A DNA stretch of 64,000 nt from Solibacillus sp. FSL H8-0523 (GTDB taxonomy: Bacteria > Bacillota > Bacilli > Bacillales_A > Planococcaceae). Location: the NCBI RefSeq assembly GCF_038051985.1, contig NZ_CP150291.1:2604001-2668000 (forward strand). The letters run 5' to 3'. Below the pieces are notes generated by a model that saw only the letters and a list, made by a program, of their open reading frames with translations, ran no database searches and was not told the origin of the DNA. The translations under genes and the position numbers were made by a program. Numbering within the stretch: the stretch's first letter is position 1; the number at the start of each line of letters is the position of its first letter. This document shows positions 1 through 64,000 of the stretch, piece by piece.

Positions 1-19
1 AATACGTTAATTCTGTCAT
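1..19 (-). CDS. 5' end of a further catabolic-cluster gene (partial)
   Basis: An ATG on the minus strand at position 19 is preceded by a GGGGAAATT Shine-Dalgarno-like stretch and lies 21 bases after the stop of the SDR gene in the same direction. The six visible codons read MTELTY before the window ends. Product unknown. It shows only that the minus-strand operon probably continues to the left. Confidence 0.5.
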
Positions 20-40
20 TTTAATTTCCCCATTTCATTA

Positions 41-775
41 TTATTTTGCTAAACCTACTGGTGCTCCAAAACCGAATGCTTCTACTGAAGTAGCCGTTAT
101 TGCGCGGCTCTTCGGTAATACTAAATCGACAATAACATTGGCAATATCGATAGCATCTAACCAGCCGTCTTTATTTAAATTTGCTCCAAGTTCATTTGTC
201 ATTTGTGTATCAACCGGTCCCGGACATACAGCATTAACTCGTATACCGTATGGCTTTAACTCTTCTCCTAATGCTTTGGAGAATCCAATTACCGCATGTT
301 TGGAAGATATGTAGGCGCTACGGTTTGGACCACCTTTAGTCCCCCATATTGAAGAAATATTGATGATTGCCCCTGTACGTCTTTCAATCATCGATGGAAC
401 GGTTTCATAGCAGAAGTAATAAGGTCCATGAACGTTAATATCATGTATTTTAATCCATTCTTCCGGTGCTGTTTCTGTAAACGGCTTTAATGCCATCGCC
501 CCTGCATTATTGATCAATATATCTACAGGTCCAAGCTCTGCTGTGACAACCGCTACAGCTTCCTTGACTTGTGCATAATCCGAAACATCACATTTAATAC
601 CGATTGAGGCTACATGATATGTTTCTTGAATCAGTCGCTGTACTTCCGCACATTCCTGTTCGTTACGTGCACAAACAGCCACTTTCGCACCTTTTGAAGC
701 TAATAATAAGGCCGATTCTCTGCCGATGCCTCGACCTCCGCCTGTGACAAGCGCTACTTTACCTTGTAATTCCAT
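41..775 (-). CDS. SDR family NAD(P)-dependent oxidoreductase
   Basis: A classical short-chain dehydrogenase of 244 residues, the usual family length. The Rossmann glycine motif TGGGRGIG is at residues 11-18, NNAG at 89-92, and the catalytic Ser-Tyr-Lys set falls at about S142, Y155 and K159 (YISSK). It would interconvert an alcohol and a ketone on a pathway intermediate; the substrate is not evident. The ATG start has an AGGGGGC ribosome site and lies 9 bases downstream of the FAD dehydrogenase stop, so the two are almost certainly co-transcribed. Its place at the end of the ring-cleavage cluster suggests it acts on a side chain or a ring ketol. The family call is sure, the role inferred. Confidence 0.85.
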   Translation of the reverse strand: MELQGKVALVTGGGRGIGRESALLLASKGAKVAVCARNEQECAEVQRLIQETYHVASIGIKCDVSDYAQVKEAVAVVTAELGPVDILINNAGAMALKPFTETAPEEWIKIHDINVHGPYYFCYETVPSMIERRTGAIINISSIWGTKGGPNRSAYISSKHAVIGFSKALGEELKPYGIRVNAVCPGPVDTQMTNELGANLNKDGWLDAIDIANVIVDLVLPKSRAITATSVEAFGFGAPVGLAK

Positions 776-784
776 AAGAGCCCC

Positions 785-2203
785 CTATTGATAAGACTTT
801 TCCGTTTCTGCGATGTAACGCACAGCATCATAGCCTGCACGGCGACCGAATACTAAGCAGCGCAGAACCGATGTACCACCCGGATATTTGCCGTAATATA
901 CGCCCGAAGTTTCACCAACAGCATATAGTCCTGGAATCGCTACTTGATCACCTGTTACGACCCGGCCATTTAAATCTGTAGCTAAACCGCCATTTGTAAA
1001 TACATTGCAGCAAATAATCGGATACGCTATGAAAGGCCCTTTGTTAATCGGAATGGACCAGTTCGATTTATTGAGTGCTAAGCCTGTTGTTGCAAGTCCA
1101 TCAACACGGCTATAAATAAATTCACCTGTCGGACAGGCTGCATTAAATTCATTTACCGTATGTTTTAAGTTTTCTACGTTTACACCTATTTGGGAAGCAA
1201 TATCCTCTATCGTTTCTCCTACGATAGCCGGGATGTCTGTTTGCAGCGCCTCTTCGTAATTCGGAATATCATACATTTTTTGATCGGTAATCATGTAGGC
1301 TATATGGTCTTCACATTCGTAAAAAATTTTACGTGCTACTTCCTCATACTGCTCATCGATTGTTGTAACCCCTTCATCTGTAAAGCGTTTACCTTGCTTA
1401 TTCACTAGAATCGCATATGGGAACAACATTACGCCCGCTTCTTCACGTTTACTTCGCGGATCTACTGTTTCTGCGTGGAAAGCATCAAATTGCCCTTTAC
1501 CGGCAGCACCGATATTCATTGCCATACGGATTGCCTCACCTTTGTTAAACAAGCCGCCTTCAGATACCGGCGGAATTTTATATGCATCACGGCCAATATA
1601 TTGCGCCATCATTTCCTTATTTCCTTGGAAGCCACCTGCACCTAAAATAACCGCTTTTGTTTTCAGCAAGATCGATGCCCCATCAACCGTGCGCACTTTA
1701 ATGCCGTTTACTGCCCCTTCATCACCCAGCGTTAAGTCCCATGCCGTTGTTTCGTAGATGATTTCCACACCTAAAGCACGCGCACGTAAAGTTAGCGCAT
1801 CAATAATGGCACGCCCTCCGCCAACTGGTAATAATCGCGGCTTTGATGCTGTTAAAAACATCGTTGGCAGAAAGTCGAAATCAACGCCTTTAGACTCTAC
1901 CCAACGTAATGTCTCTCCCGCTTCGTCACGTAATGTTTCCGCATATGCACGGTCCATAAATGAGTCGGAAAATGAGACCATATCCTCGACGATGCCGTCA
2001 GCTGGCTTGTCGATACTTTCCATACGCATATAGGCAGCTGTCCAGCGTGTATTTCCCCCGCGTTGTTCAAAAGGGGCACGCTCCAGAATCGCGATAGTTA
2101 AATTTTCGTTTTGTTCCTTTGCCCGTTCAGCTGCGGCTAATGCAGAAGCCGTTCCCGCTGCACCGCAACCTACAATGACTAGATCATAATCCACTGCACT
2201 CAT
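785..2203 (-). CDS. FAD-dependent dehydrogenase, TcuA/fumarate reductase/KstD-like
   Basis: A 472-residue flavoprotein of the succinate dehydrogenase/fumarate reductase/3-ketosteroid dehydrogenase superfamily. The N-terminal FAD-binding motif is IVGCGAAG (about residues 10-17). A GGNTRWT stretch near 49-55 resembles tricarballylate dehydrogenase (TcuA-like) proteins. The C-terminal FAD motif GLYAVGE, followed by a YPGGTS segment, is intact. Enzymes of this fold insert a C=C bond next to a carbonyl or carboxyl. In this context it could desaturate or aromatise a cyclohexenone-type ring or oxidise a di- or tricarboxylic intermediate. It is one of two such paralogues in the cluster (the other at 12493-13977); they are clearly diverged. 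It sits 22 bases after the isocitrate-lyase-family gene. Substrate unknown. Confidence 0.8.
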   Translation of the reverse strand: MSAVDYDLVIVGCGAAGTASALAAAERAKEQNENLTIAILERAPFEQRGGNTRWTAAYMRMESIDKPADGIVEDMVSFSDSFMDRAYAETLRDEAGETLRWVESKGVDFDFLPTMFLTASKPRLLPVGGGRAIIDALTLRARALGVEIIYETTAWDLTLGDEGAVNGIKVRTVDGASILLKTKAVILGAGGFQGNKEMMAQYIGRDAYKIPPVSEGGLFNKGEAIRMAMNIGAAGKGQFDAFHAETVDPRSKREEAGVMLFPYAILVNKQGKRFTDEGVTTIDEQYEEVARKIFYECEDHIAYMITDQKMYDIPNYEEALQTDIPAIVGETIEDIASQIGVNVENLKHTVNEFNAACPTGEFIYSRVDGLATTGLALNKSNWSIPINKGPFIAYPIICCNVFTNGGLATDLNGRVVTGDQVAIPGLYAVGETSGVYYGKYPGGTSVLRCLVFGRRAGYDAVRYIAETEKSYQ

Positions 2204-2225
2204 TCATACACCATCTTTCTAAATA

Positions 2226-3107
2226 TTAAGAATATTGTTTTTCCAGTTTTTGAATATCTTTTAACTTAAACAACTCCTGGCGCTCTTCCCATGTACAGAT
2301 TGCCCCATGAATATTTCCCTGGCTTTCATCACGCTTTAAAATTTGCAATGCATCTGACGCACCTTTGATGGCACCGCGTAACGCCGAGTTTGCACACAGC
2401 ATAATTTGGAAGCCTAAATCCCGCGCTTCCTGACGTGATACAAGCGGTGTTTTTCCGCCTTCTACAAGGTTAATGATATGCGGAATATTCGGTACTTCTC
2501 TTGTAATGCGTTCCATCTGCTCAAACGTAGTCGGCGCTTCTACAAAAATTGCATGGGCACCTGCTTCCTTATAAGCATTTGCACGTTCAATCGCCTTATC
2601 AAAGCCAAGGACTGCTAACGCGTCTGTACGTGCGATTATTGCCAATTGATCATCAACACGCGCATCTAAAGCCGCTTTAATTTTGCCGACCATTTCATCC
2701 TGTGAAATCACTTCTTTACCGCTGAAATGCCCACATTTTTTCGGCATCACCTGGTCTTCAATTTGCAATGCAGATGCACCGGATTTTTCCAATATTTTCA
2801 CTGTTCTCTGCATGTTGATTGCATTACCAAAGCCTGTGTCTGCATCTACAACGATTGGAATGGATGTCACTTCACTCATCCACGATACAACTTGGGCGAT
2901 TTCAGATAAGGTCGTCAGCCCGACATCCGCCCATCCGAGCTGAGCATTTGAAATCCCGGCACCTGTTGCATAAATTGCTTTAAATCCTGTCTCTTCAATA
3001 ATCCGGGCCGTCATTGCATCGAATGCACCCGGTAATATAAATGTGTCTTTACCTGCTAATAATTGTTGAAACATCTCTGTTTTTTTCAAGTTCAACCAGC
3101 CTCTCAA
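2226..3107 (-). CDS. isocitrate lyase/PEP mutase superfamily protein
   Basis: A 293-residue TIM-barrel enzyme of the isocitrate lyase/phosphoenolpyruvate mutase superfamily. The KKCGH catalytic motif is at residues 123-127 (C125 the likely acid/base cysteine of the lyase branch), and the Mg-binding VDADTGFG segment is at 87-94. Lyase-branch relatives cleave 2-methylisocitrate or 2,3-dimethylmalate, or decarboxylate oxaloacetate; which applies here cannot be told. The start used is TTG at 3107, which overlaps the TGA stop of the FAD-synthetase-like gene. A TTG four codons further in, after GAGAGGCTGG, is an alternative start. Placed with a TcuA-like dehydrogenase, it hints at a branched C4-C7 di- or tricarboxylate as a late intermediate. 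Confidence 0.8.
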   Translation of the reverse strand: MRGWLNLKKTEMFQQLLAGKDTFILPGAFDAMTARIIEETGFKAIYATGAGISNAQLGWADVGLTTLSEIAQVVSWMSEVTSIPIVVDADTGFGNAINMQRTVKILEKSGASALQIEDQVMPKKCGHFSGKEVISQDEMVGKIKAALDARVDDQLAIIARTDALAVLGFDKAIERANAYKEAGAHAIFVEAPTTFEQMERITREVPNIPHIINLVEGGKTPLVSRQEARDLGFQIMLCANSALRGAIKGASDALQILKRDESQGNIHGAICTWEERQELFKLKDIQKLEKQYS

Positions 3108-3889
3108 CTAATTTCCTGATATTTTTGCGTAGCACGTTGATGGAAATATATCGAACAATCTTCAATATTTAAGTCATGATGGAAAGTAATGTACCTCTCA
3201 TTTTTCACATAAATCTTTTGTGAAATTGCGCGTTTGCCAACTAAAATTGTGACATAATATTCTCCGCGTTCAGGAAGGGTATAGTAAACGTGTAAACCAT
3301 GTTTCATAGAGTACTGTATGCTATACGGCTTTCCTAATAAGGCTGTTACCTCCTCGACATACCCCTGTTTCAACTTTTTACGAATGCATGTCGAGCTCAC
3401 CTTTTCACCTGATATGGCAAAACGTTTTACAACATCGACTTTAATCTTGCCTTCGCTATCAGATTCGATTGTGTCGATTGTGCCGGCTCCTTTAGTACCG
3501 TACGTATAATCAAAGCCCGCTACAGCATACTGTACTTGAAGCCCGACTAAATATTGCTGTACAAATTGCCTTGGCTGTAGAGCAGCAAACGATTTCGTAA
3601 AATCCACAATATAAAATAAATCGACCCCTAGTGACCGAAAGCTCTCACCCTTTTTTTCCATCGGCATTAAATAGTCTACTTCTTCATTAGAAAAGACCGT
3701 TTTCGGATGGGGGAAAAAGCTCATTACAGCAAGTTTTAAGCCTTTTTTCTGTGCCTTTTTTCTAGCTGCTAAAATAACTTGCTGATGCCCTTTATGAACA
3801 CCATCAAAAAATCCTAATGCCATCACTGCGGGTTCACTATTTTGTTGTACAATCGATAAATTTTTTTCATTTAAGATAATTGTTTTCAT
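3104..3889 (-). CDS. FAD synthetase-like protein (RibF N-terminal domain only)
   Basis: The N-terminal half matches the FAD synthetase (FMN adenylyltransferase) domain of bifunctional RibF: ALGFFDGVHKGHQQ at residues 24-37 carries the nucleotidyltransferase HxGH-type motif, followed by a conserved FFPHP segment. At 261 residues it lacks a recognisable riboflavin kinase domain; the last 70 residues do not resemble one. It would convert FMN plus ATP to FAD and so supply cofactor to the cluster's flavoproteins, which are unusually many (two monooxygenases, a reductase, two FAD dehydrogenases). The gene is embedded in the operon between a dioxygenase and the isocitrate-lyase-family gene, whose start it overlaps. 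The domain call is firm; the dedicated cofactor role is inference. Confidence 0.78.
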   Translation of the reverse strand: MKTIILNEKNLSIVQQNSEPAVMALGFFDGVHKGHQQVILAARKKAQKKGLKLAVMSFFPHPKTVFSNEEVDYLMPMEKKGESFRSLGVDLFYIVDFTKSFAALQPRQFVQQYLVGLQVQYAVAGFDYTYGTKGAGTIDTIESDSEGKIKVDVVKRFAISGEKVSSTCIRKKLKQGYVEEVTALLGKPYSIQYSMKHGLHVYYTLPERGEYYVTILVGKRAISQKIYVKNERYITFHHDLNIEDCSIYFHQRATQKYQEIS

Positions 3890-3948
3890 GCTGCTTCACA
3901 ACCTTTCTAACGGAGTAAGTTTTTTAGGGAATTTAGGTTTGAATGTTT

Positions 3949-4899
3949 TTACTTCGCTTCAATTGTAATATTGTTCAATTCTTTATCCTGCACACTGTCG
4001 CCCCAATAAGTATTACTCAGGGCACGTTCTTCCAATGTCCACTCCACCGGTTCCCAATCCGGTTCGAAAATCAAGTAACCGCCTGAGAACAGTTCCACAC
4101 GGCAGCCGCTTCCAGGATCCATTACATATAAGTAAATAGCTTGAGATACACCATGTTTGCCTGGTCCGATAAATGGCAGATTGTTTTCTTTTAAAATATC
4201 AGCGGCGCGTAAAATATCCTGTGTATCATCTAACCAGTACGAGATGTGATGAAGACGCGCAGGTGTTGGAAGCGTTTCCTTTTTTATCATTGCGACATCA
4301 TGCACAAGAGGTGTCACACTCATCCAGCCTGCTAAAATACCATCATCGCCACGTAAGTATTCGCGCATATTGAAGCCTAGTACTTCTGTTAAAAAATCAT
4401 AAGAAGCGGCTACATCCGTCGTTGTATGGATATTTACATGGTCAAATCTGCGAGGTGAAATGCCCTTTTTCCAAGATTTATATACTTGATTTTTCAGTAC
4501 AGAAGCTACGTCTGCTGCAGCTTTCGGCTTTTCTACGTCATAATAAAGCTCGAATGTATGCCCACTTGGTATTTGGAAGCGAATTGAATCTCCAATACCT
4601 GGAGTCGTACCTTTTGGATAATCCTTAACATCTACATTGTGCTGTTCTAAAAGCTCCTTAAAGCCTTGAACACTCTCAGCTGTTTTTGTACGCCAGCCAA
4701 TGTGCTTTACATGAGCGCTTTCTCCCGCTTCGATGCTCAATGTATGATGCTGAAAATCACTGTAAGCACGTAAATAGTGAACACCATCAATTTCCGTTGT
4801 TTCTTCTAAACCAATAATATCTTTAAAGAAAACTAATGATTTTTCCAAATCTGTTGACACTAAAGCAACATGGCCTAATTTAGCGATTTCTGGTGTCAC
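3949..4899 (-). CDS. extradiol ring-cleavage dioxygenase, copy 3 (VOC family)
   Basis: A type I extradiol dioxygenase of 316 residues with two VOC half-domains (about 5-120 and 150-275). The catalytic C-terminal half keeps the Fe(II) facial triad: a His in DHVNIHT (H154), a His of LHHISYW (217/218) and a Glu in CRVELF (E269). The second-shell His in PLVHD (H200), GKHG (H249) and a following Tyr are also present, so the site looks complete. It cleaves a catechol next to the hydroxyls to a yellow meta-cleavage product. The GTG start at 4899 is supported by AGAGGGGGA seven bases upstream. It is closer in its C-terminal segment to the copy at 14974-15966 than to that at 9410-10363. A palindrome lies in its leader. 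Confidence 0.88.
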   Translation of the reverse strand: MTPEIAKLGHVALVSTDLEKSLVFFKDIIGLEETTEIDGVHYLRAYSDFQHHTLSIEAGESAHVKHIGWRTKTAESVQGFKELLEQHNVDVKDYPKGTTPGIGDSIRFQIPSGHTFELYYDVEKPKAAADVASVLKNQVYKSWKKGISPRRFDHVNIHTTTDVAASYDFLTEVLGFNMREYLRGDDGILAGWMSVTPLVHDVAMIKKETLPTPARLHHISYWLDDTQDILRAADILKENNLPFIGPGKHGVSQAIYLYVMDPGSGCRVELFSGGYLIFEPDWEPVEWTLEERALSNTYWGDSVQDKELNNITIEAK

Positions 4900-4916
4900 T
4901 TGTAATTCCCCCTCTA

Positions 4917-4957
4917 AATTGTAAACTGAATAACATAGCTAAGGTTGTTATACAGTT
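4917..4957. promoter_or_regulatory. imperfect palindrome upstream of dioxygenase copy 3
   Basis: Arms TAAACTGaATAAC and GTTATaCAGTTTA face each other across about 12 bases, with one mismatch in 13. It lies 20-60 bases upstream of the GTG start of the dioxygenase, inside the 140-base gap after the lactonase-like gene. No T-run follows, so it does not look like a terminator; an operator is more likely. A related GGTTGTTA...ACAGTT arrangement occurs upstream of the copy 1 dioxygenase near 15990-16015. Confidence 0.35.
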
Positions 4958-5039
4958 TAATGTTACAAAATCCACTTTTTGATATCTAGGAAACTTTTAT
5001 TCAGAAAAATCAAACTTTTAGTAAAAAATTATTGGAATT

Positions 5040-6062
5040 TCAAAAACTACTTTTACTATTTGCCAACGTAAATTCAAATGGCATTACACCTTTTGTTTTA
5101 ATCGGGAATTGCAATAAATAACCTGCTAAAGGCTCTTCTTTAATACGTGCTTCCGGCAATGCTTCATAAGCTGTTGTAACAAATAAGATGTCTAAATTTT
5201 TCCCGCCAATTGTACAGGAAGTGACTTGGGAAACCGGAATGATGAATTCTTCTTTAATTTGCTGCTGCTGCGGATTAATACAGACAACGCGCGTTTGTTC
5301 CTTACTTGTTTTTGCCATTAGACCGCCTTTAAACAAGGTCACATATAAATTACCTTCACTGTCGATCGACATACCGTCTGGGTAACCTTCATCCATTTTG
5401 AAAGTGTAAACAATCTTTTCAAAAAGCAGCTCCCCACTATCTGTTAATTCGTACTGAAATATCGCATACTTTGAAGAATCTATATGATAAAATTTATTGG
5501 TTTGACGATCCCACTCTAGCCCATTGGATATCGCTACTTTCGATAAATGTGTTTGAATCTCACCTTCTGCATTGACGGCTATCAGTTTCGCATTTTCAAA
5601 TGGATAGTTCGAGTATGCCGTTTGCGGAGTTTCTTTAAATTTTTTAAAAAAACCATCTGACGATCCAACCCATAAACGTCCATCCGGTCCACATTTCGAA
5701 TCATTTAAAAAATGTAGCTCAGACAGATCTGGTGGCAACACAAACGGTTTTTTCAGACCTAATTTAAAATTAATTAAATATAAGCCATCTTTATAAATGC
5801 CAATAAATTGACCATCCTTTGTCGGAATGATGGATTTAATCCAACCCATCGCATCATATACGTCTTCATTTTGTGTTTCTGGATTGAATGTAATAATTTT
5901 TTTATTTGCAATATCCAGCCAAATCACACCGTATGCTTGATGCCAGATTGGTCCATCTGCAAATTTCGCGCGGTAATTCCCACAAATATCCACCCATTCA
6001 CCTTCTCTGTCTATAAGTATTTGAAATTTTGAAGTCCTGCCGATACGTTCAGTATTTCTCAT
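5040..6062 (-). CDS. SMP-30/gluconolactonase (LRE) family protein
   Basis: A 340-residue beta-propeller protein of the SMP-30/gluconolactonase/LRE family. Family features include a GP-W near the N terminus (ADGPIWHQ), an SNGLEWD segment near residue 170, and a DGMSIDSEGNLYVT stretch near 230 that supplies metal ligands (Asn/Asp). Relatives hydrolyse lactones; here it might open a lactone formed during ring degradation. The ATG at 6062 has no clear Shine-Dalgarno sequence, so the true start is uncertain; a GTG 23 codons in, after AGAAGGTGA, is possible but would clip the fold. It is separated from the upstream aldolase gene by a terminator and probably begins a separate transcript. Confidence 0.75.
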   Translation of the reverse strand: MRNTERIGRTSKFQILIDREGEWVDICGNYRAKFADGPIWHQAYGVIWLDIANKKIITFNPETQNEDVYDAMGWIKSIIPTKDGQFIGIYKDGLYLINFKLGLKKPFVLPPDLSELHFLNDSKCGPDGRLWVGSSDGFFKKFKETPQTAYSNYPFENAKLIAVNAEGEIQTHLSKVAISNGLEWDRQTNKFYHIDSSKYAIFQYELTDSGELLFEKIVYTFKMDEGYPDGMSIDSEGNLYVTLFKGGLMAKTSKEQTRVVCINPQQQQIKEEFIIPVSQVTSCTIGGKNLDILFVTTAYEALPEARIKEEPLAGYLLQFPIKTKGVMPFEFTLANSKSSF

Positions 6063-6092
6063 GTTTTATGTGTGAAAAAATTTCAGATGAAT

Positions 6093-6123
6093 AAAAAGCT
6101 ACCCCACTTTTTATTAAGGTAGC
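6093..6123 (-). terminator. terminator after the aldolase gene
   Basis: On the minus strand GCTACC and GGTAGC form a hairpin followed by TTTTT. It lies about 55 bases past the aldolase stop and upstream of the lactonase-like gene, dividing the cluster into at least two transcription units. Confidence 0.6.
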
Positions 6124-6176
6124 ATTCAAAATTATCGGCTTGTTTCGATTATTTCTGTATTTTGTAACTGCTTCTC

Positions 6177-7184
6177 CTACATAGCTTTTATTTTTTTTAA
6201 ACTTTGTGCCACTTCATAAATTAAGTCCTCTTGCCCACCGACTGTTTTACGGCGACCTAGCTCAACTAAAATATCGCGCTCATCTACACCGAATTGCTTG
6301 GATGCTTTTTCAGTGTGAAGTAAAAAGCTTGAATACACCCCTGCATAACCCATAATTAAACTTGAACCTGAAATTTCCTGTGGGCGCGGTAAAATTGGTG
6401 CGACGATTTCGTTGGCTACATCGATAATATTGTACAAATCCACACCTGTCTGAATGCCCATCCGTTGTAATACTGCAACCAGCACTTCAGTCTGCGTATT
6501 TCCGCTGCCTGCCCCTAATGCACGCAGCGAACCGTCAATATAAGTAGCGCCCGCTTCGATTGCCGCTAATGAATTCGCCATCGCCAATGACATATTATTA
6601 TGGGCATGGAAGCCGATTTCACAGCCTATATTTTCTTTTAATGCTTGAATTCGTTCTGTTACTTGATTAGGTAAAAGAAACCCTGCCGAATCTGTAACAT
6701 AGACGATTTCTGCACCGTAGCTTTCAAACAATTTGGCCTGTTCGACAATGATGCTTGTTGGTGCCATATGTGCCATCATTAGAAATCCAGCTGTTTTTAG
6801 ACCTAATTCGCGACTATAGGAAATATGCTGTGCTGCAATATCTGCCTCTGTGACATGTGTCGCGATCCGTGCCATTTTCGCCCCTGCATTCACTGCATTT
6901 TTTAAATCATCCTTAATCCCAATACCAGGAATAAGTAATACAGCTACTTTTGAATCGGTACATTCATTGGCGGCAACTTCAATCAACTTCAGTTCGTCCA
7001 CTGCAGATAAACCATACTGCAAGCTGGATCCGCCTAAGCCATCACCATGTGCGACTTCAAAATATTCAACACCCGCTTCGTTTAATCCCCTGGCAATTTC
7101 ACGTACTTGTTGCTCGGAATATTGATGTTTCATTGAGTGACTGCCATCTCGTAACGATACATCTAAAATATGAATGTCTCTCAT
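6177..7184 (-). CDS. dmpG: 4-hydroxy-2-oxovalerate aldolase
   Basis: A 335-residue DmpG/MhpE/BphI-type class II pyruvate aldolase. The HMGL-like barrel begins with the active-site segment LRDGSH (R12, D13, H16), and the metal-binding FHAHNN motif is near residue 200. It splits 4-hydroxy-2-oxo acids to pyruvate and an aldehyde that is channelled to the partner dehydrogenase. The C-terminal region carries the dehydrogenase-docking domain typical of the family. The ATG start (AAGGAG upstream) overlaps the dehydrogenase stop by four bases, as expected for a channelled complex. It is the only aldolase in the cluster, so both ring-cleavage branches would converge on it. If chain length differs, the aldehyde could be propanal rather than acetaldehyde. 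Confidence 0.93.
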
Positions 7185-8068
7185 CGCACAACCGCTCCTT
7201 GCGCTATTAGATTTTTGGCTAATTCATTTGCCACACGTGCGGCTGCTGCAGTCATAATATCCAGGTTTCCAGAATAAGGCGGGAAGAAATCGCCAATCCC
7301 TTCCACTTCAAGAAGAACCGATACTTTATTGTCTTCAAAAATTGGTTCGCCGCATAAACGGTAACCTGGGACATATGTTTTTACTTCCTCAATCATCTCT
7401 TTTATAGAAGCGCGAATTTCGTCTTCTTTACCTGTTTCAGCTACGAGCGCATGGACTGTATCCCTCATCATTATTGGTGGCTCGGCTGGGTTTAAAATAA
7501 TGATGGCTTTACCTTTTTTTGCACCGCCCACTACTTCAATTGCGTTTGAAGTAGTACGTGTAAACTCATCAATATTCGCACGTGTACCTGGGCCCGCGCT
7601 TTTACTTGCGACCGTTGCCACAATTTCTGCGTAATCGACCGGTACTACACGGGAAATAGCCGCGACAATCGGAATCGTTGCCTGACCGCCACAAGTGACC
7701 ATGTTTACATTGTCTTTATCAAAATGTTCACTTAAATTTACAGGCGGCACAGTGAACGGGCCTATTGCTGCTGGTGTTAAATCGATCATTTTTTTACCGG
7801 CTGCTTTTACTACCTCGTAGTTTTCCCTGTGGGCATAAGCACTCGTCGCATCAAAAACGATATCCACTTGGTCTAACCGTAATTTAAAGCCTTCAATTCC
7901 ATTTTCAACTGTGATATAGCCGCGATCACGTGCGCGAGCCAAACCTTCCGATTGCGGATCAATACCGACCATAACCGCCATTTCCAGCGCATCACAACGC
8001 TCAATTTTATACATTAAATCGGTACCGATATTACCTGAACCGATGATGCCCACTTTTAATTTCTTCAA
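7181..8068 (-). CDS. dmpF: acetaldehyde dehydrogenase (acetylating)
   Basis: A 295-residue DmpF/MhpF/BphJ-type acylating aldehyde dehydrogenase. The NAD-binding motif GSGNIGTD is near residues 10-17, and the acyl-thioester cysteine lies in [10 protein letters not shown] (C126 with this start). It oxidises the aldolase product to acyl-CoA with NAD+. The chosen start is TTG at 8068, with AGGTGATC six bases upstream and a [10 protein letters not shown]-terminus matching the family. The in-frame GTG at 8077 has no ribosome site in front of it. It is translationally coupled to the aldolase (ATGA overlap). Acetyl- or propionyl-CoA would be released; the latter would fit the propionyl-CoA genes at 22-31 kb. 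Confidence 0.93.
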
Positions 8069-8078
8069 TTTGATCACC

Positions 8079-8849
8079 TCAATCTGTAAATGTAACTTTT
8101 AATTGACCGTACTTCCCGAAATCAATTTCAAACTGATCATTTGCATCGAAAAATACGGCTGCTGTAATGGCACCAGCTAAAACGAATTGACCTGCTTTCA
8201 GTGAAATATCATATTCACTCAGCATATTAGCCAGCCAAGCAATGGCTGTCGCCGGGTTACCCATTACCGCACTGCTCACACCTTGATCAAATACTTCACC
8301 ATTTTTCTTCGCTACAACTGAAATATTTGCAAGCTCCTCTAAAGATGGTAAATCCGTTGGTGTCCCGACGATGGCCCCCGCAGACGAACCGTTATCCGCA
8401 ACCGTATCCTCAAATTTGAACTTCCAATTTGTTATGCGGCTATCGATTATTTCAATGGCCGGGGCAATCGCTTTTGTTGCGCGTAATACATCTTCTTCTG
8501 TCACTTTCGGCCCTTTTAAATCTTCCTTTAATAAAAAAGCAATTTCGAATTCTACTTTTGGCTGAATAAATTGTGATTTCGAAATTGTACTGTTATTTTC
8601 ATATACCATTGTGTTTAAAATATGCCCAAAATCAGGCGTGTCCACATTAAACATTTTTTGCATCACTTCGCTTGTCAGCCCAACCTTCATGCCTACCAAT
8701 TCAGCTTCTTTTAACTTTTCGTTAATTTGTAATAGCTGAATATGATAAGCGTCGTCAACTGAAATATCAGTTGACGACGTGAATGGTTCAATTGGCTGTT
8801 TCGAACGTTCAGCTGTTAATAAGGCTTGCGCTGCTTGTTGAATATCCAA
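8079..8849 (-). CDS. 2-keto-4-pentenoate hydratase / 2-oxohept-3-enedioate hydratase family
   Basis: A 256-residue member of the MhpD/DmpE/HpaH hydratase family (FAH-like fold). The [16 protein letters not shown] segment (about 52-67), a [11 protein letters not shown] metal-site region with Glu residues near 97-106, and a [19 protein letters not shown] stretch near 190-210 are family hallmarks. It adds water to 2-hydroxydienoates to give 4-hydroxy-2-oxo acids for the aldolase. The TTG start at 8849 is supported by AGGGGGA six bases upstream. It belongs to the tightly packed hydratase-dehydrogenase-aldolase block. Whether the substrate is a monocarboxylate or dicarboxylate is not clear. Confidence 0.88.
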
Positions 8850-8863
8850 TTTGAATCCCCCTG

Positions 8864-9337
8864 TTATACAGTAATTGTTTCTAATGAACGGTATTTGCCC
8901 GCGTAAAATAATAGCGGTTCTTTTGAGTCTTCCAACTTAATGTCACGAACTTTGCCGATAAATAATGTGTGATCTCCTTCGACATACTCCGATACAACAT
9001 CACAACTAATTTGCGCGATGGCACCTTGTAGTACTGGTACTCCTGCTAAGCGTTCAAAAGTGACCTCTACCTCATCTTTCTTTTGACCAGCAAATATCAT
9101 CGAATAATCCTGTTGATCTTCAGCTAAAATATTGACACCGAAAATGCCACTCTCTTTAATTTTTGATAGGCATCGTGCTTTTTCACCGATTGAAATTACT
9201 ACTAACTTCGGTTCTAAAGAAACAGACATGAAAGCATTAGCTGTCATCCCGTGCTCCTGTTTGTCGTGCTCTGTAGTAATGACTGTTACACCTGTCGCAA
9301 ATTTGCCCAGTGCATTTCGAAATAAACGATCATCCAT
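8864..9337 (-). CDS. flavin reductase (two-component monooxygenase reductase)
   Basis: A 157-residue flavin reductase-like (HpaC/HsaB type) protein. FRNALGKFATGVTVIT at the N terminus and GMTANAFMSVSLEP near 30-43 are the FMN-binding signatures, and a GDHTLFIGKV segment is near 120. It uses NAD(P)H to reduce FMN or FAD that diffuses to the oxygenase component. It is the only reductase in the cluster, so it probably serves both oxygenases at 10392-11600 and 16067-17269. The ATG start has a GAGGAGG ribosome site. Confidence 0.9.
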   Translation of the reverse strand: MDDRLFRNALGKFATGVTVITTEHDKQEHGMTANAFMSVSLEPKLVVISIGEKARCLSKIKESGIFGVNILAEDQQDYSMIFAGQKKDEVEVTFERLAGVPVLQGAIAQISCDVVSEYVEGDHTLFIGKVRDIKLEDSKEPLLFYAGKYRSLETITV

Positions 9338-9409
9338 TATATGAAGCCTCCTCTATGTGCATAGTCTAAGTTCGCTTCGCAAGGCATTACCTCATCCGGC
9401 GAAATTTTT

Positions 9410-10363
9410 TTACGCTTTGATTGTCGGGTTATTTTCAGGGTTATTGTCCATTTGGTCTCCCCAATAAGTGAAACCTAAACTCATTTCATCTAAAGTCCAG
9501 CGAATTGGCTCCCAATCCGGCTCAAAAATTAAATAACCATTCGTGAAAATTTCCAGACGTACGCCACTACCAGGGTCAATTGCATAAATGTACATTGCCT
9601 GTGAAATACCATGTTTACCTGGACCTTTGAAGTGAATGCCGTTTTCTTTTAAAATATCCGCTGCACGTAATAGATCTTGGGCATTATCCAGCCAATAAGA
9701 AATATGGTGTACTTCGTGTGTAGAAGCAGCATGCGGATCAAAGCTGAACGCAATGTCATGTACAAGCGGTGTAACGCTCAGCCAAGCACCTAAATAACTT
9801 CCGTCCGGCGCTTCCACATATTCGCGTAAATTAAAGCCTAAGTGTTCTTGCATGAAACTAGATAACTCATTGGCTGGTACAGAGCTTAATAGATTTACAT
9901 GGTCAATACGACGTGGTGAGACGCCTCTATTCCATGATTTGTGCGTCTGATTTTTTAATACAGAGCGTGTTTCTGGGGAAGCCAATGTTTTTTCCATATC
10001 AAAATAGATTTCAAATGTGTGTTTACTAGGCAACTGGAAGCGGAATGCTTTTCCTTGCCCTTTTTCAGTGCCTTCCTCTACCCAATGGATTTCGATACCT
10101 ACTTTTTGTAAATTTTCAGCAAAAGCATCCACATCTTCCGGACGTTTTGTACGCCATGCAATATGATCTAATCGAGATTCTTCACCTGCACGAATTGTTA
10201 ATGTATGATGCTCGAAATCACCCCATGCACGCAAATAGTGTACACCGTCTACCGCTTCTGTTTCTTCAAGACCAATTACTTCTTTAAAAAACCATAGCGA
10301 TTTTTCTAAATCTGTACTTATTAATCCAAAGTGACCAAGTTTTGAAATTTCAGGATTTGTCAT
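9410..10363 (-). CDS. extradiol ring-cleavage dioxygenase, copy 2 (VOC family)
   Basis: A type I extradiol dioxygenase of 317 residues with two VOC half-domains. Metal ligands are a His in DHVNLLS (H155), a His in VHHISYW (219/220) and a Glu in VRLEIF (E271); the catalytic His in PLVHD (H202) and GKHG (H251) are kept. It should cleave a catechol made by the adjacent monooxygenase. It is the most diverged of the three copies: it has VRLEIFTNG where the others have CRVELFsGG or CRVELFtGG. That, with its neighbours (monooxygenase 2, hydrolase 2, reductase), suggests a different catechol substrate. The ATG start follows AAAAGGGGA. Confidence 0.88.
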   Translation of the reverse strand: MTNPEISKLGHFGLISTDLEKSLWFFKEVIGLEETEAVDGVHYLRAWGDFEHHTLTIRAGEESRLDHIAWRTKRPEDVDAFAENLQKVGIEIHWVEEGTEKGQGKAFRFQLPSKHTFEIYFDMEKTLASPETRSVLKNQTHKSWNRGVSPRRIDHVNLLSSVPANELSSFMQEHLGFNLREYVEAPDGSYLGAWLSVTPLVHDIAFSFDPHAASTHEVHHISYWLDNAQDLLRAADILKENGIHFKGPGKHGISQAMYIYAIDPGSGVRLEIFTNGYLIFEPDWEPIRWTLDEMSLGFTYWGDQMDNNPENNPTIKA

Positions 10364-10391
10364 GTTCCATTTCCCCTTTTATAATGTTTGT

Positions 10392-11600
10392 TTATGCGAA
10401 ATATGTGTTTGGCTCAAGATCCACCATTAAACGTCCATGTGTTTCAAGTAAGCTGGACGGTGTAATGAATCCATGTAAATGCATCGTAATGAAGTCGCGG
10501 TAAAATGCTTGGAATACGTTGTTATTGTAAGCAAATACAGAACCTGAACCCGCAAGCATTAGATCGTATGCTTCCTTACATAATTGGTTGGCATAGCCGT
10601 ATTGGGCCTTAATGCGAATACTTACTTTTTGCGTGAATTCTTTTCCGCTCGTCGAATAATCGTCCAAAATTTTAATGGCATTTTCAAATAAGGATCTTGC
10701 GCACTCCAGTTTCATATCAATTTCAGCTATTTGTAAATGTGTCAGCGCCGCATCCGACATTTTGTTGTAGAATGTATTACCGATTCCGGCCTTATTCACA
10801 CGCTCCATGTGGACTTCAAACCCGCCAATAGCCGTACCTAATACTGGAGCTGCAATTGACAATGTCAGGGATGGTACAAAAGGTGTCCGGTATAACGGCT
10901 TATCTTTTAATTCATCAATCATATAATGGCGTTGCTGTGCTAAACGGTCCAATGAGATACGGTGGTCTGGCACGAATACATCCTTAATGACAATACTGTT
11001 ACTGCCGGATCCTCTTAATCCGACTACATCCCAGTCATCCAAAACCGTGACATCTTCGCGAGGTACGATTAAGATTGCCATTTCTACTCCGCCATTGCCA
11101 TCATCGACCGGTGCACCACAGTACAACCAGTCTGCATAAGGAGCACCTGATACGAAAGGCCACTGTGCATCTTTAATGAAGTAACCGCCTTCAACCTTCT
11201 CGATATCAATACGAATCGGTTTAAAGTTCCCTGCTAAAATAACGTCATTATCACGGTTTGGGCCGAAAATTTCAGCTAATGCTTTTTCACCGTATACATA
11301 AGAGATCATGTAATCACGAATATTACTTAAAGCTGTGAACCACCCAGCAGAAGGATTTCCGCGACTGATTTCAGTCACGACGTCAAAATAATTCTGCATA
11401 CTTGTTTCATGGCCGCCGAAAATTTTTGGACGTAATATTTTCAATAAACCTTTTTCACGCATCTCTTCTATGATTTCAATCGGAATGTTGCTATTTTTAT
11501 CGATTTCCAGTGTTGCTTCACGTAATTTCGGTACGAGCTGGCGAGCGTTTTCAACTAGCATTTCGCTTACAGACAATGTGCTTACTACAGTTTCTCCCAT
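10392..11600 (-). CDS. acyl-CoA dehydrogenase-fold flavin-dependent monooxygenase, copy 2 (HsaA-like)
   Basis: A 402-residue protein with the acyl-CoA dehydrogenase fold (N-terminal helices about 15-115, beta domain about 120-220, C-terminal PF08028-type helical domain about 240-385). It belongs with group D flavin monooxygenases such as HsaA, HpaB-C2 and DszC rather than with true acyl-CoA dehydrogenases. GRGSGSN-type text (LRGSGSNSIVIKDVFVP, near 195-211) and the absence of a paired electron-transfer flavoprotein gene support this. It would hydroxylate a phenol to a catechol using flavin from the cluster reductase. Start ATG with AGAGGGGGC upstream. It is 28 bases upstream of dioxygenase copy 2 and 20 bases downstream of hydrolase copy 2. 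Confidence 0.83.
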   Translation of the reverse strand: MGETVVSTLSVSEMLVENARQLVPKLREATLEIDKNSNIPIEIIEEMREKGLLKILRPKIFGGHETSMQNYFDVVTEISRGNPSAGWFTALSNIRDYMISYVYGEKALAEIFGPNRDNDVILAGNFKPIRIDIEKVEGGYFIKDAQWPFVSGAPYADWLYCGAPVDDGNGGVEMAILIVPREDVTVLDDWDVVGLRGSGSNSIVIKDVFVPDHRISLDRLAQQRHYMIDELKDKPLYRTPFVPSLTLSIAAPVLGTAIGGFEVHMERVNKAGIGNTFYNKMSDAALTHLQIAEIDMKLECARSLFENAIKILDDYSTSGKEFTQKVSIRIKAQYGYANQLCKEAYDLMLAGSGSVFAYNNNVFQAFYRDFITMHLHGFITPSSLLETHGRLMVDLEPNTYFA

Positions 11601-11620
11601 GGTATAGCCCCCTCTTATGA

Positions 11621-12478
11621 TTAAGAATGTACTTCTTTTTTATCCTTTGTGAAAAAATGCTTCGTGGCATGTAAAAATTCTTCGCGTTGTTCAATCATTG
11701 CCCAATGACCGCATTTTTTGAATATGCGCAGCTCTGCATTCGGTAGGTGATCCAAAGCATAAAGACTGCTTTGTATTGGCACAAAACGATCGTAGTGGCC
11801 ATGGATCAATAAAAATTCATTTTGCATACGCTCTAGTGCTGTTGGTGGAATTTGAAATTCGATCATTGTTGAACGTGTAAAGTTTTCACGGTAAGAACGT
11901 TGGATTTCTGGACGTTGAAACGCCTCAAAGCGTGCTTCCACCACTTGATCTACAAAGCCTTGCATACGGTCCAGGTCATAGACGAACCAGCTCAGCAAGT
12001 TTCGTAAGTTTTCTTTTGTCGGGTCTAAATGGAAGTTCGCAAGTTTCGCTAACTCTGGTGTTGGCTGACCTAATGATACACCTGCACCCATTAACACGAT
12101 TTTATTGAAGCGCTCTGGAGCAGTCATATTCAAATACGTAGCTACTACTCCGCCTAAAGAGTTCCCGATAAGATTCGCTTTTTTAATGTTTAGCGCATCC
12201 ATTAAATCCAGTACTTGCTTCACGCGGACCGACATCCATTGCACACCGTTTTCCGGGTATTCTTCAGGGTGGTCTGTGTTACCGAAGCCAAATAAATCAA
12301 GGGCGATTACATGGAAATCTTCTGCATAATCATCCATGACAAATTGCCAGTTAGCTTTACCATTTGCTCCCGGACCAGAACCGTGGATTAAAATGACCGC
12401 ATCCTTATGCTCTACTCCACCTTCTAAAATAAATGTTTCATAATCGCCTGTTTTTACTTTGCGTTCAATGATTGCCAT
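11621..12478 (-). CDS. meta-cleavage product hydrolase, copy 2 (alpha/beta fold)
   Basis: A 285-residue alpha/beta hydrolase of the MhpC/BphD/HsaD group. HGSGPGANG at residues 32-40 forms the oxyanion hole, and the nucleophile elbow GNSLGG carries S107. D230 (HGHYDRF) and H258 (CGHW) complete the triad. It performs hydrolytic C-C cleavage of the ring-fission product to a 2-hydroxydienoate and a carboxylic acid. Start ATG with AAGGAGGAG upstream. The gene lies 20 bases upstream of monooxygenase copy 2, forming a second oxygenase-dioxygenase-hydrolase set. Confidence 0.88.
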   Translation of the reverse strand: MAIIERKVKTGDYETFILEGGVEHKDAVILIHGSGPGANGKANWQFVMDDYAEDFHVIALDLFGFGNTDHPEEYPENGVQWMSVRVKQVLDLMDALNIKKANLIGNSLGGVVATYLNMTAPERFNKIVLMGAGVSLGQPTPELAKLANFHLDPTKENLRNLLSWFVYDLDRMQGFVDQVVEARFEAFQRPEIQRSYRENFTRSTMIEFQIPPTALERMQNEFLLIHGHYDRFVPIQSSLYALDHLPNAELRIFKKCGHWAMIEQREEFLHATKHFFTKDKKEVHS

Positions 12479-12492
12479 CTAAATCTCCTCCT

Positions 12493-13977
12493 TTAAATCG
12501 TAATTTGTTGTCGGCTGTATTTTGCTGCCTGTTCCCCTGCAATACGGCCTAACACCGCGCCGGAAGTTAGACCGGCACCACCTGGATAATTGTCGTAATA
12601 AAGTCCGCCGACAATTTCTCCCGCTGCATATAAGCCATCTATATTGGTGAAATCATTATGGATGACTTCCGCCTTTTTCGAGATTTTCAATCCACCATAC
12701 GTAAATGTAATACCGCACCCTATGGCATACGCCTCAAAAGGACCTTCTTCAATCGGGTTCGCCCAGTTGGATTTTGGAACGTCCAAACCATTTGTTGCTT
12801 TACCGTCCAATATATTCGGATTGAATGCTGCATCCCGGTTGATTGCTGCATTAAACGCGTGCACTTCCTGTAAAAACCCGTTTATATTGATGCCGTCCAT
12901 CTTTTCCGCCAGTTGTTCAAGCGTAGGCGCGGACACTTTCGACACGTGACGGCCTTCATATTCCTCTCGCAGGAATGGTTTTGTTTTTGCATCGAATATT
13001 TGCCATGCACATTGGCCAGGCTGCTTCAATATTTCTCGTCCCAATTTTGCGTACGTATAATTCCGGAAATCAAAGCCTTCATCTATAAAGCGTTTGCCGT
13101 CATTATTTACAATGATGCCAAAAGGATAGCTTAACTTTTGGAAGCCTTCCTTATAATCCGGTAAATAACGATCGCCTCCGACTGCATGTGCACCTGACCA
13201 GTTACCTGTCGTACGTGCACCAAGCTGCATGGCCATTCGCAAGCCGTCCCCTACGTTATATTTACAGCCGCGGGTATGGACTGTATCCCAGCCTGCTCCT
13301 AAATATTTAGTCCTCATTTCCACATTTGCGTGAAAACCGCCACTTGCCAACACGACCGCCTGACAGTCAATCTGGCGTTCTTTACCAGCATGACGTACTA
13401 TGATGCCCTTTATTTTGCGTTCCTCTGTCACTAAATCAACAGCCGCTGTTTTGTAATGGATTGTTACGCCTAACCTTTTGGCTTCATTATGTAATGCATC
13501 AACTAAGCCTTTTCCGCCACCTACTGATTCAATGACCATATTGCCCCAAAATTTGAATATTCCATCTATTTTATATGCTTGACGGCCATAGATAGGAATA
13601 AATTTAATGTTGTGGTCCAGCAACCACTGCATCGTTTCGAAACTTTTATCGGTCATGACAGATGTCAATTCGTAATCTGTGCGATAGTTTGACATACTGC
13701 ATACGTCGTCAAAAAATTGCTCACTTGGGTAACTTCCGAAATCCGTCACCGCAAATTCTTCATCCGTCATATCCGGAAGTAACTGCCGAACCTCTTCTCC
13801 ATTTTTGAAAGCAAAACGAATGGAACCATGTGTATAAGTCGTATTGCCTCCTTTTTCTTCTTCGGAGGAGATTTCCAGTACAGTTACCTTTGCGCCATTT
13901 TCGGCTGCTGAAATTGCCGCACATAATGCGGCATTTCCAGCACCTACTACAACGACATCTGCTTGTTCGTTCAACAT
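12493..13977 (-). CDS. FAD-binding dehydrogenase, fumarate reductase/KstD-like, copy 2
   Basis: A 494-residue flavoprotein of the FAD_binding_2 superfamily. The dinucleotide motif VVGAGNAA lies at about 10-17 with the AdoRib-binding acid in VTVLE, and a GGNTTYT stretch follows near 43-49. The C-terminal FAD motif GLYAAGE and a YPGGAG segment close the domain. Relatives include 3-ketosteroid dehydrogenases, tricarballylate dehydrogenase and urocanate/fumarate reductases. Set between two hydrolases in a ring-cleavage operon, a likely role is ring desaturation that creates the phenol for hydroxylation, as KstD does in steroid catabolism; this is inference. Start ATG after GGGGGAG. The 130-base gap upstream contains a hairpin repeat element. 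Confidence 0.8.
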   Translation of the reverse strand: MLNEQADVVVVGAGNAALCAAISAAENGAKVTVLEISSEEEKGGNTTYTHGSIRFAFKNGEEVRQLLPDMTDEEFAVTDFGSYPSEQFFDDVCSMSNYRTDYELTSVMTDKSFETMQWLLDHNIKFIPIYGRQAYKIDGIFKFWGNMVIESVGGGKGLVDALHNEAKRLGVTIHYKTAAVDLVTEERKIKGIIVRHAGKERQIDCQAVVLASGGFHANVEMRTKYLGAGWDTVHTRGCKYNVGDGLRMAMQLGARTTGNWSGAHAVGGDRYLPDYKEGFQKLSYPFGIIVNNDGKRFIDEGFDFRNYTYAKLGREILKQPGQCAWQIFDAKTKPFLREEYEGRHVSKVSAPTLEQLAEKMDGININGFLQEVHAFNAAINRDAAFNPNILDGKATNGLDVPKSNWANPIEEGPFEAYAIGCGITFTYGGLKISKKAEVIHNDFTNIDGLYAAGEIVGGLYYDNYPGGAGLTSGAVLGRIAGEQAAKYSRQQITI

Positions 13978-14001
13978 GTCCCAATCACTCCCCCTTTCAT
14001 T

Positions 14002-14015
14002 TGTAAGCGCTTTAT
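14002..14015. promoter_or_regulatory. cre-like CcpA site within the catabolic operon
   Basis: TGTAAGCGCTTTAT matches the catabolite-responsive element consensus TGWAANCGNTNWCA at 12 of 14 positions; the mismatches are in the last two bases. It lies between the hydrolase copy 1 stop and the FAD dehydrogenase start. It also sits at the edge of a repeat element, so the match may belong to the repeat rather than to CcpA control. Confidence 0.3.
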
Positions 14016-14096
14016 CTTCATTCAGCGGAAAACACGTGCCGAATGAAGATAAGCCCCGGCGGTTGTCACAGCAATTACGCCAAGGCGAAATTGATC
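14003..14096 (+). repeat. hairpin-rich intergenic repeat, short form (element B)
   Basis: A perfect 12-base inverted repeat (TTATCTTCATTC at 14012-14023, complement at 14041-14052, loop 17) is followed by GCCCCGGCGGTTGTCAC (14053-14069), GCAATTACGCC (14071-14081) and AATTGAT (14089-14095). The last three blocks recur in the same order, on the opposite strand, in the longer element at 34808-34996. No coding gene of its own is evident. It sits between two operon genes and is presumably transcribed. Confidence 0.65.
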
Positions 14097-14107
14097 GTTA
14101 TAGTGAA

Positions 14108-14962
14108 CTAAAATTTATTGCTGAAGAATTGCTGAATCAAATAATTGAATGAATCTTTCTTCTCAATTTGTGTCCAGTGGCCACATTGAGGGAACACATG
14201 CAGTTGGGCATTGTGTAGATGTTCAGCAAGATAATAGCTTGAGTCAATCGAGCACACTTTATCGTTTTGACCATGGACCAATAAAATAGGATGTTTAATT
14301 CGATTTAATGCCACGACCGGAATCGGCACAGCAACTGTTGAAAAAATAGAGTTGTTCGAGCGTTTTACTTCTTCACGCATGGCATTTGCATAACGTGCAT
14401 CTGTTAACCCGTCAATAATCGGTTGCATCGCCCCTTGGTCGTAAACGAACCAGCCCATAATTTGTTGAAGACGTTTTTTAGAAGGATTGTCGTAAAACGA
14501 TTTTGCACGAGCCAGCTCCAGGCTTAGCTTTGTATTAGGTGTTCCGCCCGGACCCATCAATACAACACGATCGAAGCGTTCAGGATATTCCAGCAGCAAT
14601 TCTTGTGCAATCGAACAACCCAATGAATTCCCTACTACATGTGCTTTTTCGATTTCATAGTGATCCAGCAGCTCAATTACTTGCTCAATCCAGCAATCCA
14701 TCCACATTTGACGATTTTTCAGTGGCACATCCGGGTGATCACTATCCGCAAAGCCATACAGGTCAGGTGCTAAACAGTGAAAATCATTTCCACAGTCATT
14801 TAATGCATAACTCCAATTGGCTATTGACGTTACGCCAGGACCTGAACCATGTAAAAATAAAATCGTCTCGTTTGTTCTTGAACCTGCTTCATTGACAAAC
14901 GATGTATATTTTCCAGTTTTCACATGACCTGATTTAATTGTCACTTCATTTGCTACTGTCAT
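14108..14962 (-). CDS. meta-cleavage product hydrolase, copy 1 (alpha/beta fold)
   Basis: A 284-residue alpha/beta hydrolase of the MhpC/BphD/HsaD type. HGSGPG is at residues 38-43, nucleophile S113 in GNSLGC, D234 in HGQNDK and H262 in CGHWTQ; the triad is complete. It hydrolyses the C-C bond of the dioxygenase product. Its substrate pocket region differs clearly from copy 2 (11621-12478), as expected for a different side chain. The ATG start is preceded by AGGAGG and lies 11 bases after the dioxygenase copy 1 stop. Confidence 0.88.
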   Translation of the reverse strand: MTVANEVTIKSGHVKTGKYTSFVNEAGSRTNETILFLHGSGPGVTSIANWSYALNDCGNDFHCLAPDLYGFADSDHPDVPLKNRQMWMDCWIEQVIELLDHYEIEKAHVVGNSLGCSIAQELLLEYPERFDRVVLMGPGGTPNTKLSLELARAKSFYDNPSKKRLQQIMGWFVYDQGAMQPIIDGLTDARYANAMREEVKRSNNSIFSTVAVPIPVVALNRIKHPILLVHGQNDKVCSIDSSYYLAEHLHNAQLHVFPQCGHWTQIEKKDSFNYLIQQFFSNKF

Positions 14963-14973
14963 TTTCCATCCTC

Positions 14974-15966
14974 CTATACTTCTAATGCTGGAACTGCTTT
15001 CGTCTTTTTGACACCTGTCGCATCAATCGTTGGCACAATTAGCGGATTTCCCGTAATGCTGTCTCCCCAATATGTGTTCCCAAATGCACGTTCTTCCGGA
15101 CGCCATACAACTGTTTCCCAGTCCGGTTCGAAAATTAAATAACCGCCTGTAAATAATTCCACTCTGCAACCGCTTCCAGGATCCATCACATATAAGTAAA
15201 TTGCTTGTGACACACTATGTTTGCCCGGTCCGATAAACTGCAGGCCATGCTCCTTACAAATATCTGCAGCACGCAGTAAATCACCTGAATTGTCCTGCCA
15301 ATAGGAAATGTGATGGAATCGCGCTGTTGTTTCCAGTTTTTCATGTGACACTAAAGCGACATCATGTACTAATGGCGTAACACTCATCCAACCGGCTAAA
15401 ATATTGCCTTCTTCTGTTTCGATACACTCATTGATACGGAATCCAAGTTCTTCCGTAAAGAATTTATATGTGATGCTTGAATCCGCATCCGTGTGAAGAT
15501 TGACATGATCCAGACGTCTGGGAGAAGCGCCCTTATTGTATGATTTATACGTTTGATTTTTCAGTACAGAGCGACGGCTTTCTTCCACTACCGGTCTTTC
15601 AATTTCATAGTAGAGCTCTAAACGATGTCCGGATGGGGCAGTAAAACGAATCGCTTCACCTATACCCGGTGTTGTCCATGCCTCGACATGTTCAATTTCT
15701 AAGCCTTTGCTACCTAATTGATCTGCAAATAATGCTACATCCTCTGCACGCTTTGTACGGAATCCGATATGGGTTACTCGCCCTGTTTCACCCGGCGCAA
15801 TAGATAGCGTGTGGTGCTGGAAATCTCCCCATGCCCGCAAGTAATACGTGTCACCGATTTGTTCTGTCAGCTCAAGGCCAATGACATCTTGGAAGAAATG
15901 TAAAGATGCTTCCATGTTCGAAGACTGTAAAGCTACATAGCCTAACTTTGCAATTGCTGGTCTCAT
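14974..15966 (-). CDS. extradiol ring-cleavage dioxygenase, copy 1 (VOC family)
   Basis: A type I extradiol dioxygenase of 330 residues, with two VOC half-domains and a C-terminal tail about 13 residues longer than its paralogues. The iron triad is H154 (DHVNLHT), a His of FHHISYW (218/219) and E270 (CRVELF); H201 (PLVHD), H250 (GKHS) and Y257 are also present. It should be active. It cleaves the catechol supplied by monooxygenase copy 1 and hands the product to hydrolase copy 1, 11 bases downstream. The ATG start follows AAGGGGGTT. The 100-base gap before it may hold an internal promoter. Confidence 0.88.
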   Translation of the reverse strand: MRPAIAKLGYVALQSSNMEASLHFFQDVIGLELTEQIGDTYYLRAWGDFQHHTLSIAPGETGRVTHIGFRTKRAEDVALFADQLGSKGLEIEHVEAWTTPGIGEAIRFTAPSGHRLELYYEIERPVVEESRRSVLKNQTYKSYNKGASPRRLDHVNLHTDADSSITYKFFTEELGFRINECIETEEGNILAGWMSVTPLVHDVALVSHEKLETTARFHHISYWQDNSGDLLRAADICKEHGLQFIGPGKHSVSQAIYLYVMDPGSGCRVELFTGGYLIFEPDWETVVWRPEERAFGNTYWGDSITGNPLIVPTIDATGVKKTKAVPALEV

Positions 15967-16066
15967 TTATTTAACCCCCTTACTTAAAATTAACTGTACT
16001 TTACTTAACAACCTCAAACTACGGAAAAACTTTTTTGTTTTTGCTAAAATTTTAGTTAATTTTTGT

Positions 16067-17269
16067 TTAATAACGTATTTGATTTGGATCTAAACCAGAT
16101 AATTGTCTGCCATAGTTTTCTCGCGTAATAATTGGAGACAATGAGCGGTGGGAGTTTAATGTTAAGAAATCACGGATTAAACGCTGCATTGGACTTGCAT
16201 CATAAACAAAACCAGAGCCGCTTGCCTTTAAAATTACTTGCACGGCTTCACTTAACAATTCATTTGCATAACCAATATCGGCCAAAGCCTTTAATCGTAA
16301 ATCTTTCGGCATGATTTCACCTTTTGCCGCCCACTCATCAATTGATTTTGCCAAATTCATAAAGTAAAGTTCAGCCGTCTCTACTTTTAATTCAGCTGTT
16401 GCCAATAAATAATGCGTACTCCCTGCATCTTTGATCATTTTTACGCCCATATGCTGAGCCGTACGGTATGGCAGTGATTGTTTGAAATTATCGAGCATTT
16501 CTTTTACAACACCTAGACCCGGTAAGCCTAAAGATAATATTAAGCATGGAAATAACGCAGAATTATATAATGGAATATCACGTAAATGCGGCGACTGGAA
16601 ATCTCCGTCCAGGATTTTTACAAATGACGTTACACGGTGTTCCGGCACGAAGACATTTTTCATTTTTACTGCATTACTGCCTGTACCTCGAAGACCTAAT
16701 GTGTGCCAGTCATCTTCAATTTCCATTACGTCAAATGGTACAGTCATTAACAGCTGCTCTAGAATGTTGTCGTTCTCATCTTTTGTGTACATCCCGAAAT
16801 AACCCCAAGTCGCATGCAGTGAACCTGAACAGAACATCCAGTGCCCTTCCTCTACAAGGTAACCGCCTTCTACTTTACGGACCGTACAAGATCTCGGTTC
16901 GTATACACCCGCAAATAATACATTTTGAGGGTTATTGGAGAAAATCTCCAAGTGGGCCTTTTCGTTGAATGATTCCGCCACCATAATATCGCGAATTGCA
17001 CAAAGTGATGTAATCCATCCAGTAGAAGCACATGCTTTCGATAGTTCAATAATGACTTGGCTGTACGTTTGAACATTGGCTTGTAAACCACCGTAACGTT
17101 CCGGACGTAAAATATACATTAAGCCAGAATCCTTCAATTCCTGCATCGTTGTTTCTGGAATTCTTCTAATCTCCTCTGTTTCCTTTACACGCTTACGTAC
17201 ATTCACTGCAATATTCTGCATTTTATTCATTATTTCAATTTGTCTTTCTGTAAGTGCTAATGTCATCAT
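16067..17269 (-). CDS. acyl-CoA dehydrogenase-fold flavin-dependent monooxygenase, copy 1 (HsaA-like)
   Basis: A 400-residue group D flavin monooxygenase with the acyl-CoA dehydrogenase fold. A conserved LRGTGSNAVKMKNVFVP segment lies near 193-209, and the C-terminal helical domain is of the HsaA/DszC type. It probably ortho-hydroxylates a phenolic intermediate using reduced flavin from the reductase at 8864-9337. It is the first gene of the long minus-strand operon, transcribed away from the regulator gene across a 361-base divergent region. Start ATG at 17269 with AAGGAGTTGA upstream; a second ATG follows immediately. The same fold includes nitroalkane oxidases and true dehydrogenases, but the dioxygenase and hydrolase next door favour ring hydroxylation. 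Confidence 0.83.
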   Translation of the reverse strand: MMTLALTERQIEIMNKMQNIAVNVRKRVKETEEIRRIPETTMQELKDSGLMYILRPERYGGLQANVQTYSQVIIELSKACASTGWITSLCAIRDIMVAESFNEKAHLEIFSNNPQNVLFAGVYEPRSCTVRKVEGGYLVEEGHWMFCSGSLHATWGYFGMYTKDENDNILEQLLMTVPFDVMEIEDDWHTLGLRGTGSNAVKMKNVFVPEHRVTSFVKILDGDFQSPHLRDIPLYNSALFPCLILSLGLPGLGVVKEMLDNFKQSLPYRTAQHMGVKMIKDAGSTHYLLATAELKVETAELYFMNLAKSIDEWAAKGEIMPKDLRLKALADIGYANELLSEAVQVILKASGSGFVYDASPMQRLIRDFLTLNSHRSLSPIITRENYGRQLSGLDPNQIRY

Positions 17270-17630
17270 TTCAACTCCTTTTATTTGTTGACTATAATAT
17301 TACGTTTTTAAATATCTAATAATATGGTGAATATCTATGGAATTTTGAAACAAATATAAACAAAATTTAACGAATTATGATCCTATTGCAAACGCTGTCC
17401 CTTATAAAAAAAGATTGTAAATAATAATGCACTTCTTTATATGCCGCCTATATGGAAGGTCCAATTCTATTGAAAATATAAAGCCCTACACGTAGAAAAT
17501 GCTTTAAGCAAAATTTAGCGATTTACCGTTTTTCCACAAATTTTTAGAGAAAAAACTTCTCATTTTCATGTAAAGTGTGGTATCTTTCAATTAAATGTAT
17601 ATAAAATTCAGAATATTCAGGGGGTTGAAG
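17270..17630. promoter_or_regulatory. divergent control region between catabolic operon and regulator
   Basis: This 361-base AT-rich stretch has no gene. It must hold the promoters of the minus-strand operon (a TATTATA -10-like sequence near 17290-17300) and of the plus-strand regulator. TGCAAACGCTGTCC at 17387-17400 matches the cre consensus at 12 of 14 positions. No clear -24/-12 promoter was found, which fits the PucR-type rather than sigma-54-type regulator. An operator for the regulator is not recognisable by eye. Confidence 0.5.
17387..17400. promoter_or_regulatory. cre-like CcpA site in divergent promoter region
   Basis: TGCAAACGCTGTCC agrees with TGWAANCGNTNWCA except at positions 3 and 14. 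It lies about 120 bases upstream of the first operon gene and 230 bases upstream of the regulator. Carbon catabolite repression of an aromatic-degradation cluster would be usual in Bacillales; binding itself is inferred. Confidence 0.35.
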
Positions 17631-19457
17631 ATGCCAGGCTCATCTTATGTGGATAAAGAGTTGTATACTACTACTAATACTTTTGGAATCTTACGGAAAG
17701 AATTGATTGAAAGCTTAGGCATAGAATACGCAAAATTCTTTTTACAGCGTTATGGATGGAATATCGGAGTTACTCACGCCAAAGAAGTCGATTATTTACC
17801 GCTCACGTTAACCGAAAAATTGAATAGTGCGGTGGGGTATCACCTAGCTTCCGGCCAAATTACGGATCTCCTATCAGAAAGAGTCCTGCAGTTAAATCCC
17901 GATGATACGGTGAAATATATGTACGCCAAAGGCATTTGGGTGAACTCTTATGAAGTTGGCGAACATATCAAACATTTCGGTGAAAGCGATTCTTGTATTT
18001 GCCATACACTGGCCGGATATTCAAGTGGATTTACCTCTTATTTAACAAAAAAAGAAGTGTATATAGTAGAAATGACTTGTCGTGCTAAAGGGGATGAACA
18101 TTGCGCCTTTGAAATGCGCATGCTGGAGCATTGGGATTCTGAGACTCAATCTGACCTAAAGAAAATTAGTCAGTCAAGGATGATTGATGATTTGAATAAA
18201 ACATATAAGGAATTATACGAGGAGAAAAAACATACAGAAAGAGTTTCATCTTTCCATAACAATTTAACACTAAGCATATCGCAAGGGATGAACATCGATC
18301 AAATTTTAGAAACCATATATTCAACCCTAAACGTCGCGGCCATTGTGCAGGATTTAAGCTTTAACACTCACCATTCGATTGGCATGACACAGGAACAGCT
18401 TGAATTTATTGCAGAAGACTTTATTCGACAAATGCCACAAACGAAATCCGGAAAAATATTAATACAGCCTATAGACCCTATGCATCCCAGTCAAGTTGAT
18501 TGCCCCACCCATACCCGACTTATTAGCCCTATTACCGTACAGAAGCAGATTATTGGATATATCTCATTCATTTATTTTTCGAAGGACACTAATTTTAAAG
18601 AAGAAATGCACTATGTACAACGTTCGGCTGTTTCCATTTCACTCTGTTATTTAAATGAAAAATCAAGCCTGGAAGCGACTGAAAATATTAAAGCATTCTT
18701 TTTTGAACAGTTGCTGCAACAGCAATACACATCAAAGAAAAGTATGATCAGCCGCAGTTACCTTCTCCAAATTGATTTAAATGATGACTTTTATATAGGA
18801 AGTCTTGGCGTCACAAAAAAAGGAATACCCGTCAATGAAACTTCCACTATTCAAAAAATCATTCAGTCTGTCATTATTTATTTGGAAATGCATCAAACGT
18901 CCATCTTTATTACCGAATTCCAAGATGAAATTGTTTTCTTGTTCCCTAAAAAAGATGATACGTACGATATTTTTCAGAATATATTAAAGCACTTGCAGCG
19001 GAAATTTAAAAGTTTGGATTTCCGTATCGGATTAAGCCGGGTAATCAATGATATTGATGATATTGTAGAAGCACATCGCCAGGCGATTACTTCATTAAAT
19101 ATTAATAAGCGTGATACAATTGTATACTTCGAGAATACAAATATACTCGGCTCGCTTATTAATCATCAAAACAGCGATGTGATTGTGAAAATAGCACTTC
19201 GTGAGCTAGAACCGATTTTATCGTTAAAACCAAATAAAAGAGATGAATTTTTAAAAACTTTATACACATTTTTAAATCATAACGGAAATCTTAACCTTAC
19301 AATGGTGGATTTGAATTTATCCATGAGCGGTCTTGTTTACCGCATTCAAAAAATTGAAGAATTGCTTGAGCGAAACCTACGCAGTTCTAAGAATCTCTTT
19401 GAATTAATACTTTTAATTGAGTCTTTAATTGTTTTAGGAAAAATTGAAATAGAATAA
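17631..19457 (+). CDS. XylR_N/V4R sensor regulator with PucR-type C-terminal HTH
   Basis: A 608-residue transcription regulator. The N-terminal about 80 residues resemble the XylR_N activator domain. Residues about 95-165 form a V4R domain with the typical spaced Cys/Gly pattern (SDSCICHTLAGYSSG, then CRAKGDEHCAFEMR). The middle resembles the GGDEF-like region of CdaR/PucR proteins, and the last about 65 residues are a PucR HTH_30 domain (LNLTMVDLNLSMSGLVYRIQ). XylR_N/V4R modules bind aromatic effectors in XylR/DmpR/PoxR, but there they are joined to a sigma-54 AAA+ domain, absent here. The start chosen is ATG 17631 after CAGGGGG; an upstream in-frame ATG lacks a site. It is transcribed divergently from the operon it likely controls. 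Confidence 0.82.
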   Translation: MPGSSYVDKELYTTTNTFGILRKELIESLGIEYAKFFLQRYGWNIGVTHAKEVDYLPLTLTEKLNSAVGYHLASGQITDLLSERVLQLNPDDTVKYMYAKGIWVNSYEVGEHIKHFGESDSCICHTLAGYSSGFTSYLTKKEVYIVEMTCRAKGDEHCAFEMRMLEHWDSETQSDLKKISQSRMIDDLNKTYKELYEEKKHTERVSSFHNNLTLSISQGMNIDQILETIYSTLNVAAIVQDLSFNTHHSIGMTQEQLEFIAEDFIRQMPQTKSGKILIQPIDPMHPSQVDCPTHTRLISPITVQKQIIGYISFIYFSKDTNFKEEMHYVQRSAVSISLCYLNEKSSLEATENIKAFFFEQLLQQQYTSKKSMISRSYLLQIDLNDDFYIGSLGVTKKGIPVNETSTIQKIIQSVIIYLEMHQTSIFITEFQDEIVFLFPKKDDTYDIFQNILKHLQRKFKSLDFRIGLSRVINDIDDIVEAHRQAITSLNINKRDTIVYFENTNILGSLINHQNSDVIVKIALRELEPILSLKPNKRDEFLKTLYTFLNHNGNLNLTMVDLNLSMSGLVYRIQKIEELLERNLRSSKNLFELILLIESLIVLGKIEIE

Positions 19458-19468
19458 CTGAATTCCAA

Positions 19469-19511
19469 GTACAAAATTACGGAAAATCCGTAGTTTTGTA
19501 CTTTTTTTTTC
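19469..19511 (+). terminator. terminator of the regulator gene
   Basis: A 16-base near-perfect stem (AGTACAAAATTACGGA with its complement, one G-T pair) and a 3-base loop are followed by eight T residues, 12 bases after the regulator stop. Confidence 0.85.
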
Positions 19512-19732
19512 AGTTTTCTTTTTTTGTATAAATTCAAAAATCCAAAAGGAATATTCCTCATGTTTTTTAACAATTTTTGCTTAATTTTAAATTACTTTTC
19601 CATAAATAATTATCGTGTATATGAAAGGGCTTACATGATAATATCTGAATATTCAAACGATTAAGGGGGAGTTTAAGCTCAACATGTAGTATCACTAAGT
19701 TTCATACGAAAATAAATACTAGGGGGTATTTT

Positions 19733-20941
19733 ATGTTTCCAACATCCAGAAGTGGTTTTTTAAAGTTTTTAATTGTACTGATTGCCTTCCAAGATGTAGC
19801 TGCTGGTGTAGCGGGATCGATTATGGCGGACCTGATTGTCGCCTTTCCAGAATTTAGCCCTACTACTGTTATGTTAATTGCGACAATGCCTGGTTTGCTC
19901 CAAATTTTCCCTTCCCTTTTCTATGGGAAGCTAGCGAATAAATTCTCAAAACGCGGATTATTAATGACCGGGTTAATCTTATTCTTAATTGGTGGTATCA
20001 TGCCATTCTTCCTAAGCAATCTATTCGCAATTATTGTTTTCCGCGGTATTTTAGGTCTTGGTGTTGGTATTACTTTGCCTTTATCCATTGATATTATCAC
20101 TGGTTTCTTTGAAGGCCGTGAACGCGATTTCTTAATCGGATTCGGTACTTCAACAATCGCATGTGTCGGGGCGATTTTCTTCCAAGTAGTTGGTGGTATG
20201 TTAGCAGATGCATATGGCTGGAACTATGGATTCTTAGTGTACTTATTCCCGATTTGGATTTTAGCTATCACATTCCTGTTTTTACCAGAGCCGAAGAAAC
20301 AGGAAGTACCCAATGCTTCAATCAAAGATGTTTTATTTAAAGCACCAAAAACAGTATATGGATTCACAGTTGGACAAATTATTTTCTCCGCTTTCGTATT
20401 TGGCTATGTAACAAATATCTCAATCATTATTCAAACTGAAGGTTTAGGGAATGCGACGGAAGCCGGTTTGGCCATTTCACTATTTACAACAGGTACATTA
20501 TTGACAGGTTTCTTCTTTGGTAAACTGCGTTCCATCTTGCCGAACCTTATCGTACCACTAGGTGTACTTTTAACAGCTACTGGTATTTTATGGTGTTCAA
20601 CAGTAGGTAGTTTAACAATGATTTTTGTAGCCAGTGTACTTGGCGGTATGGGCTTAGGAATCGTGCTTCCTGGCGTATTAGCACGAGTATCAGAGTTATC
20701 AAATATAGCAAAAGGTATTTCTTTTGTAGGGATCGCTGCTGCCGGTCAAGGTTTAGGTGGCATTGTGAGCCCTTATATGTTTGCAGCCATTTTGAGCGTT
20801 TTTGGCTTAGAAGGCGGACGTTCTACATTATTTATGGCTTCTATTGGTCTATTTATTTTGGCCATTGTTTGGGGGATTATAGCCGCTAGAAAATCACCTC
20901 TAACAATTAATGATAGTGAAGGTCAAACTGAAGTTGCCTAA
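19733..20941 (+). CDS. MFS transporter
   Basis: A 402-residue major facilitator with about 12 hydrophobic segments. The loop 2-3 motif is GKLANKFSKRG (about 62-72), and a FRGILGLGVGITLPLSID segment in helix 4 is typical of the DHA1-like group. Start ATG with AGGGGGTATT upstream. It lies between the regulator and an FAH-family gene on the plus strand, each unit with its own terminator. Uptake of the cluster substrate or export of an intermediate are both possible; direction and ligand cannot be told. Confidence 0.82.
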   Translation: MFPTSRSGFLKFLIVLIAFQDVAAGVAGSIMADLIVAFPEFSPTTVMLIATMPGLLQIFPSLFYGKLANKFSKRGLLMTGLILFLIGGIMPFFLSNLFAIIVFRGILGLGVGITLPLSIDIITGFFEGRERDFLIGFGTSTIACVGAIFFQVVGGMLADAYGWNYGFLVYLFPIWILAITFLFLPEPKKQEVPNASIKDVLFKAPKTVYGFTVGQIIFSAFVFGYVTNISIIIQTEGLGNATEAGLAISLFTTGTLLTGFFFGKLRSILPNLIVPLGVLLTATGILWCSTVGSLTMIFVASVLGGMGLGIVLPGVLARVSELSNIAKGISFVGIAAAGQGLGGIVSPYMFAAILSVFGLEGGRSTLFMASIGLFILAIVWGIIAARKSPLTINDSEGQTEVA

Positions 20942-20958
20942 ATTATAACAAACAATAA

Positions 20959-21002
20959 AAAGGCTGTTCACTTTGGGGTTCCCCCTTAGTTGAACAGCCT
21001 TT
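20959..21002 (+). terminator. terminator of the MFS gene
   Basis: AAAGGCTGTTCA (20959-20970) pairs perfectly with 20991-21002, followed by a T-rich stretch. It begins 18 bases after the MFS stop. The symmetrical flanks could also stop minus-strand transcripts. Confidence 0.75.
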
Positions 21003-21133
21003 CAATTTCTTTTCTTACATACTTCCATTAATTTTTATTGATTTTCCTCTCGTAAATTCATTAATAAACAACTAACTATTTACAACCGTTTCAAATAAAA
21101 TAACAGTAGACTTTACTATTTAGGAGGATATAA

Positions 21134-22096
21134 ATGGGAATTAAGTTAGTACGTTTTCAGCAAGGTGATTCGATTCAATGGGGTGTGTTAGATGATGCAC
21201 TTTATTTGGTAAATGGATTTTATCTTACATTACGCGATATTTTAACATCGGGGATGGAGGCCATTGCGAACGCAAAACAAACAGGTCATATTATTGATCA
21301 AGCCACTATTTCGATTCTTTCGCCTGTAACAAATGATGCAAACATTTATTGCCAGGGTACAAACTACAGCGCACACCGTGTTGAAGCCGGATTTTCAAAG
21401 CAAAAGCCACCATACAATCTATTATTCACAAAAGCATCCAGTACGTTAACTTCTGCAACTGCAGATATTGTATGCCCAGCACATGTTCGGTTATTGGACT
21501 ATGAAATTGAACTAGGCATTATTATGAAGCAAGATGTAACAGAAGCGAGCGAAGTCACAAACGGTAATTTAAAAGATTATATAGCAGGTTTGGTTATTAC
21601 TAATGACATTTCTGCACGTGATGTACAAATCGTAGAACAGCAATGGTTTAAGGGGAAAAGCTACCGTGGCTTCTGCCCAACTGGCCCATACATCTATTTA
21701 TTAGAAGAGGGAGAAATCGAATACTTAGAAAAATTAGAACTCCGCTTATCCGTAAATGGCGAAACACGTCAACATGTACAAACTAATCAGTTATTATTCA
21801 AGCCTACTGAAACATTGACTGAAATGTCCAGTATTTATGATTTAAAAATTGGTGATCTTATATTAACAGGAACCCCTGCTGGTGTGAGTCTTCGCCTAAA
21901 TGCTCAAATTTTAGGCATCATTTACAATAACTCTATCCCTTATGAAGAAAAAGTAGAAGCCTTCTACAATTCACAAAAAGATAATGGCTATTTACAGCCT
22001 GGTGATGTCATGCGTTTAGAAATTAAGAGCGAAGATGGCGTTATTGATTTAGGTGTACAAGAAAATAAAATTGTCCAAGCGGTCAGTGTAAAATAA
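21134..22096 (+). CDS. fumarylacetoacetate hydrolase family protein
   Basis: A 320-residue FAH-superfamily enzyme. Motifs are GTNYSAH (H81), the metal-binding LLDYEIELG (E124, E126) and a NDISARDVQ segment with a conserved Asp near 155. The FAH family includes acylpyruvate hydrolases and the HpcE-type isomerase/decarboxylases of homoprotocatechuate breakdown. A segment near 255-290 is longer than in compact relatives. It may hydrolyse or isomerise a ring-fission intermediate, as an alternative to the hydrolases across the divide. Start ATG with AGGAGG. No clear terminator follows before the YflT gene. Confidence 0.83.
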   Translation: MGIKLVRFQQGDSIQWGVLDDALYLVNGFYLTLRDILTSGMEAIANAKQTGHIIDQATISILSPVTNDANIYCQGTNYSAHRVEAGFSKQKPPYNLLFTKASSTLTSATADIVCPAHVRLLDYEIELGIIMKQDVTEASEVTNGNLKDYIAGLVITNDISARDVQIVEQQWFKGKSYRGFCPTGPYIYLLEEGEIEYLEKLELRLSVNGETRQHVQTNQLLFKPTETLTEMSSIYDLKIGDLILTGTPAGVSLRLNAQILGIIYNNSIPYEEKVEAFYNSQKDNGYLQPGDVMRLEIKSEDGVIDLGVQENKIVQAVSVK

Positions 22097-22188
22097 AGAA
22101 ACACCGGAATCCCCTTTTATAATCCTTTATTAAAAAACTACCATCCTAGGTAAAAATGCAATAAAATAAAGAAAAGGAGGGGAATAAC

Positions 22189-22575
22189 ATGGAGTATCGA
22201 CGTGAGGTGGCTTTAGTGTATTCTTTAGAGGAAGCATTACAAAAGTTAAATAGCATGAGGGAACACGGCTTTTCCGAATTCGAAATCCATGTTTTTGCGA
22301 AAGACATTAAACCTTTGCACTCATTAAAAATGTATACCGACCTACATGTTCACCAAGCTGGATGTCTTACAGATCAATTATGGTGCTTCTTTTCACGCGA
22401 TAACTTGTATGAGGTATGCCTACGTAATTTTGATTTTTCGAAAGAAGAACGCGCGCATTATGGTCATGGAATCGAGCGTGGGGCTTACTTTTTACTGGCC
22501 GAGCATGAATTTCCAGTAGAAAAACAATTAACGAAAGCACATGCTGCATGGAAGACAACTAATATTGTGAATTAA
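22189..22575 (+). CDS. YflT-domain (general stress protein 17M-like) protein
   Basis: A 128-residue protein resembling the YflT/heat-induced stress protein domain (PF11181): an N-terminal VALVYSLEEALQKLNSMREHGFSEFEIHVFAKD stretch, split here by no gap, gives the beta-alpha-beta pattern seen in that family. Function in the family is unknown beyond general stress induction. The ATG start has AAAGGAGGGG. It stands alone between the catabolic island and pccB. Confidence 0.7.
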   Translation: MEYRREVALVYSLEEALQKLNSMREHGFSEFEIHVFAKDIKPLHSLKMYTDLHVHQAGCLTDQLWCFFSRDNLYEVCLRNFDFSKEERAHYGHGIERGAYFLLAEHEFPVEKQLTKAHAAWKTTNIVN

Positions 22576-22606
22576 AGGTGATACAAGTGAAGTATCGCCT
22601 TTTTTA
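22576..22606 (+). terminator. terminator of the YflT gene
   Basis: AGGTGATAC and GTATCGCCT form a nine-pair stem (one G-T) followed by six T residues, starting at the YflT stop. Confidence 0.8.
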
Positions 22607-22611
22607 TATTT

Positions 22612-22641
22612 AAAACACCTGCTGTAAATTACCAGCAGGTG
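22612..22641 (-). terminator. terminator of pccB
   Basis: A perfect nine-base stem (CACCTGCTG at 22616-22624 with 22633-22641). On the minus strand it is followed by TTTT. It lies 10 bases after the pccB stop. Confidence 0.7.
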
Positions 22642-22650
22642 CTAAATTTC

Positions 22651-24210
22651 TTATAGCGGAATATTTCCGTGTTTCTTGTATGGACGGTCTTCGTGTTTTG
22701 TAGAAAGCATATCAAGTGCTTGAATTAACTTAATACGAGTTTCACGAGGATCGATTACATCGTCAACCATACCGCGAGATGCCGCTACGTATGGATTCGC
22801 GAATTTTTCTTTGTATTCTTCGATTTTTGCTGCACGTGTCGCTTCTGGATCAGCTGATTTTGCGATTTCACCCGCATGGATGATGTTTGCCGCACCAGCA
22901 GCACCCATTACCGCGATTTCAGCGTTTGGCCAAGCAAATACTAAATCCGCGCCAATTGCTTTAGAGTTTAATGCTACGTACGCACCACCGTATGCTTTAC
23001 GAAGAATTACTGTAATTTTTGGTACAGTTGCTTCTGAGTAAGCATAAAGGATTTTCGCGCCGTGACGGATAATCCCGCCGTGCTCTTGTTTAACACCTGG
23101 GAAGAAGCCTGATACATCTTCAAATGTGATAACAGGCACGTTGTAAGCGTCACAAGTACGAACGAAACGCGCTAATTTATCAGATGAATCGATATCTAAA
23201 CCACCTGCTAAGAACTTCGGTTGGTTACATACTAAACCTACTGACTCACCCGCAATACGAGCGAAACCAACAACGATATTCTTCGCGAATTCTTTTTGAA
23301 CTTCCATGAACGAACCTTCATCCACAACTTGCTCAACCACTTTACGCACATCGTATGATTTCGTTTGGTCAATTGGCACAACGTCTACTAGCTCTGAACG
23401 GAACTCATCGCCAGGCGTGTAAGCTTGCTTTGGAGCCTTTTCTTTGTTGTTTTGTGGTAAGTAAGACAGTAATTGCTGAATCTGTGCAATGGCTGCTTCC
23501 TCGTTTTCAGCGCGGAAGTGAGCATTACCAGCAATCGCGTTGTGTACTTTTGAACCACCTAAGCCTTCAGCAGTAATCTTTTCACCTGTAACTGTTTCGA
23601 TTACCTTTGGACCTGTGATAAACATTTGAGATGTTTTATCTACCATTAAAATGAAGTCCGTGATTGCTGGAGAGTAAACCGCACCACCAGCACAAGGCCC
23701 CATGATTACTGAAATTTGTGGAATAACACCAGAATAAATTGAGTTACGGTAGAAAATGTGACCGTAACCATCAAGTGATAGTACGCCCTCTTGAATACGC
23801 GCACCGCCTGAATCGTTAATGCCGATAAATGGTGTCCCGTTCTTCGCTGCTAAATCCATTACAGCTGCGATTTTTTTTGCGTGCATTTCACCAAGTGCTC
23901 CACCAAATACAGTGAAATCTTGTGCGAATAAGTAGATGTTACGGCCGTTGATTTTACCGAAACCAGTAACAACTCCATCACCAGGTCCTTCTAACTTGTC
24001 CATACCGAAGTCAACAGTGCGATGTGTAATGAATGGGTTGATCTCTACGAATGAGCCATCATCTAACAGCATTTCGATACGCTCACGAGCAGTCATTTTC
24101 CCTTTCTCGTGCTGTTTCTCAATACGTGCGTCACCGCCACCAAGTTTAATTGCCTCTTTACGGTCATAAAGCTCATTAATTTTGTCAAACATATCTAATG
24201 TAATTGTCAT
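22651..24210 (-). CDS. pccB: acyl-CoA (propionyl-CoA) carboxylase, carboxyltransferase subunit
   Basis: A 519-residue carboxyltransferase (PF01039). GGGDARIEKQHEKGKMTARERI is the classic N-terminal stretch. The acyl-CoA oxyanion-hole glycines lie near 165-180 (MGPCAGGAVYSPAITDFI), and the carboxybiotin-side GG is near residue 415 (RKAYGGAYVAL). It transfers carboxyl from biotin to propionyl-CoA, forming methylmalonyl-CoA. The epimerase gene lies two bases upstream. No alpha (biotin carboxylase/BCCP) subunit is adjacent, so it may borrow AccBC or an unlinked subunit. A methylmalonyl-CoA decarboxylase alpha role is an alternative. Confidence 0.88.
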   Translation of the reverse strand: MTITLDMFDKINELYDRKEAIKLGGGDARIEKQHEKGKMTARERIEMLLDDGSFVEINPFITHRTVDFGMDKLEGPGDGVVTGFGKINGRNIYLFAQDFTVFGGALGEMHAKKIAAVMDLAAKNGTPFIGINDSGGARIQEGVLSLDGYGHIFYRNSIYSGVIPQISVIMGPCAGGAVYSPAITDFILMVDKTSQMFITGPKVIETVTGEKITAEGLGGSKVHNAIAGNAHFRAENEEAAIAQIQQLLSYLPQNNKEKAPKQAYTPGDEFRSELVDVVPIDQTKSYDVRKVVEQVVDEGSFMEVQKEFAKNIVVGFARIAGESVGLVCNQPKFLAGGLDIDSSDKLARFVRTCDAYNVPVITFEDVSGFFPGVKQEHGGIIRHGAKILYAYSEATVPKITVILRKAYGGAYVALNSKAIGADLVFAWPNAEIAVMGAAGAANIIHAGEIAKSADPEATRAAKIEEYKEKFANPYVAASRGMVDDVIDPRETRIKLIQALDMLSTKHEDRPYKKHGNIPL

Positions 24211-24212
24211 GA

Positions 24213-24626
24213 TTAGTTGTCCCCTTTTCCGCTTTTATCACATAATTCATAAAGTACACCAAATGAGTCTTTCGGATGTAAGAATGCTACTTCTGCACCG
24301 CCAGCACCAGGGCCAGGCTCATCAGATAGTAAACGTACACCTTTTTCGCGAAGTTCAGCCATGCGCTCACGAATCCCCGTTACGCCAAATGCTACATGGT
24401 GAATCCCTTCTCCGCGTTTTTCTAAAAAGCCATGAATTGCACTTTTTTCGCTCATTGGTTCTAATAATTCGATTTTCACATTACCCGCATCGATGAAGGC
24501 AACTTTTACTTGCTGAGATTCAACTTCTTCTACTTTTAATAATTTTAAGCCTAACGTTTCTGTGTAGTATGTAATACTTTTTTCGATATCACGCACTGCA
24601 ATACCAATATGATCTACTTTTTCCAC
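24213..24626 (-). CDS. mce: methylmalonyl-CoA epimerase
   Basis: A 137-residue single VOC-domain protein. KVDHIGIAVRDIEKSI at the N terminus gives the first metal His, EGIHHVAFGV near 85-94 the second, and the C-terminal GVLYELCD the Glu ligand. It interconverts the R and S forms of methylmalonyl-CoA between PccB and the mutase. It is directly upstream of pccB (two-base gap), as in Bacillus yqjC-yqjD. Confidence 0.92.
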   Translation of the reverse strand: MEKVDHIGIAVRDIEKSITYYTETLGLKLLKVEEVESQQVKVAFIDAGNVKIELLEPMSEKSAIHGFLEKRGEGIHHVAFGVTGIRERMAELREKGVRLLSDEPGPGAGGAEVAFLHPKDSFGVLYELCDKSGKGDN

Positions 24627-24741
24627 GATGATAGCTCCCCTATAAAAAAATTATTTATTTAATGAATGAAAACCAAATGTACTTGAGAATTCCTTGAGAT
24701 TTGTTAAACTAATACTAGTTCAACACGAAGGAGCGAAATCG

Positions 24742-24837
24742 ATGAGTAACAAAAAATTCCAAAAAATCGTTGTTTATTCAATGGTTGTAATTATGCTAGT
24801 CTCAACAATTGCAATGGGTGTCGCAGCAATTATGTAA
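24742..24837 (+). CDS. prli42: stressosome-associated membrane peptide Prli42
   Basis: A 31-residue protein: a basic N terminus (MSNKKFQKIV) followed by one hydrophobic membrane segment and no C-terminal tail. This length and pattern match Prli42, the conserved Firmicute peptide that anchors the stressosome to the membrane in Listeria. The ATG follows GAAGGAGCG with good spacing. A strong terminator overlaps its stop codon. Its short length makes it easy to miss in automated annotation. A nearby TTGAGA/TAAACT pair may be its promoter. Assignment is from recalled family sequence. Confidence 0.85.
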   Translation: MSNKKFQKIVVYSMVVIMLVSTIAMGVAAIM

Positions 24838-24864
24838 ATGGATGTTTCGACATCCATTTTTTTT
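24836..24864 (+). terminator. terminator of prli42
   Basis: AAATGGATGT / ACATCCATTT form a 10-base stem with a TTCG loop and eight T residues. The stem starts within the prli42 stop codon and may act on both strands, because the exporter gene ends at 24863 on the other strand. Confidence 0.85.
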
Positions 24865-25819
24865 ATGTTAAGCCTTTAAATGATTGCTTAATGACTAAAT
24901 ACTCATCCATTTCCTCAATAAACTGATACATCGCTGCCATCGCAAGAAATGTTTCATGATCTTTTGGTAATGGCATTTTTGCAAACTCCTCTTTCACCTT
25001 ATCCAACTTCTCTAAAAAATGACTTGCGGTATTGCCCCCGTGAACATGTTCACTTAAATCTTCTAAAAACGTCGCAATGAGTGGTGCTTGCTCTGGTATA
25101 ATCGGCAAAGTCGTAATTTTCGGCAGTACACGCTCAATAATTTCTAGCTGACGCTCGCGCATATCAAAATAGACATAATAAATATTGTCTTTACGCGACA
25201 AGTGATTTTGTACATCTTGATAAGCTAGTGTCTTTGCCGAGTTGAGTACTTTCGTTGCCTCAATCAGTTCCTTACCATCCCAAAGTGTATCGCCATTACG
25301 TAAATAGCCTGCAATTTCAGCTAATATCTTGGCAAATAGTTGTTCTGTTTTTCCTTGATACGCTAAAATATCTTTTTTTATATCTGGCATATACATATTG
25401 ACAATGAGCCCCATACCAAAGCCAATCGCCATTAATAGTAACTCATTAATAAACAAATCCAGCGTGAAATTCGCTGTGAAAAATATGTGCATCATAATGA
25501 CCGCACTCGAAACAAAGCCCTCTGCCACCCCAAGCGAAACAATCGTCGGGATAAAGAGTATGAACACGAGACCTAAAACGAATGCATGATAACCGAATAT
25601 TTCGAAAAATATAAATGCATAGGTCATCCCTACGAGCGAAGAAACAATACGCGTATACACCGCATGTACCGATTTTCGCTTCGTTGGCTGAATACAGAGA
25701 ATCGTTAAAATCCCTGCTGCTGTATAGAAGTTTAACTCTAAATACTGCGCGATGGCTATCGCAACAGAAGCCCCCAATGCTGTCTTTAGTGTACGATAGC
25801 CGATTGAAAACTTTTTCAT
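24863..25819 (-). CDS. aromatic acid exporter (ArAE/FUSC) family membrane protein
   Basis: A 318-residue protein. The first about 150 residues hold four to six hydrophobic segments (KTALGASVAIAIAQYLEL onward) and the rest is a soluble helical domain. This is the layout of the Bacillales ArAE_1 plus ArAE_1_C (YgaE/YqjA-like) proteins. The name derives from E. coli AaeB; export of aromatic acids has not been shown for this branch. Start ATG with GAGGAGAG. A hairpin (25849-25874) lies in its leader. It stands alone between prli42 and brxB. Confidence 0.72.
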   Translation of the reverse strand: MKKFSIGYRTLKTALGASVAIAIAQYLELNFYTAAGILTILCIQPTKRKSVHAVYTRIVSSLVGMTYAFIFFEIFGYHAFVLGLVFILFIPTIVSLGVAEGFVSSAVIMMHIFFTANFTLDLFINELLLMAIGFGMGLIVNMYMPDIKKDILAYQGKTEQLFAKILAEIAGYLRNGDTLWDGKELIEATKVLNSAKTLAYQDVQNHLSRKDNIYYVYFDMRERQLEIIERVLPKITTLPIIPEQAPLIATFLEDLSEHVHGGNTASHFLEKLDKVKEEFAKMPLPKDHETFLAMAAMYQFIEEMDEYLVIKQSFKGLT

Positions 25820-25848
25820 ATTGGGAAAACTCTCCTCAATTTAGCAAT

Positions 25849-25874
25849 GTACCAGGCGCTTTCACGCCGGGTAC
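25849..25874. other. GC-rich hairpin between brxB and the exporter gene
   Basis: GTACCaGGCG and CGCCgGGTAC form a ten-position stem with one mismatch and a six-base loop. No T-run follows on either strand, so it is a weak terminator candidate for brxB or a leader structure of the exporter gene. Confidence 0.4.
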
Positions 25875-25888
25875 TCGTAACTAATCAC

Positions 25889-26329
25889 TTATACTTCTTC
25901 GCAGAATTCTTCGAAATGTCCTTGTAGGTTTGTAACAACACTCATCGGATCATGTCCTTCAATTTCGTAACGACCTACTTCTGCTACTGCTTGACCATCT
26001 TTTAATAACACAAATGATGGAGATGAAGGAATGTGATCTTCACCGAATAGGTAACGTGCTGCTGCAGCTGCTTCTTTGTCTTGACCTGCAAACACGGTTA
26101 CTAAGTGGTCTGGACGTTTGTCATAGTGTACCGCGTGTGTTGCTGCTGGACGAGCGATGCCGCCTGCACAACCACATACTGAGTTCACCATTACAAGTGT
26201 CGTGCCTTTACGTTCAAAAGCAGCTTCTACCTCTTCAGGTGTACGTAATTGCTCGTAGCCTGCTGCTTCCATTTCTGCACGTGCAGTTGTTGTAATTTGT
26301 TGCATAAATAAATCATAATCCATGTTCAT
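25889..26329 (-). CDS. brxB: bacilliredoxin BrxB (YqiW family)
   Basis: A 146-residue thioredoxin-fold bacilliredoxin with the CGC active site (C52, C54 in NSVCGCAGG). It removes bacillithiol from S-bacillithiolated proteins. In B. subtilis yqiW lies immediately after the bkd operon; here it follows meaB, downstream of the mut genes, so the local order is partly kept. Start ATG with AAAGGGGC. Confidence 0.9.
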   Translation of the reverse strand: MNMDYDLFMQQITTTARAEMEAAGYEQLRTPEEVEAAFERKGTTLVMVNSVCGCAGGIARPAATHAVHYDKRPDHLVTVFAGQDKEAAAAARYLFGEDHIPSSPSFVLLKDGQAVAEVGRYEIEGHDPMSVVTNLQGHFEEFCEEV

Positions 26330-26418
26330 TAGCTTTTTAGCCCCTTTCGATATTCCTTCTTATCATAGCAAGGTTATGAACGATGTGCAAAGACTGTTGA
26401 TGACAATTCATGCATGTC

Positions 26419-27498
26419 TTATTTATCAAATAACGCGTTGACACCTTGTGTTACTGTCAAACGTCCGTGTAATATTTCATCTTCTAATGAACGCACCTGT
26501 GTTTTGCGTTCAGGGCTACCATAAAATGAATCAATTAAATGATCGGTAATCATCGAATGGAACCAGTCACGTGTTTGCTCATGACGGCGAATATTCCAGT
26601 AATTCGTTTTTTTCACCGTGTTCTCAAATTCCATTAACATGTCCCAAACTTTGTCTAAGCCGGTCTTTTCCATCGATGAAACAGCAAGTGCCGTACTCAT
26701 CCAGCCTGGTGTTGATGGTTGAAGGAAATGAAGGATCTGCTTGTATTCTTGCATTGTACGTTTAGCAGGGCGCACATTGTCACCATCTGCCTTATGCACA
26801 ATAATGCCGTCCGCAAGCTCCATAATACCCTTTTTCATCCCTTGCAATTCGTCTCCTGCACCTGTTAACACAAGTAATAAGAAGAAATCGACCATACCGC
26901 GCACATACGTTTCACTTTGCCCTACACCAACTGTTTCGATTAATAACACATCGTAGCCAGCCGCTTCGCATAGTAACATCGTTTCACGCGATTTTTTGTG
27001 TACGCCACCTAAAGTACCTGCGCTAGGAGATGGACGAACGAAGGAATTTTGTTGACGAACCAGCTCTTCCATTCGCGTTTTATCACCTAAAATACTCCCA
27101 CCAGATAGCGATGAGCTTGGATCAATCGCAAGCACGGCTACACGCTTGTCCATTTTGCAAAGCATCGTACCGAACGCCTCTATAAATGAACTCTTTCCTG
27201 CTCCCGGTACACCGGTAATGCCGATACGAATAGCATTCCCTGTATAGGGCAACAACTCCTGAAGTAAAGCTTGTCCGTCTACCTTGTGTAGCGCATTAGA
27301 GCTTTCAATGAGCGTGATGGCCCTAGCAAGTGCTGTTCGGTCACCCGAACGCACTTCTAAAGCTAATTTTGAAATATCAAGAGGTTCCTGCTTTTTTTTA
27401 CGGAATTTCTTTGGCTGTACATAATTCATTCCATCATGCCCGCCTGTTACACCATCCATGACAAATAAAGCGCTTGGTTCCTGATTTTTTTCGTTCAT
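26419..27498 (-). CDS. meaB: methylmalonyl-CoA mutase-associated GTPase MeaB
   Basis: A 359-residue G3E-type GTPase. The P-loop GVPGAGKSS is at 96-104, a DPSSSLSGGSILGDKTRM switch region is near 127-144, and an ETVGVGQSE segment follows. MeaB protects the mutase and helps load intact adenosylcobalamin. The start is one base after the mutB stop, with GAGGAAGAC as ribosome site. The N terminus is about 40 residues longer than the shortest homologues. Confidence 0.93.
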   Translation of the reverse strand: MNEKNQEPSALFVMDGVTGGHDGMNYVQPKKFRKKKQEPLDISKLALEVRSGDRTALARAITLIESSNALHKVDGQALLQELLPYTGNAIRIGITGVPGAGKSSFIEAFGTMLCKMDKRVAVLAIDPSSSLSGGSILGDKTRMEELVRQQNSFVRPSPSAGTLGGVHKKSRETMLLCEAAGYDVLLIETVGVGQSETYVRGMVDFFLLLVLTGAGDELQGMKKGIMELADGIIVHKADGDNVRPAKRTMQEYKQILHFLQPSTPGWMSTALAVSSMEKTGLDKVWDMLMEFENTVKKTNYWNIRRHEQTRDWFHSMITDHLIDSFYGSPERKTQVRSLEDEILHGRLTVTQGVNALFDK

Positions 27499-27499
27499 G

Positions 27500-29644
27500 C
27501 TAGTCTTCCTCGTAGCCTAAAGCTTTATATACTTCTTCAAGCATTTTCACAGCTGCCACTGGAATAACTGTACCTGGTCCAAAGATTGCCTTCGCACCTG
27601 CTTCGTATAAGAAGTCATAGTCTTGTGCTGGGATAACCCCACCACAAATTACGATGATGTCTTCACGACCTAATTTTTTCAGCTCAGCAATTAGCTCCGG
27701 CACTAATGTTTTATGACCTGCTGCAAGTGAAGATACACCGACACAGTGTACGTCATTTTCATTTGCCATTTGCGCTGTTTCTTCCGGCGTCATGAATAAT
27801 GGTGAGATATCTACGTCAAAGCCTAAGTCTGCATAACCCGTTGCCACTACTTTTGCACCGCGGTCATGACCATCTTGACCCATTTTCGCGATTAAAATAC
27901 GTGGACGACGACCTTCTTGCTCTAAAAACGCCTCAATCATTTGCTTCACTTCTTCAATCGCTTCTTTATCTGAATAGTTTGCAGAGTATACACCAGAAAT
28001 TGAGCGAATCACTGCTTTATGACGACCTGATACCGCCTCGATTGCATCTGAAATTTCTCCTAAAGATGCACGCGCACGCGCTGCGTCAACTGCAATTGCT
28101 AGTAAGTTTTCTGAGCCGTCTTCAGCTGCTTTTGTTAAGCGCGCTAAATGCTTTTGAACTTCTTCTTCGTTGCGCTCTGCTTTCATTTTTTCTAAACGAG
28201 CAATTTGAGAAACGCGTACGATCGCATTGTCGATATCTAAAATGTCGATTGGGTCTTCTTCCGCTAAGCGGTATTTGTTTACCCCAACAATTGTTTCTGT
28301 TTTTGAGTCGATTTTTGCTTGGCGTTTTGCCGCTGCCTCTTCAACTTTCATTTTTGGTAGACCTGTTTCGATTGCTTTTGCCATACCGCCAAGCTCTTCG
28401 ATTTCTTCAATTAATGCCCATGCTTTTTCAGTTAACTCATCTGTTAATTTTTCTACATAGTATGAGCCACCCCATGGATCGATTACTTTCGTCATACCCG
28501 TTTCTTCTTGTAAGAATAACTGCGTATTACGTGCAATACGTGCTGAGAAGTCAGTTGGTAGAGCGATCGCTTCGTCTAATGCGTTTGTATGAAGTGATTG
28601 TGTATGACCCATTGCCGCAGCGTTTGCTTCGATTAATGTACGCGTTACGTTGTTGAATGGATCTTGCTCTGTTAAGCTCCAGCCTGATGTTTGCGAGTGT
28701 GTACGTAAAGCTAATGTTTTTGTGTTTTTCGGATTGAACGTGCTCATCATTTGCGCCCAAATACGGCGTGCTGCACGCATTTTTGCCACTTCCATGTAGT
28801 AGTTCATGCCGATTGCCCAGAAGAATGATAAACGCGGTGCGAATGCATCGATATCGATTCCTGCTTTTAAGCCTGTACGAACGTACTCTAAGCCATCTGC
28901 TAATGTGTAAGCTAACTCAATATCATTTGTTGCCCCAGCTTCTTGGATGTGGTAGCCAGAGATTGAAATCGAGTTGAATTTTGGCATAAATTTCGCTGTG
29001 TATTCGAAAATATCTGCAATAATTTTCATCGACATGGCTGGTGGATAAATGTATGTGTTACGCACCATGTACTCTTTTAAAATGTCGTTTTGGATTGTAC
29101 CAGCTAATTTGTCTGGTGATACCCCTTGCTCTTCTGCTGCAACGATGTAGAACGCTAAGATTGGTAATACCGCACCGTTCATCGTCATCGAAACTGACAT
29201 TTGATCTAACGGAATGCCGTCAAATAGAATTTTTGCATCTTCTACTGAATCGATTGCTACACCCGCTTTACCAACATCACCTGTTACACGAGGGTGATCC
29301 GAGTCATAACCACGGTGCGTCGCTAAGTCGAATGCAACCGATAACCCTTTTTGACCCATCGCAAGGTTGCGACGGTAGAATGCGTTTGATTCTTCTGCAG
29401 TTGAGAAACCTGCATATTGACGTACTGTCCAAGGGCGCGCAACATACATCGTTGGGTATGGGCCACGTGTATTTGGTGCAATACCTGCTACGTCATTAAT
29501 ATGTTTTGCATCTTGAATGTCCTCTGCATTGTATACAGAGTTCACTTCGATGCCTTCATTTGTCATAAATGTGCCTGTAGAAGAAAGTTGTGATTGTGCT
29601 AATACGTCTTCAATAACAACTGACCCGAAATTTGCTTTACTCAT
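27500..29644 (-). CDS. mutB: methylmalonyl-CoA mutase large subunit
   Basis: A 714-residue mutase subunit. The N-terminal TIM barrel (about 40-560) contains [21 protein letters not shown], and the C-terminal B12 domain carries the cobalt-ligand motif DGHDRG (about 595-600) and a [11 protein letters not shown] segment. It isomerises R-methylmalonyl-CoA to succinyl-CoA with adenosylcobalamin. Its start overlaps the mutA stop (ATGA), and meaB follows after one base, so the three are one operon. Confidence 0.96.
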
Positions 29645-31329
29645 GATTGTGCCCCTTTCACAGTCGTTACGACATCGTTTAATTTTTCAACGATGTTTTG
29701 ACCTGCAAAAATAAAGCCGTTTAAGCCATTTGCAGTCCAAGCTTCTGCTTCTTCTTTATATTTACCAGCTGCGTCTATTACTAGACCTTGTTTTTTACCT
29801 TCAAGTAACGCTGGGATTAATTGTTTTGTGTCATCATCAGTTGCTGCCACAACTACGTAATCATAGTCTGCAGTCGCAATCCAAGCTTTTGCCTCTTCAA
29901 TTGTTTGGAAGCCTTCTGTTTGGTCTGCTACAATCCCCGCTGTTGCGAAGAAACCTTGTACGAAATCTGCACGCGGCTTGTAGTTTTTAAGTTGACCAAA
30001 TGTTAGGATCACTGCTTTTAGCTCTGCTTGTGCGAAGCTAGTACGTAAGTTTTCAAATGACGCCGCAATACGTTTCACATCTGCAAATTGTGCATTTTCA
30101 GTTGTCGGAATCTCGTCTACTGGATTTGCATAAATATTTGTTCCGATTAATGAATGCTTGCGTGTTTCTACTTCTTTGATACGTGCTTTGTATACGTCTT
30201 CGATTTTTGCATCGATGCCGTAAGCGTCTAAGCCACCAGCTTGTTCGATTTCAAGGAACATCGCCCATGCCGCTTTTACGTAATCTGCCGTTAATGACTC
30301 GATGAAGTAAGAACCCCCTGCTGGATCAAGTACTTTTGTAACAAGAGATTCTTCTTTTGTCACAAGTGATACGTTTCGTGCAATACGTACAGATTGCTCT
30401 GTAATTTGTGTTAAGCAGTCATGTGGGTGAACGGTAATTACGTCCGCACCGCCGATTGCTGCTGAGAATGCTTCGTTGCCTGCGCGTAGTAAGTTTACAT
30501 ACACATCGTACTTCGAGAAGCTACGTACAGATGTTTCTACTACAACTGGGACAGCGCTTGCTTCATTGCCGAATGCTGAAGCAAACGCTTTCCATAACAC
30601 TTTAAAGGCACGAATTTTTGCAACTTCTGCAAAGAATTGTGTATCCGCCGCGAATTGAACGAAGAATTTTTGTTCAAATGCTTTAAAGTTTTCTGCTGTT
30701 TGCGCTTGTTTAGATGCTAACGCTAACGCGATTGCTAATTCTTGTACCGCATTTGCGCCGTTGTTGTGGTAAGAAATTGTATTAGCACAAACTGTGCGTA
30801 CGTTCGGGAAGCTAGTTAGTTCAAATGCTTCAGGCGCAACAATGTAACCGTTTACGATTTCTCGTTTAGCTTCGTCGATTTTATCGAATACAGCTAACAC
30901 TGCGTCGTCAGTTGATGGAACGACGATTTTAAATGAATTTTCTGATAAATATGTAGCTAATTGGGCAATTGCTGCTTCAGTCCATTCAAAAGCTTGTGGG
31001 CTAGAGATTGTAATCACTTCGTTACCGCGTGTTAAGCTTTCATCTAAGTTTGCAAAGAAGCTCTCTTCGGTATCACCAATAATTTGCTGTGCAACCGCAA
31101 ATGTTGCCGATTGTGATAACGTACGAATTGTTGAAACTTGCTTTTCTAATTGCTCACCTAACTTTTCGATTAAGCTTTCTTTCGTGTAAAGCGGTTCAAG
31201 CGTAATGTTTTCAATTGTTTTTGTAAACAGTGATTCGAACGGTTTTCCTTTAAGAGCTTTTACCGCTTCTTCTTGCCACTGATCATAGCTAGCTGATTGA
31301 AATTCAATGTGTTTCATATTAGTTGACAT
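29641..31329 (-). CDS. mutA: methylmalonyl-CoA mutase small subunit
   Basis: A 562-residue non-catalytic partner of MutB. It has the mutase barrel (for example [21 protein letters not shown] near 330-350) and a degenerate cobalamin domain without the DxHxxG motif, as in other small subunits. It pairs with the large subunit to form the heterodimer. The ATG at 31329 has no well-spaced ribosome site; GGGGGG lies about 18 bases away, and the second Met (residue 5) is an alternative start. Confidence 0.92.
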
Positions 31330-31403
31330 GTGGACGCTTACTAGCTTCCCCCCTTGTTATATTTCTGTACTATATTCTACACGAGAATGTTCTGACAATA
31401 AAG

Positions 31404-31444
31404 CAAAAAAATTTCCGAAAGCTTGATTTAATAAGCTTTCGGAA
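31404..31444 (-). terminator. terminator of bkdB
   Basis: A perfect 12-base stem (TTCCGAAAGCTT with AAGCTTTCGGAA) is followed on the minus strand by a long T-run. It is six bases after the bkdB stop and separates the bkd operon from mutA. Confidence 0.9.
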
Positions 31445-31449
31445 CGTTT

Positions 31450-32751
31450 TTAGTAGACTGACATCTTGTCTTTATCGACATTTTCGAGAATTTCCTTTAC
31501 GCGAGATAAGAATTTACCACAAATCATCCCATCTAAAATTCTATGATCTAATGATAAACATAAATTCACAATCGACCTCGGAGCTATCATATTACCCTGT
31601 ACTATTACAGGTCTTTTTACAATACTTTCCACCTGTAAAATTGCAGCTTGTGGATAATTGATAATACCCATTGATTGAATTGAACCAAATGAACCTGTGT
31701 TGTTTACCGTAAATGTACCGCCTTGCATATGCTCTAATTTCAAATTGCCATTACGTACAAGATGCGCATATTCATGAATTTCCTTTGCAATGCCTTTAAT
31801 CGATTTTTCATCAACATTTTTTATAACCGGAACGAACAAGGCATCGTCTGTCGCAACTGCAATCGATAAATTAATCGCTTTCTTTTGAATAATTTTATCA
31901 TCTGCCCACACAGAATTAATCATTGGGAATTCTTTTAATGCTTGTGCCACAGCCTTTAAGAAGAAGGCAAAGTACGTTAAATTAAAGCCTTCTTTTTTCT
32001 TAAATTCATTTTTAATCGAATCACGGTATTCCACAAGCTCTGTCACATCCACTTCCATCATCATCCATGCATGTGGGATTTCGTGTGTGCTACGAAGCAT
32101 ATTTTTTGCAATCGCTTTACGTACTTGTGTGACTGGAATTTCGATGTCACCACTTGCCGTGGCCATTGGTTCTTGTTGTTTTGGTGTTTCAGTACTTGCA
32201 CTTGGAGCTTGCTGAACTGGCTGAGAAACTTCTTGTGCGGTTGTCGGTTTGCCTGCAGCGACATACGCTTCAACGTCTTTACGTGTAATACGGCCATCTG
32301 CACCTGTACCTGTCACTTGCGTTAAGTCAACGTTATTATCTGACGCCAGTACCATAACTGCAGGTGAATAACGGCCACCTGTACGCGCTGGTTTTTCTGG
32401 CTTTGCGGCTGTTGTTGACACAGGCGGCTCCTTACGCTGAACACCTGCATTTAAAATGGCTGAGCTGACATTCGAGCTTTTTGGCGAGGGTGCAGGTGGT
32501 AATTCATCACCCTCTACTTCAATCACACAAACAACCGCGCCAACTGGTAATGTTTCGCCTTCTGTTGCAATTAATTCTTTAATGACCCCTGTAAACGATG
32601 ACGGAATTTCTGCATTTACTTTATCTGTTGTCACTTCCGCTAATGGGTCATATTTATTTACAGTATCGCCAACTTGTACAAGCCAACGCTCAATTTTTCC
32701 TTCTGTTACACTTTCGCCAAGCTGTGGCATTACGATATTTTGACTTGTCAT
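31450..32751 (-). CDS. bkdB: branched-chain keto acid dehydrogenase E2 (dihydrolipoamide acyltransferase)
   Basis: A 433-residue E2 protein. The lipoyl domain (1-80) has the lipoylated Lys in EVTTDKVNAEI (near residue 43). A Pro/Ala-rich linker follows, then an E3/E1-binding domain near 130-165 (YSPAVMVLASDNNVDLTQV) and an acyltransferase domain ending in the catalytic DHRILDG. It moves branched acyl groups from E1 to CoA. Start ATG with AAGGGGGAT. It is the last gene of the lpdV-bkdAA-bkdAB-bkdB set. Confidence 0.95.
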   Translation of the reverse strand: MTSQNIVMPQLGESVTEGKIERWLVQVGDTVNKYDPLAEVTTDKVNAEIPSSFTGVIKELIATEGETLPVGAVVCVIEVEGDELPPAPSPKSSNVSSAILNAGVQRKEPPVSTTAAKPEKPARTGGRYSPAVMVLASDNNVDLTQVTGTGADGRITRKDVEAYVAAGKPTTAQEVSQPVQQAPSASTETPKQQEPMATASGDIEIPVTQVRKAIAKNMLRSTHEIPHAWMMMEVDVTELVEYRDSIKNEFKKKEGFNLTYFAFFLKAVAQALKEFPMINSVWADDKIIQKKAINLSIAVATDDALFVPVIKNVDEKSIKGIAKEIHEYAHLVRNGNLKLEHMQGGTFTVNNTGSFGSIQSMGIINYPQAAILQVESIVKRPVIVQGNMIAPRSIVNLCLSLDHRILDGMICGKFLSRVKEILENVDKDKMSVY

Positions 32752-32778
32752 GTCAGATCCCCCTTATTAGATAGCTTT

Positions 32779-33762
32779 TTAAAACGCAGCTAGCTCTCGA
32801 ATTGCGCGTTCTACTTTATCGGGATTTATCATAAAGAACTTTTCCATTGTTGGTGCGTATGGCATCGCCGGTACATCTGGCCCAGCTAAACGCTGAATCG
32901 GTGCATCTAAGTCAAATAAACAATGCTCTGCAATAATTGCAGCAACCTCACTCATGATGCTACCTTCTTTATTATCTTCAGTAATTAGTAAAACTTTCCC
33001 TGTCTTTTTTGCTGCTTCAATAATGGCTCCTTGATCTAGCGGATACACTGTACGCAAATCTAAAATATGCGTTTCGATACCATCCTTCGCTAAACGATCT
33101 GCTGCTTGTAAGGCAAAATGAACCGCTAGACCATATGTAATAACGGTCACATCGCCACCTTCACGCTTCACATCCGCTTTGCCAATCGGTACTGTGTAGT
33201 CTTCGGTTGGCACCTCACCTTTAATTAAACGATACGCACGTTTATGCTCGAAAAATAACACAGGGTCTGGATCGCGAATGGCAGCTTTTAACAAGCCTTT
33301 TGCATCATACGGTGTTGACGGAATAACGATTTTAAGACCTGGCGTTCCCGCAAAAAGTGCTTCTACAGATTGCGAGTGATACAGCGCCCCGTGAATCCCT
33401 CCACCAAACGGAGCACGGACAACTAACGGACAGCTCCAATCATTATTCGTACGGTAACGAATTTTCGCCGCTTCAGAAACAATTTGATTGACAGCAGGCA
33501 TAATAAAATCAGCAAACTGCATTTCAGCGATTGGACGCATGCCATACATCGCCGCACCAATTGCTACACCAGCAATGGCACTTTCCGCAAGTGGCGTATC
33601 TAAAACGCGCTGTTCACCAAATTGATCGTAGAGGCCGGTAGTTGCTTTAAACACACCACCCTTTAAGCCAACATCCTCACCAAGTACGAAGACGCGGTCA
33701 TCACGTTCCATTTCTTCTTTCATCGCAAGATTAATTGCATCAATATAAGAAATTACCGGCAT
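32779..33762 (-). CDS. bkdAB: branched-chain keto acid dehydrogenase E1 beta subunit
   Basis: A 327-residue transketolase-like E1 beta subunit. VLGEDVGLKGGVFKAT near 26-41 and a FADFIMPAVNQIVSEAAKIRYR segment near 85-106 are typical. With the alpha subunit it decarboxylates keto acids of Val, Leu and Ile using thiamine diphosphate. Its ATG shares one base with the bkdAA stop (TAATG), giving tight coupling. Confidence 0.95.
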   Translation of the reverse strand: MPVISYIDAINLAMKEEMERDDRVFVLGEDVGLKGGVFKATTGLYDQFGEQRVLDTPLAESAIAGVAIGAAMYGMRPIAEMQFADFIMPAVNQIVSEAAKIRYRTNNDWSCPLVVRAPFGGGIHGALYHSQSVEALFAGTPGLKIVIPSTPYDAKGLLKAAIRDPDPVLFFEHKRAYRLIKGEVPTEDYTVPIGKADVKREGGDVTVITYGLAVHFALQAADRLAKDGIETHILDLRTVYPLDQGAIIEAAKKTGKVLLITEDNKEGSIMSEVAAIIAEHCLFDLDAPIQRLAGPDVPAMPYAPTMEKFFMINPDKVERAIRELAAF

Positions 33763-34772
33763 TACGCATCTTCTCCTTCCGAATATACATAGCGCAGTGC
33801 ATGCTCTGGCGCTGCGTACGGTGCTTGTTCTGCATAATCCGTCGCTTCATTCACCATTTCCATGATTTTTGCATTCACTTGTTCTAGCAAACTGTCATCT
33901 GCGACACCGCGCTCTTTTAAATAGCTTTCGAATAATAGAATTGGATCTTTCGCTTTTCCTTCCGCAATATCCTCTGCTGTACGGTATTGTCGATCATCGT
34001 CATCAGAAGAATGCGCTGTTAAACGAAACGTAACAGTTTCAATTAATGATGGTCCGCCGCCACTACGCGCACGGTCCGCTGCTTCTTTTACGACTTTATA
34101 CACTTCTAATGGATTTTTACCGTCTACTGTGACACCCGGCATCCCATAACCAATTGCACGGTCTGACACCTTTGCACAGCCTAACTGACGATCAACCGGT
34201 ACAGAAATCGCATATTGGTTATTTTCCACCATAATTATGACTGGTAGCTTGTGTACCCCAGCAAAGTTTGCACCTTCATGAAAATCTCCCTGATTAGACG
34301 AACCTTCACCAAGCGTTACAAACGTGATGAAATCCTTGTTTTGCATTTTTCCAGCAAGTGCAACACCGACTGCATGTGGCACTTGCGTTGTAACAGGCGA
34401 AGAACCTGTGATAATTCGGTTTTTCTTCTGACCAAAGTGTCCTGGCATTTGGCGGCCACCTGAGTTCGGGTCTTCTGCCTTCGCAAATGCAGATAACATT
34501 AAATCCTTTGTTGTCATGCCAAAATGGAGCACAACCCCCATATCACGGTAATACGGTGCAATATAATCCTTTGTATGATCCAGTGCAAATGCCGCGCCTA
34601 CTTGTGCGGCCTCTTGTCCTTGACACGAAATAACAAACGGAATTTTGCCCGCCCGGTTTAGTAACCACATACGCTCATCGATACGACGCGCTAGTAGCAT
34701 CGTTTCATACATCTTCATAACATCTTCATCGGTTAATCCTAGTTGCTCATGTGTTAATTGATTTTCTGTCAT
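33762..34772 (-). CDS. bkdAA: branched-chain keto acid dehydrogenase E1 alpha subunit
   Basis: A 336-residue E1 alpha subunit. The thiamine diphosphate motif runs from TLGEGSSNQGDFHEGANFA near 160 to an ENNQYAISVP segment near 190. A SSDDDD stretch near 260 is the phosphorylation-loop region of the family. The start used is ATG 34772 (GGGGGT seven bases upstream); an in-frame TTG at 34787 is less likely. A 214-base hairpin-rich gap separates it from lpdV. Confidence 0.95.
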   Translation of the reverse strand: MTENQLTHEQLGLTDEDVMKMYETMLLARRIDERMWLLNRAGKIPFVISCQGQEAAQVGAAFALDHTKDYIAPYYRDMGVVLHFGMTTKDLMLSAFAKAEDPNSGGRQMPGHFGQKKNRIITGSSPVTTQVPHAVGVALAGKMQNKDFITFVTLGEGSSNQGDFHEGANFAGVHKLPVIIMVENNQYAISVPVDRQLGCAKVSDRAIGYGMPGVTVDGKNPLEVYKVVKEAADRARSGGGPSLIETVTFRLTAHSSDDDDRQYRTAEDIAEGKAKDPILLFESYLKERGVADDSLLEQVNAKIMEMVNEATDYAEQAPYAAPEHALRYVYSEGEDA

Positions 34773-34807
34773 GAAACAAACCCCCAATCGCCTTAAAGAA
34801 TAGTAAT

Positions 34808-34996
34808 ATCAATTATGCCCCGGCATAATTGCGTCCGGATTCGGCTTTGCGCTCGCGCAAAGAACTCCCTTACGAATCCGTGACATCCGCCGGAGGCATT
34901 GGACCAACATGAAGTTGGTCACTTAGGTGTTGCCGCACGATGCGGCGTTCTTAGCCTAAGTCCCTCCATTCAGCCGGTGTGCAAACACCTGCTGAA
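34808..34996 (-). repeat. hairpin-rich intergenic repeat, long form (element A)
   Basis: This stretch between lpdV and bkdAA is a chain of nested perfect or near-perfect stems: a 10-base palindrome at 34810-34831, CGGATTCG/CGAATCCG (34836-34843, 34873-34880) enclosing CTTTGCGC/GCGCAAAG (34845-34862), GACCAAC/GTTGGTC (34902-34920), and ACTTAGG/CCTAAGT (34921-34961) enclosing GCCGCA/TGCGGC. Read on the minus strand it contains GCCTCCGGCGGATGTCAC and GCAATTATGCC, matching the core of the short element at 14053-14096. It is more GC-rich than its surroundings and has no gene. It is probably an interspersed repeat transcribed within the operon. Confidence 0.75.
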
Positions 34997-35001
34997 AGAA
35001 G

Positions 35002-36411
35002 TTAAAAATGGATGGCCTTGCCATCAATCGCTAATGCCACTTCCCCCATAATCTCACTTAAACTCGGATGCAAATGCACCATTTGGCCAACTTCCCACGG
35101 TGAGGCATTTAAAAAGATGCCGAGTGCTGCTTCAGAAATTAAATCCGTCGCATGCGGTCCAATTAAATGGACACCGACAACGTCATTCGACAATTCGTCA
35201 GCAATCACTTTAACAAAGCCCTCTGGTTCTCCGTATACAATCGCTTTCCCTATTGCTTTAAATGGGAAGGTTGCTGTTTTCACCTGATAGCCATGGCTTC
35301 GTGCCTCTGCTTCTGTTAAGCCCACGCTCGCTACTTCTGGATGACTATAGACACCGCGTGCAATATTGGCATAATGCATCGGTATCGAAAGCTCACCTGC
35401 AATGTGTTCCACCGCTTGAATGCCTTCATGCGACGCAACATGTGCAAGCTGCATGCCACCAATGACATCACCAATCGCATAAATATGACTTTCTTTCGTT
35501 TGGTAGCATTCGTTTACTAAAACCGCACCTTTTTCGAGCTCAATTTCTGTATTTTCAATGCCTATATTTTCCGTATTCGCTACACGGCCTACAGATAACA
35601 GGAGTGCTTGTGCTTCAACCGTTGAATCTTTCAGCGGAATCGTGACTTGTTCTGACACTTCGATCGCTGCAGGGTCTAGCTCGATGTTAAAATGCACCTT
35701 CACACCGCGCTTTGTTAATTGTTTATACATTTCCTCAGAAATCGCCACGTCCTCTGTAGGTAATAAAAGATCACCCAATTCTAAAATAGTTACCTCGACA
35801 TCAAAATCAGTTAGCATGGATGCCCATTCGACACCGATTACCCCACCGCCAATAATTACTACGGATTTGGGAAGCTCTTCGATTGTTAAAAATTCATCCG
35901 ATGTAAACACTTTCTCACCGTCTACTTTTAACCCTGGCAGATGGCGCGGTCTTGAACCTGTTGCAAGGATGACATTTTTCGGAATGAGCATTTCATTTTC
36001 CGAACCATCCTGCATCTCGACAGATATCGTTCCAGGCATCGGTGAAAATATTGAAGGTCCTAAAATGCGACCAAATCCTTCATACACATCAATTTTGCCC
36101 TTTTTCATTAAATGCTGAACACCTTTATAAAGCTGATCGACAACAAGTGCTTTTCGCTCTTGCACACGACTAAAGTCAAATGTTATCCCTTCTACCTCAA
36201 TGCCAAAATCCAATGCCTTTTTCGTTTGGGCGTATACTTCTGCACTACGCAGCAAGGCTTTTGTCGGAATACAGCCTGCATGTAGACACGTACCACCGAG
36301 CTTATTCTTTTCAACAATTGCTGTTTTTAAGCCCAGCTGTGATGCGCGAATTGCGGCCACATAGCCACCTGTTCCCCCACCTAAAATCACTACATCATAT
36401 TCCTTTGCCAT
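35002..36411 (-). CDS. lpdV: dihydrolipoyl dehydrogenase (branched-chain complex E3)
   Basis: A 469-residue E3 flavoprotein. The FAD motif GGGTGG is near residues 12-17, the redox-active disulfide lies in GGTCLHAGCIPTKAL (near 40-54), a second GGGVIG NAD motif is near 178, and the C-terminal HPSLSE supplies the base His. It reoxidises dihydrolipoyl E2. The start is ATG 36411 with AGGGGTG upstream, rather than the in-frame GTG at 36420. In B. subtilis buk precedes lpdV; here leucine dehydrogenase does. Confidence 0.94.
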   Translation of the reverse strand: MAKEYDVVILGGGTGGYVAAIRASQLGLKTAIVEKNKLGGTCLHAGCIPTKALLRSAEVYAQTKKALDFGIEVEGITFDFSRVQERKALVVDQLYKGVQHLMKKGKIDVYEGFGRILGPSIFSPMPGTISVEMQDGSENEMLIPKNVILATGSRPRHLPGLKVDGEKVFTSDEFLTIEELPKSVVIIGGGVIGVEWASMLTDFDVEVTILELGDLLLPTEDVAISEEMYKQLTKRGVKVHFNIELDPAAIEVSEQVTIPLKDSTVEAQALLLSVGRVANTENIGIENTEIELEKGAVLVNECYQTKESHIYAIGDVIGGMQLAHVASHEGIQAVEHIAGELSIPMHYANIARGVYSHPEVASVGLTEAEARSHGYQVKTATFPFKAIGKAIVYGEPEGFVKVIADELSNDVVGVHLIGPHATDLISEAALGIFLNASPWEVGQMVHLHPSLSEIMGEVALAIDGKAIHF

Positions 36412-36442
36412 GTGCGACACCCCTTTTTTGAATTAAGCCCTT

Positions 36443-37537
36443 TTAGCGACCGTTTAAAATACTTTTTTCGTTTTGAATGAATGTACTACGTGATTTTGCT
36501 ACACGTGCGATACGCTCTTCTGCTAAATGATTGGCAGCTAAGTATGTCGGAATATCTTGTTCTTTTGAAATAGCGAAAATCTTTTCTAAGCTTGTGTAAA
36601 TTGTTCCAACACGCTTCATCGCACGGTCACGGTTGTAGCCATATAATTCGTCTGCCACGTTAATAACGCCACCCGCATTAATTACATAATCTGGTGCATA
36701 TACGATACCCATTTCATGTAAAACTTTACCATGTTTCGATTCCGCTAATTGGTTATTAGCAGATCCTGCGATTACTTTCGCTTTTAGTTTTGGAATCGTC
36801 GTATCATTGATAATTGCACCTAATGCACACGGTGCGAAAATGTCGACATCTTGTTCATAAATTTCGTCTGGTAATACAGCCTCTGCACCAAAATCATTCA
36901 CAACACGGTCAATTGCGGCTTGGTTAATGTCTGTCACAATTAGGCGTGCCCCTTCTTTATGTAAGTACTCACATAACGTATAGGCTACATTTCCAAGTCC
37001 TTGTACCGCGATTGTACGCCCACCTAAGTTATCATCGCCAAACGCTTCTTTAGCGGCTGCTTTCATCCCTAGAAATACACCATATGCTGTTACAGGTGAT
37101 GGATTGCCTGAGCTACCGAATGCTGGCGAAATCCCTGTTACATAGTTCGTCTCTTCATGAATTAAATCCATATCCGCTACTGTTGTTCCTACATCTTCTG
37201 CTGTAATGTAGCGCCCATTTAAACCTTGAATAAAGCGCCCTAACGCACGGAACATTTCTTCGTTTTTATCGTTGAATGGGTCCCCGATAATTACCGTTTT
37301 CCCGCCACCTAAGTTTAAGCCGGCTGCTGCATTTTTATAAGTCATGCCTCGAGCTAGTCGAAGTGCATCTTCAATTGCGTCTTCCTCAGAAGCATACGTC
37401 CACATACGTGATCCGCCTAGTGCTGGCCCTAATGTTGTATCATGTATCGCGATAACTGCTTTTAATCCTGACGCCTCATCTTGGCAAAAAACTAATTGCT
37501 CGTAATCATATTTTTGCATATACTTGAAAATTTCCAT
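36443..37537 (-). CDS. bcd: leucine dehydrogenase (branched-chain amino acid dehydrogenase)
   Basis: A 364-residue Glu/Leu/Phe/Val dehydrogenase. The catalytic Lys lies in [13 protein letters not shown] near residue 80, and the NAD-binding motif is VQGLGNVAY near 180. It deaminates Leu, Ile and Val to the keto acids used by the Bkd complex. It heads the bkd operon. Start ATG with GGAGGAG nine bases upstream. In B. subtilis bcd lies between ptb and buk; both are absent here. Confidence 0.95.
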
Positions 37538-37557
37538 AACACCCTACTCCTCCAATC

Positions 37558-37579
37558 CGAGAAAGCGCTTACTTTCTCG
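37558..37579. promoter_or_regulatory. cre-like inverted repeat in bcd leader
   Basis: CGAGAAAG and CTTTCTCG face each other across six bases; the core fits TGWAANCGNTNWCA except at both end positions. It lies just upstream of the bcd ribosome site, where CcpA would block transcription as a roadblock. Confidence 0.4.
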
Positions 37580-37706
37580 ACTATTAAATTTTATTCTGCT
37601 TTGCGTTTACAAAAAACTAGTTTGTGAATATTTTTTGTCTATAAATTTACAATACTTTCAAAGTCATAATGTTGCAACTATTTCTCGCCAATTTGATTTA
37701 AGTTCG

Positions 37707-37721
37707 AAAATTCAGAAAAAT
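37707..37721. promoter_or_regulatory. possible CodY box upstream of bcd
   Basis: AAAATTCAGAAAAAT matches AATTTTCWGAAAATT with three mismatches. It is about 170 bases upstream of the bcd start. Confidence 0.3.
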
Positions 37722-37907
37722 AAATCACCCATTCTATTGCTAGCTGTGGCTAATTTAACGAATACACACCGTATTTATTATTCTAATAAAATGAAGTGTC
37801 GCAGATTCGTCATATTGTCGTATTCAATTACCATCTTTTTTTGTATACAATTGACAGTAATTATTGATATTGTAAAATTAACGGTAATGGTAGTGGAGGG
37901 ATTTTAA

Positions 37908-38141
37908 ATGGCACGAATGGCCGCTTTTATCATACTTGTAATTCCTGGAATTATGATGGCTGCAGGTATTAAATTTATGCGTGATACACTTTTTGGAATT
38001 TTGATTGCACCTTTCCCGTGGATTTGGTTGCAATTTGTTGTTGGGGTAATTTTCTTTGCTGTAGCCTTTTTATTTTTTGCAGGGTTCCTTCTCCATCGCG
38101 ATCGCAAGCGTGGCAAAGTTGCAGAACGTTGGCAAAAGTAG
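37908..38141 (+). CDS. DUF2627 family membrane protein (YqzF-like)
   Basis: A 77-residue protein with two hydrophobic segments (about 4-24 and 40-62) and a basic C terminus (HRDRKRGKVAERWQK). Length and sequence fit DUF2627, found in B. subtilis as yqzF beside bkdR and the GDPD gene yqiK, which matches the neighbour here. Function unknown. A consensus promoter and a GTGGAGGG ribosome site precede the ATG. Confidence 0.82.
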   Translation: MARMAAFIILVIPGIMMAAGIKFMRDTLFGILIAPFPWIWLQFVVGVIFFAVAFLFFAGFLLHRDRKRGKVAERWQK

Positions 38142-38172
38142 TTAATTACATAGCCTTTCGTTCGACACATAT

Positions 38173-38209
38173 AAAAAGACGTCTATGAAATTTCCATAGA
38201 CGTCTTTTT
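38173..38209. terminator. bidirectional terminator between DUF2627 and GDPD genes
   Basis: A perfect 15-base stem (AAAAAGACGTCTATG with its complement) and a seven-base loop have T-runs on both strands. It serves the convergent genes ending at 38141 and 38209. Confidence 0.9.
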
Positions 38210-38928
38210 TAATTGATTTGTTGTGCTTTTGACACTTTATCAGGATAATCTGTAATCCACCCCAAAACAGTTGGATGCGGGTTTTTAATAAAGCCTTCGC
38301 TTCCTGTCACACCATAAAAGCGTATTCCTACTTGCGCCTCATCACAGTACTTCAAATATTGACGCTTATAATATTTCTTATGGGCGTGAATCACATCAAA
38401 ATAATGATACTCATTAATAGCTGCCCAGTTAAATTTTTTCGTCACAATATAAGCCGTTTCGAATTCCGGGCGTTCTTCCTTTACAATCATCAGTAATCGA
38501 TCAAAAAATGATGAAAAATGACTGTTATTTGGAACGCGGATTGTCTTTAAAAATTGGCGAAACGACTGCTCATTAAATAACAAAGACTCTTTTAACTCAA
38601 TATTCAGCGGTATTTGTTCTTCAATCGCCCAATCTAATACTTCTTGAAGCGTTACAATCTGGTGGCGGTAGAAAATGCGCTGTAAACGCGAACCTAATTT
38701 AAAACTTTTAAGCTCTTCAAGCGAGCAATCCGCTACATTACGTCTTTTTCCTACCAGCCTGGTTAAATCCAAATCATGAAAGACAACAAGTACACCATCT
38801 TTCGAAAACTGGACGTCTAATTCAATACCGTCTACCCCTATAGCTTTCGCTTTTTTAAACGCAAGCATTGTATTTTCAACACAAGACTTAGAAACGCCAC
38901 GATGTGCAAAGATTGGAATCGTTTTCAT
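38209..38928 (-). CDS. glycerophosphodiester phosphodiesterase family protein
   Basis: A 239-residue GDPD-fold protein. FAHRG (8-12), ENTMLAF and IELDVQFSKDGVLVVFHD (about 36-53) supply the catalytic His pair and Glu/Asp metal ligands. It hydrolyses glycerophosphodiesters to glycerol 3-phosphate and an alcohol. No signal peptide is visible, so a cytoplasmic location is likely. Its ATG overlaps the stop of the DUF342 gene by one base (TAATG). It is the positional equivalent of B. subtilis yqiK. Confidence 0.88.
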   Translation of the reverse strand: MKTIPIFAHRGVSKSCVENTMLAFKKAKAIGVDGIELDVQFSKDGVLVVFHDLDLTRLVGKRRNVADCSLEELKSFKLGSRLQRIFYRHQIVTLQEVLDWAIEEQIPLNIELKESLLFNEQSFRQFLKTIRVPNNSHFSSFFDRLLMIVKEERPEFETAYIVTKKFNWAAINEYHYFDVIHAHKKYYKRQYLKYCDEAQVGIRFYGVTGSEGFIKNPHPTVLGWITDYPDKVSKAQQIN

Positions 38929-40499
38929 TAAACGTTTAACTCTCCAAACTCTAGCAAGAACCGACCATTTGTCGTACGCGATAGAATTGTCGACTTTTTA
39001 CCTATTTGCAGATATGTACCTGGATAAGCTTCAATTGTAACATTGATTTCCTCTTTACCTACACTACGTAAATCACTCATCAATTGTTTAATTTCACGGT
39101 CCAAACTTGCTGCAGATTCTTTATTTGATGCGAGCTTCTGCTTCGTTTGTTCGAATGCAGCAATTTGAGGCTTCGTTAAATTATGGACAATTGGTAAAAT
39201 ACGATTTACTTGTGCTTCTAACTGCAAAATATCTTCTTGCATTGATTTTAAGAGCGCAGCCTTTGACTGAATTAATTCGAGACCATCCGCTTTATTTACG
39301 CTATTAATAATCAATTCGGTACGGCGCTCAAGGCGGTTCCCTGTAATGGCAGATACAATTGCACTTTTGGCAATCGCAGTACCTCCTATAATTTTACCTT
39401 TTCGTTTATCTACTAAAATAGAGTGCGCACGAATATTGGAGCCTAATGAATAAAACCCAATATTTACGTCGCCACCTGCAACTAAATTAGCTTCATTCAC
39501 GTGCTTTACGAAAATACTTCCGCCTGCTTCCACTCGCGTTTCACCTAAACCGAAAATACCGCCTCTAATGAAGACATCGCCATCGATTGATTTAATTAAT
39601 TTTGCACCAGAAACACCTTCTGGGCCTTCAATCGATATATCTCCTTTTGCAATAACTGAAAAGCCAGCTTGTACTGTCCCACGAATTGAAATCGAACCAT
39701 TAAAGTCAATGTTACCGGTTTCAACCCCAACATCACCGTTAACCGGTAAATGATGATTTACACCAACCATCCCTTTGTAATCTTCTAGTACACCACTTAT
39801 TTTTGAACGAATTACGGTTTTTCCATCTTCTTCAATTTCATAAGCAGACTTGCGATCATATTTCAGTGGAATATCACGGCCACGTTGAGCAACTACTACT
39901 TCACCATGAACATTTGTACCTGGTGTTCCTGCCTGAGCGTGAATTTTCTCACCAAGCCATGCACCCTCATCAATTTCATAGATAAAATTCATATCATAAT
40001 AGTCTGCTTTTCCATCTTCGCGAATAACTGGCTTACGTTCCGGAACTTCTAAGTAGGATATTTTTGCATCATCGCCTTTAACAGGTGGTGTTCCTTGCGC
40101 GATTAAAATCGCCTTGCCACTGACAACTGTTTCAAGCTTAATGTCCTGAATTCCATGAACAATTTTATGCTGTTTTAGCAATGCCAATACATTTTGTTGG
40201 AATTTTTGCGAATTTGAGCGAATATCGTCTAATGTTTCATAAACAAACAATGAGGCAGACATTTTATCGCGTGAAACTTCTACGGTAACTGGAGGTAACC
40301 AGATTCCAATTTCAACTGGTTTTGGTGTAATTTCATTCAAAACTTGTTTCAGTACTGCAAAATTCGTAAGTTTAATGCGAGGATTAAGGCGCACAATCGT
40401 ATCAAAATCTTTTAACATAAAGCCGATTTGAACGGTCTTTACATATACCTTACCATCTTTTTCTGATACTTCGAAAAATTGATTCTCAAAAATAACCAC
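38928..40499 (-). CDS. FapA-like DUF342 domain protein
   Basis: A 523-residue protein of the FapA/DUF342 family. A mixed N-terminal part is followed by a beta-helix-like repetitive core (about 255-400) with recurrent small-residue turns (GSISIRGTVQAGFSVIAKGDISIEG region), then a coiled-coil stretch (about 420-480). Family members are described as flagellar assembly protein A or as polymer-forming-like scaffolds; the function here is not known. The GTG start at 40499 follows GGGAGGGGA. It is co-transcribed with the GDPD gene. Confidence 0.78.
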   Translation of the reverse strand: MVIFENQFFEVSEKDGKVYVKTVQIGFMLKDFDTIVRLNPRIKLTNFAVLKQVLNEITPKPVEIGIWLPPVTVEVSRDKMSASLFVYETLDDIRSNSQKFQQNVLALLKQHKIVHGIQDIKLETVVSGKAILIAQGTPPVKGDDAKISYLEVPERKPVIREDGKADYYDMNFIYEIDEGAWLGEKIHAQAGTPGTNVHGEVVVAQRGRDIPLKYDRKSAYEIEEDGKTVIRSKISGVLEDYKGMVGVNHHLPVNGDVGVETGNIDFNGSISIRGTVQAGFSVIAKGDISIEGPEGVSGAKLIKSIDGDVFIRGGIFGLGETRVEAGGSIFVKHVNEANLVAGGDVNIGFYSLGSNIRAHSILVDKRKGKIIGGTAIAKSAIVSAITGNRLERRTELIINSVNKADGLELIQSKAALLKSMQEDILQLEAQVNRILPIVHNLTKPQIAAFEQTKQKLASNKESAASLDREIKQLMSDLRSVGKEEINVTIEAYPGTYLQIGKKSTILSRTTNGRFLLEFGELNV

Positions 40500-41008
40500 G
40501 CAAATCCCCTCCCATACAATATCTCTAGTATATACAAATTTTAGAATTTTGTTTAGTTAAATATTGCAGGAATATATTGATTTTTGTCTAAATTTTAAAA
40601 ATACTTCAAAAGTAGCATTAATTTATGGAAAATCAATCTCAATTTACACATTTAATAAATCATGGTATTTTACTAAATTATAATAAATCTCCGATATATC
40701 CATATAAATAACTCTCATCTTTCGTCTCTAATGCAGTTAAAGTCTTTTTTATTAATAATGTCCAATTCAATTGACTCATTTAAAATTTGGTTTTCTAATG
40801 GGTTAAAAATAGATGACATTTTGACATTTCCATGACGTTTTCTGCAAAAAAAAAGAGTGCCTAGTATTTACTAGGCACGAAAGAGAATAATATGGCTCTA
40901 ATCATATCATTCTAAGAAAGGAGGTAAAAACTAAAAATAAGAAATGTCTTACTAAAGTCATAATACCCTTAAGATAGAAAGTTAAACGTTTTTCCCAAAA
41001 ATTTGTCG
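40500..41008. other. intergenic region between DUF342 gene and spo0A
   Basis: This 509-base AT-rich gap has no believable coding sequence. Near 40846-40878 is a strong terminator for spo0A. The 5' half probably holds the promoter of the DUF342 gene. A lone AAAGGAGG near 40918 on the plus strand is followed only by a three-codon frame and is not taken as a gene. Confidence 0.5.
40846..40878 (-). terminator. terminator of spo0A
   Basis: A perfect 10-base stem (GTGCCTAGTA / TACTAGGCAC) with a two-base apex is followed on the minus strand by nine T residues. It lies about 130 bases past the spo0A stop. Confidence 0.88.
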
Positions 41009-41800
41009 TTAACTCGCGACCATCTCAATGCGAATCTTGTCAGCGATCATTGCAATGAATTCTGAATTCGTTGGTTTTGATTTCATATGGTGAACGGTGT
41101 AACCGAACAACTCTGAAATGTTTTCATAGCTACCGCGGTTCCACGCCACTTCAATGGCATGTCTAATGGCACGTTCTACACGAGATGCCGTTGTGTTAAA
41201 TTTTTTTGCGATTTCTGGATAAAGAATTTTTGTTACAGAACTTAATAATTCAATATCATGATAAACCATTTGAATGGCTTCACGTAAATACGCATATCCT
41301 TTTATATGTGCAGGGACACCAATTTCTTTGATAATCGAAGTAATCGTCGAATCGAGCTGGCGCTGATCAATTTTTGCCCCAGTATTTGTTGTCATTGTTT
41401 GTGGGCGCTTGTCCAAATCAAATTTTTTGTTCGCACAATGCAATATCTTTTGCACAAGCTGATCAAATTCAAATGGCTTTAACATGAAGTACGATGCACC
41501 GAAATTAACAGCTTGCTTCATGACATCTTCTTGTCCAAAGGCCGTTAGCATAATTACCTGTGTCTGCTGATGACGTTCATTATTGTACATTGCCTCAAGT
41601 ACAGCAAGACCATCTAAATGTGGCATAATGATATCTAATAACAAGACATCAACCGTATGCTCTTCTAACATTTTAATGCACATTTTTCCGTTAGATGCCG
41701 TAGCAACCACTTCAATTTGCGGATGATTTGTAAAATACATTTCCATCATTTTCACCAATTCACGATTATCATCAACAATCGCAATTTTCACCTTTGTCAA
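41009..41800 (-). CDS. spo0A: sporulation transcription factor Spo0A
   Basis: A 263-residue response regulator, the master regulator of sporulation entry. The receiver domain (1-125) has acidic pocket residues DD near 9-10, phospho-acceptor Asp in [19 protein letters not shown] and a conserved Lys in MLKPF. The C-terminal DNA-binding domain contains [18 protein letters not shown]. The start is TTG 41800, eight bases after AGGGGGAT, giving the [13 protein letters not shown]-terminus of the family; a longer in-frame ATG at 41836 lacks a ribosome site. Spo0A boxes and a sigma-H-like promoter lie upstream. Confidence 0.97.
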
Positions 41801-42093
41801 ACAAAATCCCCCTTTAAATTTGTTATACTCACACATGCTTCACTCTTTTGACATAATAGAACGACTGACTATTCATTTCATATTAAGTGCCTAAACATTT
41901 GTCCGCGTGTTTTTTACGTTTTATTTATGTTTTGACATTTAAAGAAGTTTCGACATAATTATTATAATTCCTTTAAGATTTCCAAAAATGAGTACCAAGT
42001 ATTATCTTTTCTATTAAATTCGACATGGAATTATATACCTCTACATTTGTCGAATTTTCATTATGTACTATTTTATTCATAAAAACAGAAAAA
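41801..42093 (-). promoter_or_regulatory. spo0A control region with Spo0A boxes and sigma-H-like promoter
   Basis: Three perfect TGTCGAA Spo0A boxes occur: minus-strand copies at 41949-41955 and 42019-42025, and a plus-strand copy at 42048-42054. Overlapping the first, the minus strand reads AAGGAATT (-35, about 41966-41973), a 12-13 base spacer, then GTCGAAACT (-10, about 41946-41954), a reasonable sigma-H match. This mirrors the autoregulated B. subtilis spo0A promoter. The exact start site is not determinable by eye. Confidence 0.6.
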
Positions 42094-42120
42094 GACTATA
42101 CTTTTCTACAAAGTATAGTC
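42085..42120 (-). terminator. terminator of spoIVB
   Basis: GACTATACTTT / AAAAGTATAGTC form a stem with a short loop, followed on the minus strand by TTTTTCTG. It lies 10 bases after the spoIVB stop. Confidence 0.82.
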
Positions 42121-42129
42121 AAATAGTTC

Positions 42130-43053
42130 TTAATTAGGGCTTTTTTTCAGCATTTCGATAATAAGAATCCCAGCACCTTTTGTCGGTTGTTCGACAAACA
42201 TATGGGTGATGGCTCCGACAAATTGATTATTTTGGATAATCGGACTCCCACTCATTCCCTGAACGATCCCACCGGTTTCCTGGATTAGTCGTTTATCTGA
42301 CACATGAAACGTAAACGTCGTATCTGAAATCTCATCAATTTCGATATCAAACGTTTCAATCTTCTCCCCATCGATTGCTGTTAATATTTGCGCTTTGCCC
42401 TTCTTTAATTGCCCTTTATGCATAATTTCTAGCGGCTGATGCAAACTGTCTAGTAAAGTCTGCTCCCAATCGCCAAAAATCCCATAAAGTTCATTGCTGC
42501 TAACATTTCCCAATGGCATTGTTTCTTTATCAACAATGGATACCTTGTAGCCTGGCTGACCTGGTGTACTTTTTTTCACTTGCGAAATTGATGCTTCAAA
42601 AATAGCACCGCTCTGGAATGCAGGTGGTCGCTTTAATACAGAATCAATTATTTGGTGCCCTAACGCACCGTATTCGAGTGTTTCCGGATCGATATAGGTC
42701 AAAGTCCCGACACCATCTGTTGCATCTTTTACAAATGGTTTTAAACGCTGTAATTGACGACTGCTCACGCTAATTTCACGCTCGGAGTTTTTATTTTCAA
42801 TCGTCACTTTAGCTTGGTCTTCATTAAATAATTGATTCAAATTTGTTACAGGTTTCCCGTTTATTTTGATAATTCGTTCTCCCTGCTTCAACCAGTCACC
42901 TGATTCCAGTAACAGATCGTGCGATACATACACATAAGGCATTTCGAGTTGAACACCAATAGAATGCCCCATTGGAATAAGCTGTTTCGCGCTTACTTGT
43001 AACGGAATACAAACCAAAAAAAGTAGCACAACAACGCACCATTTCGCCCTCAT
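42130..43053 (-). CDS. spoIVB: SpoIVB peptidase (sporulation signalling serine protease)
   Basis: A 307-residue SpoIVB. An N-terminal hydrophobic segment (5-20) would send it into the intermembrane space of the forespore. A PDZ domain spans about 33-90. The peptidase domain has H133 in EYGALGHQ, an Asp at 253 and S270 in GIVQGMSGSP, the expected catalytic triad. It cleaves SpoIVFA and triggers sigma-K activation. At 307 residues it is much shorter than the about 425 of B. subtilis, mostly between the membrane anchor and the PDZ domain. Start ATG with GAGGTGAG. Confidence 0.93.
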   Translation of the reverse strand: MRAKWCVVVLLFLVCIPLQVSAKQLIPMGHSIGVQLEMPYVYVSHDLLLESGDWLKQGERIIKINGKPVTNLNQLFNEDQAKVTIENKNSEREISVSSRQLQRLKPFVKDATDGVGTLTYIDPETLEYGALGHQIIDSVLKRPPAFQSGAIFEASISQVKKSTPGQPGYKVSIVDKETMPLGNVSSNELYGIFGDWEQTLLDSLHQPLEIMHKGQLKKGKAQILTAIDGEKIETFDIEIDEISDTTFTFHVSDKRLIQETGGIVQGMSGSPIIQNNQFVGAITHMFVEQPTKGAGILIIEMLKKSPN

Positions 43054-43131
43054 AACTCACCTCCTCATACCGTTACTATGTGGAGCTTTCGAAGAGTTAT
43101 GAACGGAAAAATTTTGTTCGAATAGTAATAA

Positions 43132-43175
43132 AAAAATGAAAAGCGAGGCAGTTCGCCAATCAAACTCCTCGCCTT
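43132..43175 (-). terminator. terminator of recN
   Basis: AAGGCGAGG and CCTCGCTT form the main stem, extended by GTT/AAC, followed on the minus strand by TTTCATTTTTTT. It begins next to the recN stop. Confidence 0.75.
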
Positions 43176-43177
43176 GG

Positions 43178-44869
43178 TTATTTCATTCCATCTTTACGTT
43201 CATTTGCCATTTGTAATAATTCTGAAGCATGCTGCAATGTTAAATCAGTAATTTCTGCCCCACTCATCATACGGCTTATTTCTTCAATACGTTCATCTCG
43301 CTCCATTTCAGTAATCGTTGTAAATGTCCGGTCATGCTCTACTTGCTTTTTAATGTAGTATTGATGATCAGCCATTGCCGCTACTTGTGGTAAATGCGAA
43401 ATACATAACACTTGTGAATTAATCGAAATGGCTGCAATTTTTTCAGCAATCGCCTGAGCGACGCGGCCACTCACACCTGTATCAACTTCATCAAAAATAA
43501 TTGACGTAATGCCATTTGCTGAAGAGAAAATGGTTTTAAGAGCAAGCATCATACGAGAAAGCTCACCACCCGAGGCAACTTTTGGCAGCGACTTAGGTGG
43601 TTCTCCTACATTTGTTGAAATATAGAAGGCCACGTAATCTTTACCGTGTGCATCAAAATGTCTAAGCTCTTCAAAATTCACAATAAATTGCGCTTTTTCC
43701 ATATGTAACATGCGCAATTCATTCATAATCGCTTCACTTAACTGTAAAGCGTTTTGTTTACGAATTTTTGTTAACTCTACCGCTAGTTTATTGAGGTCAG
43801 TTTCCATTCGTGCTAATAATTGCTCATTTTGTTGCATCGCCTCATCGCGATTTAGCAACTGGCTTAGCTCTTCTTCGATTTTTTCATAGTAGGCTAAAAT
43901 TTCTTCAACGGTCGTGCCGTATTTACGTTTCATATTTTGGTATAATGCGAGACGCTGCTCTACTTCATTGAGACGCTCCGCATCATATTCTAAATCATCA
44001 AGCGCATTTTTCACTTGGTACGCCGCATCTTGAAGTGCATAAAAGCTTGATGTGACCGATTCTGATGACTCTTTAAACATTGTGTCTAATCGGACAATAT
44101 CTTCAAGGGCATTCATGGCATTCCCTATGTAATCTAAGCCATTGCCCTCGCCTGAAATCGCTTCGTATGCCATATTGGCACGTTCGAAAATTTTATGGAA
44201 ATTCATTAAGCGAATACGTTCTTCAGATAATGCTTCTTCTTCATCAACACTCAGTGCTGCCTGTTCAAGCTCTTGAATTTGAAATTGGTACAAATCAATT
44301 CGCTGCGCCGCACGCTGCTCATCAATACTTATTTCAGCGAATTCTCGTTTTAATTGACGGTAGGTTTCATAAGCTTCGTCATATTCCGCCTTTAAATCCT
44401 TTAAATCGTGCTGCGCAAAGTGATCGAGTAAGTGAATATGAAACTTTTCATCCATTAATTCTTGGTTCTCATGTTGCCCGTGAATATCAATCAAACTACC
44501 ACCGATTTCGCGCAATACAGAAAGTGGTACAAGTTTACCGTTTACACGACAAATACTTTTTCCAGAATCATTTAAGTCCCGGCGTAAAATAATGGTGCCT
44601 TCTTCTGCTTCAATTCCATGCTGTTCTAATTTTAAATAGATTGGGTGATGATCACTCGTCACTTCAAAAAGGCCACCAAGCTCTGCCTTTTTTTCACCAT
44701 GACGAATAAACTCTGTCGAGCCACGCCCACCGGCTAAAATATTTACAGCATCAATAATAATCGATTTACCCGCACCAGTTTCCCCTGTTAGCACGGTTAA
44801 GCCTTCTGAAAAACTTACGGTTAAATCATCAATAATTGCAAAGTTTCGAATGCTAAGTTCTTTTAACAA
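43178..44869 (-). CDS. recN: DNA repair protein RecN
   Basis: A 563-residue SMC-like ATPase. The Walker A motif GETGAGKS is near 30-37, a central coiled coil spans about 165-380, the ABC signature LPKVASGGELSRMMLALK is near 425-442, and Walker B IIFDEVDTGVSGR follows. It acts early in double-strand break repair. The start is TTG at 44869 after GAGGTGG. It follows ahrC by 16 bases, the conserved Bacillus order. Confidence 0.96.
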   Translation of the reverse strand: MLKELSIRNFAIIDDLTVSFSEGLTVLTGETGAGKSIIIDAVNILAGGRGSTEFIRHGEKKAELGGLFEVTSDHHPIYLKLEQHGIEAEEGTIILRRDLNDSGKSICRVNGKLVPLSVLREIGGSLIDIHGQHENQELMDEKFHIHLLDHFAQHDLKDLKAEYDEAYETYRQLKREFAEISIDEQRAAQRIDLYQFQIQELEQAALSVDEEEALSEERIRLMNFHKIFERANMAYEAISGEGNGLDYIGNAMNALEDIVRLDTMFKESSESVTSSFYALQDAAYQVKNALDDLEYDAERLNEVEQRLALYQNMKRKYGTTVEEILAYYEKIEEELSQLLNRDEAMQQNEQLLARMETDLNKLAVELTKIRKQNALQLSEAIMNELRMLHMEKAQFIVNFEELRHFDAHGKDYVAFYISTNVGEPPKSLPKVASGGELSRMMLALKTIFSSANGITSIIFDEVDTGVSGRVAQAIAEKIAAISINSQVLCISHLPQVAAMADHQYYIKKQVEHDRTFTTITEMERDERIEEISRMMSGAEITDLTLQHASELLQMANERKDGMK

Positions 44870-44885
44870 ACGTTTCCACCTCGGT

Positions 44886-45335
44886 TTATAGCATATCTAA
44901 TAAGCGATTTTTAATTTCTTCACGATCATTTTCTGTACGACACAAGATTAAAATCGTATCGTCTCCACAAATTGTCCCTAGTACCTCTGTCCAATCTAAA
45001 TGGTCTAATAATGAACCGATTGCATTGGCATTACCAGGTAACGTTTTCATCACTAAAAAGTGTGATGCACCGTCCATTGACACAAATGCGTCTGCAAGTA
45101 AACGGTGTAATTTTTGAATCGGGTTAAAGCGTTGATCGGCTGGTAGACTGTATTTATAGCGGCCGTCTTGAAGAGGTACCTTCACTAAATGTAACTCTTT
45201 AATATCACGTGATACTGTTGCTTGCGTAACGTTGTAGCCCGCATTTTTAAGCTGTTCGACTAATTCGTCTTGCGTTTCGATTTCATTATTTGTGATAATA
45301 TCGCGAATGCGAATATGGCGTTGTCCTTTGTTCAC
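44886..45335 (-). CDS. ahrC: arginine regulator AhrC/ArgR
   Basis: A 149-residue ArgR-family regulator, the same length as B. subtilis AhrC. The winged-helix N-terminal domain ([15 protein letters not shown] near 40-55) is followed by the arginine-binding C-terminal domain with [11 protein letters not shown] near 120-130. It represses arginine synthesis and activates catabolism with arginine as co-effector. The GTG start at 45335 has GAGGTGA upstream and gives the MNKGQRHI N-terminus; a longer reading to 45422 is not supported. Confidence 0.96.
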
Positions 45336-45554
45336 AAAAGTCACCTCGTTAAATTTTTTTGAGAATCTATGTATATTTACACTACCATTTGCATAAAAAA
45401 AATTCAAGAAAAACCCGTACATATGTTCAAAAATACCATCATGACAACTATGATGAAATTCACTTCCCCACTCATTTTACAAAAATTTCATCTCTACATT
45501 AATGTAAATGATTGCATTTATGAATAAATTATTTGGCAAATAATTTCCTTAAAA

Positions 45555-45597
45555 ATAAAAAACGCAAAACAAAGAGTGCTCTTCATTTTGCGTCTTT
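45555..45597 (-). terminator. terminator after tlyA
   Basis: GACGCAAAATGAAGAG pairs imperfectly with CTCTTTGTTTTGCGTT and is followed on the minus strand by TTTTTATTTTT. It lies just past the tlyA stop. ahrC therefore probably has its own promoter in 45336-45554. Confidence 0.65.
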
Positions 45598-45599
45598 CA

Positions 45600-46421
45600 T
45601 TATTTTAATTGAGTATGCGCTTCTTTTACAAGGCGATCGAAATCTGTAAATGCCGCTACTTCTTCTCCTGCATGTGGGTTGTAGAGATGGAATAAAAACT
45701 CAATATTCCCCTCGCCACCTGTAATTGGTGAGAATGATGCGTCTTTTACTACGAAGCCTACTTGCGTTGCCATTTTTGCCGTTTCTTCTAACACTGCTAA
45801 ATGGACTTTCGGCTCGCGTACGATGCCTTTTTTCCCTACGTTTTCACGACCCGCTTCAAATTGAGGCTTCACAAGTGCCATGACATCTCCACCAGGCATT
45901 AATACCGTTTTAAGTACAGGTAAAATTAATGACAGCGAAATAAATGACACATCGATTGTCGCGAAATCTGGTAAACCTTCGACTAGGTCTTCCGGTTTTG
46001 TATAACGGAAATTGGTTTTCTCCATTACCGTTACACGCTCGTCTGAACGAATTTTCCAAGCTAATTGATTAGAACCAACATCTAATGCGTAGCAATGACG
46101 TGCGCCGTTTTGTAAGGCACAGTCTGTAAAGCCGCCCGTAGATGAACCGATATCTAGCATAAGCTTGCCATCAACAGACATGTCGAAAATTTGTAGTGCT
46201 TTTTCTAGCTTTAAGCCACCACGAGAAACATATTTTATATCTGAACCTTTTACTTGTAGTGGTGCATCAACAGCAATTTTTTCGCCCGGTTTATCGATGC
46301 GAATTTCGTTTGAAAATACTAAGCCTGCCATAATCGAGCGCTTCGCTTTTTCACGCGTTTCGCATAAGCCGCGCTCTACAAGTAATACGTCCACACGTTC
46401 TTTTGGTTGTTTTGTTGTCAT
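45600..46421 (-). CDS. TlyA family rRNA (cytidine-2'-O)-methyltransferase
   Basis: A 273-residue protein: an S4 RNA-binding domain (about 8-65, RVDVLLVERGLCETREKAKRSIMAG) followed by an FtsJ-like Rossmann methyltransferase with the SAM motif LDIGSSTGGFTDCAL near 88-102. TlyA proteins methylate rRNA; the older label hemolysin is misleading. It corresponds to B. subtilis yqxC between dxs and ahrC and starts seven bases after dxs. Confidence 0.92.
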   Translation of the reverse strand: MTTKQPKERVDVLLVERGLCETREKAKRSIMAGLVFSNEIRIDKPGEKIAVDAPLQVKGSDIKYVSRGGLKLEKALQIFDMSVDGKLMLDIGSSTGGFTDCALQNGARHCYALDVGSNQLAWKIRSDERVTVMEKTNFRYTKPEDLVEGLPDFATIDVSFISLSLILPVLKTVLMPGGDVMALVKPQFEAGRENVGKKGIVREPKVHLAVLEETAKMATQVGFVVKDASFSPITGGEGNIEFLFHLYNPHAGEEVAAFTDFDRLVKEAHTQLK

Positions 46422-46428
46422 AACTTAT

Positions 46429-48324
46429 TTAAACCCTACCTGACTGTTTATTCGGTACAAGCTGTGTGATGCGTTTTACCGCTTCGTCAGCTGTTACATG
46501 TATTTCTGCAAGTAATAGGTCTACTTCACCGTGCTCGATAAACTCATCTGGAATGCCGATACGGTCTAATTGAATGTTGCGGTAACCATTGTCAAACGCA
46601 AACTCTAATACTCCGCTACCAAAACCACCTTGAAGCATTGATTCTTCAATCGTTAAAATTGGTAGCTCTGCTTTCATGATATCATGCAGCATTGCTTCGT
46701 CCATCGGTTTAATGAAACGCGCATTTACTACGCGTACAGAAACCCCTTGCTCCGCTAGCTTCTCAGCTGCTTCAAGCGCCATACCAATCGTTGTACCGAA
46801 CGTTAAAATAACCGCGTCTGACCCCTCACGTAACACTTCCCATGAGCCAATTGGTAAAGCTTTCATTTCTGCATCCATCTCTACGCCTAACCCGTTTCCT
46901 CGTGGGTAACGCATTGCGATAGGACCGTCATCATATGCAAGTGCTGTTTTCACCATATGTTGGCCTTCGTTTTCATCTTTTGGCATCATTAATACCAAGT
47001 TCGGAATGTGACGAAGGAATGAAATATCAAATACCCCTTGATGCGTTTCACCATCCGCGCCAACAAGTCCTGCACGGTCAATCCCGATGAAAACATTTAG
47101 CTTTGGACGTGCGATATCATGTAAGACTTGGTCATACGCACGTTGTAGAAATGTTGAATAGATCGCTAAAAATGGCTTCATGTTTTGTGTTGCAAGACCT
47201 GCTGCCATTGTTGTCGCGTGCTGTTCGGCAATCCCTACATCAAAGAAACGGTTCGGGAAATCTTTTTTAATCCCTTCAAGCTTCGAACCAACAGGCATCG
47301 CCGGTGTGATTGTTGCGATACGCTCGTCTTCTACCATGCATTTGCGTACTGATTCAGCAACTAAACTACTCCAAGCTGGACCTTTTGCCGCTGATTTCAC
47401 AAAGGCACCTGTTTCCATTTTGTAAGGACCTGTCCCATGCCACGTACCGACTGTGTCGTCTTCTGCAGGCTTGTATCCCTTACCTTTTTTCGTTAAGACA
47501 TGCACAAGTACAGGACCATTTACTTTTTTTGCATATTCTAATGTTTTTTCTAGTGATTCAAAGTCATGCCCATCGATAGGACCTAAATATTTGAAACCCA
47601 TTTCCTCAAAAAATACACCTGAAACAACTAAATATTTTAAGCTATCTTTTACACGTTCAGCGGTTGCAGCTAACTTGTCGCCAACCATTGGAATTTTAAG
47701 CATTAATGATTCTAAGTCTTCTTTTGCACGTGAATATTCCTTCGCTGTACGTAAACGACCTAAAACGTCATGTAATGCGCCAACATTTGGTGCAATCGAC
47801 ATTTCATTATCGTTTAAAATGACAATCATATTTGTTTTTTCATGACCAATATGATTGATTGCTTCAAGCGCCATACCACCTGTTAACGCACCATCACCAA
47901 TAACTGGCACAACAAAATTTTTGTCGCCTTTAATATCGCGAGCTGCTGCCATACCCATCGCAGCGGATAAAGACGTTGAACTATGTCCTGTTTCCCACAT
48001 ATCATGTTCACTTTCAACAAGTTTTGGGAAACCACAAAGCCCTTTAAATTGACGTAACGTATCAAATTGATCCGCACGACCTGTTAAAATTTTATGGACA
48101 TACGCTTGATGTCCAACATCCCATAAAAATTTATCCTTTGGACTGTTAAAAGCTTTATGCAAGGCAATCGTTAGCTCGACAACACCTAGGTTTGGACCAA
48201 TATGACCACCTGTTTTCGAGCATTTCTCGATTAGAAAGGCACGGATATCCCCAGCTAGTGCCTCAAGTTGCTTTTTATTCAAGTCTTTTAAAAAGGATGG
48301 ACTAGAAATTTTAGTTAAATCCAT
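46429..48324 (-). CDS. dxs: 1-deoxy-D-xylulose-5-phosphate synthase
   Basis: A 631-residue thiamine-dependent transketolase-fold enzyme, first step of the MEP isoprenoid pathway. [19 protein letters not shown] is near 36-54, the thiamine motif GDGALTGG...LNDN runs near 148-180, and [15 protein letters not shown] near 425. The start chosen is ATG 48324 (MDLTKI, as in homologues), with AAAGGTG nine bases upstream; an in-frame GTG at 48336 is too close to any ribosome site. Neighbour ispA works in the same pathway. Confidence 0.95.
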
Positions 48325-48487
48325 CTCTACACGCACCTTTTCATCAGTTTATTCACTGCTGTGATTTTTCTCTTAGTGTTTTCACGTTATCTCTTGATTT
48401 CAAACACTTTCAACAAAAGTAACATACCTTTCGCACTTTTGTTTATTATAACAATGTTCTTACACAAGACAAAAGTTTAACACACTT

Positions 48488-49372
48488 TTAGTTACTACGT
48501 CTCACAATATATTGGGCAAATTGTTGTAATAATGTTGTTTCGATACTCACTTTTTGTAATGCTTCGATTGCGAAATTGTAATGCTCATTTAATTTTTGCT
48601 TCGCTCCATCTAATGTAAGTAGTGCAGGGTATGTACTTTTTTCTGCTGCGACATCTTTACCTGCTGTTTTCCCTAACTCTTCAGATGTACCCTCAATATC
48701 TAAAATATCATCTTGAATTTGGAATGCGAGCCCAATGTGATGTGCATACGCGACTAATGCTTTACGGTCTTCTTCGCTTGCCCCAGCAAGTACAGCACCA
48801 GACTCGATGCTAAAGCGTAACAGTGCACCTGTTTTGTTGACATGCACCGTTTCAAGCTCTTGTATATTCAGTAGACGTTGTTCGCCGTCCATATCTAAAA
48901 TTTGGCCACCTACCATGCCCTCAGCTCCTGCTCCGACACTTAATAGATTGATTAGCTCTAGTTTTTGCTCGGCTGTTACGTTCTCAAGTCGCGCTACAAC
49001 TCCAAACGCTAATGTGTTTAACGCATCTCCTGCTAGTGTTGCAAGTGCCTCACCATATACGACATGGTTTGTCGGCTTACCACGACGAAGTTCATCGTCG
49101 TCCATGCATGGAAGATCATCATGAATTAATGAATACGTATGGATCATTTCCACAGCTGAACCCACAACTAAACTTGCTGCAAGTGGCTTCTTATACATTT
49201 CACAAACAGCGACTACAAAGAGTGGACGAATGCGTTTGCCCCCTGCTTTTAAAGAATACAGCATCGATTCCTTTAAATGTGCAGGTGCTTCAATTTTTTC
49301 GACTAAATCATACAGTGTCGTTTCGATTTCAGGTAATTGTACTTCAATAAATTGCTTTAATGTCGTTTCCAT
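48488..49372 (-). CDS. ispA: polyprenyl (farnesyl/geranyl) diphosphate synthase
   Basis: A 294-residue trans-isoprenyl diphosphate synthase. The first Asp-rich motif is DDLPCMDDDELRRG near 85-98, and the second is QIQDDILD near 225. It condenses isopentenyl diphosphate with allylic diphosphates, giving geranyl/farnesyl diphosphate. It is three bases downstream of xseB, the usual Bacillus order. Confidence 0.93.
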   Translation of the reverse strand: METTLKQFIEVQLPEIETTLYDLVEKIEAPAHLKESMLYSLKAGGKRIRPLFVVAVCEMYKKPLAASLVVGSAVEMIHTYSLIHDDLPCMDDDELRRGKPTNHVVYGEALATLAGDALNTLAFGVVARLENVTAEQKLELINLLSVGAGAEGMVGGQILDMDGEQRLLNIQELETVHVNKTGALLRFSIESGAVLAGASEEDRKALVAYAHHIGLAFQIQDDILDIEGTSEELGKTAGKDVAAEKSTYPALLTLDGAKQKLNEHYNFAIEALQKVSIETTLLQQFAQYIVRRSN

Positions 49373-49375
49373 GCC

Positions 49376-49600
49376 CTATTCTCCATTTCCTTGTTGGAAC
49401 GGTTGCTTTTCCCCATCTTCTCCAACGATTGAAATTAACTGTTGTTCTGCATTTTGTAGTGTGTCATGGCAAAGCTTTGACAGCTCCATCCCTTTTTTAT
49501 AAAGATCGATGGCTTGTTCTAATGGCACATCGCCTTGCTCTAGCTTACGCACGACTTCTTCTAGTTCCGTCATGGCTGTTGCAAATGTTGGTTTTGTCAT
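49376..49600 (-). CDS. xseB: exodeoxyribonuclease VII small subunit
   Basis: A 74-residue XseB. FATAMTELEEVVRKLEQGDVPLEQAIDLYKKGMEL is the family signature, spanning most of the protein. It binds XseA to form the single-strand exonuclease. Its ATG overlaps the xseA stop by four bases. Confidence 0.95.
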   Translation of the reverse strand: MTKPTFATAMTELEEVVRKLEQGDVPLEQAIDLYKKGMELSKLCHDTLQNAEQQLISIVGEDGEKQPFQQGNGE

Positions 49601-50952
49601 TTTGCTTTCCCTTCCTTCTGTACATGTGTCTTGATAATTTTCGCTTCAGCAAAACCATCTTGGAATGTCATATTGACAACATCCCCTTTTTCCAACTCAT
49701 GTACTGATTTTACTACGTTTTCATCTTTATATGCTACGCTAAACCCTTTACTCATTAAGTTTAGTGGGTTTAACGCCTCTAGCATGCGCAATTGATTTTG
49801 AAACGCTAATTGGTTTTGCGCGAATGTTTGTTTCATTGTGCGATGCAATTGATTATTTGTGTGCATTAGTTGCTGTTTCGCTGCATGTAATTGATGCTTC
49901 GGCGAATACTGTTTCAGTTTGCTATCGATTTTCTGTAATGCCGTTTGCTGATTTAACATAAAAAGCTTCGTTGCATTTTGCAAACTTGTGTCAACTTGTG
50001 CGAGCCTTTCTATAAAAGGACGATATAATCGCTCAGGTGTTGCAAGTGGATACGAATTTTGTAATTTTGTTAAACGCGTTCGCTCAAAATTCAAGCGGGA
50101 CGTCATCACTTGGTGCATAAATGTTTGCCTTTGCAGGAGTTGACCAATCAGCTCCTGCTGGTTTGGTACCGCTAATTCTGCAGCTGCAGTAGGTGTTGGT
50201 GCGCGTAAATCCGCAACGAAATCGGCAATTGTTGTATCGGTTTCATGCCCGACCGCGCTAATAATCGGAATACGGCTTTCAAAAATCGCCCGTGCGACAA
50301 TTTCTTCATTAAATGCCCATAAATCCTCAATCGAACCACCACCACGCCCAACGATTAATACATCACAAAGCGCCTGATGATTGGCTAAATAAATATTTTC
50401 TGTAATATTCGCCGCCGCACCTGCTCCTTGCACAAGCGTTGGATAGATTAAAATCTCCGCTTGTGGGTAACGACGGTTAATTGTCGTACATATATCACGA
50501 ATTGCCGCACCTGTTGTCGCGGTTAATACACCAATCGTTTTTGGGTACTGCGGGATTGGTTGTTTTAGATTCGGATTAAATAAACCTTCTTTTTGTAAGC
50601 GCTCTTTTAATTGGTTAAAGGCAACAAACAACCCACCAATTCCGTCTGGCTCCATCGTTTGTGCGTACAATTGATAAGCGCCACTCGCTTCATACACATT
50701 GACATCCCCACGAATAAACACTTTCATGCCTTCCTCGGGTTTGAACGTTAATTTGGTTGCTTGATTACGAAACATAGTTGCGTTAATGCGCGAGCTATCG
50801 TCCTTTAACGTAAAATAAATATGGCCAGAGCTATGAATTTTTACGTTGGATAGTTCCCCGGTTACATAAACATCACGTAAATGCGGATCGGCGTCAAATT
50901 TTCGTTTTATATATTTCGTTAAGGCTTTAACTGATAAATAGTTAGAAGACAT
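49597..50952 (-). CDS. xseA: exodeoxyribonuclease VII large subunit
   Basis: A 451-residue XseA. An OB-fold N-terminal domain (about 5-100) precedes the catalytic domain (about 130-310), with GRGGGSIEDLWAFN near 203-216 and SAVGHETD near 235-242. A long helical C-terminal part binds XseB. Start ATG with AAGGAGTGA. Confidence 0.95.
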   Translation of the reverse strand: MSSNYLSVKALTKYIKRKFDADPHLRDVYVTGELSNVKIHSSGHIYFTLKDDSSRINATMFRNQATKLTFKPEEGMKVFIRGDVNVYEASGAYQLYAQTMEPDGIGGLFVAFNQLKERLQKEGLFNPNLKQPIPQYPKTIGVLTATTGAAIRDICTTINRRYPQAEILIYPTLVQGAGAAANITENIYLANHQALCDVLIVGRGGGSIEDLWAFNEEIVARAIFESRIPIISAVGHETDTTIADFVADLRAPTPTAAAELAVPNQQELIGQLLQRQTFMHQVMTSRLNFERTRLTKLQNSYPLATPERLYRPFIERLAQVDTSLQNATKLFMLNQQTALQKIDSKLKQYSPKHQLHAAKQQLMHTNNQLHRTMKQTFAQNQLAFQNQLRMLEALNPLNLMSKGFSVAYKDENVVKSVHELEKGDVVNMTFQDGFAEAKIIKTHVQKEGKAK

Positions 50953-51047
50953 GTGCGCATCACTCCTTACGTGTCGTAAATTAATGTTTTTATAAGCTAA
51001 AAATCACGATTTTGATCTACATCAAAATCGTGATTTTTGAAGTTAGA

Positions 51048-51911
51048 TTATTTCGCTTTACGTTCTAACTCTTTTTCAGCTGCTTGTACGGTGTTTTCTA
51101 ATAACATGGTAATTGTCATTGGCCCAACGCCACCTGGCACTGGTGTAATATGTGAAGCAAGTTCACTCACTTCACCAAAGTTTACATCGCCAACAAGCTT
51201 GTTGTTTTCGTCACGGTTAATCCCGACATCAATGACAACGGCACCTGCTTTCACGTGCTCTTTTGTAATGAAGTTTGGACGACCTACAGCAGCGATTAAA
51301 ATATCCGCTTGCTTTGTGAATGATGGTAAATCTGGTGTTTTTGAGTGTGTATATGTAACGGTTGCATCTTTTTGCAGTAACAGTTGTCCCATTGGTTTAC
51401 CCACAATGTGGCTACGTCCAACGATAACAGCGTGCTTTCCTGCAACGTCGATTCCTGAGTGTTCTAATAATTTCATGACCCCATAAGGTGTACATGGCAA
51501 GTATGTATCTTGTCCTAGCATCATTTTCCCTACACTTACTGGTGAGAAACCGTCCACGTCTTTTTCCGGAGAAATTGCTTGGATCACTTCATCTTCATTA
51601 ATGTGTTTTGGTAATGGGAGCTGTACAAGGATACCGTGAATATCACTGCGCGTGTTTAATTCACGAATTTGATGTAGTAAATCTTGTTCTGAAATATCTT
51701 CTGGTAATTTTATTAACTCTGAGAACATGCCGATTTGCTCACAAGACTTTTGCTTGTTTGCTACGTATGTTTTTGAAGCTGGGTTTTCACCCACTAAAAT
51801 AACTGCTAAGCCTGGTGTTACACCATTTGCTTTTAAAGATGCTACACGAGTTGCGACTGCCCCTCGAATTTCTTGACCGATTTCTTTACCATTAATAATT
51901 ACACTTGACAT
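51048..51911 (-). CDS. folD: bifunctional methylenetetrahydrofolate dehydrogenase/cyclohydrolase
   Basis: A 287-residue FolD. The catalytic YVANKQKSCEQIG (Tyr-Lys) is near 52-64, QLPLPKH near 97, and the NADP site GRSHIVGKPMGQLL near 165. It interconverts 5,10-methylene-, methenyl- and 10-formyl-THF. The start is ATG 51911 (GGAAGGAG upstream); an in-frame reading to 52007 adds 32 non-conserved residues. Confidence 0.96.
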   Translation of the reverse strand: MSSVIINGKEIGQEIRGAVATRVASLKANGVTPGLAVILVGENPASKTYVANKQKSCEQIGMFSELIKLPEDISEQDLLHQIRELNTRSDIHGILVQLPLPKHINEDEVIQAISPEKDVDGFSPVSVGKMMLGQDTYLPCTPYGVMKLLEHSGIDVAGKHAVIVGRSHIVGKPMGQLLLQKDATVTYTHSKTPDLPSFTKQADILIAAVGRPNFITKEHVKAGAVVIDVGINRDENNKLVGDVNFGEVSELASHITPVPGGVGPMTITMLLENTVQAAEKELERKAK

Positions 51912-52056
51912 GTTGTTACTCCTTCCAGTGATCACGACAATGTGGAAGGCTGTCATCCATTGAAAATCAGATACGTATGCAGTTTGCGATGGTGACAACC
52001 GTTCCAACTAAATCTTTATATATTGTAAATCTTTATAGACTGTAATACATTGATTT

Positions 52057-52446
52057 TTATTGCTCAGTAAATTTCGAAAGTACACCATTGACGAATTTGC
52101 TTGATTTTTCATCACCATACGTTTTGCAAAGCTCGATTGCCTCGTTCATTACAACTCGGTTTGGTGTGTCTTCTTCATGCAGTAATTCGTACACTGCTAA
52201 ACGTAAAACCGTTCTCTCAATTTTAGGTAGACGGCTAAGCGTCCAGTTTTCTAAATTTTGTTCTAGCGCTGCGTCAATTTCCACTAGGTTTTCAGTTGTC
52301 CCACGAACTAATTTGTTTAAATAAGCATCTGACTCTTGTTCTTCCTCTAGAACGTGGCCAATCGCTTCTTCAAACGAAAGTTCTGTGCTGTCTAACTGAA
52401 ACAAAGCTTGGAACGCTTTTTGGCGCGCTTCAGATCGTTTCATCAC
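52057..52446 (-). CDS. nusB: transcription antitermination factor NusB
   Basis: A 129-residue all-helical NusB. RQKAFQALFQLD at the N terminus and NEAIELCKTYGDEKSSKFVNGVLSK at the C terminus are characteristic. It joins NusE in rRNA antitermination. GTG at 52446 is eight bases after GAAGGAGAG; the adjoining ATG at 52443 is equally possible. Confidence 0.95.
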   Translation of the reverse strand: MMKRSEARQKAFQALFQLDSTELSFEEAIGHVLEEEQESDAYLNKLVRGTTENLVEIDAALEQNLENWTLSRLPKIERTVLRLAVYELLHEEDTPNRVVMNEAIELCKTYGDEKSSKFVNGVLSKFTEQ

Positions 52447-52643
52447 TATTAAAGCTCTCCTTCGTAAGTAGCATTAGTTCCTATCATAGCATATTTTCGT
52501 TGTCGTAGCACAGTTTGCACGAAAAATTTTAGCCACTAAATAAGAATTGGTTTTTCTGCTATAAAAAGCAGTCATTTGCGATAAAAATGCGTCATGTTTG
52601 AAATTGTCGCACATCTCAAATGATTGGTATTTAAATTTCCCCA

Positions 52644-52681
52644 CATAAAAACGACCTCTCAAACAAGAGATCGTTTTCATG
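52644..52681 (-). terminator. terminator of the 88-residue hypothetical gene
   Basis: AAAACGATCTCT / TGAGAGGTCGTTTT form a stem with G-T pairs and a short loop, with a T-run on the minus strand. It lies about 25 bases after the stop at 52704. Confidence 0.75.
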
Positions 52682-52703
52682 TAACCTATTTTGTCTCGAT
52701 GAA

Positions 52704-52970
52704 TTAATTATTTTGAAGCGGGATCACAATCGTACCTGTTTCGCGCTTCCCATCAGTTGTTTCAGGAAATTCGAATAGGTACGTAATTTCAGTTGCTTTT
52801 TCTTTTAAGACAACAAATTGAAATTGGCGTACATTGTGTAGGAAATATTTAATGTCTTGCATCGCCATTAGTTCTCCTGCTGCCTCGTAATGAGCTAACG
52901 CTTGTTCGAAATACGTGTTAATTAACTGCATATCTTGCTCGTTCGCAATGCGAATAAAATCTTTACTCAT
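52704..52970 (-). CDS. hypothetical protein, 88 residues
   Basis: A small soluble acidic protein (MSKDFIRIANEQDMQLINT...) with a helical first half and a beta-rich second half ending in TGTIVIPLQNN. No family is recognised. ATG 52970 is preferred (TGAGGAG upstream, spacing 11); a TTG three codons earlier is too near the site. It has its own terminator and lies between glpK and nusB. Confidence 0.6.
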   Translation of the reverse strand: MSKDFIRIANEQDMQLINTYFEQALAHYEAAGELMAMQDIKYFLHNVRQFQFVVLKEKATEITYLFEFPETTDGKRETGTIVIPLQNN

Positions 52971-53043
52971 AATGTCCAAAACTCCTCAACTAGATTGCGT
53001 TTATTATAGCATAAAAGTGATTAGACATTAACGTGCTTTGCAT

Positions 53044-55334
<2,291 letters not shown>

Positions 55335-55353
55335 CCAAAACCTCCTCTTTCCT

Positions 55354-56988
55354 TTATGTTGTGACTTGCCGTATTTCCATCTCTAATTGTTCTGTGTACT
55401 TCAACTTTTGTTCCGTTGTCCAGTTAAGATATTGCTCCATTTCATCGATAACTAACTTTTTATGCTGCTTAACAAAATCGATGTTAAAATATAATGCCCC
55501 GGTTCTACGTACAAAGAAGTCAAGTGGCGTACTTGCAGCTTCCTCGTTCATTGCGTAATATAACTGCCCGTACACAATTGGGGGCAAGCTACCATTTGCC
55601 TTAGAAACATAATCGAATATTTCATCTACATTCGTACCATAAAATCTCGCAACAAATTTGCTTTCCTCTGCTGTTAAGCCGTATTGTTGTCCAAGCTTGG
55701 TACGCTTCTCTACAAAATCCCCGAAAAATTTTGAGCCACTAATATCTCCACCTGAAATCGGTAGGCGCTTTGTAATCGATGAACCAAACTGTGTACCAAA
55801 TTCTTTGTTCAATTGTTCAACGACTATATCTATGATTTTTTCCGCCATTTTTCGGTAACCTGTTAATTTCCCGCCAGCAATTGTAATTAATCCATCATCC
55901 GTTCGCCAAATCTCATCCTTACGTGAAATCTCAGAAGGTTCCTTTCCCTGCTCATGAATAAGTGGGCGTACCCCCGCCCAACCAGATTCGATATGTGCCT
56001 CTGTCAAATGTAGACTCGGGAACATAAAGCGAATTGCATCCAGTAAGTACGTTCGGTCCTTAGCTGTGATTGTTATATCCTTCGGGTCCCCTTCATAAAA
56101 AGTATCTGTAGTGCCGACGTACGTTTTTCCATCACGCGGAATCGCAAAGATCATACGCCCGTCCTCTGTATCAAAATAAATCGCTTGCTTTAATGGAAAA
56201 TCCGCAGCATCAAATACGAGGTGTACACCTTTAGATAAAATTAAATGCTTATCTCCTAATGCCCCGTTCAATTTGCGAACATCATCTACCCAGGGACCTG
56301 TAGCATTGACGACCTTTTTTGCCATCACCACGTAAACTTCACCCGTTAGTTGATCTTCCACCGTTACTTCCATAAATGCTAATTTTCCTACCTTTATGCC
56401 TACTACCTTCAAATAATTTTGAGCTATGGCCCCACGTGCAACCGCTGCTTTAATGACCTCAATTGTTAAGCGTGCATCATCCGTACGGTATTCTACATAA
56501 ATGCCACCACCAAGTAACCCATCCTGCTTTACAAGTGGCTCACGTTCCGACGTCTCTTCAGCCGATAACATAAAGCGTCGTTCATCGCGCTTAACACCTG
56601 CTAAAATGTCATAAATCTTTAACCCCACTGACGTTGAAATCGATCCAAATGTGCCACCTTTATGGAACGGTAAAAGCATCCATACAGGTGTGGTCACATG
56701 CGGTCCATTTTCGTACACAATGGCACGCTCACGTCCAAGCTCTGCCACTTCCTTAATTTCAAACTGCTTCAAATAGCGTAATCCACCATGCACTAATTTT
56801 GTTGACCTGCTACTCGTCCCCGCTGCAAAGTCCTGCATCTCTGCAAGCCCCACATTCAATCCGCGTGTCACCGCATCAAGTGCAATTCCTGCACCTGTAA
56901 TACCCCCACCAATTACAAATAAATCAAGCGTCTCTTCTTTTAATGCACTATTTCTTTCTTTGCGCGATGCTGCTGAAAAAATCACCAT
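55354..56988 (-). CDS. glpD: aerobic glycerol-3-phosphate dehydrogenase
   Basis: A 544-residue FAD enzyme. DLFVIGGGITGAGIALDAVTRG near 23-44 is the FAD motif, and TSSRSTKLVHGGLRYLKQFE near 60-79 the GlpD signature. A C-terminal helical domain follows about residue 400. It oxidises glycerol 3-phosphate to DHAP, reducing quinone at the membrane. It is the first gene of a glpD-glpF-glpK operon; the usual Bacillus order is glpP-glpF-glpK-glpD, and no glpP is seen. Confidence 0.95.
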   Translation of the reverse strand: MVIFSAASRKERNSALKEETLDLFVIGGGITGAGIALDAVTRGLNVGLAEMQDFAAGTSSRSTKLVHGGLRYLKQFEIKEVAELGRERAIVYENGPHVTTPVWMLLPFHKGGTFGSISTSVGLKIYDILAGVKRDERRFMLSAEETSEREPLVKQDGLLGGGIYVEYRTDDARLTIEVIKAAVARGAIAQNYLKVVGIKVGKLAFMEVTVEDQLTGEVYVVMAKKVVNATGPWVDDVRKLNGALGDKHLILSKGVHLVFDAADFPLKQAIYFDTEDGRMIFAIPRDGKTYVGTTDTFYEGDPKDITITAKDRTYLLDAIRFMFPSLHLTEAHIESGWAGVRPLIHEQGKEPSEISRKDEIWRTDDGLITIAGGKLTGYRKMAEKIIDIVVEQLNKEFGTQFGSSITKRLPISGGDISGSKFFGDFVEKRTKLGQQYGLTAEESKFVARFYGTNVDEIFDYVSKANGSLPPIVYGQLYYAMNEEAASTPLDFFVRRTGALYFNIDFVKQHKKLVIDEMEQYLNWTTEQKLKYTEQLEMEIRQVTT

Positions 56989-57068
56989 CTTTTTTCCTCC
57001 TAACCAAGTAAGACTATTATTTCTATACCCCTAACATATGTATAGAAACTAAACGTTTATATCAAAAA
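56989..57068 (-). promoter_or_regulatory. glpDFK promoter and leader
   Basis: On the minus strand TTGATA, a 17-base spacer and TACATA make a plausible sigma-A promoter. The spacer contains the palindrome TAAACGTTTA (57050-57059), a weak cre match (11 of 14). An 8-base inverted repeat (TTCTATAC at 57021-57028, complement at 57040-57047) lies around the -10/leader. No GlpP-type antiterminator with a T-run was found. Confidence 0.4.
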
Positions 57069-57102
57069 AAATCCTATTTCGTATGAAAACGAAATAGGAT
57101 TT
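57064..57102 (-). terminator. terminator of the Asp23 gene
   Basis: A perfect 14-base stem (57069-57082 with 57089-57102) and a six-base loop are followed on the minus strand by a T-run. It lies 16 bases past the Asp23 stop. Confidence 0.92.
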
Positions 57103-57117
57103 CTCAAATAAATGATT

Positions 57118-57519
57118 TTATTCAGCTGTTGCTGTTTCGAATTGAATGCCTGTTACGTGAATATTTACTTCACTTGTTTCAATTGCTGTCATATTTAAAA
57201 GCGCTTGGCGAATTGTTGTTTGAACTTCTTTTGCCACTTTTGGAATCGCATAGCCGTATTTCACTGTGCAAAATACATCAATTACGATATTGCCTTCTTC
57301 AGACATCGCTGATTTAATGCCTTTAGAATGTACCTTTTTACCAAAACGTTCCACAACACCTGTTGTGAAGTTCCCGCGCGTTGCTGCAACACCCTCAACC
57401 TCAGTTGCCGCGATACCAGCGATGACTTCGATTACTTCTGGTGCTACTTCAATTTTACCTAACTCTTCTTTACCAACGGGTGTTGGCTGCACGAATGCTA
57501 CTGGTTGTTTTTCTGCCAT
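57118..57519 (-). CDS. Asp23/Gls24 family envelope stress protein (YqhY-like)
   Basis: A 133-residue Asp23-family protein. KIEVAPEVIEVIAGIAATEVEGVA near 22-45 and a VDVFCTVKYGYAIPKVAKEVQ stretch near 82-102 fit the family. In B. subtilis yqhY follows accC and is linked to acetyl-CoA carboxylase activity; here several genes intervene. The start chosen is ATG 57519 (AGAGAGGAT upstream), two codons inside an in-frame TTG. Confidence 0.9.
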   Translation of the reverse strand: MAEKQPVAFVQPTPVGKEELGKIEVAPEVIEVIAGIAATEVEGVAATRGNFTTGVVERFGKKVHSKGIKSAMSEEGNIVIDVFCTVKYGYAIPKVAKEVQTTIRQALLNMTAIETSEVNIHVTGIQFETATAE

Positions 57520-57644
57520 GTTCAAAACATCCTCTCTTATGTAAACTAATCATTCAAGGCTTACAGTTACCTAAGCCAAGTATACTACAATTCAACACTG
57601 CTTGTCGTTGGGAACAACACTTTTTTGAAAAAACATGTACCCAA

Positions 57645-58715
57645 TCAATCATTCCATACAAATTGTCCCTGCCCTGGATCGACTTGCACAATTCCATTCT
57701 CATCACATATATGTTTCGCAACAAATAGAATATCTTGGCGTACTTGAAGCATGACTTCGGTATCGTTGGTCTTAACAAAATAACGAATGAGCACTCGACA
57801 AGCACTCGGACGTATTTCATCAACCGCTACATGAATAATCTCTTTTAATGTTTTTGGATGCAGGGCGATTTGTTCGCGTAACGTCTCCACAAACTGAACA
57901 ATTTTCTCTTCGCTATTGGCCGTTGATAAAAACAAATTAAGCTCGACTTTCCGCTGTGTACGCTTGGATAAGTTATAAATAGGGCGATTAACTAAGTACG
58001 AGTTCGGCACATAAACGAGCCCCTTATCTGACGTTTGAATAAGCGTGCTGCGTAAGTTAATATCTTCAATTGTCCCATCGATCTTTTCATCTCCGGTCAT
58101 GACCCAATCCCCAATTTGAAACGGCTTATCAAGCGCGACACTCATACCACTAAATATATGCGCGAGTGTGTCACGTATACCAAATGCCAGCGCTACTCCG
58201 GTTAAACCAATCGCTGTAAAAAAGCCATTTAAATTAAAATTCCACAGGGAAGCAATCGTAAATAGCGCAATCACCATCACCATCACTTTACTCATCCGTA
58301 GGAAAAATGGGGTTAATACATCCTGATCTTTCCCGGTTTCAAAACGCCCTGGGTTTTCTAGATAAAAGCTGAGCACGTCATGCAATGCTTTAAATGCAAA
58401 GTAGACATAAACGGAATCAACGATAACACTCGTTCGTTTAAGTTCAAATAATCGCACTTCTAGTAATAATGTACACGCGATAATAAGCACCGAAAATAGG
58501 AGTGCATTGCGTAGTGATGGATATATACTTTTTACGATATCACTCATCACCGGGTGTTGACGTTTCTCTAGCATTGATGCCAGTTTAAATACTATTTTTT
58601 TAATTATAAATTGAATAACCGCAATTCCTACAATGACAATTGCCAAAGCAGCAAATCCATCCGTCCATGTTGGCGGCTGAACGGTTGGAATGAGCCACTT
58701 AATCGAATCCCACAA
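57645..58715 (-). CDS. MscS-family mechanosensitive channel
   Basis: A 356-residue protein. Several hydrophobic segments in the first half (about 18-40, 65-85, 100-120, 150-185) lead into the pore helix, then the MscS beta domain (FQIGDWVMTGDEKIDGTIEDINLRSTLI near 205-232) and an alpha/beta C-terminal part. It should release solutes on osmotic downshock. TTG 58715, five bases after AGAAGGTGA, is the preferred start; ATG 58754 lacks a ribosome site. Confidence 0.87.
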   Translation of the reverse strand: MWDSIKWLIPTVQPPTWTDGFAALAIVIVGIAVIQFIIKKIVFKLASMLEKRQHPVMSDIVKSIYPSLRNALLFSVLIIACTLLLEVRLFELKRTSVIVDSVYVYFAFKALHDVLSFYLENPGRFETGKDQDVLTPFFLRMSKVMVMVIALFTIASLWNFNLNGFFTAIGLTGVALAFGIRDTLAHIFSGMSVALDKPFQIGDWVMTGDEKIDGTIEDINLRSTLIQTSDKGLVYVPNSYLVNRPIYNLSKRTQRKVELNLFLSTANSEEKIVQFVETLREQIALHPKTLKEIIHVAVDEIRPSACRVLIRYFVKTNDTEVMLQVRQDILFVAKHICDENGIVQVDPGQGQFVWND

Positions 58716-58793
58716 GCTGTTCACCTTCTCTTTAAATATAACGAAAAAAATCATATCATGGTTCGATTCATTTTGACTACCAATTGCGCACCG

Positions 58794-59027
58794 CTATTCG
58801 TATGCTGTCAATATTTTTGACAGTTGTTCAAACTTTTCAGGATACGTTTCAGTCGATAATAAATCCGTTTTATCGCCCTCACTTTGGAAATTAAAGCGTC
58901 CATCGTCATAAATCGCAACAAAATTAGTCGCTTCACCATTTTCTAACATTTGCCAAATTAGGAGGATTTCCGCAACCCCTTTATCCTTATACGGGGGAAA
59001 GGAAATGAAAGTTTCACGTTTTGACAC
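58794..59027 (-). CDS. hypothetical protein, 77 residues
   Basis: A small soluble protein beginning MSKRETFISFPPYKDKG with a GTG start at 59027; a weak GGGTGG lies seven bases upstream. No family is recognised. The likely start falls immediately after the pbuG terminator, so expression would depend on readthrough or an unseen promoter. An in-frame extension to 59099 would run through the terminator and is not favoured. Confidence 0.45.
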   Translation of the reverse strand: MSKRETFISFPPYKDKGVAEILLIWQMLENGEATNFVAIYDDGRFNFQSEGDKTDLLSTETYPEKFEQLSKILTAYE

Positions 59028-59028
59028 G

Positions 59029-59062
59029 AAAAAACCACCCAAGGAAACTTCCCCTGAGCGGT
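59029..59062 (-). terminator. terminator of the pbuG-like gene
   Basis: CCGCTCAGGGG pairs with CCTTGGGTGG through several G-U pairs, followed on the minus strand by six T residues. It lies six bases past the permease stop. Confidence 0.75.
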
Positions 59063-59067
59063 ATCGA

Positions 59068-60369
59068 TTAATGTGGCATATAAACCAGTTGTAGAACAAA
59101 TAAAACTGCGAAAATATATACTAATGGGTGCACATCACGCGCACGGCCTTTAAAAATCATCACCAATGGATAACTGATAAAACCAAGTGCAATCCCCGTT
59201 GAAATACTTGATGTTAATGGCATGGATAAAATAACTAAGAACGCCGGGAAGGCATCTTCAATATCATCCCATTTCATGTTCTTTACAACACCGATCATTA
59301 AACTACCTACGATAATTAACGCTGGTGCTGTAATCGCTGCAACGCCTGATAATGAACCAACTAATGGTCCAAAGAATGAAGCAATGATAAATAATAGCGC
59401 AACTGTTAATGATGTTAAACCTGTACGACCACCTACTGCAACACCAGAACCTGATTCTAAATAGGCTGTTGATGGGCTCGTACCAAACATTGCACCAAAT
59501 GTAGTCGCAAGTGAATCCGAAATTAACGCCTTACGCGCACGTGGTAATTTTCCGTCCTTCATTAGTCCTGCTTGTTTGGCAACACCAATCATCGTACCAG
59601 TTGTATCGAATAAGGTTACTAAAATGAACGAGAATACCACACCGTATAGGCCGTATTCAATAACTTCACGAATAGCATCTATTGGATTGAAAACTAATAC
59701 GCCTTCTGGTAAATGGGGTAAGGCAACGACTTTATCAATCGTTAATTGACCTGTAAGCATGGCAATAATCGCTGTGACAATCATCCCAATAAAAATGGCC
59801 CCATTTATTTTTCGTGTCATTAGCCCAACTGTTACAAATAAGCCGATAAATGTAAGCAATGTCGCTGGTTCTGTAATATTCCCAAATGCCACTAAGTTCG
59901 AATCATTGGCAACAACGATTCCTGACATACGCAAGCCAATAAAGGCAATGAATAAACCAATACCTGCTGTAATGGCTAATTTTAAGTTTTCTGGAATCGC
60001 CGTAATTAATTTTTCACGGAACGGCGTTAAACTAATCAGTATAAATAATAAACCTGCTACAAACACCGCTGAGAAGGCTGTTAAGTAAGTAATTTCTCCA
60101 TTTGAAGCTAATACGACTGTATACGTGAAGTACGCATTTAACCCCATTCCTGGTGCTACGGCGATTGGATAGTTTGCACAGAGTGCCATCCAGCCGGTAC
60201 CGATTACTGCGGCAATAATTGTGGCCATAAATACTTGATCAATTGGCACACCCGCATCTGCTAATATAATTGGATTGACGATGATGACATATGCCATTGT
60301 TAAAAACGTAGTTAAACCCGCAAATAACTCACGCTTTACCGTTGTGCCGTTTTCTTTTAATTGAAACAT
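59068..60369 (-). CDS. pbuG: NCS2/AzgA-type guanine-hypoxanthine permease
   Basis: A 433-residue purine permease with about 12-14 membrane segments. KRELFAGLTTFLTMAYVIIVNP (about 11-32) and ANYPIAVAPGMGLNAYFTY (near 65-83) are hallmarks of the PbuG/AzgA branch. A TIGTSPSTAYLESGSG-like segment lies near 300 (MFGTSPSTAYLESGSG). It imports hypoxanthine and guanine with protons. The start is ATG 60369, six bases after AAGAAGGA; earlier in-frame starts lack spacing. A possible PurR operator is upstream. Confidence 0.9.
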   Translation of the reverse strand: MFQLKENGTTVKRELFAGLTTFLTMAYVIIVNPIILADAGVPIDQVFMATIIAAVIGTGWMALCANYPIAVAPGMGLNAYFTYTVVLASNGEITYLTAFSAVFVAGLLFILISLTPFREKLITAIPENLKLAITAGIGLFIAFIGLRMSGIVVANDSNLVAFGNITEPATLLTFIGLFVTVGLMTRKINGAIFIGMIVTAIIAMLTGQLTIDKVVALPHLPEGVLVFNPIDAIREVIEYGLYGVVFSFILVTLFDTTGTMIGVAKQAGLMKDGKLPRARKALISDSLATTFGAMFGTSPSTAYLESGSGVAVGGRTGLTSLTVALLFIIASFFGPLVGSLSGVAAITAPALIIVGSLMIGVVKNMKWDDIEDAFPAFLVILSMPLTSSISTGIALGFISYPLVMIFKGRARDVHPLVYIFAVLFVLQLVYMPH

Positions 60370-60386
60370 GTACATTCCTTCTTTCA

Positions 60387-60430
60387 AAACACGAACATTA
60401 TTTAATAACTTAATTATAATATTCGTTTTT
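60387..60430 (-). promoter_or_regulatory. possible PurR operator (paired PurBox)
   Basis: ACGAACATT (60391-60399) and its inverted partner AATATTCGT (60418-60426) resemble the PurR consensus AWWWCCGAACWWT in the paired, inverted layout, with about 18 bases between boxes. They flank the probable pbuG promoter. PurR control of pbuG is known in B. subtilis; spacing and the missing second C reduce certainty. Confidence 0.35.
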
Positions 60431-60636
60431 ATAGCGAAATGCAATGATTTTATTAGGAATCATAAAAAGTTATAATTTTTATTTTAATCAGATTTTTCTA
60501 TATATATTCACTATCTCACTATATAATAGCGATTCCCCCTTTGCATTAATACGTAAATATCCTTCTCTTCTAGGAATTCGCGTTAAACTTTACTTATTTG
60601 ACTGTTTCTATAAACCTTCTTTTTGCACGAAAACAC

Positions 60637-60691
60637 AAAACAGCCACGCTAGTAGCAATACAAAATGTATACCACTAGGAGGCTGTTTTGA
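60637..60691 (-). terminator. terminator of the GNAT-like gene
   Basis: CAAAACAGCC (60637-60646) pairs with 60682-60691, with a further CTAGT/ACTAG inside; on the minus strand a TTTTGTGTTTT tail follows. The loop is large (about 20 bases). Confidence 0.6.
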
Positions 60692-60769
60692 AATTGGATA
60701 ACGCTTTTGAATAACTATTTTAACTAATCTACTATCTAAATAACAGATTTCATTAAAAAGTATTTTGTA

Positions 60770-61486
60770 TTAAGCAAGCTCTTTCGTAATAATATAAATG
60801 CCATCCGCCATACTTTCAGGTATCATTTCTAGATTTTCATTATCCTTATATGTATGAACAATATACTCACCATCAACCGTAATATACTTCGTTAAACCAT
60901 GATATTTTTCCAATACGCGCATCGACTTCGGATTCGTTGCCTCTGCTAAAATCATTTTAATATCATTTTTTCTAGCCTGTGCGTGCAACAGATTGCCTAA
61001 TTGTTGGACAACCTCTTGGCGATTATTAGGCGCACCTATACCAAGTAAAAATAAATGCAATACTTCCCCATCTTCTAAATCCTTACCAAAACGCGCTTTG
61101 TAATCAATTAAAAAACGCTCATCAATATCTTCCAGTACTTCCACAACCGTATTCATATTCGAAAATGAGCCTTCAAATTCCGGGAACTCTCCGATGACAA
61201 ATGCATTGGAATCGCCTACCAAAGCCCCTACTACATTACGATTTTCATCTAACGCAATTGCACAATAGCCTTGCATCACATTTTCTTCAATGTATCCCTT
61301 CGTAAACGCATAAAAATCATCATAAGGAAGCTGTAGCGCATAACCAATAATCGGTTCTTGAATCCACATATCCCCAACTTGAACACCTAAAAATGTGTCC
61401 ACTAAGCATGCCGTTGCCTTTTCAATTAAATCTGTGTCTTGCTGGCGAATAATCTCATATGTATACACTAATGTTTCTGTTTGCAT
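60770..61486 (-). CDS. GNAT-like N-acetyltransferase domain protein
   Basis: A 238-residue protein whose C-terminal half looks like a GNAT fold: a LHLFLLGIGAPNNRQEVVQQLGNLLHAQA segment near 150-178 in the position of motif A, then ILAEATNPKSMRVLEKYHG near 193-211, the motif B region. The glycine-rich acetyl-CoA loop is not canonical, so catalytic activity is uncertain. Substrate unknown. Start ATG with TTGAGGGT. Its leader contains a class I cyclic-di-GMP riboswitch, which ties it to motility or biofilm switching. Confidence 0.65.
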   Translation of the reverse strand: MQTETLVYTYEIIRQQDTDLIEKATACLVDTFLGVQVGDMWIQEPIIGYALQLPYDDFYAFTKGYIEENVMQGYCAIALDENRNVVGALVGDSNAFVIGEFPEFEGSFSNMNTVVEVLEDIDERFLIDYKARFGKDLEDGEVLHLFLLGIGAPNNRQEVVQQLGNLLHAQARKNDIKMILAEATNPKSMRVLEKYHGLTKYITVDGEYIVHTYKDNENLEMIPESMADGIYIITKELA

Positions 61487-61533
61487 AAAATACCCTCAAC
61501 TTGTCATTTGAATTTTCTTGTTGCACTTTTTAC

Positions 61534-61575
61534 TTGCCGAAAAAAATGATAGCCAAAAAACATTTTATCTTGGTA
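61534..61575 (-). terminator. possible expression-platform terminator of the riboswitch
   Basis: CCAAGATA... and ...TTTTTTGG can pair immediately after the aptamer, followed a few bases later by seven T residues on the minus strand. The stem is AT-rich and weak, so this is tentative. Confidence 0.35.
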
Positions 61576-61652
61576 ACTCGACGATCTTAGTTCATTCAAC
61601 CTTAGACTCGTAGCTTTGCGTCCTTACCTTTCAATAAGTTTGCCTTTATCAT
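61571..61652 (-). ncRNA. class I cyclic-di-GMP riboswitch (GEMM-I)
   Basis: Read on the minus strand this leader contains the GEMM core in order: AAAGGCAAAC, a CUUAUU-GAAA-GGUAAG hairpin with the conserved GAAA tetraloop, then GGACGCAAAGC and a second helix (ACGA...UCGU) containing GUCUAA. This is the conserved scaffold of the Vc2-type c-di-GMP aptamer. It starts about 165 bases upstream of the GNAT-like gene, on the same strand. Downstream, 61540-61575 can form a weak hairpin before a T-run, a possible expression platform. Confidence 0.85.
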
Positions 61653-61811
61653 TTACAGAATAACTAAAAATTCACATATAATAGGACCTATAGGCCAACA
61701 AGAATATAAGAAAGAGCGTTTTAATTAAGAGGAAATAGAATCGTACCTAGTAACCCTTACTTACTATCAATAGTCATAAACTACCTCTTTAACAATGAAT
61801 GAATACACAAT

Positions 61812-61844
61812 AAACCCCTAACAGCTTGTGGCTGCTAGGGGTTA
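61812..61844 (-). terminator. terminator of accC
   Basis: ACCCCTAgCAGC and GCTGtTAGGGGT form a 12-position stem with a bulge and a short loop, then TTTATTG on the minus strand. It begins about 18 bases after the accC stop. Confidence 0.7.
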
Positions 61845-61861
61845 TGAAATACGTATAGTAA

Positions 61862-63226
61862 TTACGCCTTTACATTCACACCTAAAATATCATTCTCTTC
61901 TAGGAATTTCGTGTTGAATTTCGCTGATTGGAATACATCGTTGTTCATCAGTGCTTGGTGGAAAGGAATTGTTGTGTTAATTCCCGGACCTGCTACTTCG
62001 AACTCAGATAATGCGCGGTTCATTTTTGCGATAGCTTCTTCACGTGTATCTGCGTGTACGATTAATTTTGCGACCATTGAATCGTAGTATGGTGGGATTG
62101 TATAACCTGCATATACTGCAGAGTCAACACGTACACCGTAACCACCAGGAACAACGTAAGTGTCTACAGTACCAGCTGAAGGCATAAAGTTCTTGTATGC
62201 GTTTTCAGCGTTAATACGGCACTCGATTGCCCAACCGTTGATTTTAATATCTTCTTGTTTGAATGGTAATTCAGCACCAGAAGCGATTTTTAATTGTTGT
62301 TGTACAAGGTCAACACCCGTAATCATTTCTGTTACAGGGTGCTCTACTTGGATACGTGTGTTCATTTCCATGAAGTAGAATTTATCTTCTTGGTAATCAT
62401 AGATGAACTCGATCGTACCAGCACCTTCGTAATTACAAGCTTTCGCTGCTTTCACTGCTGCTTCACCCATCTCAGCACGACGCTCTTCAGATAATGCTGG
62501 AGATGGTGCTTCTTCTACAAGCTTTTGCATACGGCGTTGTACCGTACAGTCACGCTCACCTAAGTGCACAACATTGCCATGACCATCTGCTAATACTTGG
62601 ATTTCACAGTGACGGAAGTACTCGATAAATTTCTCTAAGTAAACACCAGGGTTACCGAATGCCGCTGCTGCTTCTTTTTGTGTAATATCGATACCTTTTA
62701 CAAGCTCTTCTTCTGAACGTGCCACGCGGATCCCTTTACCGCCACCACCAGCTGTTGCTTTAATGATGACTGGGTAACCGATTTTCGCTGCCCATTCTTT
62801 ACCTGTTTCGATATCTGGCACAATACCAGTACCTGGAACTAAAGGTACGTTTGCCGCTTCCATTGTGTCACGAGCAACGTCTTTAATCCCCATAATTTTA
62901 ATCGCGTCCGATGAAGGACCGATGAATTTAATACCTGCGTTTTCACAAGCTTCAGCAAATGCTGCGTTTTCCGCTAAGAAACCGTAACCAGGGTGAATGC
63001 CATCCACACCTGTTTTTTGCGCTACGCCTAAAACGGCTGGGAAGCTTAAATAAGAGTCTTTTGATAATTTTGGACCGATGCAATACGCTTCGTCAGCTAA
63101 TTTCACATGCAACGCATCTGCGTCAGCTTCAGAATATACTGCTACCGTTTGAATACCTAGCTCTTTACAAGCACGAATAATACGTACTGCAATTTCGCCT
63201 CGGTTTGCGATTAATACTTTTTTCAT
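61862..63226 (-). CDS. accC: acetyl-CoA carboxylase biotin carboxylase subunit
   Basis: A 454-residue ATP-grasp biotin carboxylase. [22 protein letters not shown] is at the N terminus, the ATP loop [14 protein letters not shown] near 160-173, [16 protein letters not shown] near 286-301. It carboxylates biotin on AccB. It may also serve PccB, which has no own alpha subunit nearby. Start ATG with AAGGAGCG; 18 bases after accB. Confidence 0.96.
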
Positions 63227-63244
63227 TGGTATGTGCGCTCCTTA

Positions 63245-63733
63245 TTATTCAGCTTTTACTAAGAATAAAGGTTGACCATATTCTACTAATTGGCCATCTT
63301 TTACTAAAATTTCTACGATTTCGCCTTTAATTTCAGCTTCGATTTCATTGAATAATTTCATTGCTTCTACGATACAAACGATTGACTCGTCGCCTACTTT
63401 ATCGCCTACTGCTACGAAAGCTGGTGATTCAGGGTTTGGAGACTGATAGAATGTACCAACCATTGGAGATGTGATTTTATGTAGTTCTGTTGTATCTCCT
63501 ACTGTTGCTGTTGGAGCTGGTGCCACTTCTGCTTTTGGTGCTGCTGGTGCTGCTACTGGAGCTTGAACTGGAGCTGGTGCTGCTTCAACTGCTTTTTTAG
63601 GAGCTACAACTTCCGTAACGCCATTTTTCTTTTTAAGTTTAACTTTTGCGCCATCTGCTTCGTACACGAACTCGTCAATTGAAGACGCGTCTACTAATTT
63701 GATAATTTCACGGATTTCTTGAACTTTGAACAT
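63245..63733 (-). CDS. accB: acetyl-CoA carboxylase biotin carboxyl carrier protein
   Basis: A 162-residue BCCP. An N-terminal helical segment, a Pro/Ala-rich linker (about 45-85) and a biotinyl domain with the biotinylated Lys in [12 protein letters not shown] (near 127) follow in order. It carries CO2 between AccC and carboxyltransferase. Start ATG with AAAGGGAGAG. It follows the spoIIIA operon end, as in B. subtilis. Confidence 0.96.
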
Positions 63734-63926
63734 TCTTAACTCTCCCTTTTAAAAAGTAATAATGAATACAAAAACTATTTTATAATTTTTCCGACTATTT
63801 TGAAATACTTATTTTTATTTTATAGAAAAATTCGTATAAAACACAACATTTCTATGTTAAAACAATGAATTTTCAACGAAACTGCTATATAACACATACA
63901 AATTATTGTATAATTATAGAAAATTT

Positions 63927-64000
63927 TTAATTAAAAGGCTCGGTGTTAACGGTTACATTTACATTATCATCCATTTCAGTGCGTACAATGTAGACAATAT
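63927..64000 (-). CDS. spoIIIAH: probable 3' end of spoIIIAH (partial)
   Basis: The minus strand is open from the window edge to a TAA at 63927-63929 and reads ...IVYIVRTEMDDNVNVTVNTEPFN. Its position directly upstream of accB is that of spoIIIAH in Bacillus, and the beta-rich VNVTV ending fits the ring-forming domain. Only 23 codons are visible, so the assignment rests mainly on synteny. Confidence 0.4.
   Translation of the reverse strand, partial: IVYIVRTEMDDNVNVTVNTEPFN

Follow-up and report, generated by a model that had tools for sequence, protein, structure and literature searches.

The steroid (hsa) and biphenyl (bph) pathways use one set of ring-opening genes per ring, and the hsaABCD module of steroid ring A shares with the locus described here the logic of a flavin hydroxylase, an extradiol dioxygenase, a C-C hydrolase and a KstD-like FAD enzyme. 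In Gram-positive spore-formers, meta-cleavage is, in the literature that we found, known as single-set operons such as phe. Going by the accessible parts of two reports (PMC2590616, PMC8696081), such operons occur in Geobacillus and Parageobacillus, and the plasmid-borne phe operon of Geobacillus stearothermophilus/Parageobacillus has, like our island, an HsaA-like two-component hydroxylase, an extradiol, a hydratase, an aldolase and an acetaldehyde dehydrogenase, with a regulator labelled pucR/pheR where the island has a PucR-type HTH. Unlike the island it has one set, a 4-oxalocrotonate branch and a ferredoxin, and as presented in those parts it is without the FAD dehydrogenases, short-chain dehydrogenase/reductase (SDR), lyase and second trio.

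Plasmid unnamed2 of Peribacillus asahii CK1 (NZ_CP085716.1) carries a V4R regulator, a hydroxylase, an extradiol, a hydrolase, a reductase, a hydratase, an acetaldehyde dehydrogenase, an aldolase and an FAD synthetase as the island does, but only one trio, with a hydroxylase of another clade (23-27% identity). Its MFS gene has no match to the island MFS at 1e-10, and the left module of the island (SDR/FAD1/FAD3/racemase-family/PrpB-like) was not seen at this cluster. The bph-type cluster of pBt40 (Geobacillus genomosp. 3) has the lower pathway in common with the island as well as a related extradiol, but begins with a Rieske ring-hydroxylating dioxygenase and a cis-diol dehydrogenase, both of which the island lacks. 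The ipp cluster of Rhodococcus sp. D-6, which acts on 2-isopropylphenol, likewise combines an HsaA-like oxygenase and a reductase with a flavin-biosynthesis gene (RibBA), but differs, as far as the accessible part of the report goes, in para-hydroxylation, a hydroquinone dioxygenase and a single set (PMC12442392).

The preliminary description knew of no Bacillales pathway with this gene set. That is too wide, since single-set operons are described in the parts of the two phe reports cited above, but the two-trio arrangement itself was not found in the open-access literature on lignan ring cleavage, tricarballylate-plus-extradiol clusters or aromatic pathways of Planococcaceae, Solibacillus and Psychrobacillus. 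A 23-gene unit that is conserved, maintained and apparently mobile, and in which two full trios are joined by a dedicated FAD synthetase and by an extra redox/lyase module, is a compact entry point to a natural substrate of these bacteria.

Extent, conservation and mobility of the island

The island had been placed at positions 1-22096 of the window (the whole 64,000-nucleotide stretch that was analysed) with 17 genes. The genes are where they were said to be, but the island is larger, 24.75 kb with 23 genes, and starts outside the window's left edge. It is extended leftwards by the genes for a GlcG/HbpS-like protein, for FAD3 as the third FAD dehydrogenase and for a protein of the Asp/Glu-racemase family, which read the same way and are spaced by -4 to 21 bp. 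All 20 genes on the minus strand make up a single colinear run, in which the gaps are -4 to 140 bp (Table 1). The MarR and MFS genes beyond the racemase-family gene are also found at this site in one island-free congener (G002, one of nine examined), and on the basis of that congener alone we took them as backbone and dropped them as members. The right end is the fumarylacetoacetate-hydrolase-family gene.

Table 1. Features of the island. L002 is a longer stretch reaching left of the window, whose position 1 is L002:16001.
Feature	Position	Strand	Evidence or remark
Racemase-family gene	L002:13346-14191		left of window, island member
FAD3	L002:14188-15567		left of window, island member
GlcG/HbpS-like gene	L002:15573-16019	-	3'-terminal end at window 1..19
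SDR	41..775	-	PF00106; found in 6 island copies
FAD1, TcuA/KstD-like FAD dehydrogenase	785..2203	-	profiles; Fcc3 substrate-carboxylate residues replaced
PrpB/PEP-mutase-family C-C lyase	2226..3107	-	profile and motif (KKCGH)
Stand-alone FAD synthetase (RibF N-terminal domain only)	3104..3889	-	domain profiles
ExdA, extradiol dioxygenase	3949..4899	-	family profiles, alignment, tree
SMP-30/gluconolactonase-like protein	5040..6062	-	PF08450
Terminator-like hairpin and T run	6098..6123	-	between aldolase and SMP-30 genes
4-hydroxy-2-oxovalerate aldolase	6177..7184	-	TIGR03217, 501.5 bits (cut-off 286)
Acetaldehyde dehydrogenase (acetylating)	7181..8077	-	TIGR03215, 456.6 bits (cut-off 282.25)
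2-keto-4-pentenoate hydratase-type enzyme	8079..8849	-	TIGR03220, 249.7 bits (below cut-off 408.8)
Flavin reductase, the island's only one	8864..9337	-	PF01613
ExdB, extradiol dioxygenase	9410..10363	-	family profile, tree; 64% to Peribacillus asahii plasmid enzyme
Mox1, HsaA-like group D flavin monooxygenase	10392..11600	-	family profiles, tree
Hyl1, C-C bond hydrolase, alpha/beta fold	11621..12478	-	family profiles, tree
FAD2, TcuA/KstD-like FAD dehydrogenase between trios	12493..13977	-	family profiles
Hyl2, C-C bond hydrolase	14108..14962	-	family profiles, tree
ExdC, extradiol dioxygenase	14974..15966	-	family profile, alignment, tree
Mox2, HsaA-like group D flavin monooxygenase	16067..17269	-	family profiles, tree
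Divergent regulator (XylR_N and V4R aromatic-sensor domains, PucR-type HTH)	17595..19457	+	domain profiles
MFS transporter	19733..20941	+	domain profile
Fumarylacetoacetate-hydrolase-family enzyme	21134..22096	+	family profiles

The co-occurrence check suggested at the outset was widened to 23 genes, and all of them are present in six of 101 related genomes, host included, where the six copies sit in three different surroundings. Searches with Mox2 and with FAD1 select the same six genomes, and Mox1 lies close to Mox2 in each. A Mox1-like gene without a Mox2-like gene, or the reverse, was found in none of the 101 relatives, in a search where a lone Mox1 would score about 1e-74 and the next best match scored 4e-43. 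Five of the six genomes belong to one genus, so the co-retention represents few independent events. The full 23-gene set is present in P. psychrotolerans DSM 11706. When the 23 genes were compared with those of four other island genomes, dN/dS was 0.011-0.084 in the 92 comparisons and alike for both trios. All island genes are thus under strong purifying selection and no paralogue looks dead, which contradicts the possibility, raised beforehand, that the paralogues are non-functional. The recurrence of the same genes in six genomes together with the low dN/dS is not a matter of chance.

Within 350 bp outside each end, shared end repeats of at least 10 bp were absent from three of five copies, and the other two have one 10-bp inverted match; the GC content of the island (40.4%) is like that of the rest of the window (40.2%). 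The case for mobility is therefore one of synteny alone, on which horizontal movement of a mobile island would be the best reading.

Two ring-opening trios and a shared lower pathway

Pfam and NCBIfam profiles bear out the gene set first listed, with two HsaA-like oxygenases, three extradiol dioxygenases, two C-C hydrolases and two TcuA/KstD-like FAD dehydrogenases, and with single genes for reductase, hydratase, aldolase and acetaldehyde dehydrogenase. Two trios of hydroxylase, extradiol dioxygenase and C-C hydrolase, arranged mirror-wise about FAD2 within one gene run, stand beside a third extradiol, one reductase and one lower pathway. Both hydrolase triads are intact, as was claimed, with Ser (GNSLG), Asp (GxxD) and His (CGHW) read in the sequence. 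Residues H154, H217/H218 and E269 (numbering of the first extradiol), which we take to be the metal ligands on XylE/BphC numbering, are invariant across six aligned extradiols. The "intact iron ligands" of the preliminary description are better called metal ligands, because a relative whose function is annotated is labelled Mn-dependent.

The trios were also described as duplicated modules, which holds only in part, as the paralogues are 53-61% (extradiols), 40% (hydrolases) and 33% (oxygenases) identical. Duplication of a module as the sole origin of the trios was rejected: Hyl1 and Hyl2 group together (support 91), but the pairing of Mox1 with Mox2 has support 0, and a triplication of the extradiols that excludes the Peribacillus enzyme gave an AU p of 0.126, which neither establishes nor rejects it. 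In a tree that does not include PheA1 itself, Mox1 and Mox2 fall into one group (support 93) with sequences from Proteobacteria, Streptomyces and further Bacilli, while the hydroxylases of Peribacillus, Thermus and genomes G008, G030 and G422 make up a separate Bacillales single-module clade (support 100). The trees used three of the five genus copies (G000, G004, G009), and of 26 genomes with ExdB matches G000, G019, G143 and G422 entered the extradiol trees; three duplicates and the sole G080 sequence were left out of the Mox tree, and two G080 sequences out of the second extradiol tree.

The island extradiols share 47-52% identity with the BphC of pBt40, which is annotated as a Mn-dependent 2,3-dihydroxybiphenyl dioxygenase, and 36-40% with phenol-type Bacilli enzymes. 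In an unrooted tree they are split, together with the pBt40 enzyme, from three phenol-type enzymes (support 100), a grouping that the tree with outgroups does not resolve. No gene of a 4-oxalocrotonate branch and no ferredoxin was found among the island genes, and the small ORFs in the divergent gaps include no likely candidate; the island therefore encodes only the hydrolytic route. This, and the closeness of the extradiols to the Mn-dependent biphenyl-type Geobacillus enzyme, suggests that the catechols cleaved are 3-substituted.

The island fails as a steroid or a biphenyl pathway. The NCBIfam equivalog cut-offs for HsaA, HsaB, HsaC and HsaD were all widely missed (Mox 208 and 215 bits against 450, reductase 123 against 230, Exd 42-57 against 450, Hyl 183-184 against 400). 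Candidates for a KshA-type Rieske oxygenase would be the two Rieske matches of the genome, in frames of 182 and 464 aa. The C-C hydrolases reach 139 and 146 bits against the BphD cut-off of 462, and PF00848, the alpha subunit of ring-hydroxylating dioxygenases, has no match in the genome, with a model that detects 4 of 14 controls.

The regulator probably starts at an in-frame ATG about 36 bases into its frame. TRAP transporter genes lie within the island in two of the five genus copies, which suggests that the substrate is a carboxylate.

Redox and lyase genes on the left

By alignment FAD1-3 all lack the carboxylate-binding residues of fumarate reductase and have Tyr at its R544 position; in FAD3 the R544, H504 and R402 positions are changed. 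FAD2 passes one TcuA model (NF006130, 536 bits over 369) and falls below another (TIGR02485, 275 under 372.55), FAD3 scores above the cut-off of TIGR01813, a model for the flavocytochrome c subfamily (310.9 over 285.45), and the KstD and ChcC (4-oxocyclohexanecarboxylate dehydrogenase) models match the FAD enzymes weakly, all far under their cut-offs. The lyase reaches 285 bits against the cut-off of 354 for 2-methylisocitrate lyase (PrpB). Domain profiles found no flavokinase domain in the FAD synthetase, and the host genome has a separate RibF-type gene. The SMP-30-like protein is a possible lactonase. The racemase-family protein lacks both catalytic cysteines of Asp/Glu/hydantoin racemases, which are replaced in the eight sequences, one by Thr (7/8) or His (1/8), the other by Glu (7/8) or Gly (1/8).

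A Variovorax PBL-E5 plasmid has adjacent relatives of FAD1 (46%), the racemase-family protein (42%) and FAD3 (42%), an SDR, and a TcuA-like relative of FAD2 (47%), in a module ordered FAD-SDR-isochorismatase-racemase-FAD with the isochorismatase where the island has GlcG. It adjoins TTT solute-binding proteins. Variovorax SRS16 also has matches to the module proteins. Neighbourhoods in Ruegeria, Shinella, Paracoccus, Hydrogenophaga, Arthrobacter, Burkholderia, Cupriavidus, Paraburkholderia, Streptomyces, Sulfitobacter, Rhodococcus, Citricoccus and Variovorax yielded no clue to the substrate.

One compound or two

We tentatively favour, at somewhat less than even confidence, an intact and mobile catabolic island for a single carboxylated compound, of which it would open two rings, or one ring and a second that is aromatised beforehand. 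Going by the enzyme families, Mox1 and Mox2, served by the single flavin reductase and the dedicated FAD synthetase, would convert phenolic rings to 3-substituted catechols, the extradiols would cleave these next to the substituent, and the two hydrolases would release R-COOH and 2-hydroxypenta-2,4-dienoate, which hydratase, aldolase and acetaldehyde dehydrogenase would take to pyruvate and acetyl-CoA; the V4R-type sensor probably turns the unit on. It is less certain that the trios act in sequence on one two-ring compound, whose second ring may be hydroaromatic and aromatised by FAD2, and that the left module then processes a leftover polycarboxylate or alicyclic part. ExdA, as a third extradiol for two hydroxylases, is superfluous in a strict two-step scheme of this kind, and the TcuA and flavocytochrome c models that FAD2 and FAD3 pass weigh against ring dehydrogenation here too. 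Both alternatives first proposed, stepwise opening of two rings and convergence of two substrates, fit the evidence; the joint presence or absence of Mox1-like and Mox2-like genes in the 101 relatives and the 20-gene colinear run make us lean to one substrate, without deciding the matter.

Convergence of two related phenols, one per trio (for instance differently substituted C6-C3 or alkyl phenols), with a shared lower pathway and the left module for side chains, is nearly as likely. The oxygenases and hydrolases differ so much that they look long separated, the third extradiol suggests a range of catechols, stand-alone single-trio clusters exist elsewhere in Bacillales, and Rhodococcus offers a precedent in the single-set alkylphenol island outlined in the accessible part of PMC6710988; yet neither hydroxylase occurs without the other, and both trios lie mirrored around FAD2 in one run. 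It is rather unlikely that SDR, FAD1 and FAD3, with or without FAD2, dehydrogenate an alicyclic acid to a phenol, like 4-oxocyclohexanecarboxylate desaturases, before the trios open the ring(s). The tyrosines at R544, the weak KstD and ChcC matches and the Variovorax module, around which no gene for ring cleavage is annotated within 8-9 kb, would suit such a funnel, but those scores are too low, and the models that FAD2 and FAD3 do pass count against ring dehydrogenation. An ordinary phe-type phenol or cresol operon of the Geobacillus kind, with paralogues only for dosage or a wider range, is very improbable: reaction types and lower pathway are similar, to judge from the accessible part of PMC2590616, but the missing branch and ferredoxin, a hydroxylase outside the single-module clade, the low identity to phenol-type extradiols and the 11 further genes conserved together with the trios all speak against it.

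A more specific version of the one-compound reading, which we consider speculative and unlikely, is that this single Gram-positive gene run mineralises a lignan/enterolignan-type dimeric phenylpropanoid or some comparable acid with two rings. The SMP-30-like protein, as a lactonase, would open a lactone, and each trio would remove its own phenolic ring, with a carboxyl group staying behind. Dehydrogenation and cleavage of the leftover branched polycarboxylate would fall to the SDR, to FAD1-3 and to the racemase-family and PrpB-like proteins. If true, this would be aerobic ring-by-ring mineralisation of a lignan-type dimer, and the cysteine-free racemase-fold enzyme would have a new chemistry. 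That protein, the distinct-clade hydroxylases and the possibly Mn-type extradiols are island enzymes open to assay.

The hairpin between the aldolase and SMP-30 genes could mean two operons instead of one run; the scanned stretch has 14 terminator-like sites against 14.0 expected from shuffles.

Gene content and limits of the island

The catabolic island of Solibacillus sp. FSL H8-0523 is a real, intact and mobile variant of hydrolytic meta-cleavage catabolism. The kind of system is already known from the phe operon for phenol (PMC2590616, PMC8696081) and from a Rhodococcus alkylphenol island (PMC6710988), and in the open-access literature searched we found no description of the 23-gene arrangement with two trios, each of a flavin hydroxylase (Mox), an extradiol dioxygenase (Exd) and a C-C hydrolase (Hyl).

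The window (G000:C1:2604001-2668000) belongs to a genome of one 4.14-Mb contig, and all gene types named in the preliminary description were recovered by ORF listing and family scans. On the minus strand they run Mox2, ExdC, Hyl2, FAD2, Hyl1, Mox1, ExdB, flavin reductase, hydratase, acetaldehyde dehydrogenase, aldolase, SMP-30-like, ExdA, FAD synthetase, PrpB-like, FAD1 and SDR, and on the plus strand lie a V4R/PucR regulator, an MFS and a FAH-family gene. To the left of the window the run goes on with GlcG/HbpS-like, FAD3 and Asp/Glu-racemase-family genes, assigned by their domains, which gives 24,751 bp and 23 genes, and the gaps between the 20 minus-strand genes are -4 to 140 bp. We assign the adjoining MarR and MFS genes to the chromosome, because one of the nine congeners examined (G002) has both beside YflT-like and PccB genes, without the island.

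The aldolase and the acetaldehyde dehydrogenase score above the cut-offs of their curated models. For the hydroxylases, extradiols, hydrolases, reductase and hydratase the scores stay under those of the named equivalogs, so HsaA-type names are resemblances only. In the regulator a PucR-type HTH is combined with XylR_N/V4R domains for sensing aromatics, and no sigma-54 AAA+ domain was found in it. That the host is a spore former, as first described, is supported by a gene that we take from its sequence to be spo0A.

To the left of the island, near its insertion site, is a candidate defence cluster, in which an ATPase is similar to PDC-M26A and a protein of 1013 aa to MkoA; the other five proteins scanned there gave no strong match.

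Coordinates of individual features (window positions unless a locus is named; L002:16001 is window position 1)
Feature	Position	Strand	Score (bits)
FAD synthetase	3104-3889	-	
V4R/PucR regulator	17595-19457	+	
Bacillaceae-1 RNA	34904-34970	-	65
238-aa gene	60770-61486		
c-di-GMP-I riboswitch	61569-61654	-	81.3
Candidate defence cluster	L002:1-11301		

Distribution, mobility and constraint

Mox2 was found at an identity of at least 74% in six of the 101 relatives searched (host counted), with Mox1 nearby in each, and Mox1 never occurred without Mox2 in that search, in which a lone Mox1 would have appeared at about 1e-74. A second search of 101 relatives, with FAD1, gave the same six genomes at 73% or more: the host, four of its 15 congeners sampled, and P. 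psychrotolerans DSM 11706 (contig NZ_FOXU01000011.1). In the latter the genes are divided between two contig ends, C8 and C16, which we infer to join. Among 398 Bacilli, five genomes matched Mox2 at 1e-45 and eight matched the racemase-family protein at 1e-15; only the host and P. psychrotolerans were close, the others being 27-28% and 29-30% identical, respectively.

The host island adjoins pccB, a site where it is absent in all nine congeners examined (of 15). Judged from sequence, hutU/hutI-like genes and a gene for an SLC13-like transporter flank the island in the four congeners that carry it, and in P. psychrotolerans the neighbours are other genes again. SMP-30-like and ExdA form a block whose position differs between the two genera, and a TRAP transporter (DctP, DctM; loci L025/L026 and L029/L030) lies within the G009 and G012 islands, being absent from the other three copies in the genus. 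In 92 comparisons with the four congeners (dS 0.58-1.34), every one of the 23 genes had a dN/dS of 0.011-0.084, with similar constraint on both trios; P. psychrotolerans was excluded, as many genes were saturated or nearly so.

Paralogues and ring opening

The paralogues share 53-61% (extradiols), 40% (hydrolases), 33% (oxygenases) and 30-35% (FAD enzymes) identity. Clusters with a single module, made up of one trio, the lower pathway, a FAD synthetase and a V4R-type regulator, are present in G008, G030, a second G012 locus and a Peribacillus asahii plasmid, and their regulators are 25-33% identical to that of the island. Mox1 and Mox2 fall outside the clade of single-module Bacillales hydroxylases. 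Quick trees join ExdA and ExdC as sister sequences (support 97) and place ExdB with the P. asahii enzyme (85-87). The leading model, which we favour only tentatively, is that two rings of one compound are opened sequentially; convergence of two substrates is a possibility that we rank only a little below it.

The extradiols are 47-52% identical to an enzyme on the Geobacillus plasmid pBt40, presumably that of strain JF8, which is annotated as an Mn-dependent 2,3-dihydroxybiphenyl 1,2-dioxygenase, and 36-40% to phenol-type enzymes. Thermus, G143 and G422 enzymes are equally close, and that of P. asahii is closer. An unrooted split (support 100) separates the island, pBt40, Thermus, G143 and G422 enzymes from the phenol-type extradiols of G008, G030 and G422; with outgroups added, the tree does not resolve this grouping. 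BphC-JF8 is quoted with 2,3-dihydroxybiphenyl as its first preference and 3-methylcatechol as its second, both ahead of catechol and 4-methylcatechol (PMC8671467). Since C-C hydrolases are present, and since no 4-oxalocrotonate branch was found among the island's genes, nor a likely candidate among the small ORFs in its divergent gaps, the simplest reading is that it would make ketonic ring-fission products from 3-substituted catechols.

Stand-alone FAD synthetases accompany two-component flavin hydroxylases in meta-cleavage clusters of Bacilli (L037, L038, L040, L149, L154), and their presence in the G008, G030, G012 and P. asahii single-module clusters marks the enzyme as a recurrent partner of these hydroxylases. 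The host retains a separate RibF-type gene. In the ipp cluster RibBA takes a similar place (PMC12442392).

FAD dehydrogenases and minor observations

FAD1-3 can be aligned with flavocytochrome c fumarate reductase. They are unlikely to be fumarate-type enzymes, because the positions of its R544 (here Tyr), H504 (here Phe, Phe and Ala) and R402 are changed. They may act on ketone or alicyclic substrates. Against this view of the three enzymes, FAD3 clears a flavocytochrome c subfamily model, and FAD2 clears one TcuA model out of two. Neither catalytic cysteine of the racemase family is present in any of the eight aligned sequences of the racemase-family protein. A Variovorax plasmid holds relatives of FAD1, the racemase-family protein and FAD3 with an SDR, adjoining a TcuA-like gene, and no ring-cleavage gene is annotated within 8-9 kb in its incomplete annotation, which suggests that the module can exist separately from ring opening.

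Elsewhere in the window, a c-di-GMP-I riboswitch lies directly upstream of a 238-aa gene without a Pfam match at 0.001, and a Bacillaceae-1 RNA lies in what reads from sequence as a branched-chain keto acid dehydrogenase region.
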